From NCBI RefSeq assembly GCF_900099825.1, contig NZ_LT629693.1, forward strand, positions 4,785,001-4,849,000: a stretch of 64,000 nt of DNA, in the 5' to 3' direction. This stretch comes from Bradyrhizobium ottawaense. GTDB taxonomy: Bacteria; Pseudomonadota; Alphaproteobacteria; Rhizobiales; Xanthobacteraceae. The translations under genes were made by a program, and so were the position numbers. The notes below the pieces were generated by a model that was given only the letters and a program-made list of their open reading frames with translations, made no database searches and had not been told where the DNA came from. Below, piece after piece: positions 1 to 64,000 of this stretch. Numbering within the stretch: the first letter of the stretch is position 1; each line of letters begins with the position of its first letter.

Positions 1-221
1 AACTGGCCGGGTCCAAAAATCCCGACGACGGCTTCCTTGCCTTGTTCGGATATGACGACGACCTTGACCCGGCCCTTTTGAATGTAAAAGATCGTTTCCG
101 CCGCGTCTCCTTGCGAGAAAACGATCTGGTCCTTGTGAAATTCAAGGATGGTTTTCCCGTCGCCCACGATGGCGAGAAACGCCTTGGGATCAAAAGCAGC
201 CTGGGTACTGTTATTTGCCAT
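1..221 (-). CDS. Crp/Fnr-type cyclic-nucleotide-binding regulator (3' end cut by window)
   Basis: Reverse-strand reading begins MANNSTQAAFDPKAF and gives 73 residues before the window ends. Residues of about 25-73 have the hallmark of a cNMP-binding jelly roll: a FSQGD turn, AETIFYIQKGRVKV, and then GKEAVVGIFGPGQF. Family knowledge makes this the sensor half of a Crp/Fnr transcription regulator, with a DNA-binding winged helix expected beyond the edge. The ligand cannot be told from this fragment. The start is the only ATG with a sensible N-terminus ahead of the domain. Confidence 0.75.
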   Translation of the reverse strand, partial: MANNSTQAAFDPKAFLAIVGDGKTILEFHKDQIVFSQGDAAETIFYIQKGRVKVVVISEQGKEAVVGIFGPGQ

Positions 222-305
222 TTCCGGTCTGGTCCCGCGCACTGGGACTTCTACCTTGGCCATCGATGGCCCAGGCGGTCCGGGATAAATGCCGCTGACG
301 CGGCC

Positions 306-467
306 TTACTTGATGCCATCCACGGTATGGATAGCGAGCCAATCCCTGTCCCTGGTTAGCGAGCGCATCGAGGCCGCAATCTGCCGGTGCTTGTTACGGG
401 CCGGCCCAAGTGGGATCGAACGCGCGTATTTTATGATGACCCGGCGGAGTTCGTAAAGCTCAACCAT
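306..467 (-). CDS. Small basic protein of unknown function
   Basis: A 53-residue frame starting MVELYELRRVIIKYARSI and rich in Arg, Lys and Ile. It could also start at 512, adding 15 residues. It lies between the Crp/Fnr gene and the chemotaxis genes on the same strand. The amino-acid usage looks like a real small protein rather than a shadow, and I believe similar short proteins occur in Bradyrhizobium, but no domain is recognised. The rest of the 222-729 gap shows no other gene. Confidence 0.35.
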   Translation of the reverse strand: MVELYELRRVIIKYARSIPLGPARNKHRQIAASMRSLTRDRDWLAIHTVDGIK

Positions 468-729
468 CGTGTAGCGGCGCTCTTCCACGGGCAGGCGATT
501 GGCAGAGGGCATGATGCCTTACCCTTTGGAGAGGCGGGCGTCAAAACTCTCGGTTGCCGGTGGATGCCGGAAGCGCCCCGGTGATGGACCTTTGTGCCGC
601 ATTGCAACACCATCGCGCTGGTCAAAATTGCTCACATTCCAAAATGTTATCCGGATCATTTGGGTCGGCTTTGGTATGCAGCCGTTATGTCCCGTTGGGC
701 GGTAGTTCACGTGTGCGGGCAGACGTAAA

Positions 730-2157
730 TCAGGACTGCCGGAAGCCCATGCGGAAGGCGCCCCAATGGCGGCCGCGCACGCGGATCGGCGAGGAGAGGT
801 CCTTCATCAGTACGAAATTGCCGCCGCCCATGTCGCGCCGGTAGGTCTGCAGCAGGAACGACCTGGTGCTCGCAGCCACCTTCTTGACGGCGCGATCGCT
901 GAACAGACGACGGTTGCGGCAGTTCGCATTGTTCCAGACCGGGTCGGCGCCTTGTGGATGACGATAGTTCGGATTGTGGGTCGGAAGATAGCCGCCCCGG
1001 GCCCAGGCGACGCAAAACACGATGCGCGGATCGTGCTTCTGAACCGGGTCCTGGATCGCGGGCAGAATGCGGTCGGTGAGGGCGGTGTAGTCGGTCAGAT
1101 ATTGCTTCGGGTCGGTGCCCGGTATCTCGCGATATTTCTCGTCCATCAATTGATCGACCGTGATCTCGCCGCGCTGCACGGCATCGTCGAACGCGGCCGA
1201 GATCTGCCTGGCGGTTTCGATCACGACCCGGATCAGCGGCGCATCCGACGTCTCGACGCCGCTGTCGGCGATCAGTGCGATCAGTCCCTCGGAGTTTTCG
1301 AGCAGCTTGGCGACCCGGTCATCGGCACGCCGGAGGTCGGTCGACGACAGATCGACGCTCTTGGCGAGATGGCCGAGTTCGTCGATCACGCGGTCGCAAT
1401 GCGCGAGATTGGAGGTCGCCGCCTTGGTGACGCCGTCGATCTCGCGACCAACCGCGGTAAAGCCGTCCTGCACGCGGGCGATGATGCTTTGGATCCGCGC
1501 GGCGCCTTCGCCGGCGTTCTTGGCCCGAGCCGAGGCGTCGCCGCTCTCGCCGATCAGGTTGCTGACCTGGCCGTCGAGCCCGCGCACGGTATCGCCGATC
1601 AGCTGCGTCGCCTGCCGGGTCGCTTCGGCGAGATTCTTCACTTCGCTGGCGACGACCGCAAAGCCGCGTCCGGCGGCGCCGGCGCGCGCGGCCTCGATGG
1701 TCGCATTCAGGGCCAGCAGGTTGGTTTGCCGCGCAATCGCCTCGATCGATCCCGAGACTTTTGCGACCTCGGACAGAGCGGAGCCGACCGAGCCCAGCCG
1801 GTGTTCGATGCGGCCGACGGCTTCGATCAGTTCGGCGATATGCTGGACCGCGGTCTCGACGACGCTGCGCGATTGCGTGATTTCGCCGACGGCAGCGGTA
1901 GTCGCCGCCTGCACCGCCTGCGAGGCACCGGCAATGCCGTGATTGGCGGATACCATCGTCTCGGCGGTTTTCTGCAACTGGCCGAACCGATCGGATTGGC
2001 CGGAAACCCGGGAGGCTACTTCCTGCAGGTTGCCGGCGACGTCGGCGAGCTCGACGCCGAGGCCGCCGATCCGGTTGGCGAGTTGATCGACCAGCCGGTC
2101 GCTGGCCGACGGCGTCGCCGCGGCGGGATTTGGTTCTGCGGATTGAGCTGCCGGCAT
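730..2157 (-). CDS. Soluble methyl-accepting chemotaxis protein
   Basis: A 475-residue cytoplasmic chemoreceptor with no membrane segment or HAMP domain. Residues 30-300 are a heptad-rich signalling coiled coil with the MCP hairpin tip at about 142-180 ([20 protein letters not shown], then [15 protein letters not shown]), which binds CheA/CheW. Residues of about 310-475 form a separate C-terminal domain containing [15 protein letters not shown] and [11 protein letters not shown]. It looks like a Cache/PAS-type sensory domain and is shared with the next upstream gene. GAGGAG sits 8 bases ahead of the ATG at 2157; a GTG one codon earlier is possible. It lies 28 bp after its paralogue, so the two are probably co-transcribed. 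The signal sensed is unknown. Confidence 0.88.
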
Positions 2158-2185
2158 CACGGCATCTCCTCGGTTGAAGTCCGGG

Positions 2186-3955
2186 TCACAGTCTGTACGC
2201 GGTGCGGAAGGCGCCCCAATGGCGGCCCTTGACGCGGATCGGAACGTCGATCTCGCGCATCATGACGGTTTTGCCGTTGCCCATGTCGCGGGCATAGCTC
2301 TGAACCAAGTAGGCGCGCTGGTTGCGGCCTGCGGCAAGGCCCGCCGCATCGTTGAAGATGCGCCGGTTGCGGCTGTTGGCGGTGTTCCAGGTGACATCGC
2401 CCGGCCGCTGCGGGTGGGAATAGATCTTGTTGTGGACCGGCAGATAGCCGTTGCGATCGATCGTCGCGCAGAACGCCATGCGCGGATCCTTGGCCAGGCA
2501 GGCTTCCTGGAACGCCGGCAACGCACGGTCGGCCCAGTCCAGAATTTTTGTTCGGTGCTGGACCGGATTGGTGCCCGGGATTTCCACATAGTCGGTATCG
2601 AACATGTCCTCGATCGAGATCGCGCCGCTGGCGACGCCGTTCTCGAATATCCTGGTCAGCGCAACGCCGGCCTCCATGGCGCGGGTGACGAACTCGGTGT
2701 TCTCGTCGTGGATCGCCCACAGCGCGTCTTCGATCGCTTCCTTCAAGGCCACATCCGGCCGCTCGAACTGCGCCAGTACGCCGGCCTTGGTGCGCTCGCC
2801 GATGCGGATCCTGCAGGCGCCGACGTTCTGCAGCGTGGCGGCAACGGTTTCGTGTCGCGTCAGCCGTTCCGCATCCGGACCGCTGATCAGAATGCCTTCG
2901 TTCGAAATCTCGTAGACCGGTGCGGTGACGTTGCCGCGCGAGGTCGTGATTTCGATCTGCAGGCTGCAGGGCAGCTTTTCGTGCTTGCGGCGATCGGTGC
3001 CCTCGTTCTGGCGCAGCAGCACGGCGCAGCGCGACTTGAGCTTCTGCGCGAACATCGTGACGGCCTGGCCTGCCTTGGCGACGCTTTCGCCATGCGCCTC
3101 GGCTTCCTTGGTGACGTTGCCGATCTCGCTCGCGCTGTCGCCGACCGAGACGATGAAGCGCGAGGTGGAGGCGGCGTTGTCGGACATCTCGCCGGTGGTC
3201 TGGCTCTGCTCGGCCACCGCGCCGTTGACGGTCTCGAACACCGGGCGGATCGCCTCGATCGCCTGCGAAATGCGCTGCACGGCATCGGCCGAGCCGGTGG
3301 CGTCGCGCTGCAGCGCCTCGATCTTCTTGGTGATTTCCTCGGTGGCATTCTGGGTCTGTACCGCCAGCGCCTTCACCTCGGTGGCGACGACGGCGAAACC
3401 GCGGCCGGCCTCGCCCGCGCGCGCGGCCTCGATGGTGGAGTTGAGCGCCAGCAGCGTGGTTTGCCGCGCGATCTGCGCGATCAGGTTGACCACGTTGCCG
3501 ATCGCGGCCGAAGATTCCCGCAAGCGTTCCACATTGGCGCTGGCTTCGCGGGCGGCAGCGCTGGCCTGGTCGGCGAGCTTGCCGGCGTCGCGCACCTGCG
3601 AACCGATACCCTCAGCCGATTGGGTGAACTTGTCGGCGACCTGCGAAAAGGTCGTGGCCGTGTTCTGCGCGGCGCTGGTGTGGCCGGTCAGCGCGTCGGT
3701 GCGTTGACGGATGGTGGAAAGGGTCGCGGCCGTCGCCTCGGCCCCGCCGGCCACCGAATTGGCGGCGCGTTCGAGCTGGCGGATCATGCCGCCGAGTTCG
3801 AGCTCCAGCAGTTCAAGGATTTCCCTGGCCGAATCGCGTTCGGCCGCGGCCGTCTCGGCCACGGCGGCGGCTACCGGAACCACCGCAGAATCGTTGGGTT
3901 CGGCGGCAGGCGCAGCCGCTTTGGGCACTCGCTTTCCGAACAAACCGAACGCCAT
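2186..3955 (-). CDS. Soluble methyl-accepting chemotaxis protein with internal PilZ-like domain
   Basis: A 589-residue chemoreceptor without membrane segments. The N-terminus is Ala-rich, then a long signalling coiled coil carries the MCP tip ([20 protein letters not shown], then [15 protein letters not shown]). After it comes [15 protein letters not shown] with a downstream [10 protein letters not shown], which fits a PilZ domain (RxxxR and D/NxSxxG-type motifs), so c-di-GMP binding is plausible. The C-terminal part ([36 protein letters not shown]) matches the terminal domain of the downstream paralogue. Both genes are on the same strand and closely spaced, suggesting a duplicated receptor pair. 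The PilZ call is by motif only. Confidence 0.87.
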
Positions 3956-4158
3956 GGGGGCTCATAGAAGTTGAGGATGGGTGGGATATCCTCTCATCCG
4001 AGCATGAAGTCATGGTTAACAACTGCCTCATATTCCGGCAGACGGTACCGGTTCCCTTGGCGGAACCTTGGGCAAATCTTTGATTTTGGCCGGTCGCCGG
4101 CCTATAAGGCCGCGCTTTCACCAAAAATCCCCTCGGGACGAATCCAAGAGACCCTCGC

Positions 4159-4905
4159 ATGGCCGGCCATTCCCAATTCAAGAACATCATGCACCGCAAG
4201 GGCAAGCAGGACGCCCAGAAGTCGAAGGTGTTCGGCAAGCTGGCGCGGGAAATCACCGTGGCCGCCAAACTGGGCACCCCGGACCCGGCCATGAATCCGC
4301 GGCTGCGCGCGGCCATTATCGCGGCGCGCCAGGAAAACATGCCGAAGGACAATATCGAGCGCGCGGTGAAGAAGGCGACCGGCGGCGACAGCGAGAGCTA
4401 CGACGAAATCCGCTACGAGGGTTATGGGCCCGGCGGCGTCGCCGTGATCGTCGAGGCGCTGACCGACAACCGCAACCGCTCAGCTTCCGATATCCGCACC
4501 TACTTCACCAAATCCGGCGGCAATCTCGGCGAAACCGGCTCGGTCGCCTTCATGTTCGATCGCACCGGCATCATCGAATATGACGCCAAGGTCGCGTCCG
4601 ACGACGCGATGCTGGACGCCGCGATCGAGGCCGGCGCCGACGACGTGATCTCCAGCGAGAGCGGCCATGAGATCTATGCCTCGCAGGAGACCTTCCGCGA
4701 GGTGGCCAAGGCGCTGGAAGCGAAGTTCGGCGAAGCCCGCAAGGCGGCGCTGACCTGGAAGCCGCAGAACACCATCGCGGTCGAGGACGAGGTCGGCGAG
4801 AAGCTCATGAAGCTGATGGACCTGTTGAACGAGCACGACGACGTCCAGAACGTCTACGCCAACTTCGAGATTTCGGACGCGCTGGTCGCCAAGATGGGTG
4901 GTTAA
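4159..4905 (+). CDS. yebC: YebC/PmpR-TACO1 family protein
   Basis: A 248-residue protein of the normal family length, beginning [18 protein letters not shown], the conserved YebC N-terminus. The [20 protein letters not shown] core and the [13 protein letters not shown] segment follow. Family members act as cytoplasmic DNA-binding regulators or assist ribosomes on difficult peptides. In this type of genome yebC normally precedes ruvC. Here two insertion sequences separate them, and the IS30 transposase frame runs antisense through the last 101 bp of yebC. Confidence 0.95.
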
Positions 4906-5917
4906 TTTGTCGTCCCCGCGAACGCGGGGAGGTGGATTCACACTCGAAGTGCAACACTTGGGCAAAGGTCTCAGCCGGGGTCCTGAAGTCAAGGCATTTG
5001 CGCGGGGTGTTGTTGTAGGCGGCAACGAGACTGCGAAATCGGCTGTTTGAGAGTGTTGCGAGGTCGGTTTTGCGGGGCATGAAGCGGCGCATCCTGCCGA
5101 TGGCGTTCTCGATGCCGCCCTTTTGCCAGGGGGCGTAGGGATCGCAGAAGAAGGTCTCGATCGCCAGGCTGCGCAACGCGAGGTGACGAGCGAACTCGGT
5201 GCCGTTGTCGAAGGTCACGGTCTGACGAAGCGGTTGCGGCATGGAGCCGAACAGGTTGACGAGATGGCGGGCGACGCCGTGAGCCGCCTTGTTGGCCAGC
5301 CGGATCGCCAGCAAGAGGCGGGACTTGCGCTCATGCACGGTCAGGATGGCCTGCCCGTATTTTGAGAACATCATCAGGTCGGCTTCCCAGTGACCGCAGG
5401 TCTGGCGAGTGGAGACCTCGATCGGCCGTTTTGCCACCGGAACACGGCCTTCAATGAAGTTTGGCGAGCCTCCGCCCTTCCTGCCCCGGCAGCCGCGCTT
5501 GCTTTTGCCACGGGGCAGATAGTGCCGCCAACGGTAGTCTCTGGTGCGGGCAAGCTGGGCGTAGATGAAGCGATAGATGCTCTCATAGGAGATCACCTTG
5601 CGCCGCTGCTCGTGCTTGAGCCGGCCGGCGATCTGCTCGGGCGACCATCCGCTCGCGAGCCGCTCAAGGACGGCGGCTCGCAAGCTCTCATCGCGTTCCA
5701 GGCGCGAGCCCTTCCAGCGCCGCGCTTTGGTCTGCTGCTGGGCGTAGCCGGGTTTGTACCCCACCTGGGCGCCGCGATTGCGCTTCAGTTCCCGAGAAAT
5801 CGTTGATGGCGAGCGATCCAGAGCTGCCGCGATTTGCCGGACCGAGCTGCCATTGGCAGAAAGCCGGGCAATCTCGCATCGATCTTCCAGCGAAAGCTGT
5901 CCGTAACTCCGCCCCAT
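4805..5917 (-). CDS. IS30-family transposase reading out of the element
   Basis: A 370-residue frame starting [19 protein letters not shown], with an N-terminal helix-turn-helix ([18 protein letters not shown]). The rve/DDE core has Asp in CGHWEADL, Asp in TFDNGTEF and Glu in [10 protein letters not shown]. The IS-encoded part ends at about FECEST. The element has no stop codon of its own, so the frame continues 42 residues through the genomic repeat and antisense to the end of yebC. The catalytic residues are intact, so the element could be active. Confidence 0.88.
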
Positions 5918-5962
5918 GGCAACACCTCCAATCGGAAGTGTTGCACTTCGTTTGTGAACTCA
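4931..5962 (-). mobile_element. IS30-family insertion sequence
   Basis: A 1032-bp element with terminal inverted repeats sharing TTCACA, then CGAAGTGCAACACTT. It is flanked by the 5-bp duplication GGGGA at 4926-4930 and 5963-5967. It encodes one transposase on the minus strand. The flanking repeat closes perfectly when the element and one GGGGA are removed, so the ends are well supported. The exact end could shift by a base or two. Confidence 0.88.
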
Positions 5963-6055
5963 GGGGACCCATACCGCGTGATCTTTCGATTGTAGCGCGG
6001 TGGCAGAGACCTTTCGTCCAATAACCGCCGGCGGCTATGGGTCCCCCTGCGTTCG

Positions 6056-7069
6056 TGTTTGGTCCCGGAAGATTGGTTGGACGGAATCGGTGTAGAACGA
6101 GGCGTGGCCTTTATCAGGGAGCGCCTCGAGTCATGGAACTGAACCTGCACGCCAATGCTACGACGACGCCAAAGACGCGCGGCTACATCCAGCGCAGCAG
6201 GAAATCAGTCGTCCAATTGGCCGCGGAACTCGGGGTTAGCGAGACCACCATTCGTCGCTGGCGCGGACGAACGACGGTCGCGGACCGCTCGCATCAGCCG
6301 CGCAACCTGACGACCAGCCTGTCGGCTGTGGAAGAGAGGGCGGTTTGCGAGCTGCGGACGTCGCTGCAATTGCCGCTGGATGACATCGTCGAGGTGATGC
6401 AGCGCTGCATTAATGCCAAGCTATCCCGCAGCGCCATCCACCGCTGTCTGCAGCGAAATGGGATTAGTCGGCGTCCCAAGCCGGACAAGCCAAAGGCCGG
6501 CGTCTTCGAGACCGCCAGTGTTGGGTTCATCCATATCGACCTCAAGCATCTGCCGGCCCTGCAGCGTCGCACGAGTTATGCCTTTGTCGCCATCGATCGC
6601 GCCACTCGCTACGTCTATGTCGAGATCCACTCCAGGCGGGACAGCGAGACTGCGGCCGGCTTCCTCCAGCGCTTCCTGGCCCACTTCCCGCATGATGTTC
6701 ACACCATCCTGACCGACAATGGCGCCGAGTTCACCGACCGCTTCGCCGTCGACAAGAAGAACAAGCCGCCCGGTCGGCCTTCCGGCAGTCATCCCTTTGA
6801 TCGGCTCTGCAAGCAACACGGCATCGACCATCGCCTGACCAAGCCCTACCACCCGCAGACCAACGGTTTGGTCGAGCGCTTCAATCGCCGCATCGCCGAA
6901 GCCATCGGCCGCGAGGAAAAGCGCGGCAGCGCCCGCCGCACATTCGCCGACCATGCCGATCGCGACGCCTTCCTCGGCAAGTTCGTCCACGATTACAATC
7001 GAACCCGCCTCAAATGCCTTGGATACAAGGCCCCCATCCAGGCCCTCACCAATCTTCCGGGACCAAACA
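6056..7069 (+). mobile_element. IS481-type insertion sequence
   Basis: A 1014-bp element with 22-bp perfect terminal inverted repeats that begin TGTTTGGTCCCGG and end with the complementary CCAAACA. It is flanked by the 6-bp target duplication CGTTCG at 6050-6055 and 7070-7075. Terminal TGT...ACA is typical of the IS481 family. Perfect repeats and a clean duplication suggest recent insertion. It ends 54 bp before the LexA-like box of ruvC, so it spared the ruvC promoter. Confidence 0.88.
6133..7069 (+). CDS. IS481-type integrase-core transposase, open into ruvC
   Basis: The frame starts [20 protein letters not shown]. An N-terminal helix-turn-helix ([20 protein letters not shown]) precedes an rve core with Asp in [10 protein letters not shown], Asp in ILTDNGAEF and Glu in [12 protein letters not shown]. 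The IS part stops at 7069 without a stop codon. The frame continues in register through 95 bp of flank into ruvC and ends only at the ruvC stop (7692), giving a potential 519-residue fusion. An upstream in-frame start at 6037 lies partly outside the element and is unlikely. Confidence 0.82.
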
Positions 7070-7122
7070 CGTTCGCAGGGACGACGATGCACCTCAGCGC
7101 TCCGGCAGGGGATGACCACTTT

Positions 7123-7137
7123 GTTTATGTTTCGTTC
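7123..7137 (+). promoter_or_regulatory. LexA (SOS) box candidate ahead of ruvC
   Basis: GTTT-N7-GTTC differs at one base from the alphaproteobacterial LexA operator GTTC-N7-GTTC. It lies 27 bp before the ruvC ATG. Established knowledge is that Holliday-junction genes are often SOS-controlled in this class. Binding is inferred from position and match. Confidence 0.6.
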
Positions 7138-7164
7138 ACGATGGTCTGGCGTTATCACTACGTC

Positions 7165-7692
7165 ATGACGTCACCCCCGATTCGCCAACCCGTCCGGATC
7201 ATCGGCATCGACCCCGGCCTGCGCCGCACCGGCTGGGGCGTGATCGAGACCGAGGGCAATCGTCTGGTCTTTATCGGGTGCGGTTCGGTGGAGCCGCCGG
7301 ACCATCTGCCGCTCGCCAGCCGCCTCCTGGCGATCCATGAGGGGCTCGCCGCCGTGCTCGGCGATTTCAGGCCGGCGGAGGCCGCGGTCGAGCAGACGTT
7401 TGTGAACAAGGACGGGGTTGCTACCCTGAAGCTCGGCCAGGCGCGCGGGGTCGCGATGCTGGCGCCGGCGATGTTCGGCATCGAGGTCGCGGAATATGCA
7501 CCGAACCAGGTCAAGAAGACCGTGGTCGGCGCCGGACATGCCGACAAGAACCAGATCGCCGTGATGCTGAAAATCCTGCTGCCGAAGGCCGAGCCGAAAT
7601 CGGCCGACGCCGCCGACGCGCTGGCAATCGCGATCACGCACGCCCATCACCGCGCCAGCACCGCGCTGCGGCTGAAGGTGGCGAACCTATGA
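7165..7692 (+). CDS. ruvC: Holliday junction resolvase RuvC
   Basis: A 175-residue endonuclease that cuts Holliday junctions with RuvAB. The acidic catalytic set is visible: Asp16 in [14 protein letters not shown], Glu in [12 protein letters not shown], and the C-terminal [15 protein letters not shown] motif. The ATG at 7165 gives the usual length. An upstream IS481 transposase frame is fused in register, but the native start, promoter region and LexA-like box are retained, so ruvC is probably expressed normally. The stop overlaps the ruvA start (ATGA). Confidence 0.95.
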
Positions 7693-8306
7693 TCGGCAAA
7701 CTCAAGGGCCTGATCGACAGCTACGGCGAGGATTACGTGATCCTCGACGTCGGCGGCGTCGGCTATCAGGTGCACTGCTCGTCGCGCACGCTGCAGGCGC
7801 TGCCTGCGCCCGGCGAGGCCGCGATACTGTCGATCGAAACCTATGTGCGCGAGGACCAGATCAAACTGTTCGGCTTTCGCAGCGACGTCGAACGCGAATG
7901 GTTTCGCCTCCTGCAGACCGTGCAGGGTGTCGGCGCCAAAGTGGCGCTGGCGGTGCTCTCGACACTGCCGCCGGCCGAACTCGCCAACGCGATTGCGCTA
8001 CGCGACAAGGCCGCGGTGAGCCGCACGCCCGGCGTCGGGCCGAAGGTGGCCGAACGCATTGTTACTGAGTTGAAGGACAAGGCGCCTCAATTCGCCACCG
8101 TCGACCCGGCGCTGGTCCATCTGTCCGGCGCCATCGACAATGACCGCGCGCCGCGCCCGGTGACGGATGCGATCTCGGCGCTGGTCAATCTCGGCTACGG
8201 CCAGCCGCAGGCGGCGGCCGCCATCGCGCAGGCCTCGCGCAGCGCCGGTGAACACGCCGAGACCGCGCAACTGATCCGCCTGGGCCTGAAGGAACTGTCG
8301 AAGTGA
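7689..8306 (+). CDS. ruvA: Holliday junction branch-migration protein RuvA
   Basis: A 205-residue DNA-binding subunit of the RuvAB branch migration complex. It begins [28 protein letters not shown], the OB-fold domain. Two helix-hairpin-helix motifs follow ([18 protein letters not shown] and [16 protein letters not shown]), with a C-terminal RuvB-contacting domain. It overlaps ruvC by 4 bp, indicating translational coupling. Confidence 0.95.
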
Positions 8307-8345
8307 GGTTCGTCGCTAGACATGGAGGCGATCCGGCCCTCTTTA

Positions 8346-8467
8346 CCTCGCCCCGCTCGCGGGGAGAGGTCGGATTGCGAAGCAATCCGGGTGAGGGGGA
8401 CTCTCCGCGAGTCCAGCCCTGCCGAGAGCCCCCTCACCCCAACCCTCTCCCCGCAAGCGGGGAGAGG
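8346..8467. repeat. Dispersed palindromic repeat between ruvA and ruvB
   Basis: The arms CTCGCCCCGCTCGCGGGGAG and CTCTCCCCGCAAGCGGGGAG enclose GTGAGGGGGACTC and its partner GAGCCCCCTCACC. This is the kind of intergenic palindrome common in Rhizobiales. It separates ruvB from ruvCA by 184 bp, yet all three remain collinear. Confidence 0.75.
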
Positions 8468-8490
8468 AAGTCTCATGCTAGCATTGCCGC

Positions 8491-9540
8491 ATGAACACGC
8501 CCTCCCGCATTGTTACCCCTGAGCGCCGTTCCGACGATGTTGGCGACACCGCGCTGCGGCCGCAACTGCTGTCGGAATTCGTCGGACAAGCGCAGGCGCG
8601 CAAGAATCTCTCGATCTTCATCGAGGCGGCGCGCAAGCGGAATGAGGCGCTGGATCACGTGCTGTTCGTCGGTCCGCCCGGTTTGGGCAAGACCACGCTG
8701 GCGCAGATCGTCGCGCGCGAGCTCGGTGTCGGCTTTCGCGCCACCTCGGGTCCCGTCATTGCGAAAGCCGGCGATCTCGCGGCGCTGCTGACCAATCTTG
8801 AAGAGCGCGATGTGCTGTTCATCGACGAAATCCATCGCCTCAGCCCGGCGGTGGAGGAAGTGCTCTATCCCGCGATGGAGGATTTTCAGCTCGATCTCAT
8901 CATTGGCGAGGGGCCGGCGGCGCGGTCGGTCAAGATTGATCTCGCCAAGTTCACGCTGGTCGGCGCGACGACGCGCGCAGGGCTGCTGACCAATCCGCTG
9001 CGCGACCGTTTTGGCATTCCGGTGCGGCTGAATTTCTACACCGAGGAAGAACTCGAAAGAATCGTCACCCGCGGTGCCCGTGTGCTCAATATCGGCATGT
9101 CGCCGGATGGCGCCAACGAGATCGCGCGCCGCGCCCGCGGTACGCCGCGCATCGCCGGGCGGCTGTTGCGGCGGGTGCGCGATTTCGCCTCCGCGGCGGA
9201 TGCCAGTTCGATCGACCGCGCCATCGCCGACCACGCGCTGAGCGCGCTGGAAGTCGATTCCGCCGGCCTCGATGCGATGGACCGCCGCTATCTCACGACG
9301 ATTGCGATGAACTATGGCGGCGGACCGGTTGGCGTCGAGACCATGGCGGCGGCGCTCTCGGAGCCGCGCGACGCCATCGAGGACATCATCGAGCCGTTCC
9401 TGATCCAGTGCGGCTACCTGCAGCGCACGCCGCGCGGCCGGCTGTTGACCTCGCACGCGTTCAAGCATCTCGGCCTCGCCGAGCCCGCGCGCGATCCGGC
9501 GCAGTTCGGATTGTTCGGCGGTGGCGAAGACGACGCGTAG
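8491..9540 (+). CDS. ruvB: Holliday junction branch-migration ATPase RuvB
   Basis: A 349-residue AAA+ motor. Walker A is GPPGLGKTT at residues 61-69 and Walker B is LFIDEIHRL. Sensor and arginine-finger segments ([18 protein letters not shown]) and the C-terminal winged helix ([13 protein letters not shown]) are present. It drives branch migration with RuvA and hands junctions to RuvC. Length is normal. It follows ruvA with a repeat between them. Confidence 0.96.
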
Positions 9541-9594
9541 CCGTCGATATTCATTGCTTCGAACCGGATCGTCGTAACCATGCACTAACGGCAA

Positions 9595-10524
9595 ATGCTG
9601 AAGTCGCCGGCGCTCGCTCGCGCGGCCGGCCGTCTTGCCGTGGAGTGCAGCCGTATGGGGACGACCGAAGATGCCAAGGTGCTCGCGACCATCGCAGCGG
9701 TGCCGGAGCTGGGTACGCCCGACGAGACCGATGTTTTCCTCAACGCGATGCCGATCGCCGACCTGGCATCGATGTGGTGCGTGCTGCAGCGGTTGAGCCG
9801 CCGCGACCAGACCGGCGGCGTCTGGGCGGCAAAGCTTTATTTCGATCATCTGCCCCACGCGCAGCCGGATCGTGCGCTCGATCTCGCGCTCGAAGTGCTG
9901 CGCGCCGAGACCGACAAGCCGACGGTGATGCAGCTCAACGACAAGTTCATGCTGTCGCTGCTCTATGCGCAGGGCGCCGAGGTGATCGATCGTATCGAAG
10001 CCGAGGCAACGGACAATGAGAGGCTGCGATGGCTGCTCGGTGGTATCTACTTCGGCCCGGACGAGCCGTTTCAGGACCGCATCAGTGCGATCGCCGACGC
10101 CGAAAGCTGGCAGGCTGACGACGCGGCGCGCCGCCGGCCAAAGCAGCCGCTCGATGCCCGCGCGATGTCGGTGCCGGAACTCGCGCGGGCCTGGGTCGAG
10201 CAGTATTCGAAGTCCGATCGCGACCGCGACGACAACTTCTTCGCCATGATGGATTACGAGCGCGACCTGCGCGAGGAAGATCCAAACCGGGCGATCGATC
10301 TCATTATCGAGATTCTCCGGCTCGAGACCAATCCGGCACTGCTGTCGCTGCTGGCGGCCGGTCCGCTGGAAGATGTTATCAGCATGGAGACCATCGACCG
10401 CATCGAGCGCGAGGCCTTCGCCAACAAGCGCTTCCACGATCTCTTGGGCGGCGTCTGGTACTACCGCGCTTCGGATGAGCTGAAGGCGCGGCTCGATGCG
10501 CTGGTCGGCGATAACAAGCGGTGA
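9595..10524 (+). CDS. Protein with two DUF6869-like repeats
   Basis: A 309-residue soluble, acidic protein made of two related halves. Residues of about 95-155 (RALDLALEVLRAET, EVIDRIEAEATDNERLRWLLGGIYF) resemble residues 230-300 (RAIDLIIEILRLET, ETIDRIEREAFANKRFHDLLGGVWYY). The pattern resembles the family called DUF6869, whose function is unknown. No catalytic motif or signal peptide is visible. The start has no strong ribosome site; ATG 9655 is an alternative. Confidence 0.72.
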   Translation: MLKSPALARAAGRLAVECSRMGTTEDAKVLATIAAVPELGTPDETDVFLNAMPIADLASMWCVLQRLSRRDQTGGVWAAKLYFDHLPHAQPDRALDLALEVLRAETDKPTVMQLNDKFMLSLLYAQGAEVIDRIEAEATDNERLRWLLGGIYFGPDEPFQDRISAIADAESWQADDAARRRPKQPLDARAMSVPELARAWVEQYSKSDRDRDDNFFAMMDYERDLREEDPNRAIDLIIEILRLETNPALLSLLAAGPLEDVISMETIDRIEREAFANKRFHDLLGGVWYYRASDELKARLDALVGDNKR

Positions 10525-10631
10525 CGTTAACACATTAACCTTTGGTCACGTGCCCCTGCTGACGATTTGGCAAGCCCACCGCAATTCCGGCTCAATCCGC
10601 CACGATCCTTGCTCGGCATCACGAGTGTCAC

Positions 10632-11540
10632 ATGTTCTCACGCCGTCATTTCCTGAAATTCATGGGTGGGTTGGGCGCGCTTGGCGTCTCGACCACCGCT
10701 TACGGGTTTTCTGAACCCGTCGTGCGGCTCGGCGTCACGCGGTACGACCTTACGCCGCCGCGATGGCCGACGGGATTCCAGCTCAAGATCGCGGCGATCG
10801 CCGACCTTCATGCCTGCGATCCCTGGATGTCGATCGATCGCATCCACGGCATTGTCGAGCGCACCAACGCGCTGAACGCCGACATCATCGTGCTGCTCGG
10901 CGACTACGTTGCCGGTCACCGCCATGTCACGCGGCTGATTCCGGCCGGCGAATGGGCGCCGGTGTTGGCCGGGTTGAAGGCGCCGCTCGGTGTGCACGCG
11001 ATTCTCGGCAATCACGACTGGTGGGAAGACAAGACCGTGCAGCAGCAAGGGCAGGGGCCGACCAACGCCCGCCGTGCCCTCGAAGCGGCCGGCATTCCGG
11101 TTTACGAAAACGATGCAAAGCGCCTCGCCAAGGACGGCCAGCCGTTCTGGCTCGCCGGTCTCGGCGATCAACTCGCCTATGTGCCGGCGCGCCGGTTCAG
11201 GCCGGTGCGCCGCATCGGCGTCGACGATCTCGGCGCGACGCTGGCGAAGGTGACCGACGACGCGCCGCTGGTTCTTCTGGCGCACGAGCCCGATGTGGCC
11301 CATCGCGTGTCGTCCCGGGTCGCGCTGCAACTGTCCGGGCATACCCATGGCGGTCAGGTGCGGATGCTCGGCTGGTCGCCGATTGTGCCGACGCGCTACC
11401 GCAAGCTGGTCTATGGCCATGCGCGCATGAACTGCGACGTCATCGTTTCCGGCGGTCTCGGCTGCAGCATCATGCCGTTCCGCCTCGGCGTCCCGCCGGA
11501 GATCGTGCTGGTGACGCTGGGCCGGGCCGGGGTGGCGTAA
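10632..11540 (+). CDS. Tat-exported metallophosphoesterase (YkuE-like)
   Basis: A 302-residue calcineurin-fold phosphoesterase. The N-terminus MFSRRHFLKFMGGLGALG is a twin-arginine signal, so it should act in the periplasm. The metal motifs are in order: ADLHACD, LLGDYV, GNHDWW, a late AHEPD and SGHTHGGQ. The family hydrolyses phosphomono- or diesters such as nucleotide or lipid phosphates; the substrate is not deducible. It stands alone upstream of vapBC. Confidence 0.88.
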   Translation: MFSRRHFLKFMGGLGALGVSTTAYGFSEPVVRLGVTRYDLTPPRWPTGFQLKIAAIADLHACDPWMSIDRIHGIVERTNALNADIIVLLGDYVAGHRHVTRLIPAGEWAPVLAGLKAPLGVHAILGNHDWWEDKTVQQQGQGPTNARRALEAAGIPVYENDAKRLAKDGQPFWLAGLGDQLAYVPARRFRPVRRIGVDDLGATLAKVTDDAPLVLLAHEPDVAHRVSSRVALQLSGHTHGGQVRMLGWSPIVPTRYRKLVYGHARMNCDVIVSGGLGCSIMPFRLGVPPEIVLVTLGRAGVA

Positions 11541-11565
11541 TCTTCGATCTGGAGGCATGGAATTC

Positions 11566-11593
11566 TGCATCAAATGATGTTATATTTGGTGCA
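11566..11593. promoter_or_regulatory. Palindromic operator candidate for vapBC
   Basis: TGCATCAAAT and ATTTGGTGCA form an inverted repeat with one mismatch, 8 bp apart, ending 12 bp before the vapB ATG. VapB/VapBC complexes usually repress their own operon through such a palindrome. The role is inferred from position and symmetry. Confidence 0.55.
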
Positions 11594-11605
11594 GAGGGCC
11601 ACCCC

Positions 11606-11797
11606 ATGAGAACGACCATTGCCATCGACGACGAATTGTTTGCCAAGGCGCAGGAGTTTGCCGGCGTGACGGAGAAGTCTGCCGTCATCCGCGAAGCGTT
11701 GAAGGCCTTCGTTGAGCGCGAGGCCGCACGCCGGCTCGCGCGGATGGGAGGGACGCAGCCGAGCGCCAAGGCGCCACCGCGCCGCCGCTTCAAATAA
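11606..11797 (+). CDS. vapB: Type II antitoxin, VapB family
   Basis: A 63-residue protein beginning MRTTIAIDDELFAKAQEFAG, a ribbon-helix-helix DNA-binding N-terminus. ALKAFVEREAARRLARMGG follows and the tail is basic, of the kind that occludes a PIN-domain toxin. The stop overlaps the vapC start by one base (TAATG). It is predicted to neutralise VapC and repress the operon. Confidence 0.85.
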   Translation: MRTTIAIDDELFAKAQEFAGVTEKSAVIREALKAFVEREAARRLARMGGTQPSAKAPPRRRFK

Positions 11798-12168
11798 TGA
11801 TACTGGCTGATACATCGATCTGGATCGATCATTTTCGCCGGAGCGATTTGCAGTTGGCCCAGTTGCTCGAACGTGGCGATGTTGCCATGCATCCATTCGT
11901 AATTGGCGAATTGCTGCTTGGCCGCGTGCCTAGGATCGCAGAAATGATCGGTGACCTCAATACGCTACCGAAGGCGACGGTGGCGAGCCCCGAAGAGGTG
12001 CTGTCGTTCATTGTTGCGCGAAGACTACCGGGCGCGGGCATCGGCTATGTCGATGCTCACCTGTTGGCTGCTGCCGCGCTGACGCCCGAGACGTTGGTCT
12101 GGACGCGCGACAAGCGTCTGCTGGCTGCGGCACAGTCGCTGTCTCTCGCCGCCGAAATTCGTGAGTAA
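11797..12168 (+). CDS. vapC: Type II toxin, PIN-domain ribonuclease VapC
   Basis: A 123-residue PIN-domain nuclease. The four acidic metal ligands are present: Asp5 (LADTSIWID), Glu38 (IGELLLG), Asp86 (GYVDAHLLAAA) and Asp105 (TRDKRLLAAA). VapC toxins cut tRNA or rRNA when free of VapB. Translation is coupled to vapB by a 1-base overlap. The gene also overlaps the ybgC start by 8 bases, so the module is tightly joined to the envelope gene downstream. Confidence 0.9.
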   Translation: MILADTSIWIDHFRRSDLQLAQLLERGDVAMHPFVIGELLLGRVPRIAEMIGDLNTLPKATVASPEEVLSFIVARRLPGAGIGYVDAHLLAAAALTPETLVWTRDKRLLAAAQSLSLAAEIRE

Positions 12169-12616
12169 CCCTATGCCTTCTCTCGACGGCGAGATCCGTG
12201 ACGGCCGCCATCACATGCAGGTCCGCGTCTATTACGAGGACACCGATTTTTCCGGCATCGTCTATCACGCCAATTACCTGCGCTTCATGGAGCGCGGGCG
12301 CACCAATCACCTGCGGCTGATGGGCGCCGACCAGCACGCGCTGTTTGCCGAGGCGCAGGCGGAGACGCCGGGCTTCGCCTTCGTGGTACGCTCGATGCAG
12401 CTCGATTTCCTGCGGCCGGCGCGGATGGACGATCTGCTCGACGTGGTGACATGGCCGGTCGCGGTCAAGGGCGCCTCGATCACGCTGGCGCAGGAGGTGC
12501 GGCGCGGCAGCGAGGTGCTGGTGACGGCGCAGGTGCGCGTCGCCTTTATCTGCGAGGGGCGCGCGAAGCCGATTCCGAAATCCCTGCGGCAGATGATGAA
12601 GGCCGATTTGACCTAG
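12161..12616 (+). CDS. ybgC: Tol-Pal-associated acyl-CoA thioesterase YbgC
   Basis: A 151-residue hot-dog-fold thioesterase. The signature [24 protein letters not shown] contains the catalytic Asp and the HANY motif. YbgC homologues hydrolyse short acyl-CoA and usually lie directly upstream of tolQ. Here tolQ is 27 kb downstream. ATG 12173 is an alternative start that would remove the overlap with vapC. Confidence 0.92.
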
Positions 12617-12698
12617 CTATCGGGCGATAGGTAAACCGCCATCGACTCCGCGGCGCACGGCGATAGATTGGCGGCCTCAATCCACCTCCGAGGTCACC

Positions 12699-13166
12699 AT
12701 GTCGCGCCCACCGCTGCCGCCCTTTACGAGAGAGACCGCCGCGCAAAAGGCGCGCATGGCCGAAGACGCCTGGAATTCACACGACCCGGTGCGGGTGTCG
12801 CTGGCCTATACCGAGGACAGCCGCTGGCGTAACCGCTCGGAAGTGTTTCAGGGCCGCGACGCGATCGTCACTTTCCTCACCCGCAAGTGGGAGAAGGAGC
12901 ACGACTACCGCCTGATCAAGGATCTCTGGGCTTTCGACGGCAACCGCATCGCGGTGCGGTTCCAGTATGAATGGCATGACGGCGCCGGGCAGTGGTATCG
13001 CTCCTACGGCAACGAGCAGTGGGAGTTCGACGAGCATGGCCTGATGCGCCGCCGCGAAGCCTCGATCAACGACATCGCGATCACCGAGCAGGACCGCCGC
13101 TTTCACTGGGCCGCGCCGGGGCCGCGTCCGGCCGATGTGCCGGGATTGGGCGAGAGTCCGTTTTAA
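12699..13166 (+). CDS. DUF1348 / SnoaL-like NTF2-fold protein
   Basis: A 155-residue cytoplasmic protein. [51 protein letters not shown] and [11 protein letters not shown] follow the DUF1348 pattern, a cone-shaped NTF2-like fold. The biochemical role of the family is not established. The gene appears monocistronic. Confidence 0.85.
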
Positions 13167-13187
13167 GAAGCTGCGATTTCAGGTCGC

Positions 13188-13311
13188 CGTTCCCCGGATG
13201 CTGCGCAGCGCGAAGCGGTGCGCTGCTGATCCGGGGTCCATCTATTTGGCAAAGAGTGGGTCCCGGCTCTGCGGTGCAACGCCAAGGGGCGCTGCACCGC
13301 GTCCGGGACAC
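13188..13311. repeat. Dispersed palindromic repeat
   Basis: GTTCCCCGGATGCTGCGCAG pairs with GCGCTGCTGATCCGGGG. A second part reads GGGTCCCGGCTCTGCG and ends GCGTCCGGGACACG. It lies between convergent genes and may act as a bidirectional terminator. The assignment rests on its palindromic form. Confidence 0.6.
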
Positions 13312-13320
13312 GAGCGCCCC

Positions 13321-13965
13321 TTACGCCGCCGCCTTGTGCCGCGCGAGTTCGGCCTTGTAGAGCTCGAACTCCTCGGCGACCGCCTTGGCGATGCTGGGGC
13401 GGGTGCGCAGCCTTTCGTGATAGGCTTTCACGGCCGGCCACTTCGCCAGTTCGATCGGCGGCGTTGCCATCGTCCAGTTGATGACGGTGACGAGATAGGC
13501 GTCCGCAACGCTGAAATGGTCGAGCAGGAATTCGCGGCCCTTCAGGTAGTTCTCGAGATAGTCGAGCCGTGAAAGGCCCTTGCTCAGCACATGGGCCTTC
13601 ATCTCCGGCGGCGCGGTCTTGTCGAGGATCGGAACGAACAGGCCCTTGTGCAGTTCGGTACCGATGAAGCACAGCCATTGATGCAGCTTGCTGCGCTCCA
13701 TGCCGGGGCCGGTGGCGATACCGGCCTGCGGAAAGCTGTCGGCGACATATTGCAGGATCGCCGCGTTCTCGGTCAGCACCAGCCCGTCGTCGGTGCGCAC
13801 CGTTGGCACCAGCCCGAGCGGGTTCACTTTGCGGAAATCCGAGCCGTCGTTCTGCACGACCTTGGTCTTGGGATCGACCTCGAGATAGTTGGCGGAAGCG
13901 CCGGCTTCATACAGCGCAATGCGGGTCGCCAGCGAGCAGGCGAGCGGCGAGAAATAGAGATCCAT
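13321..13965 (-). CDS. Glutathione S-transferase
   Basis: A 214-residue protein with an N-terminal thioredoxin-like domain (MDLYFSPLACSLATRIAL, VNPLGLVPTVRTDDG, LTENAAILQYVAD) and a C-terminal helical domain (FLLDHFSVADAYLVTVINW). It probably conjugates or reduces electrophiles with glutathione in the cytoplasm. AAGGAGG lies 6 bases before the ATG at 13965, so longer upstream starts are unlikely. It is divergent from a TetR regulator that may control it. Confidence 0.92.
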   Translation of the reverse strand: MDLYFSPLACSLATRIALYEAGASANYLEVDPKTKVVQNDGSDFRKVNPLGLVPTVRTDDGLVLTENAAILQYVADSFPQAGIATGPGMERSKLHQWLCFIGTELHKGLFVPILDKTAPPEMKAHVLSKGLSRLDYLENYLKGREFLLDHFSVADAYLVTVINWTMATPPIELAKWPAVKAYHERLRTRPSIAKAVAEEFELYKAELARHKAAA

Positions 13966-14096
13966 GAATGCCTCCTTGGCAGGTTCCTTGATCGTTCCTT
14001 GGGGTAGTTGATCAACCGCGCCGGAACAAAAACGGCGGGGATTGATTTTTATACTGTTCCGCATAATATAAGTCAGGTCAAGGAATTTTTTGCGAA

Positions 14097-14753
14097 ATGG
14101 TACAAAAAAGTAAAAAGCCGCCCGTGACGCGGATCGACGACCCCACAGCACCCAAGCGCCGCGGTCGTCCGCGCGCCTACCAGCCTGAAATCGCGCTCGG
14201 CAAGGCGCTCGATCTGTTTCGCAAGGATGGCTTTGCCGCGACGTCGCTCGACGATCTCTCGGCCGCGACCGGCATGAACCGGCCGAGCCTCTATGGGGCC
14301 TTTGGCGACAAGCGCGAGCTCTATATCAAGAGCTACCGGCGCTATCGCGAGGATGCCCGCGCGGCGATGCAGGACATCTTCCGCGGCGAATTGCCGATCC
14401 GCCGGCGGCTTGAGCGCATCTATGCGGTGGCGCTCGATATCTACCTGTCCGGCGAAGCCGGCCCGCGCGGCTGCTTCACGGTGATGACGGCGGCGTCGGA
14501 AGCGGTGGCCGATCCCGATATCCGCGCCATGGTGCTGGAAGGCTTCGCCGAACTCGACAAGGCCTTCGCCACCTGTTTCCGGCTTGCGAAAGAGAAGGGC
14601 GAGTTGACCGCGGGCGCCGATCCCGCGGTGCTGGCGCAACTGGCCTCGGCCACCATCCACACCATCGCCATTCGCGCCCGCGCCCGCGTGCCGCGTGGGG
14701 AGCTGGAAGCGATCGTGACGGGGGCGATCGACGTGATGGTGGGGAAGAACTAG
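14097..14753 (+). CDS. TetR-family transcriptional regulator
   Basis: A 218-residue protein whose first 35 residues are basic and Pro-rich (KRRGRPRAYQPE). An HTH follows (FAATSLDDLSAATGMNRPSLYGAFGDKRELY), the typical TetR DNA-binding helix. The C-terminal ligand domain has GPRGCFTVMTAASEA. It is divergent from a glutathione S-transferase gene across a 131-bp A/T-rich gap that probably holds both promoters and its operator. The ligand is unknown. Confidence 0.92.
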   Translation: MVQKSKKPPVTRIDDPTAPKRRGRPRAYQPEIALGKALDLFRKDGFAATSLDDLSAATGMNRPSLYGAFGDKRELYIKSYRRYREDARAAMQDIFRGELPIRRRLERIYAVALDIYLSGEAGPRGCFTVMTAASEAVADPDIRAMVLEGFAELDKAFATCFRLAKEKGELTAGADPAVLAQLASATIHTIAIRARARVPRGELEAIVTGAIDVMVGKN

Positions 14754-14795
14754 CTCCGCCTCGACGTGCGGCCGCAAAAAATACTCAGATCGATT

Positions 14796-14822
14796 TGTCG
14801 GCGCGCGGTCTCCCCGTTCGTC
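14796..14822 (+). promoter_or_regulatory. ECF42-type promoter 1 (TGTCGG-N17-CGTC)
   Basis: TGTCGG at 14796-14801 and GTTCGTC ending at 14822 are separated exactly as in four other promoters of this window. The downstream ATG is 34 bases away. It should be read by the sigma factor encoded at 20122. Confidence 0.72.
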
Positions 14823-14856
14823 CCCGGGACGTGGTTCACGAGGAAAGAGAGACATA

Positions 14857-15507
14857 ATGGGAAAAGTAAGGGTTTCCGCCTTCTCGGTATCGCTGGATGG
14901 ATTTGCGGCGGGTCCGGGTCAGGACCTGCAACATCCGTTCGGTGTCGGCGCCGATGCAGTGCCCGCCTGGCTTCGTCAAACGAAAATGTTTCACGACATG
15001 ATCGGCCAGCCGGGTGGGACTACCGGCATCGACGACGACGTCGCCCGCAGCTCGATGGAAAATATCGGCGCCTGGATCATGGGCCGCAACATGTTCGGCC
15101 CGATCCGCGGCCCGTGGCCCGATGAATCCTGGAAGGGCTGGTGGGGACCCAATCCGCCATATCACGTTCCGGTGTTCGTGCTGACGCACCATGCGCGCCC
15201 GCCGATCGAGATGGAGGGCGGCACGGTGTTCCACTTCGTGACCGATGGAATCGAGTCAGCGCTGGCGCGGGCAAAGCAAGTCGCGGGGGCAAGGGACATC
15301 CGGATCGGCGGCGGTGCTTCGGTGATCCGGCAATATCTGCAGGCGCGCCTGATCGATGAAGTTCGCCTGGCCGTCGCCCCGGTGTTTGTCGGCGCGGGAG
15401 AGAACCTGTTTTCCGGGCTCAATCTGCCCGATCTCGGCTATGCCTGCGTCGAGAGCACCGCGGGCGCGAATGCCACGCATGTCCGCGCCGTGCGGCAGTC
15501 GTCGTAG
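14857..15507 (+). CDS. Dihydrofolate reductase / RibD C-terminal family reductase
   Basis: A 216-residue protein of the DHFR-like RibD-C fold: VSAFSVSLDGFAAGPGQD at the N-terminus, IMGRNMFGP, HVPVFVLTHHARP and IRIGGGASVIRQYLQARLIDEVRL. It is probably an NADPH-dependent reductase of unknown substrate. AGGAAAGAGA precedes the ATG. An ECF42-type promoter directly upstream places it in the regulon with the YCII, DoxX and GST genes, though it lies 5 kb from the sigma gene. Confidence 0.87.
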   Translation: MGKVRVSAFSVSLDGFAAGPGQDLQHPFGVGADAVPAWLRQTKMFHDMIGQPGGTTGIDDDVARSSMENIGAWIMGRNMFGPIRGPWPDESWKGWWGPNPPYHVPVFVLTHHARPPIEMEGGTVFHFVTDGIESALARAKQVAGARDIRIGGGASVIRQYLQARLIDEVRLAVAPVFVGAGENLFSGLNLPDLGYACVESTAGANATHVRAVRQSS

Positions 15508-15611
15508 CGCGGCAAAATTGTGTCGTCCCGGTCTCGCCGGGACGGCTGGCGCCGCGCTGGCGTTCCCGATCCCCAGGCGGTATAATTTCCGAACACTTGG
15601 CGGGTGCGCGG

Positions 15612-16232
15612 ATGTCGGTTTTCTCAAGCAGATTGGCTCTTGCAGTTGGATTGGCAGCGCTCGGCCTGGGCGGACCAATCGCGCATGCCCAAGGCACGTC
15701 GGTGCCCTACTATTGGGCCTCGGGCTGGTCATCGGGCTTTGGCGGCAACCTCGGCGCCGATCAGGGCTCGAACGCGAATATAAATGGCGATCCTGCGGGC
15801 TTCGCCAACAACGCCGCCGGCCCCGGCGCGTTTATGCAGCGCTACAGTTTTTCCAGCAGCAATTTCCTCAATAACGAACGCGGCGGTTTGGGCTCCAGTG
15901 GGCTGGGCCTGACCGGCCTGAACCAGACCGCGGCGTTCGGCTCCTCGTTCACTTACGACGGCGTGCAGGTCGGCTACAATTTCAAGAACTCGCCTGTCTC
16001 GGTCTTCGCCGGGTTCGACACGGCAAAATACAATCCCGGCCTCGGCGCCAATCCATTCTCGCCGTTCGACACTTCGTCAAACGCAACACCCGGTTATACC
16101 GCGCGGGCGGGAGTCGAATTCAAGCCGACGTCGAACCTCAGCCTGTCGCTCGGCGCGAGCTTCACGCAAGCGGGCAGCGACAACAGCGCGGTGGTGCTGC
16201 CCGGCGCTTCGCCGTTTGGCGTCCGCCGCTGA
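15612..16232 (+). CDS. Secreted outer-membrane-like beta protein
   Basis: A 206-residue protein with a signal peptide (LALAVGLAALGLGG, then AHAQ). A Gly/Asn/Ser-rich body follows, with alternating aromatic strands such as TYDGVQVGYNFKNSPVSVFAGFD and ARAGVEFKPTSNLSLSLGASF. This fits part of an outer membrane beta-barrel, but it is short and lacks the usual C-terminal Phe. Function unknown. Confidence 0.65.
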   Translation: MSVFSSRLALAVGLAALGLGGPIAHAQGTSVPYYWASGWSSGFGGNLGADQGSNANINGDPAGFANNAAGPGAFMQRYSFSSSNFLNNERGGLGSSGLGLTGLNQTAAFGSSFTYDGVQVGYNFKNSPVSVFAGFDTAKYNPGLGANPFSPFDTSSNATPGYTARAGVEFKPTSNLSLSLGASFTQAGSDNSAVVLPGASPFGVRR

Positions 16233-16309
16233 GGAGTGCGGAATCCGGTGTATCCGAATTCCCGGCGTGTTATCATCAGGCAATAAACAATAAGTCCGAG
16301 GAACCGCTC

Positions 16310-16651
16310 ATGGCCAACTGCATCGTTGTCGTTCAGTTTGATTTGCCCAAGCGCACGGAAGAACAGGCAGTGAAAGGCGGCGCTTCCACCGCGCCGATCT
16401 ATCGCGGCCTCGCCAACAAAGGGTTGATCCGCAAGGACTACCTGAACGGCGAAAGCGGCACTGGCGGCGTGTATCTCTGGGACAGCCGCGAGTCGGCGGA
16501 AGCCTGGTTTACCGAGGAGCGCATCGCGGAATTGACCCAGCGCTTCGGCGTTCGGCCGCGCCTCACCTGGTACGACACCCACGTGACCGTCGATAATCTG
16601 AAGGACGAGACGCGTGTCAACGGCAAGGCGATCGAGATGGCAGCCACGTGA
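16310..16651 (+). CDS. YdhR/ABM-like small protein, putative monooxygenase fold
   Basis: A 113-residue protein starting MANCIVVVQFDLPKRTEEQA, with GLIRKDYLNGESGTGGVYLWDSRESAEAWFTEERIAELTQRFG. The ferredoxin-like alpha/beta pattern resembles YdhR-type putative monooxygenases. No cofactor motif is visible, so the activity is a guess from the fold. A terminator follows. Confidence 0.7.
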   Translation: MANCIVVVQFDLPKRTEEQAVKGGASTAPIYRGLANKGLIRKDYLNGESGTGGVYLWDSRESAEAWFTEERIAELTQRFGVRPRLTWYDTHVTVDNLKDETRVNGKAIEMAAT

Positions 16652-16694
16652 AACGTCGCGGGTTGTGACGCAGGTAACGAAATCCAGCATGAGG

Positions 16695-16720
16695 AGCCGC
16701 CGCTAGGCGGCTTTTCTTTT
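16695..16720 (+). terminator. Rho-independent terminator
   Basis: AGCCGCC-GCTA-GGCGGCT forms a 7-bp GC stem followed by TTTCTTTT. It lies 44 bp after the YdhR-like gene. Confidence 0.85.
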
Positions 16721-16878
16721 GCCCGGCTCCAGCGCTATCGGCTTCTCGCAGTACGATTTGACGCAATCCGTTCCGCCAGCTTTGCTGCTATGGATACTTG
16801 GCGCAGCAGGTTGATCGGGCGATCCCCGGTCGGTTGCTGCGGTGCGCAAAAAAAACAAAATTTGGGGAGGGCACTATC

Positions 16879-17871
16879 GTGATCCATCGGCTTCTGAGAA
16901 GCGCGTTTACAGGTTTGGGCCTTTTGCTGGTCGCGCCTTTGACGCAGGCCCACGCGCAATCGCCCGCCAAGACGGTGACGCTGGTGGTTCCCTATGCCGC
17001 CGGTGGCGGCACGGATACTGTTGCGCGTCTGATCGGCGAGCGGATGTCGCGCACGCTCGGCCAGGCCGTCATCGTCGAGAATCAAGTCGGTGGCGGCAGC
17101 ACACTCGCCAACGATCGTGTTGCCCGCTCGGCGCCCGACGGGACCACCGTCCTGATCAACCACGTCGCGCTGCTGGCGGCGCCCAGCCTGTTCAACAATC
17201 TGCGCTACGATACGAAGACGGCGTTCGAGCCGGTCGGCCTCGTCAACAACGCGCCGATGGTTCTGATCGGCCGCAAGTCGATACCCGGTGCCACACCGCA
17301 GGATTTCGTGGCCTGGATCAAGACGCAGCGCGACAAGGCGAACTTTGCACACGGGGGGATCGGAACCAACAGTCACCTGTGCGCCGTCATGATGGGCAAT
17401 GTTCTTGGCTTCACGCCGACCATCGTGGCCTATCGCGGATCGGGTCCGGCGATCGGAGATCTGCTGGCGGGGCAGATCGATCTGCTATGGGATCAAGTCA
17501 CCAATGCGCTGCCGCAGATTCAGGCCGGAACGCTTCACGGCATCGCCATCACGTCGCCAGAGCGGCTTGAACAGTTGAAGGACGTGCCGACCACGGCCGA
17601 ACTCGGCATGCCCGAAGTCAGTTATTCGATGTGGCATGGGCTCTATGTCGCAAAGGGCACGCCGAGGGAGACCGTCGTCGCGCTGAATTCGGCGCTCCGC
17701 AAGGCGCTGTCCGACCCGGAACTAGTGGAGAAGCTGAAGCAGCTCGGAACACTGCCATTCCCTGACAACGAGTTGACGCCTGAGGCCCACGCGCGTTTGT
17801 TCGCCGCTGACCTGCCACGGGTGGCAAAGCTCGTTGAAAGCTCGGGAATCATGGCGAGCGAAGCGAAGTAA
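16879..17871 (+). CDS. Bug/TctC-type periplasmic binding protein
   Basis: A 330-residue solute receptor of the tripartite tricarboxylate family. A signal peptide (LLRSAFTGLGLLLVAPLTQAHAQ) is followed by VTLVVPYAAGGGTDTVARLIGERM, ENQVGGGSTLANDRVARSAPDG and GGIGTNSHLCAVM. The GTG at 16879 is preferred because GGGGAGGG lies just upstream and the signal peptide then starts normally; an ATG at 16798 gives an atypical leader. No TctA/TctB membrane partner is in the window, so it is an orphan receptor with unknown ligand. Confidence 0.87.
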   Translation: MIHRLLRSAFTGLGLLLVAPLTQAHAQSPAKTVTLVVPYAAGGGTDTVARLIGERMSRTLGQAVIVENQVGGGSTLANDRVARSAPDGTTVLINHVALLAAPSLFNNLRYDTKTAFEPVGLVNNAPMVLIGRKSIPGATPQDFVAWIKTQRDKANFAHGGIGTNSHLCAVMMGNVLGFTPTIVAYRGSGPAIGDLLAGQIDLLWDQVTNALPQIQAGTLHGIAITSPERLEQLKDVPTTAELGMPEVSYSMWHGLYVAKGTPRETVVALNSALRKALSDPELVEKLKQLGTLPFPDNELTPEAHARLFAADLPRVAKLVESSGIMASEAK

Positions 17872-17943
17872 GGGCGGCCTTAAGTTGCGGAGCGGAGTCT
17901 GATTCAAAAGTAGGGCAGTAAAATCGGGCTAAGCACCTCACCT

Positions 17944-18033
17944 GTCATGCCCGGGCTTGTCCCGGGCATCCACGTCTTAGCTGTGTCGGCCGACGAAAAA
18001 CGTGGATGGCCGGGACAAGCCCGGCCATGACGG
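17944..18033. repeat. Dispersed palindromic repeat (GTCATGCCCGGG type)
   Basis: The left arm GTCATGCCCGGGCTTGTCCC pairs with CGGGACAAGCCCGGCCATGA on the right around a short centre. A second copy is at 21413-21536. It lies between convergent genes. Confidence 0.75.
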
Positions 18034-18112
18034 AAAATGTCTGGCTTTGATCGGGTCGGAAAGGGGTCTGAAAAGCGCTTGTCGGCTTTTCGATCAGACT
18101 TTGAGGCGACCG

Positions 18113-19084
18113 CTAATACCCTCGCTTGCGATCCACCACGTTCTCCAGCGCGCCGCCGGCTTCAAACCGTTCGATCTGCTGTGCGACGTATTTCGAGATT
18201 TCGTCGGGATCGGTATCGGCCGCATTGTGCGGCGTCAGCACCACTTTTGGGTGGGTCCAGAACCGGCTGTCTGATGGCAACGGTTCGGTGGCGTAGACGT
18301 CGAGCGACGCGCCGCCGAGGGTGCCGTCGTCGAGACACTGCAAAATATCTGCCTCGTTCTGCAGGCTGCCGCGGCCGGCATTGATCAGCACTGGCGCGCC
18401 CATCGGGCTCGTGCGATTCAGTTGGGCGAAGAGATCGCGGTTGAGCACGTGCCGGGTGTCAGGCGTCAGCGGCAGCAGGCAGACCAGGATGTCGGTACGG
18501 CGGAGGAACGGCTGCAGTTGTTGCGCGCCGGCGAAGCAATCGATGCCGTCGATCTGTCGCGGGCTCCGGCTCCAGCCCGCGACGCGAAAGCCGATGTGCC
18601 GGAGCATTTTCGCGGCATGGGCACCCAGTGTGCCGAGCCCCATGACGCCGACCGAGATCGCGCCGGCGGCCCATTGCGATTTCGGCGCCCAGCGTTTGGC
18701 GCGCTGCGACTCCCGCAAGTAAGGTTCCTGCCGGTGATGCATCAGCACGTGCAGCACGACGTACTCCGTCATGCGTTCGGTGAGATCGTCGACCGCGACG
18801 CGCACCAGCGGCACGTCGGGTAGCGACTTGTCCGCCATCAGGGCATCGACGCCGGCACCGAGATTGAAGATGACGCGCAGATTGGGGAACGCGGCGAGTT
18901 CCCCCGGATGCGGTTTCCAGACCGCGGCATAGTGCACCTCGGCCGGATCGAACGCCGCGTCCGGCAACTGCAGCACGCGCCGCCCCCCGCAGACCTCGTC
19001 GAACCGGTTCTTCCACCGCTGCGGCGACCAGTTTTCGGTCCCGCCATGCACCAGCAGAGCGAGCGCACCCTTGTTCATTGCCAT
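18113..19084 (-). CDS. D-2-hydroxyacid dehydrogenase, glyoxylate/hydroxypyruvate reductase type
   Basis: A 323-residue NAD(P)-dependent reductase. The cofactor motif is VGVMGLGTLGAHAAKML and GWSRSPR supports NADPH preference. Catalytic residues are visible: Arg in INAGRGSL, Glu in DVYATEPLP and His in LTPHNAAD. The similarity is to GhrA-type enzymes, which reduce glyoxylate and hydroxypyruvate. It stands alone on the minus strand. Confidence 0.88.
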   Translation of the reverse strand: MAMNKGALALLVHGGTENWSPQRWKNRFDEVCGGRRVLQLPDAAFDPAEVHYAAVWKPHPGELAAFPNLRVIFNLGAGVDALMADKSLPDVPLVRVAVDDLTERMTEYVVLHVLMHHRQEPYLRESQRAKRWAPKSQWAAGAISVGVMGLGTLGAHAAKMLRHIGFRVAGWSRSPRQIDGIDCFAGAQQLQPFLRRTDILVCLLPLTPDTRHVLNRDLFAQLNRTSPMGAPVLINAGRGSLQNEADILQCLDDGTLGGASLDVYATEPLPSDSRFWTHPKVVLTPHNAADTDPDEISKYVAQQIERFEAGGALENVVDRKRGY

Positions 19085-19192
19085 TCCCTGTTCTTCGCCT
19101 TCTTCGCTGTCCCGTCGTCAGCGTGACCTGTATCACATAACGCATTGGACCAATTCCATAGTCTCATTTCATCAAACAACGGGAGACTTCAC

Positions 19193-19477
19193 ATGCGCAA
19201 ACTGATCCTGATTTCCGCTTTCGCGCTCGCCTCGGTTTCCGCCTCGGTTTCGGCGCGGGCCGGCGACCGCAGCCTGATCCTCGCGGCCAACGACGCTCCG
19301 GCAGCCACGACCACGGCCCCCGCGGAAGCCAAGCCGGAAGTCACCACCGATACCGCCAAGCCGGAAGCGACGAAGAAGCAGGCTTCGAAGCCCCAGAAGA
19401 CCCACGCTCGCCACACCTATGAGGGCGACGAGGCGAAGGCCCGCCGGATTGCCGCGCGGTATGGCGTCTACTGGTAA
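19193..19477 (+). CDS. Small secreted Ala/Lys/Thr-rich protein
   Basis: A 94-residue protein with a signal peptide (MRKLILISAFALASVSASVSARAG). A low-complexity Ala/Pro/Thr/Lys stretch follows, and the basic C-terminus ends AKARRIAARYGVYW. GGGAG lies 8 bases before the ATG at 19193. No domain is recognised; it is probably periplasmic. Confidence 0.72.
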   Translation: MRKLILISAFALASVSASVSARAGDRSLILAANDAPAATTTAPAEAKPEVTTDTAKPEATKKQASKPQKTHARHTYEGDEAKARRIAARYGVYW

Positions 19478-19567
19478 TAGTTCTCCAATGTCGCGGTGAT
19501 GTCAGGGCTGGCGCCGACGTGCCGGAACCATCACGACATTTGGCCCACGCCAGGTCGAGGCCGTCAC

Positions 19568-19684
19568 ATGAAAACGTTCAAGAACGTGATTTTCATTCTC
19601 TGTGTGTGCAGTCTTTGTTCCAAGGCGGTTATGCACACTTACCGCCACTTCAATCCGGCTCCAGTTGTGGCGGTCGGTCCCTGA
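19568..19684 (+). CDS. Possible 38-residue membrane peptide
   Basis: The frame MKTFKNVIFILCVCSLCSKAV continues to PAPVVAVGP with one hydrophobic segment rich in Cys. It lies after the secreted-protein gene. An in-frame start at 19496 would lengthen it. Nothing beyond composition supports it. Confidence 0.3.
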   Translation: MKTFKNVIFILCVCSLCSKAVMHTYRHFNPAPVVAVGP

Positions 19685-19701
19685 AATTTCTTCCATACCC
19701 C

Positions 19702-19728
19702 TGTCGGCTGCGGGCATACTCGTTCGTC
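19702..19728 (+). promoter_or_regulatory. ECF42-type promoter 2, autoregulatory
   Basis: TGTCGG at 19702-19707, a 17-base spacer and CGTC at 19725-19728, with the shared GTTCGTC. It is 28 bases before the YCII gene that is coupled to the sigma factor, so the sigma factor would drive its own operon. Confidence 0.75.
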
Positions 19729-19756
19729 ATCAAGACAACGGAGATGCCTGACCGTC

Positions 19757-20125
19757 ATGCTGTACGCCATCCTTTGCTATCACGACGAAGACCATGTGGG
19801 GTCCTGGACCAAGGAACAGGACGCCGCCGTCATGCAGAAGCTCACCGTCGTGCAGGATAAGTTGACCCAACAGGGCCGGCTCGGCCCGGTGGCGCGGCTG
19901 TTGCCGACCACGGCGGCGACGACCTTGCGCAAGGAAGATCCGCCTGTGGTCCTCGACGGTCCGTTTGCCGAGACCAAGGAACAGTTGCTCGGCTTTTACG
20001 TCATCGACTGCAAGAACCTCGACGAGGCGCTCGACGTCGCCCGCGATCTCGGCAAGGCCAATCCGGGCGGCGCCTACGAGATCCGCCCGGTCGGCATGTT
20101 CACGCCGGGGAGTGTCCGGACGTGA
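19757..20125 (+). CDS. YCII/DGPF-domain protein
   Basis: A 122-residue protein of the YCII-related fold (MLYAILCYHDEDHVGSWTKE) containing the DGPF motif in VVLDGPFAETKEQL. Proteins of this family accompany ECF42 sigma factors. The biochemical role is unknown; the fold resembles dimeric alpha/beta-barrel enzymes. Its stop overlaps the GTG start of the sigma gene (GTGA), showing translational coupling. Confidence 0.9.
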   Translation: MLYAILCYHDEDHVGSWTKEQDAAVMQKLTVVQDKLTQQGRLGPVARLLPTTAATTLRKEDPPVVLDGPFAETKEQLLGFYVIDCKNLDEALDVARDLGKANPGGAYEIRPVGMFTPGSVRT

Positions 20126-21393
20126 CCGACACCGCCTGGATCGACGGCGCGCTGACGTCGGCACGTCCCCAGGCGGTCGGCGCGCTGCTGCGCTATTTCC
20201 GCAATCTCGATACCGCGGAGGAAGCGTTCCAGAACGCCTGCCTGCGCGCGCTGAAAAGCTGGCCGCAGAACGGCCCGCCGCGCGATCCGGCGGCGTGGCT
20301 GATCATGGTCGGGCGTAACGTTGCGATCGACGATATCAGGCGCGCCAAAAAGCAGACGCCGCTGCCCGAGGACGAGGCGATCTCCGATCTCGACGACGCC
20401 GAGGAAGAGCTGGCCGAACGGCTCGACGGCTCGCACTACCGCGACGATATCCTGCGGCTGCTGTTCATCTGCTGCCATCCCGAACTGCCGGCGACGCAGC
20501 AGATCGCGCTGGCGCTACGCATCGTCTCGGGCCTGACGGTGAAGCAGATCGCGCGCGCCTTCCTGGTCTCGGAAGCCGCGATGGAGCAACGCATCACGCG
20601 GGCCAAAGCGCGGGTCGCCGATGCCAATGTGCCGTTCGAAACACCAGATGCGGTGGCGCGGAGCGAACGGCTGGCGGCGGTCGCCGCGATGATTTATCTG
20701 ATCTTCAACGAGGGCTATTCGGCCAGCGGCGACACCGCCGAAATCCGCAAGCCGCTGTGCGAGGAAGCGATACGTTTGGCGCGGCTGCTGCTGCGGCTGT
20801 TCCAGAGCGAGCCCGAGATCATGGGGCTGACAGCGCTGTTGTTGCTGCAGCACGCCCGTGCCGACGCAAGGTTCGATAGCGATGGCGCGGTAATCCTGCT
20901 CGACGATCAGGACCGCGCGCTGTGGAACCAGAAGATGATCGCCGAGGGGGTGGCGCTGATCGACAAGGCGATGCGTCATCGCCGCAGCGGGCCCTATCAG
21001 ATCCAGGCCGCGATATCGGCACTGCATGCACGCGCCGCCAAGCCTGAAGAGACCGACTGGACCCAGATCGACCTGCTCTACGGCGCGCTCGAAATCATGC
21101 AGCCGTCGCCGGTGGTCACCTTGAACCGCGCGGTCGCGGTTTCCAAGGTGCGGGGCGCGGGAGCCGCGCTCGAGATGATCGAGCCGCTGGCGTCGCGGCT
21201 GTCGAACTATTTTCATTTCTTCGGCGTGCGCGGCGCCTTCCTGATGCAGCTCGGGCGCAACGACGAGGCGGCCATCGCCTTCGACCGCGCCATCGCGCTC
21301 GCCAACACCTCGGCGGAAGCCGCCCATATCCGCATGCACCTCGACCGCCTGCAGCGCGACAGTTCACCGCGCGGCGTGAAGGCGGGGAAGTAG
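20122..21393 (+). CDS. ECF42-type RNA polymerase sigma factor
   Basis: A 423-residue ECF sigma factor. Region 2 is in the first 80 residues (DTAEEAFQNACLRALKSWP, DPAAWLIMVGRNVAIDDIRR). Region 4 follows at about 125-170 (QIALALRIVSGLTVKQIARAFLVSEAAMEQRITRAKAR). A long C-terminal extension of about 250 residues starts with the family hallmark MIYLIFNEGYSASGD and has TPR-like helices. ECF42 members have no anti-sigma factor; the extension is thought to regulate them. It starts with GTG overlapping the YCII stop. Five matching promoters in this window are its likely targets. Confidence 0.92.
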   Translation: MTDTAWIDGALTSARPQAVGALLRYFRNLDTAEEAFQNACLRALKSWPQNGPPRDPAAWLIMVGRNVAIDDIRRAKKQTPLPEDEAISDLDDAEEELAERLDGSHYRDDILRLLFICCHPELPATQQIALALRIVSGLTVKQIARAFLVSEAAMEQRITRAKARVADANVPFETPDAVARSERLAAVAAMIYLIFNEGYSASGDTAEIRKPLCEEAIRLARLLLRLFQSEPEIMGLTALLLLQHARADARFDSDGAVILLDDQDRALWNQKMIAEGVALIDKAMRHRRSGPYQIQAAISALHARAAKPEETDWTQIDLLYGALEIMQPSPVVTLNRAVAVSKVRGAGAALEMIEPLASRLSNYFHFFGVRGAFLMQLGRNDEAAIAFDRAIALANTSAEAAHIRMHLDRLQRDSSPRGVKAGK

Positions 21394-21412
21394 GATCACG
21401 GTCTATCAGATC

Positions 21413-21536
21413 GTCATGCCCGGGCTTGACCCGGGCACCCACGTCTTTCTTCGCTGCCGATCCAAAGACGTGGATGGCCGGGCATAGGCGAGCGGAAGCG
21501 ACGCCGTCCTTCGGACGGCTATGCCCGGCCATGACG
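21413..21536. repeat. Dispersed palindromic repeat (GTCATGCCCGGG type)
   Basis: A second copy of the repeat at 17944, with the arms GTCATGCCCGGGCTTGACCC and CTATGCCCGGCCATGACG and an extra inner hairpin GCCGTCCTTCGGACGGC. It ends the sigma-factor operon. Confidence 0.75.
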
Positions 21537-21559
21537 AAGTAGAAAAATAATCATCCCCC

Positions 21560-21586
21560 TGTCGGAATCCTCCCCCGTCGTTCGTC
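21560..21586 (+). promoter_or_regulatory. ECF42-type promoter 3
   Basis: TGTCGG at 21560-21565, a 17-base spacer and CGTC at 21583-21586. The tail CGTCTAGTAGACGAG is almost identical to promoter 5. It precedes the DoxX-SRPBCC-VOC operon by 39 bases. Confidence 0.75.
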
Positions 21587-21625
21587 TAGTAGACGAGCAG
21601 CCATTTTGGACAAGGGGAGCAAGCC

Positions 21626-22039
21626 ATGACCACGATCACAGCAACCATGCCGGTCTCGAAGCCAGCGCGCTGGGTCGGCCGTATCCTCAGCGGTCTGGTC
21701 ATCGTGTTCCTGATGCTCGACGGCGCCATCAAACTGGTGCCGTGGCCGGTCGTCACCGACACCATGGACAAGATGGGCTATGGCTCCAGCGAAACGCTGG
21801 CGCGCAGCCTTGGGGTCATCACCATCGTCTGCACCGTGCTCTATTCGATTCCGCCGACCTCGATCCTCGGTGCGATCCTGCTGACCGGCTATCTCGGCGG
21901 CGCGATGGCATCGCATGTCAGGATCGGAAGCCCGCTGTTTACCCACACGCTGTTCGGACTGTATCTCGGTCTCATGCTATGGGGTGGGCTGTGGCTGCGC
22001 GATCGCAACCTGCGCACGCTGATCCCCTTTCAACGCTGA
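21626..22039 (+). CDS. DoxX-like four-helix membrane protein
   Basis: A 137-residue inner-membrane protein with four hydrophobic helices (ILSGLVIVFLMLDGAIKLVP, SLGVITIVCTVLYSIPP, LGAILLTGYLGGAMASHVR, HTLFGLYLGLMLWGGLWL). This matches DoxX-like proteins linked to redox or detoxification functions. It is the first gene of a three-gene operon behind an ECF42-type promoter. Confidence 0.87.
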   Translation: MTTITATMPVSKPARWVGRILSGLVIVFLMLDGAIKLVPWPVVTDTMDKMGYGSSETLARSLGVITIVCTVLYSIPPTSILGAILLTGYLGGAMASHVRIGSPLFTHTLFGLYLGLMLWGGLWLRDRNLRTLIPFQR

Positions 22040-22075
22040 CTCATTTTGAAACCATTCACGTAACCGGAGTTGGAC

Positions 22076-22612
22076 ATGCTCGAAGTCATTGCCGTCATCG
22101 CCGTCATCCTGGCGGTCGCCATCGCCGTGGTGCTCGTTCTCGCCGCGACCAAGCCGGGCCGTTTCAGCGTCCGCCGCGAAATCAGGGTGCACGCGCCGGC
22201 GGAAAAGATCTTTCCGCTGATCAACGATTTTCATCGATGGGTCGACTGGTCGCCCTATGAGCACAAGGATCCCGCGCTGAAGCGCACCTATAGCGGCCTG
22301 GAGAGCGGCAAGGGCGCGGTCTATGCGTGGGACGGCAACAACAATGTCGGTTCCGGCCGCATGGAAATTCTGGAAAGTGCCGCGCCGTCGAAGATCGTCA
22401 TCCAGCTCGATTTCTTCAAACCGATCGAGGGCCACAACACCGCCGAGTTCACAATGCTGCCGCAGGGCGATGGCACCCATGTGATCTGGCTGATGCACGG
22501 TCCGGCGTCGTTCATGAACAAGCTGATGCAGGTGTTCATGAATCTGGACCGGATGATCGGCAAGGATTTCGAAGCCGGTCTCGTCAATCTGAAAAACGTC
22601 ACCGAAAAATAG
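22076..22612 (+). CDS. Membrane-anchored SRPBCC (START/polyketide cyclase-like) protein
   Basis: A 178-residue protein: one N-terminal membrane helix (VIAVIAVILAVAIAVVLVLA), then an SRPBCC lipid/ligand-binding fold (FSVRREIRVHAPAEKIFPLI, FHRWVDWSPYE). The ligand is unknown. CCGGAG lies 5 bases before the ATG. It is 36 bp after the DoxX gene and 31 bp before the VOC gene, consistent with one transcript. Confidence 0.87.
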   Translation: MLEVIAVIAVILAVAIAVVLVLAATKPGRFSVRREIRVHAPAEKIFPLINDFHRWVDWSPYEHKDPALKRTYSGLESGKGAVYAWDGNNNVGSGRMEILESAAPSKIVIQLDFFKPIEGHNTAEFTMLPQGDGTHVIWLMHGPASFMNKLMQVFMNLDRMIGKDFEAGLVNLKNVTEK

Positions 22613-22643
22613 TAGATCCACGCCAGCCACCAAGGAGCTAACG

Positions 22644-23054
22644 ATGCAAATCAATCCCTACCTGTTCTACGACAGCAATTGCGAAGCGGCGTTCAAGTTC
22701 TATGAGAAGGTGCTGGGCGGCAAGATCGAACTGATGTTGCGCAACGCGGAAGGCCCGCCTGAGATGGGAACGGCGCCGGATCGCATGCAGAAAATCATGC
22801 ACGCCCGGATGTCGATCGATGGCGAGGTGCTGATGGCCTCGGACGCGCCGCCCGATCATTTCAACAAGCCGCAGGGCTTTGCGGTATCCCTCACCGTCAA
22901 CGATCCCGCCGAGGCCGAGCGCAGGTTCAAGGCGCTGTCGGAAGGCGGCAGCGTCAACATGCCCTTCAGCAAGACCTTCTTCTCGAAGGGCTTTGGCATG
23001 TGCAACGACCAGTTCGGCATACCCTGGATGGTCAACTGCCCGCTGGAAGACTGA
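22644..23054 (+). CDS. VOC/PhnB-type glyoxalase-fold protein
   Basis: A 136-residue PhnB-like protein (MQINPYLFYDSNCEAAFKFYEKVLGGKI, HARMSIDGEVLMASDAPPD, GMCNDQFGIPWMVNC). It resembles the VOC-fold relatives of glyoxalase and bleomycin-resistance proteins. No activity is established for this subfamily. It is the last gene of the ECF42-linked operon. Confidence 0.88.
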   Translation: MQINPYLFYDSNCEAAFKFYEKVLGGKIELMLRNAEGPPEMGTAPDRMQKIMHARMSIDGEVLMASDAPPDHFNKPQGFAVSLTVNDPAEAERRFKALSEGGSVNMPFSKTFFSKGFGMCNDQFGIPWMVNCPLED

Positions 23055-23063
23055 AGCGAGGTC

Positions 23064-23190
23064 TGTAGGGTGGGTTAGCCGAAGGCGTAACCCACCAGCA
23101 TCTCGATGCGTGGATGGTTCGTCGGTGGGTTACGCGGAGTTTATCATCGGGCGCGCGTACGCGCGACCCGTTGGCTAACCCACCCTACGA
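23064..23190. repeat. Dispersed inverted repeat (GTAGGGTGGGTTAGC type)
   Basis: GTAGGGTGGGTTAGC at the left is inverted as GCTAACCCACCCTAC at the right, with inner copies of GTAACCCACC and GGTGGGTTAC. It separates convergent genes and probably folds strongly in RNA. Confidence 0.8.
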
Positions 23191-23194
23191 AATT

Positions 23195-23632
23195 CTACCT
23201 GCATGTCGGATAGATCGCGGCGAGTTCCCTGCCGCGCAACAGCAGCAGCCGCGACGTCAATCCGCCGCGGCGGCTGATCCAGCCTCGCACCGGCGCCGGG
23301 TAGGCCTCCAGCACCGCCTGCGAGGCTTCCGGTTCCGCATAGAGCCGCCCGCTGCGGTCGATCGAGCGCGCAGCGTGAAATCCGAGCACGGCACGGCGCG
23401 TCACGCAGATGCGGTCGCTCGGCACCGTGCTGAGCACCAGCGTGCAGGCCGAGAGACAGGGACCGTCGATCACGACGCGTTCGCCGGACTCGCGAACGCG
23501 GTCGAACAGTTCGAGGAACGGCCCGACCTGTCCGCCGGGGCTGGCGAGAATGCGCACCTCGGCCTGCACAGGTGCCATCGCGGCGAACAGCGCCGCCGTG
23601 ACCAGAACTGCCTTCATCACCGCCATGCACAT
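23195..23632 (-). CDS. Exported protein resembling COG3904-type periplasmic proteins
   Basis: A 145-residue protein with a signal peptide (VMKAVLVTAALFAAMAPVQA). The segment VRILASPGGQVGPFLELFDRVRESGERVVIDGPCLSACTLVLSTVP resembles the ClpP/crotonase-like serine region of COG3904 proteins, with Ser in the CLSACT turn. GAGGGA precedes ATG 23632. Function unknown. It lies 64 bp downstream of cobT on the same strand. Confidence 0.75.
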   Translation of the reverse strand: MCMAVMKAVLVTAALFAAMAPVQAEVRILASPGGQVGPFLELFDRVRESGERVVIDGPCLSACTLVLSTVPSDRICVTRRAVLGFHAARSIDRSGRLYAEPEASQAVLEAYPAPVRGWISRRGGLTSRLLLLRGRELAAIYPTCR

Positions 23633-23696
23633 GCGCGGTTCCCTCGCATCGATCGTCCGTTGATCTAATGACGCCCGCGCCCGCGACAAGGTTTCG

Positions 23697-24713
23697 TCAA
23701 TCGCCTGCGCCGGAAACGCCGGCCTCGGCGAAGGTTGCCATTCCGAGGTGGCAGGCAAGCGCCGCGCGCAGCAGCAGGATCGCAACCGCCGCGCCTGAGG
23801 CTTCGCCGAGCCGCATGTTGAGATCGAGCAGTGGGTCGAGATGGAGTTCGCGCAGGAGATCGCGATGGCCCGACTCGGCCGAGACGTGCCCGGCACGGCA
23901 GTGATCCAGCATGCCGCCGGCAAGCCGCGCCAGCGGCAGCACCGCGGCTGTTGCGACGAAACCGTCGAGCAGCACCGGGACGCCACGTTGCCGTGCGGCG
24001 AGAACGGCGCCCGATATCGCCGCGAGTTCGCGGCCGCCGAGGGCTGCGGCCACCGCCAGGGGATCGCCGAGAAGGCGCTCGTGCACCTTCAGCGCCGCCT
24101 CGATCGCGGTGCGCTTGCGCGATAGCCCGTCATCGTCGACGCCGGTGCCGCGCCCGGCCCAGTGGCTGGCGCCGCCGCCGAGCAGCGCCGCGCACAGCGT
24201 CGCGGCGGTCGTGGTGTTGGCAATTCCCATTTCGCCGACGACCAGGAGATCGCAATCGTTGGCCACCGCGTGACAGCCGGTATCAATCGCGCTGAGGAAA
24301 TCTTCCGTGTCCATCGCCGCCGCCACCGTGAAATCCCGCGTCGGCCGGTCGAGTTCGAGTGGCACCACGCGCAATTCGGCGCCGGCGAGCGTGGCGATCT
24401 GGTTGATCGCGGCCCCGCCGGCGGCAAAATTCGCCACCATCTGCGCAGTGACTTCCGGCGGATAGGCCGAGACGCCGCGGGAGGCGATGCCGTGATTGCC
24501 GGCGAACACGGCAATGGTGATCCGGTCGAGCCGCGGCGTGGCGTTTTCCTGCCAGCGTGCCAGCCAGATCGCCAGCTCTTCGAGGCGACCGAGGCTTCCC
24601 GGCGGCTTGGTCAGGTTCTGCTGCCGGAGCGCTGCGGCATCGGCCGCCTGCGCATCGCCCCCGGGCAGGTCGCGACAGAACGCGCGGATGTCATCTAGAC
24701 TGTTAAACCGCAT
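23697..24713 (-). CDS. cobT: Nicotinate-nucleotide--dimethylbenzimidazole phosphoribosyltransferase
   Basis: A 338-residue enzyme that activates dimethylbenzimidazole to alpha-ribazole phosphate for the lower ligand of cobalamin. Hallmarks are TKPPGSLGRLEELA, FAGNHGIASRGVSAYP, GEMGIANTTTAA, the substrate-site AESGHRDLL and the closing LRAALACH. It is divergent from cobS, whose product uses alpha-ribazole. No cobalamin riboswitch was seen in the 108-bp gap. Confidence 0.95.
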   Translation of the reverse strand: MRFNSLDDIRAFCRDLPGGDAQAADAAALRQQNLTKPPGSLGRLEELAIWLARWQENATPRLDRITIAVFAGNHGIASRGVSAYPPEVTAQMVANFAAGGAAINQIATLAGAELRVVPLELDRPTRDFTVAAAMDTEDFLSAIDTGCHAVANDCDLLVVGEMGIANTTTAATLCAALLGGGASHWAGRGTGVDDDGLSRKRTAIEAALKVHERLLGDPLAVAAALGGRELAAISGAVLAARQRGVPVLLDGFVATAAVLPLARLAGGMLDHCRAGHVSAESGHRDLLRELHLDPLLDLNMRLGEASGAAVAILLLRAALACHLGMATFAEAGVSGAGD

Positions 24714-24821
24714 GCGATTTCCCTACAACGTCACCTGAAAAAGCAAACCGGTTTCCCGGGCAACACCATGCCCGGACATGTCGAGCCGATCGCACGCTAA
24801 AACGATTCCTTGGGCACCACC

Positions 24822-25574
24822 ATGAATGAATGGCTCGCCGATTTCAAAATGGCCACGGGTTTTCTGACCCGGCTGCCGGTGCCGCATCCGGACGGCGCGG
24901 GGCCGGCAAATTTTGCCCGCGCTTACCGGCTGTTTCCGCTCGTCGGCGCCCTGATCGGTCTCGCGATGGGCGTGCTCTGCCTGGCGCTGCGGCAGGTCGG
25001 TGTGCCCGATCTGGCGGTCGCGGCGCTGGTGTTGGGCGCCGGCGCGGTCTTGACCGGCGCGCTGCACGAGGATGGCCTCGCCGACGTCGCCGACGGCTTT
25101 GGCGGCGGCCGCGACGTCGAAGCCAGGCTTGCGATCATGCGCGACAGCCGGATCGGCACCTATGGCGCCATGGCCCTGCTGGTCAGCTTTGCGACCAAAC
25201 TTTCCGCGCTGGCGGCGATCCCGGACGGCTATGTCGTCCATAGCCTGATCGTGGCGCATGCGCTGGCGCGCGGTATGTTGCCGGCCATTGCGGCAAACCT
25301 TCCCTATGCGCGCCAGGATGGTTTGGCCCGCACCTCAGGCCAGCCGGATACGACGACGGCGGCGATTGCAGGTGCGCTCGCGCTGTTGATCGCGCTGCTG
25401 TCGCTGTCATGGGCCGAGGCGCTGTGGGCCGCGGTTGCGGCTGGCATCAGCGGCTTCGTCATCGCGCGGCTGGCGCTGCGGCAGATCGGCGGCCAGACCG
25501 GCGACGTGCTGGGGGCAGCCGAGCAGGTCGCCGAAACCGCGATCCTGGTGCTGCTCGCCGCAAGACTGGCATAG
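24822..25574 (+). CDS. cobS: Adenosylcobinamide-GDP ribazoletransferase (cobalamin synthase)
   Basis: A 250-residue polytopic membrane enzyme that joins adenosylcobinamide-GDP with alpha-ribazole. Visible motifs are FLTRLPVP at the N-terminus, then GALHEDGLADVADGFGGGRD (acidic active-site cluster) and MRDSRIGTYGAMAL. ATG 24822 gives the family N-terminus; the TTG at 24810 adds four residues. cobC follows after 7 bp. Confidence 0.94.
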   Translation: MNEWLADFKMATGFLTRLPVPHPDGAGPANFARAYRLFPLVGALIGLAMGVLCLALRQVGVPDLAVAALVLGAGAVLTGALHEDGLADVADGFGGGRDVEARLAIMRDSRIGTYGAMALLVSFATKLSALAAIPDGYVVHSLIVAHALARGMLPAIAANLPYARQDGLARTSGQPDTTTAAIAGALALLIALLSLSWAEALWAAVAAGISGFVIARLALRQIGGQTGDVLGAAEQVAETAILVLLAARLA

Positions 25575-25581
25575 GCCCGAG

Positions 25582-26238
25582 ATGAGCGCTGCGACACAGC
25601 TGTGGCTGATCCGGCATGCGCCGGTCGATGGCCCGCGCGGCGTCATTCATGCCGCCGACGCGCCGGCCGATCTCAGCGACATCGCCGCCTTCGCGGCGCT
25701 GAAGGCGCGGTTGCCCGCTTCCGCGCATGCCGTCTGCAGTCCGATGCGCCGCACGCGGGAAACCGCTGCGAGGCTCGGGCTCGATGCGGTCAACGAGTCC
25801 GATTTCGCCGAGCAGGATTTTGGGGCCTGGACCGGACGGCGTCACGACGATCTTTCTATCGAGCTCGGCGCTCCCTATCAGGAATTCTGGAAATCGCCGG
25901 CGGTTAGCCGCGCGCCCGGCGGCGAAAGTTTTGTCGATCAGATCGAACGCGCCAGAGCGGGCCTTGCGCGTTTGCCCGCCGGCGACGCCGTGCTGGTCGT
26001 GCATTCCGGCACCATCCGCGCCGTGCTCGCCATCGCGCTCGACCTTTCGCCCGACTCTGCCTTGCGCTTCGCGATCGATCCGCTGTCGCTGACCCGGATC
26101 GATCGGCTGAAGGATGGATGGCGCGTGGTTGGCGTCAACCAGCGCTACCCGTTCCGCCGTTCGCCGCGCAGGGTCGGCAGGCCGATGCCGGCGGCATCGA
26201 AGCCGCCGTCGACGGCGAGAACTTGCCCGGTGATGTAG
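25582..26238 (+). CDS. cobC: Histidine phosphatase, probable alpha-ribazole phosphatase
   Basis: A 218-residue phosphoglycerate-mutase-like phosphatase. The phosphohistidine site is LWLIRHAPVDG, the acid region is FAEQDFGAWTGRRHDDL and the second His is VVHSGTIRAVL. Being 7 bp after cobS, it probably removes phosphate in the lower-ligand branch. The last 94 bp overlap the 3' end of a convergent SDR gene, which is unusual and makes the last 30 residues (Arg/Pro-rich) look like an extension. Confidence 0.85.
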   Translation: MSAATQLWLIRHAPVDGPRGVIHAADAPADLSDIAAFAALKARLPASAHAVCSPMRRTRETAARLGLDAVNESDFAEQDFGAWTGRRHDDLSIELGAPYQEFWKSPAVSRAPGGESFVDQIERARAGLARLPAGDAVLVVHSGTIRAVLAIALDLSPDSALRFAIDPLSLTRIDRLKDGWRVVGVNQRYPFRRSPRRVGRPMPAASKPPSTARTCPVM

Positions 26239-26933
26239 CTCGAACGGTCGCTGCACAGAAAGAATACCGCTTCCGCCAGCTCCTCTTCGAGGCCGTAGCG
26301 GTTGAGCGGAATGGCGTCGTGATAGTCGGCGCGGATTTCCGGCGTGTGCACCGCTTTGGCCATCGCGGTTTCGACCGGGCCGGGCGCCACGGCATTGACG
26401 CGAATGCCGAGCGAGGCCAGTTCGACCGCGAGCTGTTTTGTCAGATGCGCGAGGCCGGCTTTGCTGGTGCCGTAGGCCGAGCGCAGCGTGGAAGCGCGCA
26501 CCGCGGAAATGGAAGTAATGTTCACGATGGCGCCGCCGCCGTGCTCGCGCATCAAGGGTGCGGCCGCCTTGGTGCACAGGAACGGCCCGGTGAGGTTGAC
26601 TTCCAGCACCCGGCTCCAGTCCTCGTCCGAGGTCTCGAGCAGCGGTGCGAATACCGCGACCCCGGCATTGTTGACCAGCGCGTCGAGCCGCCCGAACCGC
26701 CGTTCGATCCCGGCGATGGCGGCCGCCACCGCCTTTGCAATGGAGACGTCGCAATGCAGCGCCAGTGTGTTTTCAGGATCGGCGAGACCGGCGACCGCGC
26801 GATCCAGCAATTCGCCTTCGATATCCAATAGCGCCACGCGCCAGCCGTCAGCCAGAAACCGTTTCGCCGTCGCCAGTCCAATGCCGCGCGCGGCGCCGGT
26901 AACGAGTGCGACTTTTTGCGGGGAGGTGGCCAT
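26145..26933 (-). CDS. Short-chain dehydrogenase/reductase
   Basis: A 262-residue classical SDR. The cofactor motif is VTGAARGIGLATAKRF, then NNAGVAVFAPL, with catalytic Ser in NITSISAVRA, YxxxK in YGTSKAG and VNAVAPGPVETAM. It is a cytoplasmic NAD(P)H oxidoreductase with an unassigned substrate. The ATG at 26933 is preferred because it starts the fold immediately; the upstream extension to 27014 looks non-coding. The 3' end overlaps cobC. Confidence 0.9.
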   Translation of the reverse strand: MATSPQKVALVTGAARGIGLATAKRFLADGWRVALLDIEGELLDRAVAGLADPENTLALHCDVSIAKAVAAAIAGIERRFGRLDALVNNAGVAVFAPLLETSDEDWSRVLEVNLTGPFLCTKAAAPLMREHGGGAIVNITSISAVRASTLRSAYGTSKAGLAHLTKQLAVELASLGIRVNAVAPGPVETAMAKAVHTPEIRADYHDAIPLNRYGLEEELAEAVFFLCSDRSSYITGQVLAVDGGFDAAGIGLPTLRGERRNG

Positions 26934-27092
26934 GGGGATCCGTTCGCGAAAGGTGAGGTTTCGCGACCCTATAGCCCATGCCCCGCGCCGAGTCCCGGCA
27001 ACCGTGGCGCACATCTCCCCGGCCCGGGCCGCGCCGTGCGGCGACCCCGGGGGCAGAGGCGCCAGGCGCCCCGCTTACGATTCAACGATGGT

Positions 27093-27383
27093 TCAAGCGG
27101 TCTTGTTCTTGAGGGCGCCGACGATTGCGGTGAGAACCGCACCCGCAACGCCGCCACCGGCGACCTGGCCGACAATGCTGCCGATATCCGGCGTCGAAGC
27201 CGAATTGGCGAGCAGCGGAATCAGCATGCCGAGGATCTGGCCTCCGGCGCCGCCGCCGATGGCGCCCGCGACCGTGTTTCCGAGTGTACCGAGATCGATA
27301 TTCTTGGCCGCCCCCGCAGCGACGTTTCCACCGATGGCGCCGCTGACGATCTGGATCAGCAGGTTGATGAGTAATCCCGACAT
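27093..27383 (-). CDS. Small Gly/Ala-rich hydrophobic protein
   Basis: A 96-residue protein (MSGLLINLLIQIVSGAIGGNV) with repeated Gly-rich turns (GAIGGGAGGQILGMLIPLL, GQVAGGGVAGAVLTAIVGAL). It is probably membrane-associated or self-assembling. No known domain. It is isolated on the minus strand. Confidence 0.7.
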   Translation of the reverse strand: MSGLLINLLIQIVSGAIGGNVAAGAAKNIDLGTLGNTVAGAIGGGAGGQILGMLIPLLANSASTPDIGSIVGQVAGGGVAGAVLTAIVGALKNKTA

Positions 27384-27589
27384 GACGCGATGCTCCCCTA
27401 GTCCGGAGAATCAGTTTCAGCGTGTGCGGTGCCGGACTATCGCCGCAGGGTAGAGCTTAGGCGCTGGAACGCCAAAGGTCATGCTGCGTGCGTGAAGGAT
27501 TGCGACGAAATATGCGTTTCTACCCGGTGATGTTGCCGATCGGTTCGACGATCCCGCCCATTACCTGCGCCGCGTCGCGGTTCTAATAA

Positions 27590-28084
27590 CTATTTTCGAT
27601 TCACGACGCTCAAATACGCCGCCTGCAACCGCTCGCCCACCGAAGGTCCTCGCTTCCGCCTGACGGCGCCGAGATGGATCTCGCGCAATTCGTCCATGAA
27701 CTCGGCCCACATTTTCGGTCCGCCCTCGCTCAGGAGTCGGGCGCGGATGCCGAGCTCCTCGCTGACGGGAAGATACTTGTAACCCCACGCCGACATCTGC
27801 GCGAGAACCGGCAGCAGTTCGATGCCCTGTTCGGTCAGCGAATAGATTCCCTTCTGCTTGTGGGTGGGGTCGCCGTCGCGGGTGATGATGCCTTGCTCGA
27901 GCAGCGTCTTCAGCCGGTCGGCGAGGATGTTGGAGGAGATGCCCTCATCGGACTTGGTCAGCAACTCGCGAAAATGCCGCCGGTTGCCGAACATCATGTC
28001 GCGGATGATGAGCAGGCTCCATTTGTCGCCGACCACTTCCAGCGTGAGGTTGATCGGGCAGCCGGAGCGCTGGGCGTCGGTCAT
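27590..28084 (-). CDS. HxlR-family winged-helix regulator
   Basis: A 164-residue protein with the HxlR pattern: CPINLTLEVVGDKWSLLIIRDMMFGNRRHFRELL, GISSNILADRLKTLLEQGIITR and YSLTEQGIELLPVL. Such regulators respond to quinones, aldehydes or other electrophiles, often via the N-terminal Cys (present in SGCPINL). It is divergent from a GST-SnoaL operon, its likely target along with itself. Confidence 0.92.
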   Translation of the reverse strand: MTDAQRSGCPINLTLEVVGDKWSLLIIRDMMFGNRRHFRELLTKSDEGISSNILADRLKTLLEQGIITRDGDPTHKQKGIYSLTEQGIELLPVLAQMSAWGYKYLPVSEELGIRARLLSEGGPKMWAEFMDELREIHLGAVRRKRGPSVGERLQAAYLSVVNRK

Positions 28085-28125
28085 GGCGTGGTCTCGCGGC
28101 AGGCGGCGCCGTCAAAAAAACTGCT

Positions 28126-28137
28126 TGCAATATTGCA
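28126..28137. promoter_or_regulatory. Palindrome in the hxlR-gst intergenic region
   Basis: TGCAATATTGCA is a perfect 12-bp palindrome 41 bp upstream of the HxlR gene; a related GTTGCAAAACGCAA lies nearby. It is a candidate HxlR operator by position only. Confidence 0.4.
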
Positions 28138-28228
28138 CCGGTTTGGCCAGAGTACAACCAGTTGCAAAACGCAATCGGTTTGACGAAGCTGATCGGCGCG
28201 CCGGCTGCGAAATAATTCGCGTGATCCA

Positions 28229-28255
28229 TGTCGGCGGACCTCAACACGGTTCGTC
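28229..28255 (+). promoter_or_regulatory. ECF42-type promoter 4
   Basis: TGTCGG at 28229-28234, a 17-base spacer and CGTC at 28252-28255. It lies 23 bases before the GST start codon. An in-frame ATG at 28228 falls on the -35 element, which argues against that ATG being used. Confidence 0.72.
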
Positions 28256-28278
28256 TTGCCTCTATACCGGGAGTTTCC

Positions 28279-28932
28279 ATGTCGCTGACGCTGCATTTCC
28301 ACCCCTTGTCGTCGTTCTGCTGGAAGGCGCTGATCGCGCTGTACGAGAACGACATTCCGTTCACGCCGAATTCGGTCAATCTCGGCGATCCGGTCGAGCG
28401 CGCGGCGCTGCTCAAGCTGTGGCCTGTCGGCAAGTTCCCGGTGCTGCGCGACGACGCACGCGGCGAGACCGTGCCGGAGTCCAGCATCATCATCGAATAT
28501 CTCGACCGCCACTATCGCGGCCCAACCAGGTTCATTCCCGACGACGTTCACAGCGCATGGCAGACGCGGCTGCGCGACCGGTTCTATGATCTCTATGTCC
28601 ATCTGCCGATGCAGAAGATCATGGGCGACCGGCTGCGGCCGGACGGCAACAAGGATCCTCACGGCGTCGCGGAGGCGCGCGCCCAGTTGCGGACATCGTA
28701 TGCGATGATCGAGCACCAGATGGCCCGTGGCGGCTGGGCGATGGGCGGCGAATTCGGCCTTGCCGATTGCGCCGCGTTGCCGCCGCTGTTCTACGGCAAC
28801 ATGGTCGAGCCGTTCGGCGCAGCCCACGGCCGTGTGAGCGCGTATCTCGAGCGCCTGAAGGCGCGCCCTTCGGTCGCCCGCGTGCTGAAGGAGGCCGAGC
28901 CTTACTTCCACATGGTGCCGAAGGAGCGCTAG
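28279..28932 (+). CDS. Glutathione S-transferase
   Basis: A 217-residue GST. The N-terminal thioredoxin domain is LHFHPLSSFCWKALIALYEN with LWPVGKFPVLRDD and PESSIIIEYLDRHY; the C-terminal domain has GEFGLADCAALPPLF. The SSFCWK segment places Ser/Cys where GSH is activated. The start at 28279 is chosen because the upstream in-frame ATG overlaps the promoter. It abuts the SnoaL gene with no gap, forming a two-gene operon. Confidence 0.9.
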   Translation: MSLTLHFHPLSSFCWKALIALYENDIPFTPNSVNLGDPVERAALLKLWPVGKFPVLRDDARGETVPESSIIIEYLDRHYRGPTRFIPDDVHSAWQTRLRDRFYDLYVHLPMQKIMGDRLRPDGNKDPHGVAEARAQLRTSYAMIEHQMARGGWAMGGEFGLADCAALPPLFYGNMVEPFGAAHGRVSAYLERLKARPSVARVLKEAEPYFHMVPKER

Positions 28933-29304
28933 ATGGATCAGGCCAACCGGGCGGATACCATCCGCGCCATCTTTGCGGCCTATCTGTCCAGCAACCGCAA
29001 GCTGCTCGAAGACGCGCTCAGCGACGATTTCCGCTTCACCAGCCCGTATGACGACAACATCGACAAACCGGGTTATTTCGAGCGGTGCTGGAAGAACAGC
29101 GACTGGATCGAGCGGCATGAGCTGGAGCGCATTTTCGTGGAAGGCGACGAGGCCTTCGTGACGTATCTTTGCGTGGCCAGAGGCGGCAAGCGCTTTCGCA
29201 ACACCGAGTTCTTCGCCTTCGATGGCGACAAGGTGAAACGCATCGACGTCTATTTCGGCGCGACTTACGAAAACGGCCTCTTCGTCAGGCAGAGCGAAAG
29301 CTGA
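28933..29304 (+). CDS. SnoaL-like NTF2-fold protein
   Basis: A 123-residue protein (IRAIFAAYLSSNRKLLEDALSDDFRFTSPYDD, FFAFDGDKVKRIDVYFG) of the SnoaL-like fold. The ligand or reaction is unknown. Its ATG directly follows the GST stop codon, so the two are probably made together under the ECF42-type promoter. Confidence 0.88.
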   Translation: MDQANRADTIRAIFAAYLSSNRKLLEDALSDDFRFTSPYDDNIDKPGYFERCWKNSDWIERHELERIFVEGDEAFVTYLCVARGGKRFRNTEFFAFDGDKVKRIDVYFGATYENGLFVRQSES

Positions 29305-29320
29305 TTTGCGATGGCTGCGG

Positions 29321-29581
29321 TCAGCAGTGGCGACAAATCGCGAGCTTGCGATCGAACTCTTCCTCGTTTCTGATAAAGGCATCCTGCCTGGCTTCGGTCG
29401 GAACATCGCTGGCACGGGGTTGGCGATGCCCGGTCGGCGCCGGCCATGGTTTGACGCCGGCGTCGATCGGCAGATTTGCCGGAGGACGCGGTGTGGCGAT
29501 CTCCGCCCGTGCTGCGGCGATGGGAGCGGCGAGTATTGTCGCGGCGAGGCCGAGGACTTTCAGGTGTGATGAGAACGGCAT
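29321..29581 (-). CDS. Small secreted protein
   Basis: An 86-residue protein with a signal peptide (LKVLGLAATILAAPIAAARAE). The Pro-rich mature part ends RNEEEFDRKLAICRHC with a CxxC-like pair. GGAG lies 9 bases before ATG 29581; a longer start at 29641 is less likely. Function unknown. It is transcribed toward the SnoaL gene. Confidence 0.65.
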   Translation of the reverse strand: MPFSSHLKVLGLAATILAAPIAAARAEIATPRPPANLPIDAGVKPWPAPTGHRQPRASDVPTEARQDAFIRNEEEFDRKLAICRHC

Positions 29582-29710
29582 GGCAACTGGCTCCGTTGTG
29601 ACCATGCATTGCCTATCGTCGCCGGGTCCGCGATATTCCAATGCGCGCTGGCCGGATTTCCGGAGGCCGCCGATTCGTCGGCAATGACTTCCAAAATAAT
29701 TCTCAGGCCA

Positions 29711-29737
29711 TGTCGGCGCCGCAAAACCCCGTTCGTC
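29711..29737 (+). promoter_or_regulatory. ECF42-type promoter 5
   Basis: TGTCGG at 29711-29716, a 17-base spacer and CGTC at 29734-29737, followed by TAGTTGACGAG as in promoter 3. It is 56 bases before the first of two YCII genes. Confidence 0.75.
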
Positions 29738-29793
29738 TAGTTGACGAGCGCCGATGTGATACGGCCTGATGAGACCTCAAACGGAGCGTGACG

Positions 29794-30210
29794 ATGCGAT
29801 TTATGGTGATTGTGAAAGCCAGCAGGGATTCCGAGGCCGGCGTGATGCCCAGCACGGAATTGTTGACCGCGATGGGCAAGTTCAACGAGGAGATGGTCAA
29901 GGCCGGCATCATGGAGGCCGGCGAGGGCCTGCATCCGACCTCGAAGGGCGCGCGGATCAAATATTCGGGAGGGCAGGGCACTGCGACAAATGGTCCGTTC
30001 GCGCTGAGCGGCGACCTCATCGCCGGCTTCTGGCTGATCAAGACCAAGTCGCTGGACGAAGCGATCGCCTGGATGAAGCGCGCGCCGTTCGGCGGCGGCG
30101 ACGAGATCGAGATTCGCCAGGTGTTTTCCGCCGAGGACTTTGGCGAAGCCCTGACCCCCGAATTGCGCGAGCAGGAAGAACGCCTGCGGGCGCAGGCGGC
30201 AAAGAAATAA
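29794..30210 (+). CDS. YCII-family protein (NGPF variant)
   Basis: A 138-residue protein (MRFMVIVKASRDSEAG, KARIMEAGEGLHP-like region, TNGPFALSGDLIAGFWLIKTKS). It has Asn instead of Asp in the DGPF motif. The tail is charged and helical. GGAG is 7 bases before the ATG at 29794. It is the first gene after ECF42-type promoter 5. Confidence 0.9.
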   Translation: MRFMVIVKASRDSEAGVMPSTELLTAMGKFNEEMVKAGIMEAGEGLHPTSKGARIKYSGGQGTATNGPFALSGDLIAGFWLIKTKSLDEAIAWMKRAPFGGGDEIEIRQVFSAEDFGEALTPELREQEERLRAQAAKK

Positions 30211-30220
30211 TTCTCTCCGC

Positions 30221-30261
30221 GTCATTCCGGGTCTGGTCCTTCGGACCATCCCGGAATGACG
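30221..30261. repeat. Hairpin between the two YCII genes
   Basis: GTCATTCCGGGTCTGGTCC and GGACCATCCCGGAATGAC pair around TTCG. It may stabilise or partly terminate the transcript between the two genes, and also matches the style of genomic repeats. Confidence 0.65.
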
Positions 30262-30284
30262 GTAATCATCAAGGACACCCCACC

Positions 30285-30704
30285 ATGCGATTCATGATGC
30301 TGATGATCCCCCTCGGCTACGAGACCGCGCCGCCGGACGTACAGCTCGATCCCGAGCGGATGACGGCGATGATGAAATACAACGAGGCCCTGAAGGACGC
30401 CGGTGTGCTGATCACGCTCGACGGCTTGCACCCGCCGTCGATGGGCGCGCGGGTCTCCTTTGCATCAGGTAAACCTGTCGTGACCGACGGTCCGTTTACC
30501 GAGGCCAAGGAAGTGCTCGGCGGTTACTGGATGATCGACGTTGCCTCCCGCGAGGCCGCGATCGCCTGGGCCAGCCAATGTCCGGCCTCGGCGAACGAGA
30601 TCATCGAAATCCGCCAGGTGCACGAGATGTCTGATTACTCGGAAGAGTTTCAGCAGGCCGCCGGCGGATTCGAGGATCTGCCGGGCAGGGCAAGGCTTCG
30701 GTAA
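30285..30704 (+). CDS. YCII/DGPF-domain protein
   Basis: A 139-residue protein (MRFMMLMIPLGYETAPPD, GLHPPSMGARVSFASGKPVVTDGPFTEAKEVLGGYWMID) with an intact DGPF motif. It is paralogous to the gene just upstream and to that at 19757. No separate ECF42-type promoter is seen, so it is likely transcribed from promoter 5. Confidence 0.9.
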   Translation: MRFMMLMIPLGYETAPPDVQLDPERMTAMMKYNEALKDAGVLITLDGLHPPSMGARVSFASGKPVVTDGPFTEAKEVLGGYWMIDVASREAAIAWASQCPASANEIIEIRQVHEMSDYSEEFQQAAGGFEDLPGRARLR

Positions 30705-30773
30705 TCCTTAAAGGTTCCGTTAATCTTTCTGAACACCGGAGGAACGGTTCAAAAACCGTAGCGTTTTCGGCCG

Positions 30774-30800
30774 GCTCATGTAAAAGCCTTTCACATGAGC
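30774..30800. promoter_or_regulatory. Palindrome over the TetR start codon
   Basis: GCTCATGT and ACATGAGC are perfect inverted arms 11 bp apart; the second arm contains the ATG of the TetR gene. The position suits autorepression. Confidence 0.5.
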
Positions 30801-31520
30801 TGGCGCAAGGAAGAGCGCCGCGCCGAGCGCGGCTACCATCACGGCAATCTGAAAGAGGCGTTGCTGCAGGCAGCCCTTGGCCTGATCGCCGAAAAAGGCG
30901 CGGCCGGTTTCACCTTCGCCGACGCCGCCCGCATGGCCGGCGTGAGCCCGGCAGCGCCCTACCGGCACTTCCGTGATCGCGAGGAATTGCTGTCCTCGAT
31001 TGCCCAGCGCGGCTTCGAGCAGTTCGAGGCATTGCTGACGCAGGCCTGGGACGACGGCCGCCCCGACACGGTCACGGCGTTCGAACGGGTCGGCAAGGCC
31101 TATCTGGCGTTCGCCCGCAATGAGCCCGCGTTCTATTCGGCGATGTTCGAATCCGGGCTCCCGGTCGATGCAAACCCCACCTTGATGGCCGCCAGCGAGC
31201 GCGCTTTCGGCATTATCCGCGCCGCAGCCGAGCGGTTGGCCGCGCTGGCGCCACCCGGCACGCCACGTCCGCCGGCGATGATGATGGCGCTGCACATCTG
31301 GTCGATGTCGCACGGCGTGGCGTCGCTGTTCGGCCGCGGCGACGCAGCGCGGCGCAAATTGCCGATGTCCGCGGAAGATCTGCTGGAAGCCGAAGTGCTG
31401 ATCTATCTGCGCGGTCTCGGTTTCCCGACCGACCGCCGGCCTGAGGCCGCGAAAGCGGACCCAAAACCGTCTGGTCCGCCGCCGGTGCCGCCGTCAGGTC
31501 CCTGGGGCACCCCAAAATAA
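30795..31520 (+). CDS. TetR-family regulator with WHG-type ligand domain
   Basis: A 241-residue protein. The start RRAERGYHHGNLKEALLQAALGLI and HTH FTFADAARMAGVSPAAPYRHFRDREELL are typical of the subgroup that carries the WHG domain (here MALHIWSMSHGVASLFG). A Pro-rich tail ends the protein. It may repress itself through the palindrome overlapping its start and may control the DUF2852 gene downstream. Confidence 0.9.
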   Translation: MSWRKEERRAERGYHHGNLKEALLQAALGLIAEKGAAGFTFADAARMAGVSPAAPYRHFRDREELLSSIAQRGFEQFEALLTQAWDDGRPDTVTAFERVGKAYLAFARNEPAFYSAMFESGLPVDANPTLMAASERAFGIIRAAAERLAALAPPGTPRPPAMMMALHIWSMSHGVASLFGRGDAARRKLPMSAEDLLEAEVLIYLRGLGFPTDRRPEAAKADPKPSGPPPVPPSGPWGTPK

Positions 31521-31573
31521 TTTGGCGGGCGCGGTTTGCGCCCGGCTTGACAAAATCGCGGGATGGTTTAGGT

Positions 31574-31592
31574 ATGTAAATGTTATTTACAT
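31574..31592. promoter_or_regulatory. Perfect 19-bp palindrome ahead of the DUF2852 gene
   Basis: ATGTAAAT-GTT-ATTTACAT has 8-bp perfect arms and lies 33 bp before the DUF2852 start, in an A/T-rich patch. It looks like an operator for a dimeric regulator, possibly the adjacent TetR protein, though its sequence differs from the palindrome at 30774. Confidence 0.55.
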
Positions 31593-31625
31593 TCACAACG
31601 GCGTGAAGCCGTCATGGAGAGGGAA

Positions 31626-32108
31626 ATGGCCTACACCGCAGATGTCAATCGATGGCGCGGCCCGACAGAAGAGCCCAACCGCCCGCATATGCTTGATAGC
31701 CCCTGGCATCCCGGCTGGATCGCCGTGACCATCCTCGGCTTCATCATCTGGTGGCCGATCGGACTTGCCCTTCTCTTTTTCACACTAGGGAGCAGAAAAA
31801 TGGGTTGCTGGAGTCACCAGGATCGCTGGGCGAACAAGATGGAGCGGATGCAGTACAAGATGGAGCGGATGCGCGGTCGCATGGAACGCCGTGGCTTCGG
31901 CTTCGGCGGCTTCGGTCCCGCCTCCAGCGGTAACCGCGCCTTCGACGAGTACCGCACCGAAACGCTGCGGCGTCTCGAGGAGGAGCAGGTCGAGTTCCGC
32001 GACTTCCTCGATCGCCTGCGCCACGCCAAGGACAAGGAAGAGTTCGACCAGTTCATGGCGCAGCACAAGACGCGTCCGACCCCGCCGAACGACCAGCCGC
32101 AGAGCTGA
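31626..32108 (+). CDS. DUF2852 family membrane protein
   Basis: A 160-residue protein: short leader, one membrane helix (WIAVTILGFIIWWPIGLALLFF), then a basic, Met/Arg-rich stretch (MERMQYKMERMRGRMERRG) and a coiled coil (TETLRRLEEEQVEFRDFLDRLR). This is the DUF2852 architecture, of unknown function. GGAGAGG upstream favours ATG 31626; ATG 31614 is in frame. Confidence 0.85.
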   Translation: MAYTADVNRWRGPTEEPNRPHMLDSPWHPGWIAVTILGFIIWWPIGLALLFFTLGSRKMGCWSHQDRWANKMERMQYKMERMRGRMERRGFGFGGFGPASSGNRAFDEYRTETLRRLEEEQVEFRDFLDRLRHAKDKEEFDQFMAQHKTRPTPPNDQPQS

Positions 32109-32131
32109 GGCTCTCACCTGGGGTCTCCATA

Positions 32132-32181
32132 GCGTTTTCGAGCGAAGTGGACACCGGTTCGCGTAAAGAAAACGCGTCAAA
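32132..32181. repeat. Short dispersed inverted repeat in a gene-poor gap
   Basis: AGCGTTTTCGAGCGAAGTGG and AAAGAAAACGC give a GCGTTTTC/GAAAACGC inversion, a motif I associate with many Bradyrhizobium intergenic regions. The remaining gap 32109-32627 holds CCGCCCGTTTGCG with CGCAAGCGGGCGG-like symmetry at about 32238-32266 and no convincing gene. Confidence 0.5.
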
Positions 32182-32627
32182 CTAAAAGACTTCAGCCCTC
32201 AGGCGATGTGCCCCCATAGAACCTGATGGCAACGAGCCGCCCGTTTGCGAACAGCAAGCGGGCGGTTTGGTTTTGGGCAGGCTTTGCGCGAGCGCCGCCG
32301 TGGGCAGGGCGGTTATTCCCAGCTGCCGAACCTTCGCGCGAACGTCGACGATTCGATTGAGCCGAAAGATTTCCTGATCGACGGGAACTTTCCAGCGTTT
32401 CGGAGACTATGTTCCATACGCGTTAGTGCTCGACGGGCCCCAGGTAGGCGAGGTTCAGCTCAGCGAGCAGCGTAGAAGAGTAAAGCCCTCCTTCTTCCAC
32501 TCCGCACACCTTGCATCCACGCATCGCTTCCGCCGCCGCCCGTCTCCGCAGGGGCGTCGACGCCGGCCGGGTCATCCGGCCGGTGGCGCTGTCGCATAGG
32601 CGCATATCATCCATCAGGATCAACATC

Positions 32628-32867
32628 ATGATTACGCAAATACACGTCCCAACGATATCAAATGCCGGACCCAAATTGTCCGTCGGACGATGGTTCAAAC
32701 GGGTGGGTGATCCCGTCACCGTCCAGGAGCCGCTGGTTGAAATAGAAACCGACAATGTCACCCACGAGATCCACGCTCCCGTCACCGGCGTGCTGTCGCA
32801 AATTTCAGTGAAGGCCGGCGCGTCGGTTGAATGCGGAATGGTGCTGGGAAACATCAGCCTGTTCTGA
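32628..32867 (+). CDS. Lipoyl/biotinyl-like domain lacking the modifiable lysine
   Basis: A 79-residue protein with the complete lipoyl-domain hammerhead: ITQIHVPTISNAGPKLSVGRW, GDPVTVQEPLVEIETDNVTHEI and APVTGVLSQISVKAGASVECG. In lipoyl domains the turn reads ETDK with Lys modified; here the residue is Asn43 (AAT). Lipoylation or biotinylation at the normal site is therefore not possible. It lies 59 bp upstream of aspT and is probably in the same operon. Confidence 0.8.
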   Translation: MITQIHVPTISNAGPKLSVGRWFKRVGDPVTVQEPLVEIETDNVTHEIHAPVTGVLSQISVKAGASVECGMVLGNISLF

Positions 32868-32926
32868 TCGCGCTCGACCCGGGCGCCCCGACTCCCATTC
32901 CTGCCTGTCGATTTTGAAAGAATCTC

Positions 32927-34633
32927 ATGGACATGATCCACCAACTTGTCACAGCGCAGCCCCTGCTGGCCCTCTTCGTCACTATCGCGCTCGGCTACTT
33001 GGCCGGAAAAATCAGAATCGGTGGTTTCGTGCTCGGCGGTATCGCCGGAACGCTGCTGGTCGGTGTCCTGATTGGTCAGTTCGGTGTCGCAATCGATAGC
33101 GGCATCAAGGGCGTGTTCTTCGCTCTCTTCATCTACGCCGTTGGATTCCAGGGCGGACCGCAGTTCTTTCATGCGCTGAACCGACGCTCCCTGAACCAAC
33201 TCGCTTCCGCATTCGTCATGTGTCTGACCGGTTTGCTCTGCGTGCTCGCCGCGGCCTGGCTGTTCGGCCTCGATCGCGGTTTGGCGGCCGGACTTGCGGC
33301 CGGCGGTCTGACGCAATCGGCGATTATCGGAACTGCCGGCGACGCCATCGGCAAGCTCGGGCTCTCGCCCGAGTTGATCAAGACCATGCAGACCAACGTC
33401 GCGGTCGGATACGCCGTTTGTTATATCTTCGGCTCGCTGGGGCCGATCGTCATGGTGAGCTGGTTTCTGCCGCTCATCATGAGGTGGAACATCCGGACCG
33501 AAGCCGTCAAGCTGGCCAAGGAGCTATCAGGCGGTCACGCCGAACTCGAACCCGGTGAATTCAATGCAGCCAGCCAGATCGCGACCCGTCTCTATGAGAT
33601 GGGGACGGACAGCAAAGCCACCGGCCTCACCGCGATCGAGATCGACAGGCAGCTCTCGGACGCATCCGTTGAGGCCGTCTATCGCGAGGGCAAGACGCTC
33701 GATCTCAATGAGGCCGTTGTCGTTGTTGCACGTGACAGAGTAGCGATCACCGGGATTATTTCGCAACAGGCAGCCGCAGCAGTCCTGTTCGGTCGCGAGG
33801 TGACACCGTCCAATGGCCTGTTACTGGTCCAGGAAAACCGCGAGATCGTTCTCACCAATCACGCATTGAGCGGTCGTGCGATCAGTGAAATCCACGATCA
33901 AGTCAACGTCGAAACGCGCCACGGCGTGTTCCTTACGGCAGTCAAGCGTATGGGGCTGGATCTGCCCGTGCTGGACAAGCTTCAACTCAAGCGCGGCGAC
34001 GAGTTGCATTTCACCGGAAGTCCGGCCGATCTCGATCGCGTGGAGCCGAAGATCGGCTACCGGATCACCGCTGCGGCGATCACCGACTTTGTGTTCTTCG
34101 GCCTCGGCATGTCGATCGGTCTGTTGATCGGCATGATCGAGTTCAAAATCTGGGGCATCCCGATCTCGATCGGAAGCGGCGGCGGTTGCCTGTTGGCCGG
34201 CCTGCTGTTTGGCTGGCTGCGCAGCGTCCATCCGAACTTCGCGGCGCTGCCGGTCGGCGCGTCAAACTTTCTGCGCGATTTTGGCCTGGCTGTGTTCGTC
34301 GGCATCGTCGGTATCACCGCGGGCCCCCAGGCCCTGGTCGCCATCGAGAAATACGGACTGACGCTGTTCTTCTTGGGCGTCGGTGTAACCTTGATCCCGC
34401 AGATCCTCACCTTCTTCTTCTCCTACTATGTTCTGCGCATTCAAAACCCGATCGAGGCACTCGCATGCGTCGCCGGCGGCCGCAGTGCCAACCCGGCATT
34501 TGCTGCTCTTTTGACGAAGGCAGGCAATGCCACACCGGTGGTGTCGTTCACCGTCACCTATGCCGTTGCCAACGTGTTTCTCACCCTATGGGGACCGCTG
34601 ATCGTCGGCATCATCGCAAAAAATGCTTCGTAA
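32927..34633 (+). CDS. aspT: Aspartate:alanine exchanger (AspT/YidE-YbjL family)
   Basis: A 568-residue membrane protein. The two hydrophobic blocks (about 10-190 and 385-565) carry the family repeats (GGLTQSAIIGTAGDAIGKLGL and CVAGGRSANPAFAALLTKAGNATPVVSFTVTYAVAN). Between them is a cytoplasmic region with two TrkA-C-like segments. AspT exchanges aspartate in for alanine out, an electrogenic step. The next gene makes alanine from aspartate, which supports the substrate call. Confidence 0.92.
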   Translation: MDMIHQLVTAQPLLALFVTIALGYLAGKIRIGGFVLGGIAGTLLVGVLIGQFGVAIDSGIKGVFFALFIYAVGFQGGPQFFHALNRRSLNQLASAFVMCLTGLLCVLAAAWLFGLDRGLAAGLAAGGLTQSAIIGTAGDAIGKLGLSPELIKTMQTNVAVGYAVCYIFGSLGPIVMVSWFLPLIMRWNIRTEAVKLAKELSGGHAELEPGEFNAASQIATRLYEMGTDSKATGLTAIEIDRQLSDASVEAVYREGKTLDLNEAVVVVARDRVAITGIISQQAAAAVLFGREVTPSNGLLLVQENREIVLTNHALSGRAISEIHDQVNVETRHGVFLTAVKRMGLDLPVLDKLQLKRGDELHFTGSPADLDRVEPKIGYRITAAAITDFVFFGLGMSIGLLIGMIEFKIWGIPISIGSGGGCLLAGLLFGWLRSVHPNFAALPVGASNFLRDFGLAVFVGIVGITAGPQALVAIEKYGLTLFFLGVGVTLIPQILTFFFSYYVLRIQNPIEALACVAGGRSANPAFAALLTKAGNATPVVSFTVTYAVANVFLTLWGPLIVGIIAKNAS

Positions 34634-34657
34634 CAGATCAGCATCGAGGAATTCAGC

Positions 34658-36250
34658 ATGTTAGAACGTAATTTCAAGCAATACGCCGCTCTCAGTCCGT
34701 TCGAACTCAAGGACAAGCTCATCGCGGTTGCGTCCTCGGACGCGCAGCGGCTGATGCTGAACGCCGGGCGCGGCAATCCCAATTTTCTGGCGACGTTGCC
34801 GCGCTGGGCGTTTCTCAGTCTGGGCGATTTTGCGCTGCGTGAATCAGAGCGCTCCTATTCATATCTCGACAGTGGCTTCGGCGGCCTGCCCGAGCACGAG
34901 GGCATCGTGCAGCGCTTCGAGTCCTATGCCGTGAACCACAGGCAGACCGACGGGGTGCGGTTCCTGCGTGCGGCGATCTCCTATGTCAGCGATCAGCTCG
35001 GCCTCAATCGGGATGCGTTTCTGTTCGAAATGGTCAGCGCTTTTCTGGGCAGCACTTATCCGACCCCGCCGCGGATGCTTTGCCATGTCGAGGAGATCGT
35101 CAAAGCCTATCTGGCTCAGGAGATGTTCGGCCCGCTGCGCCCCAGTGGGGCGTTCTCGGTTTTCGCGACCGAGGGTGGCACGGCTGCCATGACCTACATC
35201 TTCCAGACACTGCGTGTGAACGGGTTGATCAAGCCTGGCGACAAGATTGCCATGGCGACGCCGATATTCTCGCCCTATCTGGAAATTCCCGTACTTGCGG
35301 AATACGGACTCGAGATCGTCGACATACGCATGGACCGTGTCGATGACTGGCAGCTGCCGCAGGCGGAAATCGACAAGCTGATCGATCCCGCCATCAAGAT
35401 ATTCTGCCTGGTCAATCCGAGCAATCCACCGTCGTCGAAATTGTCGGACGCCGTTCTCGATCAATTGGCCGCAACGGTCGCGAAGCGGCCGAATTTGCTG
35501 ATCGTGACCGACGATGTCTATGGCACCTTCGCTGACGACTTCGTTTCGCTGTTTGCGAAATGCCCAAAAAACACCCTGTGTGTGTATTCGTTCTCGAAAT
35601 TTTTCGGTGCGACCGGCTGGCGGCTCGGCGCGATGGCCTTGCATGAGGACAATGCCTTCGATGCTGCTCTGGCGGCCCTGCCGGAGACCACCAAGCTTCT
35701 GCTCGACAAGCGCTACAGTTCCTTGACCACAACGCCGCGAAACCTGCGCTTCATCGATCGCCTGGTTGCCGACAGTCGCGCGGTGGCGCTAAACCACACG
35801 GCAGGTCTTTCGGTACCGCAGCAGTTGCAGATGGCACTATTTGCCTTGAGCGGACTGATGGACAGGGAACATCGGTACAAGGACGCAGCTAAGCAGTTGA
35901 TCCGAAAGCGGTACCTCACGCTGTACCGCCACATGGGTGTGGCGGCGCCGCATGAGCTCAATGACGTGAACTACTATTCCCTGATCGACCTGCAGGAGAT
36001 CGGGGGGACACTTTATGGGCCGGAGTTCAAGGCATGGTTCATCAGGAGCAACCTCGGAGTGAGTTTTCTATTCCGTCTCGCCGAGGAGACCGGCGTCGTC
36101 CTGCTGCCGGGCAATGGATTCGAAGTGGTCGATACCTCGGCGCGGGTCTCGCTCGCCAACCTGACCGAGATTGAATATGCCTCGATCGGAAAGTTCACCC
36201 GTCAGGTTCTCGACGAGTGCCATGCGGACTTTGTGAAAGCCGCTGCATGA
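34658..36250 (+). CDS. asD: Aspartate 4-decarboxylase (bifunctional aminotransferase)
   Basis: A 530-residue PLP enzyme of the large aspartate beta-decarboxylase type that converts aspartate to alanine and CO2. Motifs are NAGRGNPNFLATLPR near residue 35, FATEGGTAAMTYIF, NPSNPPSS, and the PLP lysine at about 314 in YSFSKFFGATGWRLG. With AspT 24 bp upstream it forms the known decarboxylation/antiport cycle that generates proton motive force and removes cytoplasmic protons. Confidence 0.93.
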   Translation: MLERNFKQYAALSPFELKDKLIAVASSDAQRLMLNAGRGNPNFLATLPRWAFLSLGDFALRESERSYSYLDSGFGGLPEHEGIVQRFESYAVNHRQTDGVRFLRAAISYVSDQLGLNRDAFLFEMVSAFLGSTYPTPPRMLCHVEEIVKAYLAQEMFGPLRPSGAFSVFATEGGTAAMTYIFQTLRVNGLIKPGDKIAMATPIFSPYLEIPVLAEYGLEIVDIRMDRVDDWQLPQAEIDKLIDPAIKIFCLVNPSNPPSSKLSDAVLDQLAATVAKRPNLLIVTDDVYGTFADDFVSLFAKCPKNTLCVYSFSKFFGATGWRLGAMALHEDNAFDAALAALPETTKLLLDKRYSSLTTTPRNLRFIDRLVADSRAVALNHTAGLSVPQQLQMALFALSGLMDREHRYKDAAKQLIRKRYLTLYRHMGVAAPHELNDVNYYSLIDLQEIGGTLYGPEFKAWFIRSNLGVSFLFRLAEETGVVLLPGNGFEVVDTSARVSLANLTEIEYASIGKFTRQVLDECHADFVKAAA

Positions 36251-36480
36251 ATCGTTCCTGATGTCTGCCAAACCACGAGAGGGCTTTCGCCTGCGTCCGC
36301 CGTATTGCAGAGGCTGAGCAACGAAGTACCGAAGGAGATACCCAACGTCGGTCCGCACAGGCCCTTCCAGCAACCAAATATCGGTGGCATTCTGGAAGAA
36401 CCCAAGTGCGGTGGTTGGAGCGAATATTACCGGCTACGTGAACCTGGATGATGCTGTTTAGCGCTCAGGGGCTGACGTCC

Positions 36481-37248
36481 ATGATTCAGAACGCAATGGT
36501 AACGGCCGGGCAGCTTTGGCAATCCGTTCGCGGCGAGGCCGAAAGCGCCCTTGCCCGCGATCCGCTGTTTGGCGGCACGTTGACGCGCGCGATCCTCGAT
36601 CATGCCGATCTCGGCAGCGCGGTGGCGCATCAGATCGGCGAACGGCTCGGCAGGAGCGCGGCGGACCGCGCGCAATTCGCACGGCTCACGCGTGAGGCAC
36701 ATCGCGCGGCGCCCGATCTGGTCGAGGCGGCGAGCCGGGATCTGCAAAGCATTGCCGTTCACGATCCCGCCGTAACAGGATTTCTGCCGCCGCTTCTGAA
36801 CTACAAGGGATATGTCGCGCTGCAGGCCTGGCGGGTGTCGAACTGGCTCTGGCGTCAGGACCGCACCGATCTGGCGCTGTTGCTGCAGAGCCTGTCGTCG
36901 GATTCGCTTCAGGTCAGCATTCACCCCTCGGCGTCGATCGGCACCTCGGTGTTTCTCGATCATGCCACCGGCATCATCGTCGGCGCCAACGCTGTCGTTG
37001 GCGACGAGGTGACGATCCTGCAAAACGTCACCATCGGCCGAAAGCAGGCGATGCCTGGCCGCGCGCCGAGAATCGGGCGCGTCGCGCTGCTCAGCTCGGG
37101 CGCCTCGATCCTCGGCGATATCCGCATCGGCGATTTCGCCAAGATCGGCGCCGGCTCGGTGGTTGATCGCGACGTGCCGGATGGATGCACCGCCGTCGGT
37201 GTGCCGGCGCGTCTCGTCAATTGCGCGGAAGCCGGACTGCCGGCCTGA
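36481..37248 (+). CDS. cysE: Serine O-acetyltransferase-like left-handed helix protein
   Basis: A 255-residue CysE-type enzyme. The N-terminal helices (EAESALARDPLFGGTLTRAILDHADLGSAVAHQI) are the SATase domain. The hexapeptide helix has HPSASIGTSVFLDHATGIIVG, QNVTIGRK and GDFAKIGAGSVVDRDVPDGCTAVGVPAR. It makes O-acetylserine for cysteine synthesis. ATG 36481 is chosen for its AGGGG site; 36448 is an alternative. Confidence 0.88.
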   Translation: MIQNAMVTAGQLWQSVRGEAESALARDPLFGGTLTRAILDHADLGSAVAHQIGERLGRSAADRAQFARLTREAHRAAPDLVEAASRDLQSIAVHDPAVTGFLPPLLNYKGYVALQAWRVSNWLWRQDRTDLALLLQSLSSDSLQVSIHPSASIGTSVFLDHATGIIVGANAVVGDEVTILQNVTIGRKQAMPGRAPRIGRVALLSSGASILGDIRIGDFAKIGAGSVVDRDVPDGCTAVGVPARLVNCAEAGLPA

Positions 37249-37300
37249 ACGTCCACCTTTTGCGGTGGAAAACATCGTCAGAACTTCCGCGGCTGGCGCT

Positions 37301-37420
37301 TGATTTGCCCGACGACGCAACCCACAAGGCCCGCGACAAATTGGCACGACGGGCAAATCACCAAAAGTCTGTCCAGCCCTTCGCGCAAAAATAATTTCGT
37401 TGCCCCGTCGGGCAAATCAG
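37301..37420. repeat. Dispersed repeat (TTTGCCCG type)
   Basis: TGATTTGCCCGAC at the left and GTCGGGCAAATCA at the right are inverted, with an internal CGACGGGCAAATCACC copy. It fills the gap after cysE. Confidence 0.7.
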
Positions 37421-37610
37421 ACGTTTAACTCCGCGCATCCTGTCCCACCAGAGCAACTGTGCTGAAGTAGACCGGTGATCGGCTGGCCTCAAGGCTGGCG
37501 CGAGGCGCGCCCCCGCCTTCGGCGGCTTACGGCCTTGACGCCGTCCGCTCCCCGGTCTGTTGGCTAGGCATGCGCTCGGTCGAGGACCGAGCGCGGTGAA
37601 GTGCGCTCGC

Positions 37611-38570
37611 TCAATTCAGTGCGTAACGGCTGGGATCCCATTTCTGCCGGCGTGCGATCATTGTGTTGAGGATGATGATCAGCTTTCGCATGCAGGCGAC
37701 GAGCGCAACCTTCGGCTCCTTCCCCTTGGCAAGTAGCCGTTGATAGTAGGCCTTGAAGACAGGATTGTTCTGTGTGGCCGCGCCGAGGCACGGCATGTAG
37801 AGGGCGTTTCGGACCCAACGGCGGCCGCCCTTGATGTGGCGTTCGCCGCGGCGCTTTCCGCTATCATCGTCATAAGGGGCAACGCCTAACAACGCCGCGG
37901 CGATCTCGTCGCTCACTTGGCCAAGCTCCGGCATTCCAGCAATGAGGTTCGCTGAGCTCGTTTCGGCAAAGCCCGGCACGCTCTCGACGATCTCGGCGCG
38001 TTCGGCAAGATGAGGTGTGGCCCTGACCTGGGCCGAGATCGCGACTTCGAGCTTGGCAATTTCCTCGAGCAAGCTCTTCAAGATACGGGTCCGCGCTTTC
38101 CGAGCCTGTCCTGGTGCAGCATGCTCGTTTTGAGCTTCCAGTCGTATCTTGAGATCGACCAGATTGAGACGAGCTTTCACCAGCGCCTGCAGCTCTTCGC
38201 GCGCGGCATCGTGCACTTGGCCCGGCGCCTCGCTGAACGTCTCTGCGAACCAAGCGATCATCTCTGCATCAATCGTATCGTTCTTGGCCAGGCGTCCGGC
38301 CGACTGCGCAAAGCTGCGGACTCGCTTGGGGTCGACGATCCGTACGGCGATGCCGGCCAGACGGAGCACCTTCCCCCAATCGCGCTCATAGCCGCCGCTG
38401 GCCTCCATCACCGCCCTGTTCACCTTGTGCTTGCGAAGCCAGGCAACCAGCTTGCGATGACCCTGGGCAGTGCTCGGATACGTCTGCCGCAGCGCCAACT
38501 CGCGAATGCACGCATCGACCTTGTCCTTTGCTACATCGATGCCGACGACAACGAGACCATTTTGTGCCAT
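37611..38570 (-). CDS. IS110-family transposase (DEDD plus Tnp20)
   Basis: A 319-residue recombinase. The RuvC-like DEDD domain shows Asp in VVGIDVAKDKVDACI, Glu in AVMEASGGYERDW and the Asp pair in RLAKNDTIDAEMIAWF. The C-terminal Tnp20 domain has GVAPYDDDSGKRRGERHIKGG, where Ser is the expected nucleophile. Both catalytic parts appear intact. ATG 38570 with GGGAG 6 bases away is preferred over ATG 38573. Confidence 0.92.
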   Translation of the reverse strand: MAQNGLVVVGIDVAKDKVDACIRELALRQTYPSTAQGHRKLVAWLRKHKVNRAVMEASGGYERDWGKVLRLAGIAVRIVDPKRVRSFAQSAGRLAKNDTIDAEMIAWFAETFSEAPGQVHDAAREELQALVKARLNLVDLKIRLEAQNEHAAPGQARKARTRILKSLLEEIAKLEVAISAQVRATPHLAERAEIVESVPGFAETSSANLIAGMPELGQVSDEIAAALLGVAPYDDDSGKRRGERHIKGGRRWVRNALYMPCLGAATQNNPVFKAYYQRLLAKGKEPKVALVACMRKLIIILNTMIARRQKWDPSRYALN

Positions 38571-38702
38571 CATCCACTCCCTTCCTTGCTCGGTACGGGC
38601 TCAACGGCCCTTGCAACTGTTCGGGTTGAGGAAGACACCGGAGCTGTCCCTCGCTCTCATACAGGCTCTGCCGCTTTGGGGCGTTACGGGCTCAGTTCCA
38701 GC

Positions 38703-38731
38703 AACGGGCGGTTCTGCTTCAACCGCCCGTT
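38703..38731. repeat. Strong hairpin upstream of IS110 transposase, possible bridge-RNA part
   Basis: AACGGGCGGTT-CTGCTTC-AACCGCCCGTT has an 11-bp perfect stem and 7-base loop. IS110-group elements carry a structured guide (bridge) RNA in the non-coding region upstream of the transposase; this hairpin may belong to it, or be a separate repeat. Confidence 0.4.
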
Positions 38732-38769
38732 CGCACATTCTGCCAGTTTTTGCCGACACAAGGGGCGTT

Positions 38770-39241
38770 GGCCATCGTCGCAAACGAGGGGCAGGGAGCG
38801 GTGGACGCGGCAGCACGCGAGACGAACGAGCTGTAGCGTACGGCGAAATCGTTTGGGTCCGACGCCCCGGTGCTGGCGTCAAGTTGGCGGAGCAATCTGC
38901 AAGCGATGGTGGCAAGAAAGCCGGTCACCAGGACGATTACGTATAAGCCGTAAAGCCATTGCGCAGGGAAGGCCGGAGGCTCTCCGCTGAACCTGTATGC
39001 TCGTGTGCGTGTTCTTGTTGCAACTATTGCACGCGAGACCGCGGGTGCAGCGCGCATCCGGTCTTCCCTGCGCCCTCTGATTTCGAGGGCAAGGTTTCCA
39101 GCAAAACTTCGGGCAGGTCATGCCGCGAGAATGCTTCTTGCTGTCATCACCGGCGAAAGCGGGTGATCCAGTATTCCAGAGGCCGCAGTGGCTGAAACGA
39201 GGGGCCGCGGCGTACTGGGTCGCCTGGGCCGGGCGATGACA
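38770..39241. repeat. Repeat debris upstream of tolQ
   Basis: This 470-bp stretch contains fragments that I recognise as multicopy in Bradyrhizobium: a block ending GCGCCCTCTGATTTCGAGGG at about 39070-39092, and a GTCATCACCGGCGAAAGCGG repeat at 39142-39241 that closes with GGGCGATGAC. On the minus strand a frame includes LYGLYVIVLVTGFLATIACRL, but it has no good start or context. No real gene is visible up to tolQ. Confidence 0.5.
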
Positions 39242-39331
39242 GTTGGGGGGGCGGTTTGACGATTCTGTCAAAATGGAACCCGTGATAACCCGCCGTACCG
39301 CCAGCATTTCCCGCAGCCGAATTCCCCTTTG

Positions 39332-39346
39332 GTAACCTCGCGTTAA
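39332..39346 (+). promoter_or_regulatory. CtrA-like site candidate upstream of tolQ
   Basis: GTAA-N7-TTAACC differs by one base from the CtrA full site TTAA-N7-TTAA. It lies 266 bp before tolQ. Cell-cycle control of tol-pal is plausible but unproven here. Confidence 0.3.
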
Positions 39347-39611
39347 CCACGCGTGGCGTCTGGTTGGAGGCGTAATGACGCGCGAATAGCCCTCGTTTTG
39401 ACATGTTGGCAGGGGATGCAGGACCCGGCTTTCGGCGGGCCCCCCATGTGACGCTAAGTGAGGCTCTTGCGCTGGCGCACATCGCCGCGCCCGACGCGCG
39501 GCTGTGGAACCGGCAGCCCGTTGCTCCGGAAGATTTGGGACCGAGCATGATCCGGAAAAGTGGAAAAGATCACGCTCAAACCGGAGCTAAAGCGTTGAGA
39601 GGATACCGACT

Positions 39612-40325
39612 ATGAATCCCGCCGACGTGGCCCAATCAGCACTGCCGCTGGCGTCCAGCGACGTGTCGCTGATCGCGCTGTTCCTGCAGGCCCACTGGGT
39701 CGTGAAAACGGTCATGCTGGGGCTATTGTCCTGCTCGGTCTGGGTCTGGGCGATCGCGATCGACAAGATCATCCTCTACTCCCGCACCAAGCGCGCCATG
39801 GACCGCTTCGAACAGGCGTTCTGGTCCGGGCAATCGATCGAGGAACTGTATCGGGCGCTGTCGGCCAAGCCGACGCAATCGATGGCGGCGTGTTTCGTCG
39901 CGGCCATGCGCGAATGGAAGCGCTCGTTCGAAAGCCAGACGCGGTCCTTTGCCGGCCTGCAGATGCGGATCGAGAAGGTGATGAACGTTTCCATCGCCCG
40001 CGAGGTCGAGCGGCTGGAACGGCGGCTTCTGGTGCTGGCAACCGTCGGTTCGGCCGGGCCGTTCGTCGGCCTGTTCGGAACCGTCTGGGGCATCATGTCG
40101 AGCTTCCAGTCGATTGCAGCCTCGAAAAACACCTCGCTGGCGGTGGTCGCCCCCGGTATCGCCGAGGCGCTGTTTGCCACCGCGATCGGCCTTATCGCCG
40201 CCATTCCGGCGACTATTTTCTACAATAAGTTCATTTCCGAGGTGAACCGGCAGGCCCAGCGCCTGGAAGGTTTCGCCGACGAGTTTTCGGCCATTTTGTC
40301 GCGCCAGATCGACGAGCGGGCGTGA
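39612..40325 (+). CDS. tolQ: Tol-Pal system proton channel TolQ
   Basis: A 237-residue MotA/TolQ/ExbB family protein with three membrane helices (VMLGLLSCSVWVWAIAIDKI; VLATVGSAGPFVGLFGTVWGIM; ALFATAIGLIAAIPATIFYNKF). It forms the proton channel with TolR that energises TolA. Length is normal. It starts the tolQRAB run; ybgC is 27 kb upstream instead of adjacent. Confidence 0.95.
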   Translation: MNPADVAQSALPLASSDVSLIALFLQAHWVVKTVMLGLLSCSVWVWAIAIDKIILYSRTKRAMDRFEQAFWSGQSIEELYRALSAKPTQSMAACFVAAMREWKRSFESQTRSFAGLQMRIEKVMNVSIAREVERLERRLLVLATVGSAGPFVGLFGTVWGIMSSFQSIAASKNTSLAVVAPGIAEALFATAIGLIAAIPATIFYNKFISEVNRQAQRLEGFADEFSAILSRQIDERA

Positions 40326-40362
40326 GGACGGCACATGACGAGCGCATGGTGAGATCAAGATC

Positions 40363-40833
<471 letters not shown>

Positions 40834-40903
40834 GCCATGACGGGGCGGGCCAAATGGCAAGCAATGGCTGACGGCGGAGCGGGAAGGGCCGGGTGAAGGT
40901 CAA

Positions 40904-41836
40904 GTGAAGGTCAAGGTCGACAAGACACTGGTTGCGTCGGTGGTCCTGCACGTCCTCGTGCTGGGCTGGACGATGGTGTCGTTTTCGACCCGGGCGCTCG
41001 AAATGACACCGGAAGACTCGGTCCCGGTGGACGTCGTCTCGCCCGATCAGCTCGCGCACATCATGGCCGGCATGAAGACCGGCAAGAAAGAAAACCCGAA
41101 GCCGCTGGTCGACAAGGTCGCCGAAGCCAAGCCGGTCGACGACGCCGTCGGCAAGGTGAGCGAGAAGGCGCCCGTCGTCACCGATACCTCGCCGCCGCCG
41201 CAGCCGAAGGTCGAGGAAAAGCCGGTCGAGAAAAAACCCGATCCGCCGAAGGTGGTCGAGAAGCCGAAGGAAGAACCGAAGCCGATCGAGAAGAAGCCCG
41301 ATCCCGTCAAGCCCGATCCGATCGCTGAGGCGATCAAGAAGGAAGAGAAGAAGCCGCCGCCAAAACCGGTCCAGCAGGCCGCCAAGCCGCCGGAGCCGGC
41401 AAAGCCGAAGACTGAGCGCGCCTTCGATCAGTCGAAGATCGCGGCGCTGCTCGACAAGCGCGATCCGACGCGCCAGGCCGCGACCGGCGACACACTGAAT
41501 TCCAATGCCGCCCTTGGCCTGTCGAAGGGCGCGGCCGCGGACAATTCCGCGACCTGGGGTGCGATGTTCAAGCAGCAGGTCGAGCGCTGCTGGAAGAAAC
41601 CCTATGGCGGCATCGAGCAGCAGAAGTCCGAGGCTGTGTTCGCCATCCGCCTGAAGCGCGACGGTTCGCTGGAAGGCATGCCGGTTCCGGAAGGCACGCC
41701 GGCGACCCCCTACCTTCGCGTCTATCAGGAGAGCGCGTTGCGCGCGATCATCGAATGCCAGCCCTACCGACTGCCCGCGGCGTTTTTCGAGGAATGGAAA
41801 TATTTCGCGCCGGTTTTCACCGAACAGAAGACCTGA
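40904..41836 (+). CDS. tolA: Tol-Pal system protein TolA
   Basis: A 310-residue periplasm-spanning protein: one N-terminal helix (LVASVVLHVLVLGWTMVSF), then a Lys/Pro/Glu-rich stalk at about 60-175 (VEEKPVEKKPDPPKVVEKP and similar). The C-terminal domain (WGAMFKQQVERCWKKPYGGIEQQ) has the conserved Cys. It links TolQR to Pal and TolB. The stalk is Pro-rich rather than Ala-helical, as in other alphaproteobacteria. Confidence 0.93.
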   Translation: MKVKVDKTLVASVVLHVLVLGWTMVSFSTRALEMTPEDSVPVDVVSPDQLAHIMAGMKTGKKENPKPLVDKVAEAKPVDDAVGKVSEKAPVVTDTSPPPQPKVEEKPVEKKPDPPKVVEKPKEEPKPIEKKPDPVKPDPIAEAIKKEEKKPPPKPVQQAAKPPEPAKPKTERAFDQSKIAALLDKRDPTRQAATGDTLNSNAALGLSKGAAADNSATWGAMFKQQVERCWKKPYGGIEQQKSEAVFAIRLKRDGSLEGMPVPEGTPATPYLRVYQESALRAIIECQPYRLPAAFFEEWKYFAPVFTEQKT

Positions 41837-41878
41837 CATTCGGTCCCCGGCGACCACAGATGAGCAAAGCTTGAAGCC

Positions 41879-43237
41879 ATGACCGACAAATATGGATTGC
41901 CCAACATGCCGTTCCGCCTGAGCCGCCGGCAGATCATTTCCGGAATGGCCGCCCTTGGCGCCGTCGCCGGCGCTCGCAATGCGTTGGCGCAAGGGCCGAA
42001 GCGCATCATCGTTCCCGAAGGCGAATTCACGCCGCTGCCGATCGCGATCCCGAACTTCGTGGCGGGCACGCCCGGAGACGCCGAGGTCGGCGTCGGCGTG
42101 TCGCAGGTCATCACCAACAATCTCAAGCGCTCAGGCTTGTTCGCGCCGATCGATCAGGCTGCCTTCATCGAGCGCATCAGCAATATCGACGCCGCGCCGC
42201 AGTTCCAGAGCTGGAAGACCATCAACGCGCAGGCGCTGGTGACCGGTCGCATGACCCGGCAGGGTGACGGCCGCCTCAAGGCGGAATTCCGCCTCTGGGA
42301 CGTCAACACCGGCCAGCAGCTCACCGGCCAGCAATATTTCACCTCGCCGGAATACTGGCGGCGGATCGCGCACATCATCTCCGACCAGATCTACGAACGG
42401 CTGACCGGCGAGAAGGGCTATTTCGACAGCCGCGTGGTGTTCGTCGACGAGACCGGTCCCAAGGAACGGCGGGTCAAGCGGCTGGCAATGATGGACCAGG
42501 ACGGCGCCAATGTCCGCTATCTGACCAAGGGCTCCGATCTGGTGCTGACGCCGCGGTTCTCGCCGTCGACCCAGGAAATCACCTATATGGAATTCGGCCA
42601 GGGCGACCCGCGGGTCTACCTGTTCAACATCGAGACCGGGCAGCGCGAGATCGTCGGCAATTTCCCCGGCATGTCGTTCTCGCCGCGGTTCTCGCCGGAC
42701 GGCCAGCGCGTGATCATGAGCCTGCAGCAGGGCGGCAACTCGAACCTGTTCGTGATGGACCTGCGGTCGAAGACCACCACCCGACTGACCGATACGCCGG
42801 CGATCGACACCTCGCCGTCCTACGCGCCGGACGGCAGCAAGATCTGCTTCGAATCCGACCGCGGCGGAAAGCCGCAGATCTATGTGATGCCGGCAGGCGG
42901 CGGCGGCGCGCAGCGAATATCGTTCGGCGAGGGCAGCTATTCGACGCCGGTATGGTCGCCGCGCGGCGATTATATTGCGTTCACCAAGCAGGGCGGCGGG
43001 CAGTTCGCGATCGGCATCATGAAGACCGACGGCTCGGGCGAGCGCATCCTGACCTCGGGCTATCACAATGAAGGCCCGACATTCGCGCCGAACGGCCGGG
43101 TCCTGATGTTCTTCCGGGAGGCCGGCGGCGCCGGCGGACCTTCGCTGTTCACCATCGACATCTCCGGACGCAACGAATTGCGGGTTCCAACACCGGGCTA
43201 CGCGTCCGACCCGGCGTGGTCCCCGCTGTTGTCCTGA
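41879..43237 (+). CDS. tolB: Tol-Pal system periplasmic protein TolB
   Basis: A 452-residue protein. The leader [20 protein letters not shown] contains a twin-arginine motif, then AQ, predicting Tat export. The N-terminal domain spans about 40-170, then a beta-propeller of WD40-like TolB repeats ([59 protein letters not shown]). It binds Pal and TolA. ATG 41906 is an alternative start. Confidence 0.94.
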
Positions 43238-43420
43238 AGACGCACACGGCCAAAGTGTGTATCGGCGTTGATCGGCAAACATTGCCTATCATGCTGATTT
43301 TCCGTGCAGATTTCCGCAACCGGAATGCCATGAAAAGATATCGGTAACGATATTCCCTCAGAAAGACTTCATCTCGGAAGGGTACAACGACGCTGTCTGA
43401 CAGGATCGCGTACGCCCCCA

Positions 43421-45757
43421 ATGCAGCTTGCAAGCCAAACCGCAGAGCAGGACCAAAATGTCTCGCCGTCGACTTACGCGGCGCTGATCGATTCGCTGTT
43501 TCAGAACGCGGCGCCGCTGTTCGCGGGCGCTGTGATGGTCGCCTTCGCGGCGGCAATGACGGCGCTCAAGACCGGCCTCATGCTGCTCTGGCCCTGCGTC
43601 GCATTCCTGATGCTGATCGGCGCGATCCGCGCGGTCGACATGCACCTGTATCGGAAGCGCAAGTCGGCCTCTGACTTGACCGCCGACGAAGCGGCACGCT
43701 GGGAAAAGCGATATCAGATCTGGGCGATCATCTACGCGGGGGCGCTCGGAGCCTGGTGTTCGATCGCGTTGCTGGGCAGCAATGACGCCGTCGCTCACAT
43801 GATATGCCTGTCGGTCACGACAGGGTATGTCGCGGCCGGTGCCGGCAGGACCTTTGGAAGACCGCAGATATTCCAGGTGCAGATTGCAGCCGCGACCGGC
43901 CCGACCTCGATCGCGCTGGCGATGCATGGCACGCCTTATTACATCGGAATGGCCTGCGTCAGCGGCGTGTTCTTCCTGGCGCTGCGGCAAATCACGACCA
44001 GCCTGCAGGAAATCTTCGTTCGGGCGCTGGTGGCGCGCGAGCGCGAGTCCGCGTTGGCGAACCAGTTCGATACCGCCTTGAACAACATGCCGCACGGGCT
44101 GTGCATGTTCCGCGCCGACGATCGGCTCGCGGTCATGAACCACCGCTTCAGCGAAATGATGAATCTACCCGACGACCTGGTGAAGCGAGGCGTCACCGCG
44201 TCCGACATCATGGCGGCAGGTATCGCCGCGGGTTCTATCTCCGTTGCCAGCAGCAGAATGATCCTCGCGGAGATCGAGGACACGCAGGCGCGAGACATGA
44301 TCACGACCGATCCCGACCCCGACCGGGGCCGCTCGCTGTCGTGGACATTCCAGCCGATGGCGGATGGCGGCGCCGTCGTGCTGCTCGAAGATATTACCGA
44401 GCGGCGCAATGCTGAGGCCCGCATCAGTCATCTGGCCCGCTACGACGAACTCACCGCGCTGCCGAACCGGGTCAATTTCCGCGACGAGATCGGGCGGCTG
44501 CTGGCGATACAGCAGGGCGCCGAGCAATTGTCGGCGCTGCTGTTCGTCGATCTCGACCAGTTCAAGCAGGTCAACGACACGCTTGGTCACCCCTGCGGCG
44601 ACCAGTTGCTGTGCGCGGTCGCCGAACGTCTGCGCGAGATGCTGCGGCCCGAGGATTTCGTGGCGCGGTTCGGCGGCGACGAGTTCGTCGTATTCCAGCA
44701 GAACATTCATTCGGCCGACGACGCCGCGGGCCTCGCCCGGCGCATCGTCGATCGCCTGAGCGAGCGCTACAAGATCGACAATCATCTGGTCGAGATCGGC
44801 GCCAGCGTCGGTATCGCCATGAGCACACGCGGCGTCAGCGCCGATACGCTGCTGAAGAACGCCGATATGGCGCTGTACCGCGCCAAGGCCGACGGCCGCG
44901 GCACCTTCTGCTTCTTCCGGGATGAGATGGCGCAGGTCGTTGAAGCCCGCCGTACTCTCGAACTGGACCTGCGCAAGGCGCTGGCGAACGAGGAGTTCGA
45001 GCTCTACTACCAGCCGCTGGTCAATCTCAAGTCGGGCAGGATCTCGACCTGCGAAGCGCTGCTGCGCTGGAATCATCCGGTTCGCGGCACGGTTTCCCCG
45101 ATCGATATCATTCCGGTCGCAGAGGACATGGGCCTGATCGTCGACCTCGGCCGCTGGATCCTGCGCAAGGCCTGCATGGAATGCATGAAGTGGCCGGAAG
45201 CCGTCAGCGTCGCCGTCAATTTCTCGCCGCAGCAGTTCCATCAGCGCGACGTGCTGAGCGAAGTCCGTTACGCGCTCGAGGTTTCGGGCCTGCCGGCGAA
45301 CCGGCTCGAAATCGAGATCACCGAATCCTCGCTGCTGCGCAATACGCAAATGACACATGATGTGCTGTCGCAATTGCGTTCGCTCGGCGTGCGGATATCG
45401 CTGGACGATTTCGGCACCGGATATTCCAGCCTTAGCTATTTGCACAACTTCCCGTTGCAGAAAGTGAAGATCGACCGCTCGTTCCTGGAAGGTATCGATA
45501 GCCAACGCCCGTTGACCTTGCTGCGCGGCGTCGCGCGGCTGTCCGCCGACCTCGGCATGTCGGTGGTTGTCGAGGGCATCGAAACCAACGAGCAACTCGA
45601 GCTGATCAGCGCCGACGGCACGGTCAGCGAGGTGCAGGGCTACCTGTTCAGCCGGCCGGTGCCGGCGGCGCGGGTCCGCCAGCTCCTGAACGTGTCGCAC
45701 GGCCGGCGGTTGCCCGACGACCCCTTGCAGCTGGTTCCATCCCGCTCTATCGCTTGA
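43421..45757 (+). CDS. Membrane GGDEF-EAL c-di-GMP protein
   Basis: A 778-residue regulator. Residues 1-195 contain several membrane helices. A PAS-like domain (LNNMPHGLCMFRADDRLAVMN) occupies about 215-330, a GGDEF domain with intact GGDEF at 418-422 follows, and an EAL domain has EALLRW at 546-551 and DDFGTGYSSLSYL. Both catalytic signatures look complete, so it may make or degrade c-di-GMP. It lies 183 bp after tolB and separates tolB from pal. Confidence 0.92.
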   Translation: MQLASQTAEQDQNVSPSTYAALIDSLFQNAAPLFAGAVMVAFAAAMTALKTGLMLLWPCVAFLMLIGAIRAVDMHLYRKRKSASDLTADEAARWEKRYQIWAIIYAGALGAWCSIALLGSNDAVAHMICLSVTTGYVAAGAGRTFGRPQIFQVQIAAATGPTSIALAMHGTPYYIGMACVSGVFFLALRQITTSLQEIFVRALVARERESALANQFDTALNNMPHGLCMFRADDRLAVMNHRFSEMMNLPDDLVKRGVTASDIMAAGIAAGSISVASSRMILAEIEDTQARDMITTDPDPDRGRSLSWTFQPMADGGAVVLLEDITERRNAEARISHLARYDELTALPNRVNFRDEIGRLLAIQQGAEQLSALLFVDLDQFKQVNDTLGHPCGDQLLCAVAERLREMLRPEDFVARFGGDEFVVFQQNIHSADDAAGLARRIVDRLSERYKIDNHLVEIGASVGIAMSTRGVSADTLLKNADMALYRAKADGRGTFCFFRDEMAQVVEARRTLELDLRKALANEEFELYYQPLVNLKSGRISTCEALLRWNHPVRGTVSPIDIIPVAEDMGLIVDLGRWILRKACMECMKWPEAVSVAVNFSPQQFHQRDVLSEVRYALEVSGLPANRLEIEITESSLLRNTQMTHDVLSQLRSLGVRISLDDFGTGYSSLSYLHNFPLQKVKIDRSFLEGIDSQRPLTLLRGVARLSADLGMSVVVEGIETNEQLELISADGTVSEVQGYLFSRPVPAARVRQLLNVSHGRRLPDDPLQLVPSRSIA

Positions 45758-45843
45758 CGGTTGCGACGCGGTAGCGCAACCTAAGGTATGAAGTATGCTG
45801 CGGCGGCAGTTAACCCTAATGTGGCGATGGCTTTGCAATCTCG

Positions 45844-45858
45844 TTAACAAGCTGTTAA
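45844..45858 (+). promoter_or_regulatory. CtrA box candidate upstream of the FeeM-like gene
   Basis: TTAA-CAAGCTG-TTAA is a full TTAA-N7-TTAA match, 47 bp before the start codon. CtrA is the alphaproteobacterial cell-cycle regulator; control is inferred. Confidence 0.5.
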
Positions 45859-45905
45859 TCTTTAAGCCGCTCGCAGAAGTTGCTTGTAAGTGTTAGGAGT
45901 ACTGC

Positions 45906-46643
45906 ATGAGGTCCCCGGCCGAAGCGTCTACGACGGCCATGGGGCGGAGTTCGGACTGGCTAAATCAAGCCGACTACCGTCTCGCAACAACGCCTGAGGA
46001 AAAGGACGAGATTTACAGGCTGCGCTACCGAGCATACTTGCGCGAGGGTGCCGTCCGTCCCTCTACCGAGCAGCGCGTGGTGGACAGTTACGAAGACGCC
46101 CCCAACGCGTGGACATTCGGTGTTTACTTCAATGGCGAACTCTACAGCTCGATCCGCATCAGCGTGCTGACGTCCGAATGGCGGATGTCGCCTTCGGTCG
46201 AACTGTTCGGTGATGTCCTGCATCCCGAACTCGACAAGGGCAGGATCTTCATCGATTCAACCCGTTTCGTTGCGGATCCTGACAAAGCCCGTAATTTTCC
46301 TGAGCTGCCCTATGTGACCGTGAGGCTCGGTTCCATGGCCGGCGTCTACTTCAACGCCGATTATGGACTGGCTATCGTTCGTCCGGAGCATCAGGCATTC
46401 TACCGTCGGGTGTTCCTGCAGGAAACCTGGTGCGAGCCGCGATTGTATCCGGGCTTGGTGAAGCCGGTCGGATTGATGGCCGCCCATCTTCCGACGGTGC
46501 GGGAGCCGGTCCTTGCGCGCTACCCGTTCCTGCGTTCGACCGCGTTCGAGCGCCGGATGCTGTTCGAGCGCCCAGGCCAGCCGCAGTCGTCGCCGGATCC
46601 CGCGGCCTCCTACGAGCGCGCTTCCATCGTTCCAAGTTCCTGA
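45906..46643 (+). CDS. FeeM-like N-acyl amino acid synthase / autoinducer synthase fold
   Basis: A 245-residue acyltransferase of the GNAT-like autoinducer-synthase group: YRLATTPEEKDEIYRLRYRAYLREG, FGVYFNGELYSSIRISVLT, IFIDSTRFVADPDKARNFPELPYVTVRL. This matches N-acyl amino acid synthase FeeM-type proteins rather than LuxI, which is shorter. It may acylate an amino acid from acyl-ACP. Context is a c-di-GMP gene upstream and pal downstream. Confidence 0.8.
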   Translation: MRSPAEASTTAMGRSSDWLNQADYRLATTPEEKDEIYRLRYRAYLREGAVRPSTEQRVVDSYEDAPNAWTFGVYFNGELYSSIRISVLTSEWRMSPSVELFGDVLHPELDKGRIFIDSTRFVADPDKARNFPELPYVTVRLGSMAGVYFNADYGLAIVRPEHQAFYRRVFLQETWCEPRLYPGLVKPVGLMAAHLPTVREPVLARYPFLRSTAFERRMLFERPGQPQSSPDPAASYERASIVPSS

Positions 46644-46974
46644 ACCGGCAAGGACCTCGCGGATCGGAAATGGTCCCGGCTGGCTGATCGGCCGGCAGAT
46701 ACCGCGCAAATGAACGTCTATTCGACGCCTATTCCACCGCTCGGTGCAAATCCGGCCTGCCGAACGCCTGAAATCAGGTGATTCAGGTCCTGAGCGCGCT
46801 TGCCTTCACCATCGCGCCACATTTACAAACCATTAACCATCACGGTCGCTTTTCGCCGTTCGTTGGCATTTGAGCGGGTCTGGCAACATCCCATCAAGGT
46901 TGACGGAACGTTCGTTTAACCATCGCCCTGTAGACCGGATGACAGTGGAATAACGTGAGCGTGGAGGCTCCGGA
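46644..46974. other. Intergenic region before pal
   Basis: 331 bp with no gene. It contains TTAACCATCA at about 46831 (CtrA half-site-like) and GAACGTTCGTTTAACC at about 46907. It probably holds the pal promoter. Confidence 0.4.
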
Positions 46975-47466
46975 ATGAAATATCAAATGCGTAACCTCCA
47001 GGGTTGGAAGTTGGTTGCGGTGCTTGCCGTGGCGCTGTCGATGGGTGCCTGCGCCAAAAACAACGTCGGCCCCGATGGCGCGATGGCCAGTGCTGCGACC
47101 CCGGGCAGCCAGCAGGATTTCGTGGTCAATGTCGGCGACCGCGTGTTCTTCGAGAGCGACCAGACCGAGCTGAGCCCGCAGGCGATCGCCACGCTTGAGA
47201 AGCAGGCACAGTGGCTGCAGACCTACAACCGCTATTCCTTCACCATCGAAGGACATGCGGACGAGCGCGGCACCCGCGAGTACAACATCGCGCTTGGCGC
47301 GCGTCGCGCCCAGTCGGTGCGGACCTATCTCGCCTCGCGCGGCATCGATGCCAACCGCATGCGCACGATCTCCTACGGCAAGGAGCGTCCGGTCGCGGTC
47401 TGCAACGACATCTCCTGCTGGTCGCAGAACCGCCGCGCCGTCACCGTGCTGAACGCCAGCTCGTAA
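46975..47466 (+). CDS. pal: Peptidoglycan-associated lipoprotein Pal
   Basis: A 163-residue outer membrane lipoprotein. The lipobox LSMGAC gives lipidation at Cys26. The OmpA-like domain has VFFESDQTELSPQA and the peptidoglycan-binding motif IEGHADERGTREYNIALGARRA. It anchors the outer membrane to peptidoglycan and binds TolB/TolA. A strong terminator follows. Confidence 0.96.
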   Translation: MKYQMRNLQGWKLVAVLAVALSMGACAKNNVGPDGAMASAATPGSQQDFVVNVGDRVFFESDQTELSPQAIATLEKQAQWLQTYNRYSFTIEGHADERGTREYNIALGARRAQSVRTYLASRGIDANRMRTISYGKERPVAVCNDISCWSQNRRAVTVLNASS

Positions 47467-47500
47467 GTTCGGCCTCTCTTCGGCCCTTCGCAGAATTTCG

Positions 47501-47530
47501 AAACCGGCGCCTTCGGGCGCCGGTTTTATT
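47501..47530 (+). terminator. Rho-independent terminator after pal
   Basis: AAACCGGCGCC-TTCG-GGCGCCGGTTT is a perfect 11-bp stem with a UUCG loop, then TATTTTA. The rest of the gap to cpoB (47531-47809) shows no gene. Confidence 0.92.
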
Positions 47531-47809
47531 TTATGGCGTTTGCGAGCGAAGTCGGCAATCGGGGACGAACTTCGCACCCTCGACGTCGACGAACAGCCGC
47601 ACCCCGTTCACGGACACATGCATCGGCTCGCCTCCTTCAGCTAGATGAACGGAGCCGCCGACGATCACGCTTGCTTGTTTTGAAGCCGCCACTAAACCAT
47701 AGCGTAATCATCGTACGGATTCGGAAACGCCAGTCACAATTCCGGCGTACTCCCTCCCTCAATTTGGACCGCTTTCGCGGGTCAACGCGATTTTCTTCGT
47801 CAGGGCAAA

Positions 47810-48871
47810 ATGTCACCCAGGTTTCTCAATGCTGCCGGCGCTGCGGCGATCGTCGCGATGCTGGCTCTGTCTTCTCAGGCCGCGTTCGCACAGGTACTGG
47901 CCCAGGCCGACGACGCCGATCCGGAAATGCGGATCCAGCGGCTGGAAAACCAGCTCCGGCAACTGACCGGCCAGAACGAGGAGCTGCAATACCGCAACCG
48001 GCAGCTCGAAGACCGGCTGCGTCAACTCGGTGCGGCACCGGCCGCGCCCGGCGGACCGCCGCAGGCTGTCCAGCCTCAGGTCGCCCAACCCCAAGCCGCT
48101 CAGCCCGGCATGGCCGCGCTGCCGCCGCCTCAGCCGAACCCCGCCTATCGGCAGCCTCAGGCACAGCCCGGTTATCCCGCGGCGCAGCCGGGTTACGACC
48201 AGCCGCAGATCGCGGCACCCGCCCCGATCATGCAGGAGCCGGCAGCCCCGCAGGCGCCCGGCCGCCGCCGTGGCGATGCCTTCGACCCCAACCAGAACCC
48301 GAACGCCCCTGGGGCACCGCGCGCGCTCGGCGGCGGTCAGTTGCCGGTCGCCGGCGAAGCGCCGATCGGCGCGCCCGGTGGGCGTGGCGCCGGCGAGCCG
48401 CTCGATCTCGGCGCCACCAGCCCGCGCGACCCCGTTGGCGCGCCGCGCGGCCCCGCCAGCGCGGCGCTGACCACGCTGCCGCCGTCGGCCACGCCCAAGG
48501 ACGAGTTCGATCTCGGTATCGGCTACATGCAGCGCAAGGACTACGCGCTGGCCGAAGAGACCATGAAGAATTTTGCGCAGAAACATCCGAGCGATCCGCT
48601 GATCGCGGATTCGCAATACTGGCTCGGCGAGAGCTACTTCCAGCGCCAGCAGTATCGCGACGCGGCGGAAGCCTTTCTCGGCGTGACCACCAAATTCGAC
48701 AAGTCAGCCAAGGCGCCGGATTCCCTGCTGCGGCTCGGCCAGTCGCTGGCGGCGCTGAAGGAAAAGGAAGCCGCCTGCGCCGCACTCGGCGAAGTGACGC
48801 GGAAATATCCGCGGGCCTCGGCCGGCGTCAAAGCCGCGGTCGACCGTGAGCAAAAGCGGGTTAAGTGCTAA
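47810..48871 (+). CDS. cpoB: Tol-Pal cell division coordinator CpoB (YbgF)
   Basis: A 353-residue periplasmic protein. A signal peptide ends AAFAQ. The coiled coil at about 40-73 (IQRLENQLRQLTGQNEELQYRNRQ) trimerises. A long Pro/Gln/Gly-rich linker (75-215) precedes TPR repeats at 230-350 (FDLGIGYMQRKDYALAEETMKNF, YWLGESYFQRQQYRDAAEAF). CpoB links Tol-Pal to peptidoglycan synthesis during division. The linker is much longer than in enterobacteria. Confidence 0.93.
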   Translation: MSPRFLNAAGAAAIVAMLALSSQAAFAQVLAQADDADPEMRIQRLENQLRQLTGQNEELQYRNRQLEDRLRQLGAAPAAPGGPPQAVQPQVAQPQAAQPGMAALPPPQPNPAYRQPQAQPGYPAAQPGYDQPQIAAPAPIMQEPAAPQAPGRRRGDAFDPNQNPNAPGAPRALGGGQLPVAGEAPIGAPGGRGAGEPLDLGATSPRDPVGAPRGPASAALTTLPPSATPKDEFDLGIGYMQRKDYALAEETMKNFAQKHPSDPLIADSQYWLGESYFQRQQYRDAAEAFLGVTTKFDKSAKAPDSLLRLGQSLAALKEKEAACAALGEVTRKYPRASAGVKAAVDREQKRVKC

Positions 48872-48921
48872 CGTTGTAGCTGGTCGAGGCCAATACCGGC
48901 CTCGCATAAGCCAGCGCCACA

Positions 48922-49950
48922 ATGCCCGACGACGACCAATCCCCAATCTCGGCCCAGCAGGCCAAGCGCCTGTTCGCGGACTGGAAGGCCGCGCCCGCGA
49001 TCGTGCTCGCGGTTTCCGGCGGCCCGGATTCGATCGCGCTGATGTGGCTCGCGGCGCGCTGGCGCCGCGCCATGACACGCGGCCCCCGGCTGATCGCCGT
49101 CACCGTCGATCATGGCTTGCGCAGCGAGGCCGCGCGCGAGGCGCGCGACGTCAAGCGGCTGGCGAAGGACCTCGATCTGCCCCACCGCACGCTGCGCTGG
49201 ACCGGCGTCAAGCCGAAGACCGGATTGCCGGCGGCGGCCCGCGCCGCGCGGTACCGGCTGCTCGCCAAGGCCGCCCGCACCGGCGGCGCCACGCATATCC
49301 TGACCGCGCATACCCGCGACGATCAGGCCGAGACGCTGTTGATGCGGATGCTGCGCGGCAGCGGCATTGCCGGTCTCGCCGCCATGGCGCGGGAGAGCGA
49401 GCGCGACGGCGTGCAGCTGGCGCGGCCGTTGCTCGATATCCCGAAATCGCAGCTCATCGCGACACTGAACCGGGCGAAAATCGCCTATGCCGACGATCCG
49501 TCCAACCGCGACGCCAGCTACACGCGCCCCCGGTTGCGGGCGCTGATGCCGGCGCTTGCCGAGGAAGGCGGCGACAGCCGCAACCTGGCGCGGTTGGCCT
49601 CACGGCTGGCGCGGGCGAATGCCGCGCTCGAAGTACTGGCCGACGGCGCCGAGCGTTATCTCGCCCTGAGGGATCGCAACGATGCCTCGCGCTTCGGGTT
49701 CGATGCCACTGCGTTTGCCGGCCTGGCCGAGGAAATCCGGCTGCGGCTGTTGAAGCGGGCGATCGATCGCGTCGGCCACGAGGGACCGGTGGAACTCGGC
49801 AAGCTGGAGGCCCTGCTGGGGGCGCTGGATCGGGCCATTGCAGACGGCCAGCCCAGGCTGAAACAGACCCTTGCCGGGGCGGTGATCGGGCTCGTCCAGG
49901 GCCGAATTCACGTCGATCCGGCACCGCCGCGCCGCAGCAGGACGGGGTGA
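48922..49950 (+). CDS. tilS: tRNA(Ile)-lysidine synthetase TilS
   Basis: A 342-residue ATP-dependent enzyme that modifies C34 of the CAU-anticodon tRNA-Ile to lysidine, changing its decoding to AUA. The PP-loop SGGPDS is at residues 32-37. HTRDDQAETLLMRMLRGSG and PLLDIPKSQLIATL follow. The C-terminal domain is shorter than in E. coli. It follows cpoB by 50 bp. Confidence 0.93.
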   Translation: MPDDDQSPISAQQAKRLFADWKAAPAIVLAVSGGPDSIALMWLAARWRRAMTRGPRLIAVTVDHGLRSEAAREARDVKRLAKDLDLPHRTLRWTGVKPKTGLPAAARAARYRLLAKAARTGGATHILTAHTRDDQAETLLMRMLRGSGIAGLAAMARESERDGVQLARPLLDIPKSQLIATLNRAKIAYADDPSNRDASYTRPRLRALMPALAEEGGDSRNLARLASRLARANAALEVLADGAERYLALRDRNDASRFGFDATAFAGLAEEIRLRLLKRAIDRVGHEGPVELGKLEALLGALDRAIADGQPRLKQTLAGAVIGLVQGRIHVDPAPPRRSRTG

Positions 49951-50205
49951 GAAGGTGCCTCATATCGCGATATGTGCCCGAACGGGGCTGACAGCCTTAA
50001 CCAGCCCCAAAAAACTGCTGAAACAACGCCATTATTTGACCGGGAATCGCGCTAGGATGCGTTAAATAGTCCTGTGTCGTTCCCTTGGCATCGAGCCGGG
50101 CGGCACCTAGATTGTATCCAGTTATCCGGGGACTCCCTCGTGGCTACCCAAGGGATACTGCCAAGGACATAAGGCCGCGATCCGCGCGACCACGAAGGAA
50201 GTTCA

Positions 50206-52128
<1,923 letters not shown>

Positions 52129-52151
52129 GCCGGCATGATGGTGAAGTAAGC

Positions 52152-52180
52152 AAACGCGGCGGAAACGCCGCGTTTTTTTA
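52152..52180 (+). terminator. Rho-independent terminator after ftsH
   Basis: AACGCGGCG-GAAA-CGCCGCGTT is a perfect 9-bp stem with a GNRA loop, then TTTTT. It marks the end of the tilS-ftsH side of the cluster. Confidence 0.92.
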
Positions 52181-52289
52181 TGCCTGACGGTTGGCCGGAT
52201 GGTGGCGCCCGCTGCGGCGCCATGTCATGTTTTCCTCGTCCGGAACCGCGCCGTCAGAGCGCGGCGGCAACAACAGGGGAGGCAGGTCG

Positions 52290-53495
52290 ATGCGTTGGGT
52301 CACGGGGTTCGGCGCGCTCGGCGCCGTCGCTTGTCTGATGCTGCCTGACGCCGCAATGTCGGCCGAGATGCGCGGTGTCACCGCCACCGAAATCAGGATC
52401 GGCCAGACCATGCCCTATAGCGGGCCGGTGTCGGCGTTCGGCGCGCTCGGCAAGGGTGAGGTCGGCTACTTCAAGATGGTCAACGAGCGCGGCGGCATCA
52501 ACGGCCGCAAGGTCAATCTGATTTCGCTCGACGACAGCTACGCGCCGCCGAAGACGGTGGAGCAGACGCGGCGGCTGGTGGAGAGCGACGAGGTCGCGCT
52601 GATCTTCTCCTCGATCGGTACCGCCCACAACACCGCGATTGCGAAATACCTGCAATCCAAGAACATCCCGCAATTGTTCGTCGGTTCCGGCGCCTCGAAA
52701 TTCGCCGACATCACGCAGTACCCGCAGGCGACGCTGGGCGTGCAGGGGCCGTTCCGCTACGAGGCGCGGCTTTATGCGCGCTATGCGCTGGCGAAAAATC
52801 CGGACGCCAAATTCGCCGTCATTTCGCAGAACGACGATTTCGGCCGCGATTATCTCGCAGGCCTGAAGGACGTGCTCGGCGAGAAATACGACTCGGTCGT
52901 CACCGGCGTGACCTACGAAATCTCGGATCCCACGATCGACTCCCAGATCGTGAAGCTGAAGGCTTCCGGCGCCGACGTGTTCGTGATCGCAGCAACGCCG
53001 AAATTCGCCGCGCAGTCGATCCGCAAGGCGTTCGAGATCGGCTGGCGGCCGATGACGTTTCTCTCCAACGTCGCGGTGTGGATTTCCACGGTGATGGAGC
53101 CCGCGGGCGTCGAGGCCGGCACCGGCATTCTCTCCACCGCCTATGTCAAGGACCCCGACGATCCTGCCTGGAAGGACGATGCCGGCGTCAAGGGCTGGCG
53201 GGAATTCATGACCAAATACATTCCCGACGCCGACCAGCACGACACCAACTACGTCAACGCCTACAACGGCGCGATGACGCTGGAGGCGGTGCTGAAGGCC
53301 TGCGGCGATGATCTGTCGACCGAAAATATCCTGAAGCAGGCCTATGCGATCAAGGATCTGGAATTGCCGATGCTGCTGCCGGGCATCAAGGTCAATACCT
53401 CACCGACCGACCACGTGCCGGTCGACCAGATGCAGTTCATGCGCTTCAACGGCAAGACCTGGGATCGCTTCGGCGAGCTGCAGACCGGGAATTGA
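52290..53495 (+). CDS. LivK-type ABC substrate-binding protein
   Basis: A 401-residue periplasmic receptor. The signal peptide is GFGALGAVACLMLPDAAMSAE. The type I binding fold has EIRIGQTMPYSGPVSAFGALGKGEVGYFKMVNERGGINGRKV and FAVISQNDDFGRDYLAGL. ATG 52290 follows GGGGAGG, so longer starts are unlikely. No permease or ATPase genes adjoin it; the ligand may be an amino acid or aromatic acid. Confidence 0.9.
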   Translation: MRWVTGFGALGAVACLMLPDAAMSAEMRGVTATEIRIGQTMPYSGPVSAFGALGKGEVGYFKMVNERGGINGRKVNLISLDDSYAPPKTVEQTRRLVESDEVALIFSSIGTAHNTAIAKYLQSKNIPQLFVGSGASKFADITQYPQATLGVQGPFRYEARLYARYALAKNPDAKFAVISQNDDFGRDYLAGLKDVLGEKYDSVVTGVTYEISDPTIDSQIVKLKASGADVFVIAATPKFAAQSIRKAFEIGWRPMTFLSNVAVWISTVMEPAGVEAGTGILSTAYVKDPDDPAWKDDAGVKGWREFMTKYIPDADQHDTNYVNAYNGAMTLEAVLKACGDDLSTENILKQAYAIKDLELPMLLPGIKVNTSPTDHVPVDQMQFMRFNGKTWDRFGELQTGN

Positions 53496-53520
53496 TGGGG
53501 CGTGATCGGTATCAAAATCC

Positions 53521-53658
53521 GTCGTCCCCGCGAAGGCGGGGACCCATACCGCGTGATCTCTCGATAAGGCAGTGCGGCAGGCAACTTTCGTAAGCAACTG
53601 ACTTTCGTGGTTATGGGTCCCTGCGCCCGTGCGCAATTGCGCACTAGGCAGGGACGAC
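53521..53658. repeat. Intact relative of the repeat interrupted at 4909-7086
   Basis: It begins GTCGTCCCCGCGAAGGCGGG, runs through GACCCATACCGCGTGAT and ends GGCAGGGACGAC. It has an extra inner palindrome GCGCAATTGCGC. It serves as the reference for the empty target of the two IS elements. Confidence 0.85.
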
Positions 53659-53778
53659 ATGCGCCAAAAATCTCGCGCCTCCGTCCCTAAACCTTAAGAT
53701 TTCCTCAATTCAGTCAGGCCTATTGCTGAAGGGGTGCGCGCGCTTGAGCAGGCTGCGCGCAAGCCTCGGGGATCTCGC

Positions 53779-55002
53779 ATGGCCGATTCCGTTTCCACTT
53801 CCGTGACCGCGCCGGATCAAAGCGCTGTTCCCATGGCGCTGGTGAACGCGTGCTTCGTACTGTTCGTCATCAATGCTTCATTCTTTCCGACCGCGTATTT
53901 TTCGCATTGGTGGATCTACGACGTGAACGGTCTGGGAATCCCGACCGACTTCGTCAACGTCTGGGCCGCCGGACGGCTGGTGCTCGATGGCCATCCGGCG
54001 CAGGCCTATGACTGGGTGATCCAGAAGCAGGTCGAGGTTGAACTGCTGGGGCAGGACTTTGTCGGCTATTTCGCCTGGCACTATCCGCCGCCATTTCTGT
54101 TCGTCGCATCGCTGCTGGCGCAGTTTCCTTACCCGGTCGCGTTCATCGGCTGGATAGCCGTCAGCATCCTGCCCTATCTCGCCGTCATGCGCGCCATCGT
54201 CGGCCGCAACTTCGGCTTCCTGCTGGCGCTCGCCGTCCCCGTCGCGTTCAGCAATATCTTTGTCGGTCAGAACGGCTTTCTCACCGCGGCGCTGATCGGC
54301 GCCACGCTGTATCTGTTGCCGGTGCGGCCGATCCTGTCAGGCATTTGCCTGGGATTTCTCAGCTACAAGCCGCAATACGGGCTGCTGTTTCCGGTGGCGC
54401 TGATCGCTGCCGCGCAATGGCGTGCGTTCTTTGCTGCCGGCGTAACCGTCGTTGCGCTGGCGTTTGTCTCCTGGCTCGCATTCGGTACCGAGAGCTGGCA
54501 GGCCTTCTTCCACTGGATGCCGATGTTCTCGCAGGCGTTCCTGACCGAGGGCAAGGCGCCGTGGTGGAAGCTGCAGAGCATCTTCGCGCTGGTGCGCTAT
54601 TTCGGCGGCACCGAACAACTGGCGTGGGGATTCCAGTGGGTCCTCACGGTGTCCGTCGCCGTCGTGCTGGCGCTGCTGTGGCGCAGCCGCGTGCCCTACA
54701 CGTTGAAGGCGGCAGCGCTTGCCGTCGGCACGCTGCTGACCACGCCCTATCTCTTCATGTACGACGTGATGGTGCTCGCGATTCCCGTGGCCTTCCTGGT
54801 CCGCATCGGTCTCAGGAACGGCTTCCGCGCTTACGAACTTCCGGCACTGGGCTGCGCGGCGCTCATGATCATAGGCTTCATCTGCTCCGGCGTGCCGCTC
54901 GGGTTCGGCGCCACGCTGATCGTGGCCGCTCTGGTGCTGCGCCGCGCCGGTCCCTGGTGGCGGCGCGAGCCCGCGCCCGCGCTGGTTGCGGCAAGCGCTT
55001 AA
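53779..55002 (+). CDS. GT87/DUF2029-type polytopic membrane glycosyltransferase
   Basis: A 407-residue protein with about ten membrane helices. The first periplasmic loop has GIPTDFVNVWAAGRLVLDGHPAQAYD and WHYPPPFLFV, the Asp- and YPP-containing pattern of GT87 (polyprenyl-phosphate-mannose dependent) enzymes. Later come FLSYKPQYGLLFPVALIA and TTPYLFMYDVMVLAIP. Acceptor unknown. ATG 53779 is chosen; the upstream extension looks non-coding. Confidence 0.83.
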   Translation: MADSVSTSVTAPDQSAVPMALVNACFVLFVINASFFPTAYFSHWWIYDVNGLGIPTDFVNVWAAGRLVLDGHPAQAYDWVIQKQVEVELLGQDFVGYFAWHYPPPFLFVASLLAQFPYPVAFIGWIAVSILPYLAVMRAIVGRNFGFLLALAVPVAFSNIFVGQNGFLTAALIGATLYLLPVRPILSGICLGFLSYKPQYGLLFPVALIAAAQWRAFFAAGVTVVALAFVSWLAFGTESWQAFFHWMPMFSQAFLTEGKAPWWKLQSIFALVRYFGGTEQLAWGFQWVLTVSVAVVLALLWRSRVPYTLKAAALAVGTLLTTPYLFMYDVMVLAIPVAFLVRIGLRNGFRAYELPALGCAALMIIGFICSGVPLGFGATLIVAALVLRRAGPWWRREPAPALVAASA

Positions 55003-55197
55003 GGCTCCGTCAAGCCCGTTCGCCGGCTGCCACTTTCATGGTCATTTCGATGTCGCGAAACCGTCTTGTCAGGCCGTCTGAATAGTTGTTCACTTCTTCA
55101 AAGCGGTTGGCGCTCAATCGCTCAAAACGTTGAAGACGCGCGCGTTCCGAGGCTCCAGAAAGCCTCCGCAAGGCGCGCTGGGGACGGGAAACGCGCC

Positions 55198-55872
55198 ATG
55201 GTGTATCGGCGAACCCATCAGGTCGTGAAGCGGCTGGCCGCCCGGCGCGGCGCCATCTTGGCGGCAGCGCGGGATGCTGCGGCCGACGGTGGCATGGCCG
55301 CGGTGCAGATCGCACCGGTGGCGGTCCGGGCCAATGTCGCGGCCGGCACCGTCTACCGTTATTTCCCGTCCAAGGCCGACCTGATTTCCGAACTGATCGC
55401 CGAAGTTTCGCGCGACGAACTGGCCGCAATCCGGCGTGCGGCGGACGCAGCGCCCGGTCCGTCCTCCGCGCTCGCGGCAGCCGTCACCACCGTTGCCGTC
55501 CACGTGCTGTCGCAGCGCAAGCTCGCCTGGGGCATTCTGGCCGAACCTGTCGATGTCGACGTCTCGGCATCGCGGCTTGCCAGCCGCCGCGAAATCTCCG
55601 GCGAAATCGCCGCGCGCATCGATGCCGCGGTGCGCGCCGGACATCTGCCGGCGCAGGACACCGCGCTCGCCGCCACTGCGCTGCTCGGCGCGTTGCACGA
55701 AGCTTTGGTCGGCCCGCTGGCGCCTGATAACAAGGACGATTCCGGCAAGCTGCGCGACGCCGTGCAGACCGTGACGTTGCTGGCGCTGCGCGCCGTCGGT
55801 GTCATGGACGCCCGCGCCCGCGGCCTTGTGGTGCAGGCGGTGCTGCCGGCGAAGACGCTGGTCGGCGCCTGA
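55198..55872 (+). CDS. TetR-family transcriptional regulator
   Basis: A 224-residue protein with HTH AAVQIAPVAVRANVAAGTVYRYFPSKADLISELIAE and a helical C-terminal domain. It precedes the OsmC gene by 93 bp on the same strand and may regulate it or itself. ATG 55198 gives a typical N-terminus (MVYRRTHQVVKRLAARRGAI). Confidence 0.9.
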   Translation: MVYRRTHQVVKRLAARRGAILAAARDAAADGGMAAVQIAPVAVRANVAAGTVYRYFPSKADLISELIAEVSRDELAAIRRAADAAPGPSSALAAAVTTVAVHVLSQRKLAWGILAEPVDVDVSASRLASRREISGEIAARIDAAVRAGHLPAQDTALAATALLGALHEALVGPLAPDNKDDSGKLRDAVQTVTLLALRAVGVMDARARGLVVQAVLPAKTLVGA

Positions 55873-55965
55873 AAAATTCCTCCCCGGCCGACACCGCTTT
55901 GACGCAACCATCCGCCAGATTGCGGCTTGGTCAATAACGCCAACCAATGGTGCAAGGAGCGACAC

Positions 55966-56391
55966 ATGACGGTGACACACGGATCGGCCAAATGGCAGGG
56001 CGGCATCAAGGACGGCAAGGGCGCGATCTCGACCAAGAGCGGCGCGCTCACCGATTACCCCTACGGCTTCGCCAGCCGGTTCGAGGGCAAGCCCGGCTCC
56101 AATCCGGAGGAATTGATCGGCGCGGCGCACGCTGCCTGTTTCACCATGGCGCTGTCGCTGATCCTCGGCGAAGCCAAGCTCACCGCCGAGCAGATGGCGA
56201 CCAAGGCCGACGTCACGCTGGAGAAAGTCGGCGACGGCTTTGCCATTACCGCGGTTCATCTGACGCTGACCGCCAAGATCCCCGGCGCTGACAACGCGAA
56301 ATTCCAGGAGTTGGCGGGCATGGCGAAGGCCGGCTGCCCGGTGTCGAAACTCCTGAATACGAAGATCACGCTCGACGCGACGTTGCAGTAG
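55966..56391 (+). CDS. OsmC-family peroxiredoxin
   Basis: A 141-residue OsmC protein that reduces organic hydroperoxides with two cysteines: Cys in GAAHAACFTMALS and Cys in MAKAGCPVSKLL. AAGGAG precedes ATG 55966. The family acts in the cytoplasm against lipid peroxides. Confidence 0.92.
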   Translation: MTVTHGSAKWQGGIKDGKGAISTKSGALTDYPYGFASRFEGKPGSNPEELIGAAHAACFTMALSLILGEAKLTAEQMATKADVTLEKVGDGFAITAVHLTLTAKIPGADNAKFQELAGMAKAGCPVSKLLNTKITLDATLQ

Positions 56392-56397
56392 TTTGCT

Positions 56398-56536
56398 CGT
56401 CATTCCCCGGTGCGCAATTGCGCGCCTGAGGGCGCGCGGAAGCGCGACCCCGAAATCTCGTGCGACGATCTCCAGATTCCGGGGCCGATGCTTCGCATCG
56501 TCCTCGGGTGCGCGATTGCGCACCGGGGAATGACGG
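56398..56536. repeat. Dispersed inverted repeat between osmC and pyk
   Basis: CGTCATTCCCCGGTGCGCAA at the left is inverted as TTGCGCACCGGGGAATGACG at the right, with an inner GATGCTTCGCATC hairpin. It lies between convergent genes and may terminate both. Confidence 0.82.
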
Positions 56537-56550
56537 TCTGAAAGACGCCG

Positions 56551-57987
56551 TCACTTCTTCGCGTCGCCGTCCTTCCCGACATAGGCGATGCGGACCATGT
56601 TGGTGGTGCCGGCGATGCCGAGCGGCACGCCGGCGACGATGATCACGCGCTGGCCGGCCTTGGCGAAACCGTCGCGGAATGCGATCGAGCCGGCGCGGTC
56701 GACCATGTCGTCCTGGTCATGCGCGTCTTCCGCCACCACGCAATGCACGCCCCACACGACCGACAATTTGCGGCCGGTGGCGAGGTTCGGCGTGATCGCG
56801 ACCACCGGCGGTTTCGGCCGTTCGCGCGCGACGCGGATGGCGGTCGAGCCCGACGAGGTCCAGCAGATGATCGCGGATAATTCCAGCGTCTCGGCGATCT
56901 GCCGCGCGGCATCCGCGATGGCGTCGCCAACCGTATTCTCCGGTTCGGGCTGCTGTGCCGACAGCACCGAGCGATAGGTCGGGTCGCGCTCCACTTCCTC
57001 GCCGATGCGGTTCATGGTCGAGACCGCCTCGACCGGGAATTTTCCGGCGGCGGATTCCGCCGACAGCATGATGGCGTCGGCGCCTTCATAGACCGCGGTG
57101 GCGACGTCGGAGACTTCGGCGCGGGTCGGCACTGGCGCCTGGATCATCGATTCCAGCATTTGGGTCGCGATCACCACCGGCTTGCCGGCGCGGCGCGCCA
57201 TCCGCGTCATCTGTTTCTGCAGGCTCGGCACCCGCTCCAGCGGCAGTTCGACGCCGAGATCGCCGCGCGCCACCATCAGCGCGTCGGAGACTTCGAGTAT
57301 CTCGGCAAGCCGGTCGATCGCCTGCGGTTTCTCGATCTTGGCCATCACGGCGGCGCGGCCGCGGATGATGCGCTTGGCTTCGTTGACGTCCTCGGCACGC
57401 TGCACAAAGGACAGCGCGATCCAGTCCACGCCGGTTACAAGCGCGGCCTCAAGGTCGGCGCGGTCCTTCGGCGTCATCGCCGACACCGGCAGGTCGGTGT
57501 CGGGCAGGCTGACGCCCTTGCGGTCCGACATCCTGCCGCCGATCACCACCCGCGTCACCGCGCGGTCGTGCGAGGTTTCCTCGGCGATCAGGCGCACCTT
57601 GCCGTCGTCGAGCAGCAGCGCATGGCCCGGCCGTAGCGCCGCCAGGATTTCAGGATGCGGTAGCTGTACGCGGCTGTTGTCGCCGGGCGTCTTGTCGGAA
57701 TCGAGTACGAAGCTCTGGCCGTTGTTGAGCTGGGTCGAGCCTTCGGCGAAGGCGCCGAGCCGCAGTTTCGGCCCCTGCAGATCGACGAGGATGCCGATCG
57801 GCCGGCCGTAACTGCTCTCGACATTGCGGATGGTCTTGACCAGCTCGCGCATCTTGTCGTGCGGCGTATGGCTCATATTGATGCGGAATACGTCCGCGCC
57901 GGCCTCGAACAGCTTGCGGATCATCGCGCTGTCTGACGATACCGGGCCGAGCGTCGCGAGGATCTTGATCCGACGAAGCCGCCTCAT
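56551..57987 (-). CDS. pyk: Pyruvate kinase
   Basis: A 478-residue glycolytic enzyme making pyruvate and ATP from phosphoenolpyruvate. RRIKILATLGPVSSD and FRINMSHTPHDKM begin the barrel. The active-site signature is AVMAKIEKPQAID, with ARGDLGVELP and VIATQMLESMIQAPVPTRAEVSDVA. The C-terminal domain is complete. Its ATG overlaps the stop of the DUF1036 gene (4 bp). Confidence 0.96.
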   Translation of the reverse strand: MRRLRRIKILATLGPVSSDSAMIRKLFEAGADVFRINMSHTPHDKMRELVKTIRNVESSYGRPIGILVDLQGPKLRLGAFAEGSTQLNNGQSFVLDSDKTPGDNSRVQLPHPEILAALRPGHALLLDDGKVRLIAEETSHDRAVTRVVIGGRMSDRKGVSLPDTDLPVSAMTPKDRADLEAALVTGVDWIALSFVQRAEDVNEAKRIIRGRAAVMAKIEKPQAIDRLAEILEVSDALMVARGDLGVELPLERVPSLQKQMTRMARRAGKPVVIATQMLESMIQAPVPTRAEVSDVATAVYEGADAIMLSAESAAGKFPVEAVSTMNRIGEEVERDPTYRSVLSAQQPEPENTVGDAIADAARQIAETLELSAIICWTSSGSTAIRVARERPKPPVVAITPNLATGRKLSVVWGVHCVVAEDAHDQDDMVDRAGSIAFRDGFAKAGQRVIIVAGVPLGIAGTTNMVRIAYVGKDGDAKK

Positions 57988-58571
57988 TGCTTGGGTGCCG
58001 CTGGCGGCAGTCCCGGTCCGCCCGGTGGCGTCCCGCCCGGCGCCAGCCCCGGCACCCCGCCCGGGCCGCCCGGACCCACCGTCCCCGGAATTCCCGGCAC
58101 GCGTTGTGCCGGCTGCTCGTTGGCTTCGGTCAATTGCACGGTCCATGCTCGCTGTTCGCCGGTATCGACCTCGAAGAACCCGGTGCGGTCGAAGCCGCGC
58201 GCCAGGCAGTTCTCGGTCCCCTTGATGGTGAATTCCTTGTCGCGCGAGCACATGAAGGCCTGCCCCGACCATTCGCCGCCGCGGTCATAATCCAGCGCGT
58301 AGATATAATAGAAGCGCGCCACAAGCGTTCCACGTAGCAGCGTCTCGCAACTGCGCGAGGAAACGTTCCACCAGCCCTCGGTGGTCCAGCCCTCGGCGTC
58401 CTTGTAGCCCAGCGCGATGCCGACCCGGCTCGAGGTGTTGTTGCAGAGACGGAAATCTGCCGCGGCCGAGCTGTTCCACAGGCACATCACCGCAAATGCC
58501 AGGACCGGCAGGAGGCCGACGGTCAGGCGAGCGGAGAGGGGGGTGGAACGGAGAGAATCTGTTGCAGTCAT
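57984..58571 (-). CDS. DUF1036 secreted protein with Pro/Gly-rich tail
   Basis: A 195-residue protein. A signal segment (LTVGLLPVLAFAVMCLWNSSAAA) is followed by the DUF1036 core (FRLCNNTSSRVGIALGYKDAEGWTTEGWWNV, CETLLRGTLVARFYYIYALDY). Function is unknown. The last 45 residues are Gly/Pro repeats (GPGGPGGVPGLAPGG). It is translationally coupled to pyk, an order seen in rhizobia. Confidence 0.9.
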   Translation of the reverse strand: MTATDSLRSTPLSARLTVGLLPVLAFAVMCLWNSSAAADFRLCNNTSSRVGIALGYKDAEGWTTEGWWNVSSRSCETLLRGTLVARFYYIYALDYDRGGEWSGQAFMCSRDKEFTIKGTENCLARGFDRTGFFEVDTGEQRAWTVQLTEANEQPAQRVPGIPGTVGPGGPGGVPGLAPGGTPPGGPGLPPAAPKQ

Positions 58572-58753
58572 GCACCGAGGCTATATCAAATGATTGACGA
58601 TTTGGCGCGGTCCGCCGGTAAAGCTCGAATTGGCCCAACCTTGAAACTAATCTGGGCCGAAGTGGCCCCCGGAAGGCCCCTGTCTTGCATGCCGATGTGG
58701 CAAAATCTGTGACAATTCCCACCTGATATCAATATGCTGAGCTGTCTGTTTGG

Positions 58754-58799
58754 GCATGATCTTTCGCAAAAGCAGATCTCCGCTTTTCCGGATCATGCT
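58754..58799. repeat. Short palindromic repeat (GCATGATC type)
   Basis: GCATGATC and GATCATGC flank CAAAAGC/GCTTTT arms. A related GAGCATGATCCGGAAAAG unit precedes tolQ at about 39544. It may form the leader of the DUF1244 gene. Confidence 0.6.
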
Positions 58800-58821
58800 C
58801 GCCAATGCGGGACCCATGGCC

Positions 58822-59124
58822 ATGACGATTGACGACAAAACCAGAACGGAACTCGAAGCCGCCGCTTTTCGGCGCCTGGTCGAGCATCTGCGCTCCCGCA
58901 CCGACGTCCAGAACATCGATCTGATGAATCTGGCCGGCTTCTGCCGCAACTGCCTGTCGAACTGGATGAAGGAAGAGGCCGACGCCATGGGCGTGGCTGT
59001 CAGCAAGGACGAGAGCCGCGAGGCGATCTACGGCATGCCGTATGAGACCTGGAAATCGAAATTTCAGGGCACCGCCACGCCGGAACAGGTCGAGGCGATG
59101 AAAAAGTCCGACAGCGGGCATTGA
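58822..59124 (+). CDS. DUF1244 family protein
   Basis: A 100-residue protein of normal family length: LEAAAFRRLVEHLRSRTDVQNIDLMNLAGFCRNCLSNW and YGMPYETWKSKFQ. The CRNC motif may bind metal. Function unknown. ATG 58822 is chosen since upstream codons lie in the palindromic repeat. Confidence 0.9.
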   Translation: MTIDDKTRTELEAAAFRRLVEHLRSRTDVQNIDLMNLAGFCRNCLSNWMKEEADAMGVAVSKDESREAIYGMPYETWKSKFQGTATPEQVEAMKKSDSGH

Positions 59125-59135
59125 TTACGCTCCGT

Positions 59136-59231
59136 CCTCATCCTGAGGAGCGCGCCGCTTGGCGCGCGTCTCGAAGGATGGCTGGCTCGTGGTTCGAGAC
59201 GGCGCCGGAGGGGCGCCGCCTCACCATGAGG
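59136..59231. repeat. Dispersed inverted repeat (CCTCATCCTGAGG type)
   Basis: CCTCATCCTGAGGAGC begins the unit and CTCACCATGAGG ends it; CGCGCCGCTTGGCGCG and GGCGCCGGAGGGGCGCC form inner hairpins. Confidence 0.75.
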
Positions 59232-59385
59232 CTTACCTTCCTGTGGGCGCGCTGTGGATGAGCGCGATGTTGCCTTGACGCAGGCAGCCCCAGTCTTGAG
59301 GGTCAATCCGACAAAAGCGCCGCGCGGGAAAGCGTGCGGCGCTTGATCTTTCAGTCTCAACTTCAGTTCCATTCAGGAGTACCCG

Positions 59386-59658
59386 ATGGCCACTTCCGCC
59401 GCCGCCGTCCAGGACGAGCCCGCGACCAAATTCGCCAAAGACCAACTCAAGGCCATCATCGAGCGCATCGAGCGTCTGGAAGAAGAAAAGAAGACGATCT
59501 CCGACGATATCCGCGACGTCTATGCCGAGGCCAAGGGCAACGGCTTCGACGTCAAGGCGCTGCGCACCATCGTCCGGATGCGCAAGCAGGACGCCAACGA
59601 GCGTGCCGAGGAAGAGACGATCCTGGAAACCTACATGCAAGCCCTGGGGATGCTGTAA
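59386..59658 (+). CDS. gapR: Nucleoid-associated protein GapR (DUF2312)
   Basis: A 90-residue protein: [54 protein letters not shown], an almost complete GapR signature of a coiled coil that clamps overtwisted DNA ahead of forks and polymerases. It is essential in Caulobacter. No gene is seen in 59659-59922 downstream. Confidence 0.95.
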
Positions 59659-59922
59659 GGCCGGCAGGCATTTTTCGGCGCGCGCAAGCTTGGGCAGGAG
59701 AGTGGAGCCAGCGCGGCTGGCGCTGAATGGCGCGTTCGGCGTATACCGAACGCGATCCAATCCCCGGCCTCGGCGAACACTCCACCGGTTCGCATGACGA
59801 GAGCTCACTGAGCGCGCAAACTGTAACGACGTGATCGAGGCGCTTTTTTTCGATTTCATGGAATCGAAAGAACGCCCAAGAAGCCGTTTAAGCACGCCTG
59901 AACCGTGAAGCGGTGTGATCGT

Positions 59923-61308
59923 TTATGAGTGCAGCGGTCTGATGTTCTGGTTCAAGCGGAAGAAGTTCGTCGGGTCGTATTTGCCCTTCAAGGCGACAAG
60001 GCGATCATAGTTGTCGCCATAGGTGGCCTTGAGCCTGCTGTCGTCTCCATCGTCCATCATAAAGTTCACATAACCGCCGTCAGCCGAGTAAGGATGCACG
60101 GCCTCCCAGTAGCCCTTGGTCCAGCGCGTGATTTCGCCCGCCTTTTGCGGATTGGGATCGATGCCGGCGATGACCATCGACCAAGTCGCGTCGCGCGTGT
60201 TCCAGGCGGTGTCGTTCTTGCCGACGCGGCGGACAGCGCCGTCGATCGGATAAAGATGCATCAGCGAGAGCGTGCTCGGCAGTTTCTGTGCCTGGGCGAT
60301 ATGCGCGTCAATTGCTGCGTCGGTCAGTTCCTTCACGAAATCGCCGCGCCAGTACCATTGCAGGCCCTTCGGGAAGAACGGGTCGAACATGGACTGGAGG
60401 GCCGGATAGGGCATTTCTCCCATCCAGTTGAAGAGCGGCGGGGGCAGCTCACCGAGCAACTTGGCCATGACCGCCTGGCCATCTTCCATTGGTCCATTGT
60501 AGCAGGCGATGATGGCGCAGGCGCGCTTGCCCTGATGCTCGGCCGGGAATGGGTCCACAGGTGGAACAGTCTTCAAACCGACAAAAGCGCCGAGTTCCTC
60601 CGGAGCGCCAGGCAGGAAATCCCGGTATTTCTGCATGACTGTCCGGGCATTTTCGAGATCCCAGAACACTGGACCGGCATAGACCATGTTCACCGGATGA
60701 GCCTGGAACAGGAAGCTCGTGACGATGCCGAAATTGCCGCCGCCGCCGCGCAGGCCCCAGTAGAGGTCGGCATTCTCTGATTTGTTGGCGGTGACAATGC
60801 GGCCGTCGGCGAGCACGACATCCGCCTCGAGAAGATTGTCGCTGGTGAGGCCATGCTCGCGGGTGAGGTATCCGGTGCCGCCGCCAAGCGTGAGGCCAGC
60901 AATACCGGTCGTCGAGACAATGCCGGCCGGCACGGCGAGGCCGTAGATATGCGTGGCGTGGTCGACATCGCCTTGCGTGCAGCCGGGACCGACGCGGACA
61001 GTGTGGGCGGTGGGATTGACCCGCACGCCTTTCATCATCGACAGGTCGATCATTAGCCCCTCGTCGACACTGCCGAGGCCCGGCCCGTTGTGACCACCCC
61101 CGCGGATCGCGACCTGGAGATCGCTTTGTCTTGCAAAATTGACCGCAGTGACAACGTCAGCGACGTCGGTGCACCGCGCAATCATCACGGGACTCTTGTC
61201 GATCATCCCGTTGTAGAGGCTCCGTACAGTGTCATAATCGGCATCGGTTCGCCTGATGACCGGGCCGCGCATGTTGCCGATGAAAGCTTCGGTGGCCATG
61301 GCTTGCAT
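59923..61308 (-). CDS. BBE-type FAD-linked oxidase
   Basis: A 461-residue oxidoreductase with the PCMH FAD domain. RGGGHNGPGLGSVDEG carries the His for 8-alpha-histidyl FAD. GIAGLTLGGGTGYLTREHGLTSDNLL and LRGGGGNFGIVTSF follow, with the C-terminal BBE motif YDPTNFFRLNQNI. The second covalent Cys of berberine-bridge enzymes is not seen (GIVSTTGIAG has Ser). AGGAGG 5 bases upstream fixes ATG 61308. The substrate could be a sugar or alcohol. Confidence 0.92.
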   Translation of the reverse strand: MQAMATEAFIGNMRGPVIRRTDADYDTVRSLYNGMIDKSPVMIARCTDVADVVTAVNFARQSDLQVAIRGGGHNGPGLGSVDEGLMIDLSMMKGVRVNPTAHTVRVGPGCTQGDVDHATHIYGLAVPAGIVSTTGIAGLTLGGGTGYLTREHGLTSDNLLEADVVLADGRIVTANKSENADLYWGLRGGGGNFGIVTSFLFQAHPVNMVYAGPVFWDLENARTVMQKYRDFLPGAPEELGAFVGLKTVPPVDPFPAEHQGKRACAIIACYNGPMEDGQAVMAKLLGELPPPLFNWMGEMPYPALQSMFDPFFPKGLQWYWRGDFVKELTDAAIDAHIAQAQKLPSTLSLMHLYPIDGAVRRVGKNDTAWNTRDATWSMVIAGIDPNPQKAGEITRWTKGYWEAVHPYSADGGYVNFMMDDGDDSRLKATYGDNYDRLVALKGKYDPTNFFRLNQNIRPLHS

Positions 61309-61640
61309 GACATCCTCCTGTTCCACACGGTGATCGGCTGGTTGAGCCTGAGGTTACTCCCGTCTTCGGGCGTTGGCAAAATCGGGCCTTCACCGTGGGA
61401 TGCCACGTTTGAGACATCGCGGTGTCCGTCATTTGGTCGCTCTCAAGGGAAGAGCCGACGTAGTGCCGACATCGCATTTCTGTAGCGAATGACCCCTGAC
61501 CGGACATTCGCGAAGGACCGCAATTGCCCCATTTCGTTCTCCGATCGAAGGATGCGGCGCGCCTGTTAGTTTGTTAATGTAACGTCGGAGTGTCCCTTGC
61601 GCTCGCTACCGATAGCGAACGAACTCGAAGGAGGGAGCCG
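61309..61640. other. Divergent intergenic region
   Basis: 332 bp between the FAD oxidase and the GFA gene. No gene or clear operator is seen. The region should contain both promoters. Confidence 0.4.
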
Positions 61641-62063
61641 ATGCCTCACTTTGGAAGCTGCTTTTGCGGCGCAGTCAAACTGGAGGTCACGGGGTCACCG
61701 GAGGCCATGGGCTATTGTCATTGCAGTTCTTGTCGTTCGTGGTCCGGCGGACCTGTAAATGCCTTCAGCCTCTGGAAGCCGGAGGCGGTACGGATCACAT
61801 CGGGAGCCGAGCATGTCGCGATGTTCCAGAAGACTGAGCTCAGCCAGCGCAAGTATTGCGCGAAATGCGGCGGGCACCTGATGACCAATCATCCGCCCTT
61901 GGGATTGGTCGACGTTTTCGCGGCGACACTACCGACGTTGAAATTTACGCCCGGTGTACACGTAAATTACGCCCAGACAGTTTTGCCGATGCGAGACGGC
62001 GTTCCCAAGCTGAGGGATTTTCCGAAGGAGTTTGGCGGTTCGGGAGAGGCCGTCCCGGATTAA
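61641..62063 (+). CDS. GFA/CENP-V domain protein
   Basis: A 140-residue protein with the zinc-binding pattern of the GFA family: Cys pair in GSCFCGAV, CHCSSCRSWSG and CAKCGGHL. Members include glutathione-dependent formaldehyde-activating enzyme, but most have unknown substrates. AAGGAGGGAG precedes ATG 61641. It is divergent from the FAD oxidase. Confidence 0.9.
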   Translation: MPHFGSCFCGAVKLEVTGSPEAMGYCHCSSCRSWSGGPVNAFSLWKPEAVRITSGAEHVAMFQKTELSQRKYCAKCGGHLMTNHPPLGLVDVFAATLPTLKFTPGVHVNYAQTVLPMRDGVPKLRDFPKEFGGSGEAVPD

Positions 62064-62337
62064 GAGAACGGCGAACGCATCTACAAGTCGCATGGCCGTT
62101 ACTTGGCGATCGCCGAAACCATTGAAGGCCCGGTCTTTCCCGGGAGAGTTGTTCTGTTCGGCAGCCCGCTCGGACAAGTCGCGCTAAGGCCTAAGCTCGC
62201 TAACGGGTGCGAGGATATTTTTGCGCTTATCTTTTGATTTCGGGGCGCAGCGGCGGTGACGTGGCCTGCTCGCGGCGCGCGAAAGCTTGGGCTAAAGCCC
62301 CTGATCTGCTAGACTGCCCTGCGAAGGGACCGAAGAA

Positions 62338-64000
62338 ATGGACGTGCCTGGACCAGAGCGACGGCTCGCTGCGGTCCTCGCCGCCGACATGGTCGGCTAT
62401 AGTCGGCTCATGGAGGCTGACGAGACGGGCACACTTGCGCGCCTGAAGACCCATCGGATCGAACTGATCGATCCGGCCATCACCAAGAATCGCGGCCGCA
62501 TCATCAAGACCACCGGCGACGGCATGCTGGTTGAGTTCCACAGCGTCGTCGATGCGGTGCTGTGCGCGGCTGAGGTTCAGCGCCGGATGGCGCGACGCAA
62601 TGCCGACGTCGCGCCGGCGCGGTGGATGCAGTTTCGCATCGGCATCAATCTTGGCGATGTGATCGTTGACGGCAACGACATCTTCGGCGACGGCGTCAAT
62701 GTCGCATCCCGTCTGGAAGTGCTGGCCGAGTCCGGCGGCATCTGTGTTTCGGGCGCGGTCCGCGATCAGGTCGGCGATCGTCTGGAAGATATGAGCTTCG
62801 AGGATCTCGGCGATCAGACCGTCAAGAACATCGTTCGCCCGATCCGGGTCTTCCGCGTCCGTCTTGAGTCGGATTCAAGGGGGACGCCTGATCAGGCGAG
62901 GAATGCGGCGGCGCCAATGGTCGCCAGAAAGCCCTCGATCGCGGTGCTGCCGCTCGTCAACATGAGCGGCGATCCCGAGCAGGAGTTCTTCGCCGACGGA
63001 CTCACCGAGGACATCATCACTGAGCTGTCGCGCTTCCACGATTTGCTCGTGATCTCGCGCAACTCGACCTTCGTGTACAAGGGCAAGGCCGTGAAGGTGC
63101 AGGAGGTCGCGAAGGAGTTTGCCGTCGACTACGTGCTGGAAGGCAGCGTGCGAAAGGCGGGCGATCGCATTCGCGTCACGGTGCAGCTGATCGACGCCGA
63201 GGCCGACCGGCACATTTGGGCCGAGCGCTACGACCGGGAGCTTGCCGACATCTTTGCCATCCAGGACGAGATGACACACGCGATCGTGGCAACCCTGCCG
63301 GGCCGCGTCGAGGCGGCGGCCCACGACCGCGTCAAGCGCAAGCCGACCGACAACATGGCGGCCTACGAGTGCGTGCTGGCCGCCAAGGTGCTGCACCATC
63401 GCTCGACGCGGGAAGACAATGCGGAAGCGCAGCGTCTGCTCGAGCGGGCGATCGCGCTCGACCCCAACTATGCGCACGCTCACGCCTGGCGGGCCTGCGT
63501 GCTCGGGCAGACCTGGGTCTACAGCTGGTGCGCCGATCGTGACGCGGCCCTCGACCAGGTGGCCGCGGAGCTCGAGATCGCCCTCAAGCTCGACGACAAC
63601 GACAGCGACGTGCACCGGATCCTCGCCGCGCTCAACCTCAATCGCGACGATCATGACAAGGCGTCCTACCATCAGGAGCGGGCGCTCGCGCTCAACCCCA
63701 ACTACGACCTCGTCGTCGTGCAGCAGGGCGAGCTTCTGACGTGGCTCGGGCGGCCGGAGGAGGGCATCGACTGGATCAAGAAGGCGATGCGCCTCAATCC
63801 GTACCACCCGGAGCGATTCTGGAGCCACCTCGGGCGGGCCTGCTATTGTACTGAGAAATACGCCGAAGCCGCCGAAGCCTTCTCACGGATCACGCGGCCC
63901 GACCACACGCATCATGCCTTCCTTGCCGCCACGTTCGCGCAAATGGGCAACGCCGTCGCAGCGACCGCGCACGCGGGGGAAGTCTTAAAGCGTGAGCCGG
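62338..64000 (+). CDS. Class III adenylate/guanylate cyclase-TPR protein (3' end cut by window)
   Basis: The frame from ATG 62338 is open to the window end (554 codons). Residues 8-170 are a class III cyclase catalytic domain (LAAVLAADMVGYSRLMEADE with metal Asp17, TTGDGMLVEF, RIGINLGDVIVDG, GDGVNVASRLE). Next is a FlgO/TolB-like segment (SIAVLPLVNMSGDPEQEFFADGLTEDIITELSR, LEGSVRKAGDRIRVTVQLID). TPR repeats begin at about residue 360. This architecture is frequent in rhizobia; it is a signalling cyclase with an unknown input. Confidence 0.9.
   Translation, partial: MDVPGPERRLAAVLAADMVGYSRLMEADETGTLARLKTHRIELIDPAITKNRGRIIKTTGDGMLVEFHSVVDAVLCAAEVQRRMARRNADVAPARWMQFRIGINLGDVIVDGNDIFGDGVNVASRLEVLAESGGICVSGAVRDQVGDRLEDMSFEDLGDQTVKNIVRPIRVFRVRLESDSRGTPDQARNAAAPMVARKPSIAVLPLVNMSGDPEQEFFADGLTEDIITELSRFHDLLVISRNSTFVYKGKAVKVQEVAKEFAVDYVLEGSVRKAGDRIRVTVQLIDAEADRHIWAERYDRELADIFAIQDEMTHAIVATLPGRVEAAAHDRVKRKPTDNMAAYECVLAAKVLHHRSTREDNAEAQRLLERAIALDPNYAHAHAWRACVLGQTWVYSWCADRDAALDQVAAELEIALKLDDNDSDVHRILAALNLNRDDHDKASYHQERALALNPNYDLVVVQQGELLTWLGRPEEGIDWIKKAMRLNPYHPERFWSHLGRACYCTEKYAEAAEAFSRITRPDHTHHAFLAATFAQMGNAVAATAHAGEVLKREP

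Follow-up and report, generated by a model that had tools for sequence, protein, structure and literature searches.

A shared promoter signal most likely joins detoxification, transport and probably DNA-repair genes under one ECF42 sigma factor in Bradyrhizobium, and sister factors seem to be kept apart by one promoter base

ECF42 is a widespread group of sigma factors, for which the papers cited here name no inducer and few mapped targets. The ECF42 factors of Streptomyces venezuelae and Pseudomonas putida are associated with a TGTCGA-type motif. Those described in PMC8999054 (Sven_0747, Sven_4377 and Sven_7131 in the former, ECF-10 in the latter) possess a TPR extension and a YCII neighbor; the factor studied here also has a YCII neighbor, and its C-terminal extension is TPR-like. 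The closest system is RpoE10 (SMc01150) of Sinorhizobium meliloti, which shares the YCII gene directly upstream of the sigma gene and has a C-terminal TPR-type extension and three TGTCGG-N17-CGTC sequences spread over two replicons, with hydrophobic-ligand and glyoxalase-like targets (PMC6180224). According to Table 1 of that paper, these sequences belong to SMc01149, SMb20475 and SMc01151. The first two precede mapped starts, and their operons rise upon RpoE10 overexpression; in contrast, SMc01151, the first gene of the RpoE10 operon, was not raised in the data given there, and its motif overlaps the mapped start. Our core claim is therefore already precedented, since the same motif has been published for this ECF42 factor. 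A preliminary description of the present locus had correctly noted the agreement with ECF42 promoters, but the TGTCGA form it cited was too narrow, as the published S. meliloti motif is TGTCGG (PMC6180224).

The window, that is, the whole 64-kb stretch of Bradyrhizobium ottawaense DNA analyzed, contains exact TGTCGG-N17-CGTC at 14796, 19702, 21560, 28229 and 29711, always on the plus strand and with GTT preceding CGTC in 5/5 cases, as a direct pattern count confirmed. The distances to the start codons were remeasured and agree with the 23–56 bases described earlier: 34, 28, 39 and 23 for the first four sites, and 50 (to GTG 29788) or 56 (to ATG 29794) for the fifth. In 100 dinucleotide shuffles of the window, the pattern occurred 0.22 times on average and at most twice, compared with five times in the actual sequence. 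Allowing up to 2 mismatches in the 13-base form (TGTCGG-N14-GTTCGTC) gave 7 sites against a shuffle mean of 2.61, with at least 7 in 3/100 shuffles, so that the two extra sites are at about the shuffle level. The initial expectation of 0.001 occurrences is overstated because GTT was noticed post hoc, although the claim itself is upheld by the shuffle and reversed-pattern controls. Similarly, "dispersed" describes the genome-wide picture more aptly than the window, whose five sites all fall inside 15 kb. The relevant features are as follows.

14776..14783, plus strand: A/T tract, UP-like, upstream of the -35 of the RibD-like promoter (AAA enrichment)
14796..14822, plus strand: putative ECF42-A promoter TGTCGG-N17-CGTC before the RibD-like gene (exact match)
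14857..15507, plus strand: RibD C-terminal domain reductase-like gene (PF01872, RibD_C)
19684..19692, plus strand: A/T tract of the YCII-sigma promoter (AAA enrichment)
19702..19728, plus strand: putative ECF42-A promoter of the YCII-sigma operon (exact match; sixth base G in 80/80 orthologous operons)
19757..20125, plus strand: YCII_A, a YCII-domain protein whose gene precedes and overlaps that of sigma (PF03795)
20122..21393, plus strand: ECF42-A sigma with sigma2, sigma4, DUF6596 and a helical TPR-like C-terminal region (PF04542, PF08281, PF20239; structure model)
21543..21551, plus strand: A/T tract of the DoxX promoter (AAA enrichment)
21560..21586, plus strand: putative ECF42-A promoter of DoxX-SRPBCC-VOC (exact match; relatives' loci)
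21626..22039, plus strand: DoxX-like membrane protein (PF13564, DoxX_2)
22070..22612, plus strand: SRPBCC (polyketide cyclase 2) protein (PF10604, Polyketide_cyc2)
22644..23054, plus strand: VOC/glyoxalase-like protein (PF00903)
28210..28217, plus strand: A/T tract of the GST promoter (AAA enrichment)
28229..28255, plus strand: putative ECF42-A promoter of GST-SnoaL (exact match; relatives' loci)
28279..28932, plus strand: glutathione S-transferase-like protein (PF13417 and others)
28933..29304, plus strand: SnoaL-like protein adjoining GST (PF12680, SnoaL_2)
29693..29701, plus strand: A/T tract of the YCII_B promoter (AAA enrichment)
29711..29737, plus strand: putative ECF42-A promoter of YCII_B, perhaps of YCII_C too (exact match; relatives' loci)
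29788..30210, plus strand: YCII_B, start GTG 29788 or ATG 29794 (PF03795)
30285..30704, plus strand: YCII_C (PF03795)

Pfam confirmed all the domain calls made previously (RibD_C, three YCII, sigma, DoxX, SRPBCC, VOC, GST and SnoaL). The sigma protein, referred to here as ECF42-A, has 423 residues, with sigma2 PF04542, sigma4 PF08281 and TIGR02937 all above cut-off. Its assignment to ECF42 is based on a C-terminal extension of about 200 residues with DUF6596 at 183–284, the YCII gene overlapping its start, and a TGTCGN-N17-CGTC/CGAC promoter ahead of the operon. ECF41 was considered as well, but Pfam finds no SnoaL_2 domain fused to the C-terminus of this sigma protein. No anti-sigma type was detected among the ten cluster proteins scanned. 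The structure model of ECF42-A is helical up to residue 414 (mean pLDDT 83.5). The Pfam scan returned no TPR family for the protein; the top Foldseek matches of the model are TPR proteins, none at E ≤ 0.001 and with low TM, and profile searches match residues 361–403 with designed helical repeats and, more faintly, with the TPR region of OGT. On balance, these observations lean towards a TPR-rich extension.

The 13-base form occurs nine times genome-wide, compared with none for the reversed pattern. With placement judged by our own gene finder, eight of the nine sites are intergenic and ahead of a gene, and one lies inside a gene. Without the GTT requirement, the signal is weaker (42 vs 19 for the reversed control); the 33 sites lacking GTT comprise 17 in genes, 7 before a gene, and 9 without a called gene within 250 bp. 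The window members of the originally described regulon stand, but the set extends past the window, where sites also precede MFS, VOC, DUF2277, GST and YCII genes. The MFS gene is a less certain target because its site adjoins an ECF41-like sigma gene. Among 80 loci from relatives, the motif was found 222 times in the sense and 0 times in the antisense orientation, 217 of these sites lying no more than 250 bp from a called gene. The spacing is likewise fixed: in the same loci, a 16-base spacer gave 3 and 5 matches (total 8) and an 18-base spacer 6 and 3 (total 9), compared with 222 at 17. None of the 222 sites in relatives falls within a called gene. RibD-like genes lie downstream of 17 of the 222 sites. 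YCII_C, which has no exact TGTCGG-N17-CGTC site of its own in the window, immediately follows one in 19 relatives' loci.

In the genus, the 13-base form occurs 175 times vs 6 for the reversed pattern (40 genomes), and 22 of 89 hand-sampled sites precede the gene for Ku, the DNA end-joining protein. Order-wide, it was found in 31 of 150 genomes with its maximum, nine, in this genome, a survey that tells little about other families; as a point against the reading, the exact site is absent from 71 of 163 wider loci. The Ku promoters read TGTCGGAAC. EcfG promoters have the form GGAAC-N16/17-CGTT, and EcfG was rejected as a reader of the Ku promoters, as inspection of the printed sites by eye revealed no CGTT at the EcfG spacing.

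Very probably, the five sites act as promoters for the ECF42 sigma factor whose gene lies at 20122–21393. The conservation, strand bias, fixed 17-bp spacing and published S. meliloti data support this regulon reading and strengthen it relative to its first formulation. We consider it highly probable that the window sites serve RNA polymerase carrying ECF42-A, which would act on its own operon and on scattered targets. We propose that sigma4 reads TGTCGG and sigma2 reads CGTC over the fixed 17-bp spacer, while an A/T tract 10–20 bp upstream probably assists via the alpha subunit; AAA is present at -22 to -12 in 123 of 166 non-redundant sites, compared with 5.8% of random positions. Transcription would start about 9 nt past CGTC, at a purine; CGTC+9, where S. 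meliloti transcripts begin, is occupied by a purine in 5/5 window sites. When active, ECF42-A would raise its own YCII-sigma operon, a scattered group of small proteins of detoxification type, one MFS transporter and, probably, Ku. The DUF6596/TPR-like C-terminal region probably gates this activity, and YCII may act as a partner. The suggested autoregulation may fail, since RpoE10 overexpression left SMc01151 unraised.

The genome encodes three ECF42 factors, and the sites are therefore assigned to ECF42-A because they agree with the promoter of its own operon. In relatives' orthologous operons, the sixth -35 base of the ECF42-A promoter is G in 80/80 (58 by pattern and 22 variants by eye: 19 CGTT, 2 TGTAGG and 1 CGTCGG). 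The second paralog (B) has A at this position in 23/23 promoters found (26 searched), and the third (C) has T, combined with CGAC, in 30/30. The sister factors would thus be restricted to promoters with TGTCGA and TGTCGT, and the simplest explanation is that they differ in residue 155, which faces the last base of the -35 element. This base tracks residue 155 of the recognition helix in 91/91 rows compared. The residue aligns with the -31-contacting residue of SigW and SigE, which in SigW is K170. K170 contacts the template base at -31, although its side-chain density is described as weak (PMC6713349). We infer a contact between residue 155 and the last -35 base. Inheritance within one clade could also produce the tracking, an explanation that we regard as possible but rather unlikely. 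It is favored by the small number of independent origins, at most two, because all TGTCGG factors except one row fall into a single deep clade: as few as 2 changes of base 6 suffice on the tree, where an independent-pairs test cannot reach significance. Moreover, column 6 scores as well as 155, with 234, 107, 224 and 364 close behind. The alignment to the -31-contacting residue argues against inheritance alone, as does the second origin, L256, which combines Q155 with TGTCGG inside the A155/TGTCGA clade. Among relaxed sites there are exceptions, L217 (A155, TGTCAG) and L355 (G155, TGTCTG), and weaker ones in L317, L265 and L222. L306 pairs D155 with TGTCGA at spacing 16, and L307 has base G but a recognition helix not matched by the search pattern. 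No comparable residue code was found for CGTC vs CGAC, for which the tree requires ten changes and no column stands out.

It is improbable that these promoters, while real, are served by several ECF42 paralogs or another ECF factor, leaving no distinct ECF42-A regulon. TGTCG and N17 are common to all three paralogs, A and B differ by one -35 base, and relaxed sites occur in some species. Nevertheless, the sixth base is G, A or T without exception in the 80, 23 and 30 own-operon promoters found, and the GTT-containing form TGTCGH-N14-GTTCGWC occurs three times genome-wide (reversed control 2). Two of these lie ahead of the B and C operons themselves; the third, a TGTCGA match at 4521201, is regarded as chance, as it sits inside a called amidase-like gene. 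From sequence comparison, the sister switches thus seem to be kept apart by one DNA letter. We see about an even chance that the three circuits are insulated by E155/G at -31 (A) versus A155/A or T (the others) and that, in addition, ECF42-A commands electrophile-type detoxification, export and Ku-dependent end joining throughout the genus.

It is extremely improbable that the sites are instead operators of another regulator. In favor of that reading, a TetR-type gene (14097) stops 43 bp short of the first site, an HxlR-type gene (27590) begins 145 bp away from the fourth, and another TetR gene follows the last site at a distance of about 1 kb. Sites 14796, 21560 and 29711 also run on into an inverted repeat, CGTC-N5-GACG, which takes the form CGAC-N5-GTCG in the majority of the third-paralog promoters printed; in relatives, however, the repeat accompanies just 23 of 221 sites, and 12 of the 23 belong to YCII_B. 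The operator reading was rejected because of the strand bias, the spacing and the dependence on the sigma paralog: the motif pairs two asymmetric elements across an invariant 17-bp gap on a single strand (222 to 0), it precedes sigma operons and varies with the sigma paralog, and the sites are identical to the S. meliloti promoters (PMC6180224).

Compared with the S. meliloti system as given in PMC6180224, the ECF42-A reading involves five window promoters and more rather than six responding genes, three ECF42 factors rather than one, and GST, DoxX, RibD-like, MFS, DUF2277 and Ku targets. What is added to the published motif is the extra genomic and genus targets, the paralog-specific -35 base and the residue tracking. 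According to PMC10880074, Todor et al. 2020 treated residue–base pairing as a basis of ECF specificity; here, such pairing would tell apart three paralogs that belong to the same group and share one genome. The three paralogs are a ready-made case for studying how closely related sigma factors escape cross-talk, as one substitution and one base can be swapped. This genome provides about a dozen candidate reporters, and the genus-wide target list, including Ku, points to stresses worth trying.

The five TGTCGG-N17-CGTC sites that the preliminary description had claimed for the window are all exact and exceed the chance expectation. Their spacers agree pairwise at 3-7 of 14 positions and are thus unrelated, so the sites are not recent copies of one another; downstream of 21560 and 29711, 17 of 30 bases are in common. 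The genome-wide search proposed there gave 9 matches to TGTCGG-N14-GTTCGTC in the 8.34 Mb genome, of which the window occupies positions 4785001-4849000, against 0 for the reversed pattern. Without regard to GTT, TGTCGG-N17-CGTC has 42 sites versus 19 reversed. All 42 were placed with a purpose-written codon-based gene finder. Eight of the nine GTT-type sites lie outside genes and before a gene, and one is inside a gene; the 33 non-GTT sites divide into 17 inside genes, 7 before a gene and 9 with no called gene within 250 bp.

Outside the window, GTT-type sites are followed by genes for an MFS transporter, a VOC protein (3-dmu-9_3-mt) and a protein with DUF2277. The MFS gene is directly downstream of another sigma gene, ECF41-like and carrying SnoaL_2 (region L057:5366-7692), and its assignment to ECF42-A, the window's sigma factor, is therefore less sure. 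Among the non-GTT sites, those ahead of GST, YCII, another VOC and Ku genes fit the theme; three more, one at a histidine phosphatase gene and two at short genes, may be due to chance.

The ECF42-A protein is 93% identical to proteins of Bradyrhizobium australiense, retamae and murdochi, on which ground the genome is treated as Bradyrhizobium-like. Relatives were collected by a genome-contig scan, and the best 80 of 343 loci, mostly titled Bradyrhizobium, were kept (1,485,727 bases). They contain 222 motifs on the sigma-sense strand and 0 on the other. The controls gave, on the sense and other strands respectively, 3 and 5 (N16), 6 and 3 (N18), 0 and 2 (reversed) and 7 and 1 (permuted motif). 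The possibility that the motif is equally frequent inside genes does not hold in these loci: called genes occupy 81% of the sequence, yet none of the 222 sites lies within one. The genes that follow are YCII_A (58), DoxX (34), GST (24), YCII_B (24), SRPBCC (23), YCII_C (19), RibD-like (17), SnoaL (7), VOC (1) and others (10), with none called at 5 sites. The motif is accompanied by an A/T tract: of 166 non-redundant sites, 123 have AAA between -22 and -12, versus 5.8% of random positions. The second base after CGTC is T in 94% of sites. A record titled Frankia sp. RB7 (L128) carries a sigma gene copy that is 87% identical; given this sequence, the record seems to be mistitled.

An ECF42 regulon with this promoter is not new, since RpoE10 of S. 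meliloti already has one. There (PMC6180224), the YCII-sigma arrangement is the same as that of ECF42-A, three Table 1 sequences on two replicons carry exactly TGTCGG-N17-CGTC, and RpoE10 overexpression raises two operons and not its own. The ECF42-A sites are real and functional-looking, and mostly of this known kind. The parts worth laboratory work are the extended set of targets, Ku included, and the base that differs between paralogs. Our literature search, of partial coverage, found no paper that links Ku with ECF42 or tells ECF42 paralogs apart by the sixth -35 base; either point may be in print.

Across 40 Bradyrhizobium-group genomes the 13-base form has 175 matches versus 6 reversed, with at least one in each genome. 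The sites inspected numbered 89: 29 genomes contributed the one listed first, and a further 60 were picked by hand among the matches listed, skipping those adjoining the sigma cluster. Because of this choice, the tallies are not frequencies: Ku 22 (19 genomes), GST 14, VOC of three kinds 14, AHSA1-like 7, MFS 7, DUF2277 5, YCII_C 4, YCII_A 2 and five others 1 each, with 5 sites inside a gene, 2 unassigned and 2 with none. Genes were assigned by BLAST to reference proteins, three of them belonging to the 89 inspected; labels given by eye are AHSA1-like, third VOC and second RibD-like. The Ku promoters read TGTCGGAAC-N11-GTTCGTC, and that of the genome studied here has ATTCGTC in place of GTTCGTC. 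In the 22 Ku promoters (see also L051) TGTCGG continues with AAC, forming GGAAC, the EcfG -35 element; inspection by eye showed no correctly spaced EcfG -10 in them.

The genome has three DUF6596 sigma genes, each after a YCII gene. Their own promoters differ: TGTCGG..CGTC for ECF42-A, TGTCGA..CGTC for the second factor and TGTCGT..CGAC for the third. All 40 genomes have a match to ECF42-A (in two pieces in G009, partial in G016 and G033) and to the third factor (G036 has it split), and 26 have one to the second. With the sixth base left open and T or A allowed in the -10, the second factor's promoter was found at 23 of 26 loci, always with A and CGTC, and not at L145, L160 and L166; the third factor's was found at 30 of 30, all with T and CGAC. 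For ECF42-A the sixth base is G in 80 of 80 loci (58 by the open pattern, 22 variants by eye). In its own genome the GTT-containing form TGTCGH-N14-GTTCGWC has 3 matches versus 2 reversed: the own promoters of the two sister factors and a site inside a gene.

The sixth base varies together with residue 155 of the recognition helix (SEAAMEQRITRAK in ECF42-A). This residue is E in 81 of 81 ECF42-A sequences, A (18), S (7) or G (1) in the second factor, and A (25) or G (4) in the third. Outside the genus we gathered 163 ECF42 loci, leaving out Bradyrhizobium and partial matches; an exact TGTCGN-N17-CGNC site occurs once in 90, several times in 2 and not in 71. In the 90, the base and -10 pairs are G/CGTC 39, A/CGTC 32, A/CGAC 17, T/CGAC 1 and A/CGGC 1. 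Dropping two loci for position and adding the three own factors leaves 91 rows, in which base G is accompanied by residue E (39) or Q (1), base A by residue A (31), G (12), S (4) or L (2), and base T by residue A (2). Of eight E155 rows lacking an exact site, six have G at a relaxed site and two have none. Exceptions occur among relaxed sites of the other rows: L217 and L355, the weaker cases L317, L265 and L222, and L307, whose helix was unrecognised. In the L217 and L355 operons TGTCAG and TGTCTG replace TGTCGN, with A or G at residue 155; a different reading of the -35 is possible there. A quick tree built without the helix columns requires G to have arisen twice, once for a large clade and once for L256 (Q155), which sits among A155/TGTCGA rows; a pair test has no power here.

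SigW K170 and SigE R171 contact the template base at -31, the K170 density being called weak, and an arginine contacts G-35 in both (PMC6713349). A profile alignment places E155 at SigW K170. If the G of TG is -35, a register that we infer, the sixth base would be -31. A charge swap, K/R with C and E with G, is chemically reasonable. That E155 pairs with G through contact is a hypothesis, because the score of column 155 is equalled by column 6 of the alignment. The C-terminal half of ECF42-A is predicted to be all-helical (AlphaFold2, mean pLDDT 83.5); in a Foldseek search TPR proteins ranked highest, with no match reaching E 0.001.

Further elements lie around the window's promoters (genes named from Pfam).
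14097-14753, TetR regulator, near the first promoter
14819-14831, 21583-21595 and 29734-29746, CGTC-N5-GACG inverted repeat, at 3 of 5 sites, where it overlaps the -10 and the predicted start
23697-26238, cobT-kind phosphoribosyltransferase, CobS and histidine phosphatase, splitting the ECF42 cluster into two halves
27590-28084, HxlR regulator, near the fourth promoter
30221-30260, long hairpin GTCATTCCGGG...CCCGGAATGAC, in the YCII_B-YCII_C intergenic stretch, occurring once in the window
30795-31520, TetR regulator, near the last promoter
The hairpin may limit read-through into YCII_C. Third-paralog promoters mostly carry a matching CGAC-N5-GTCG.
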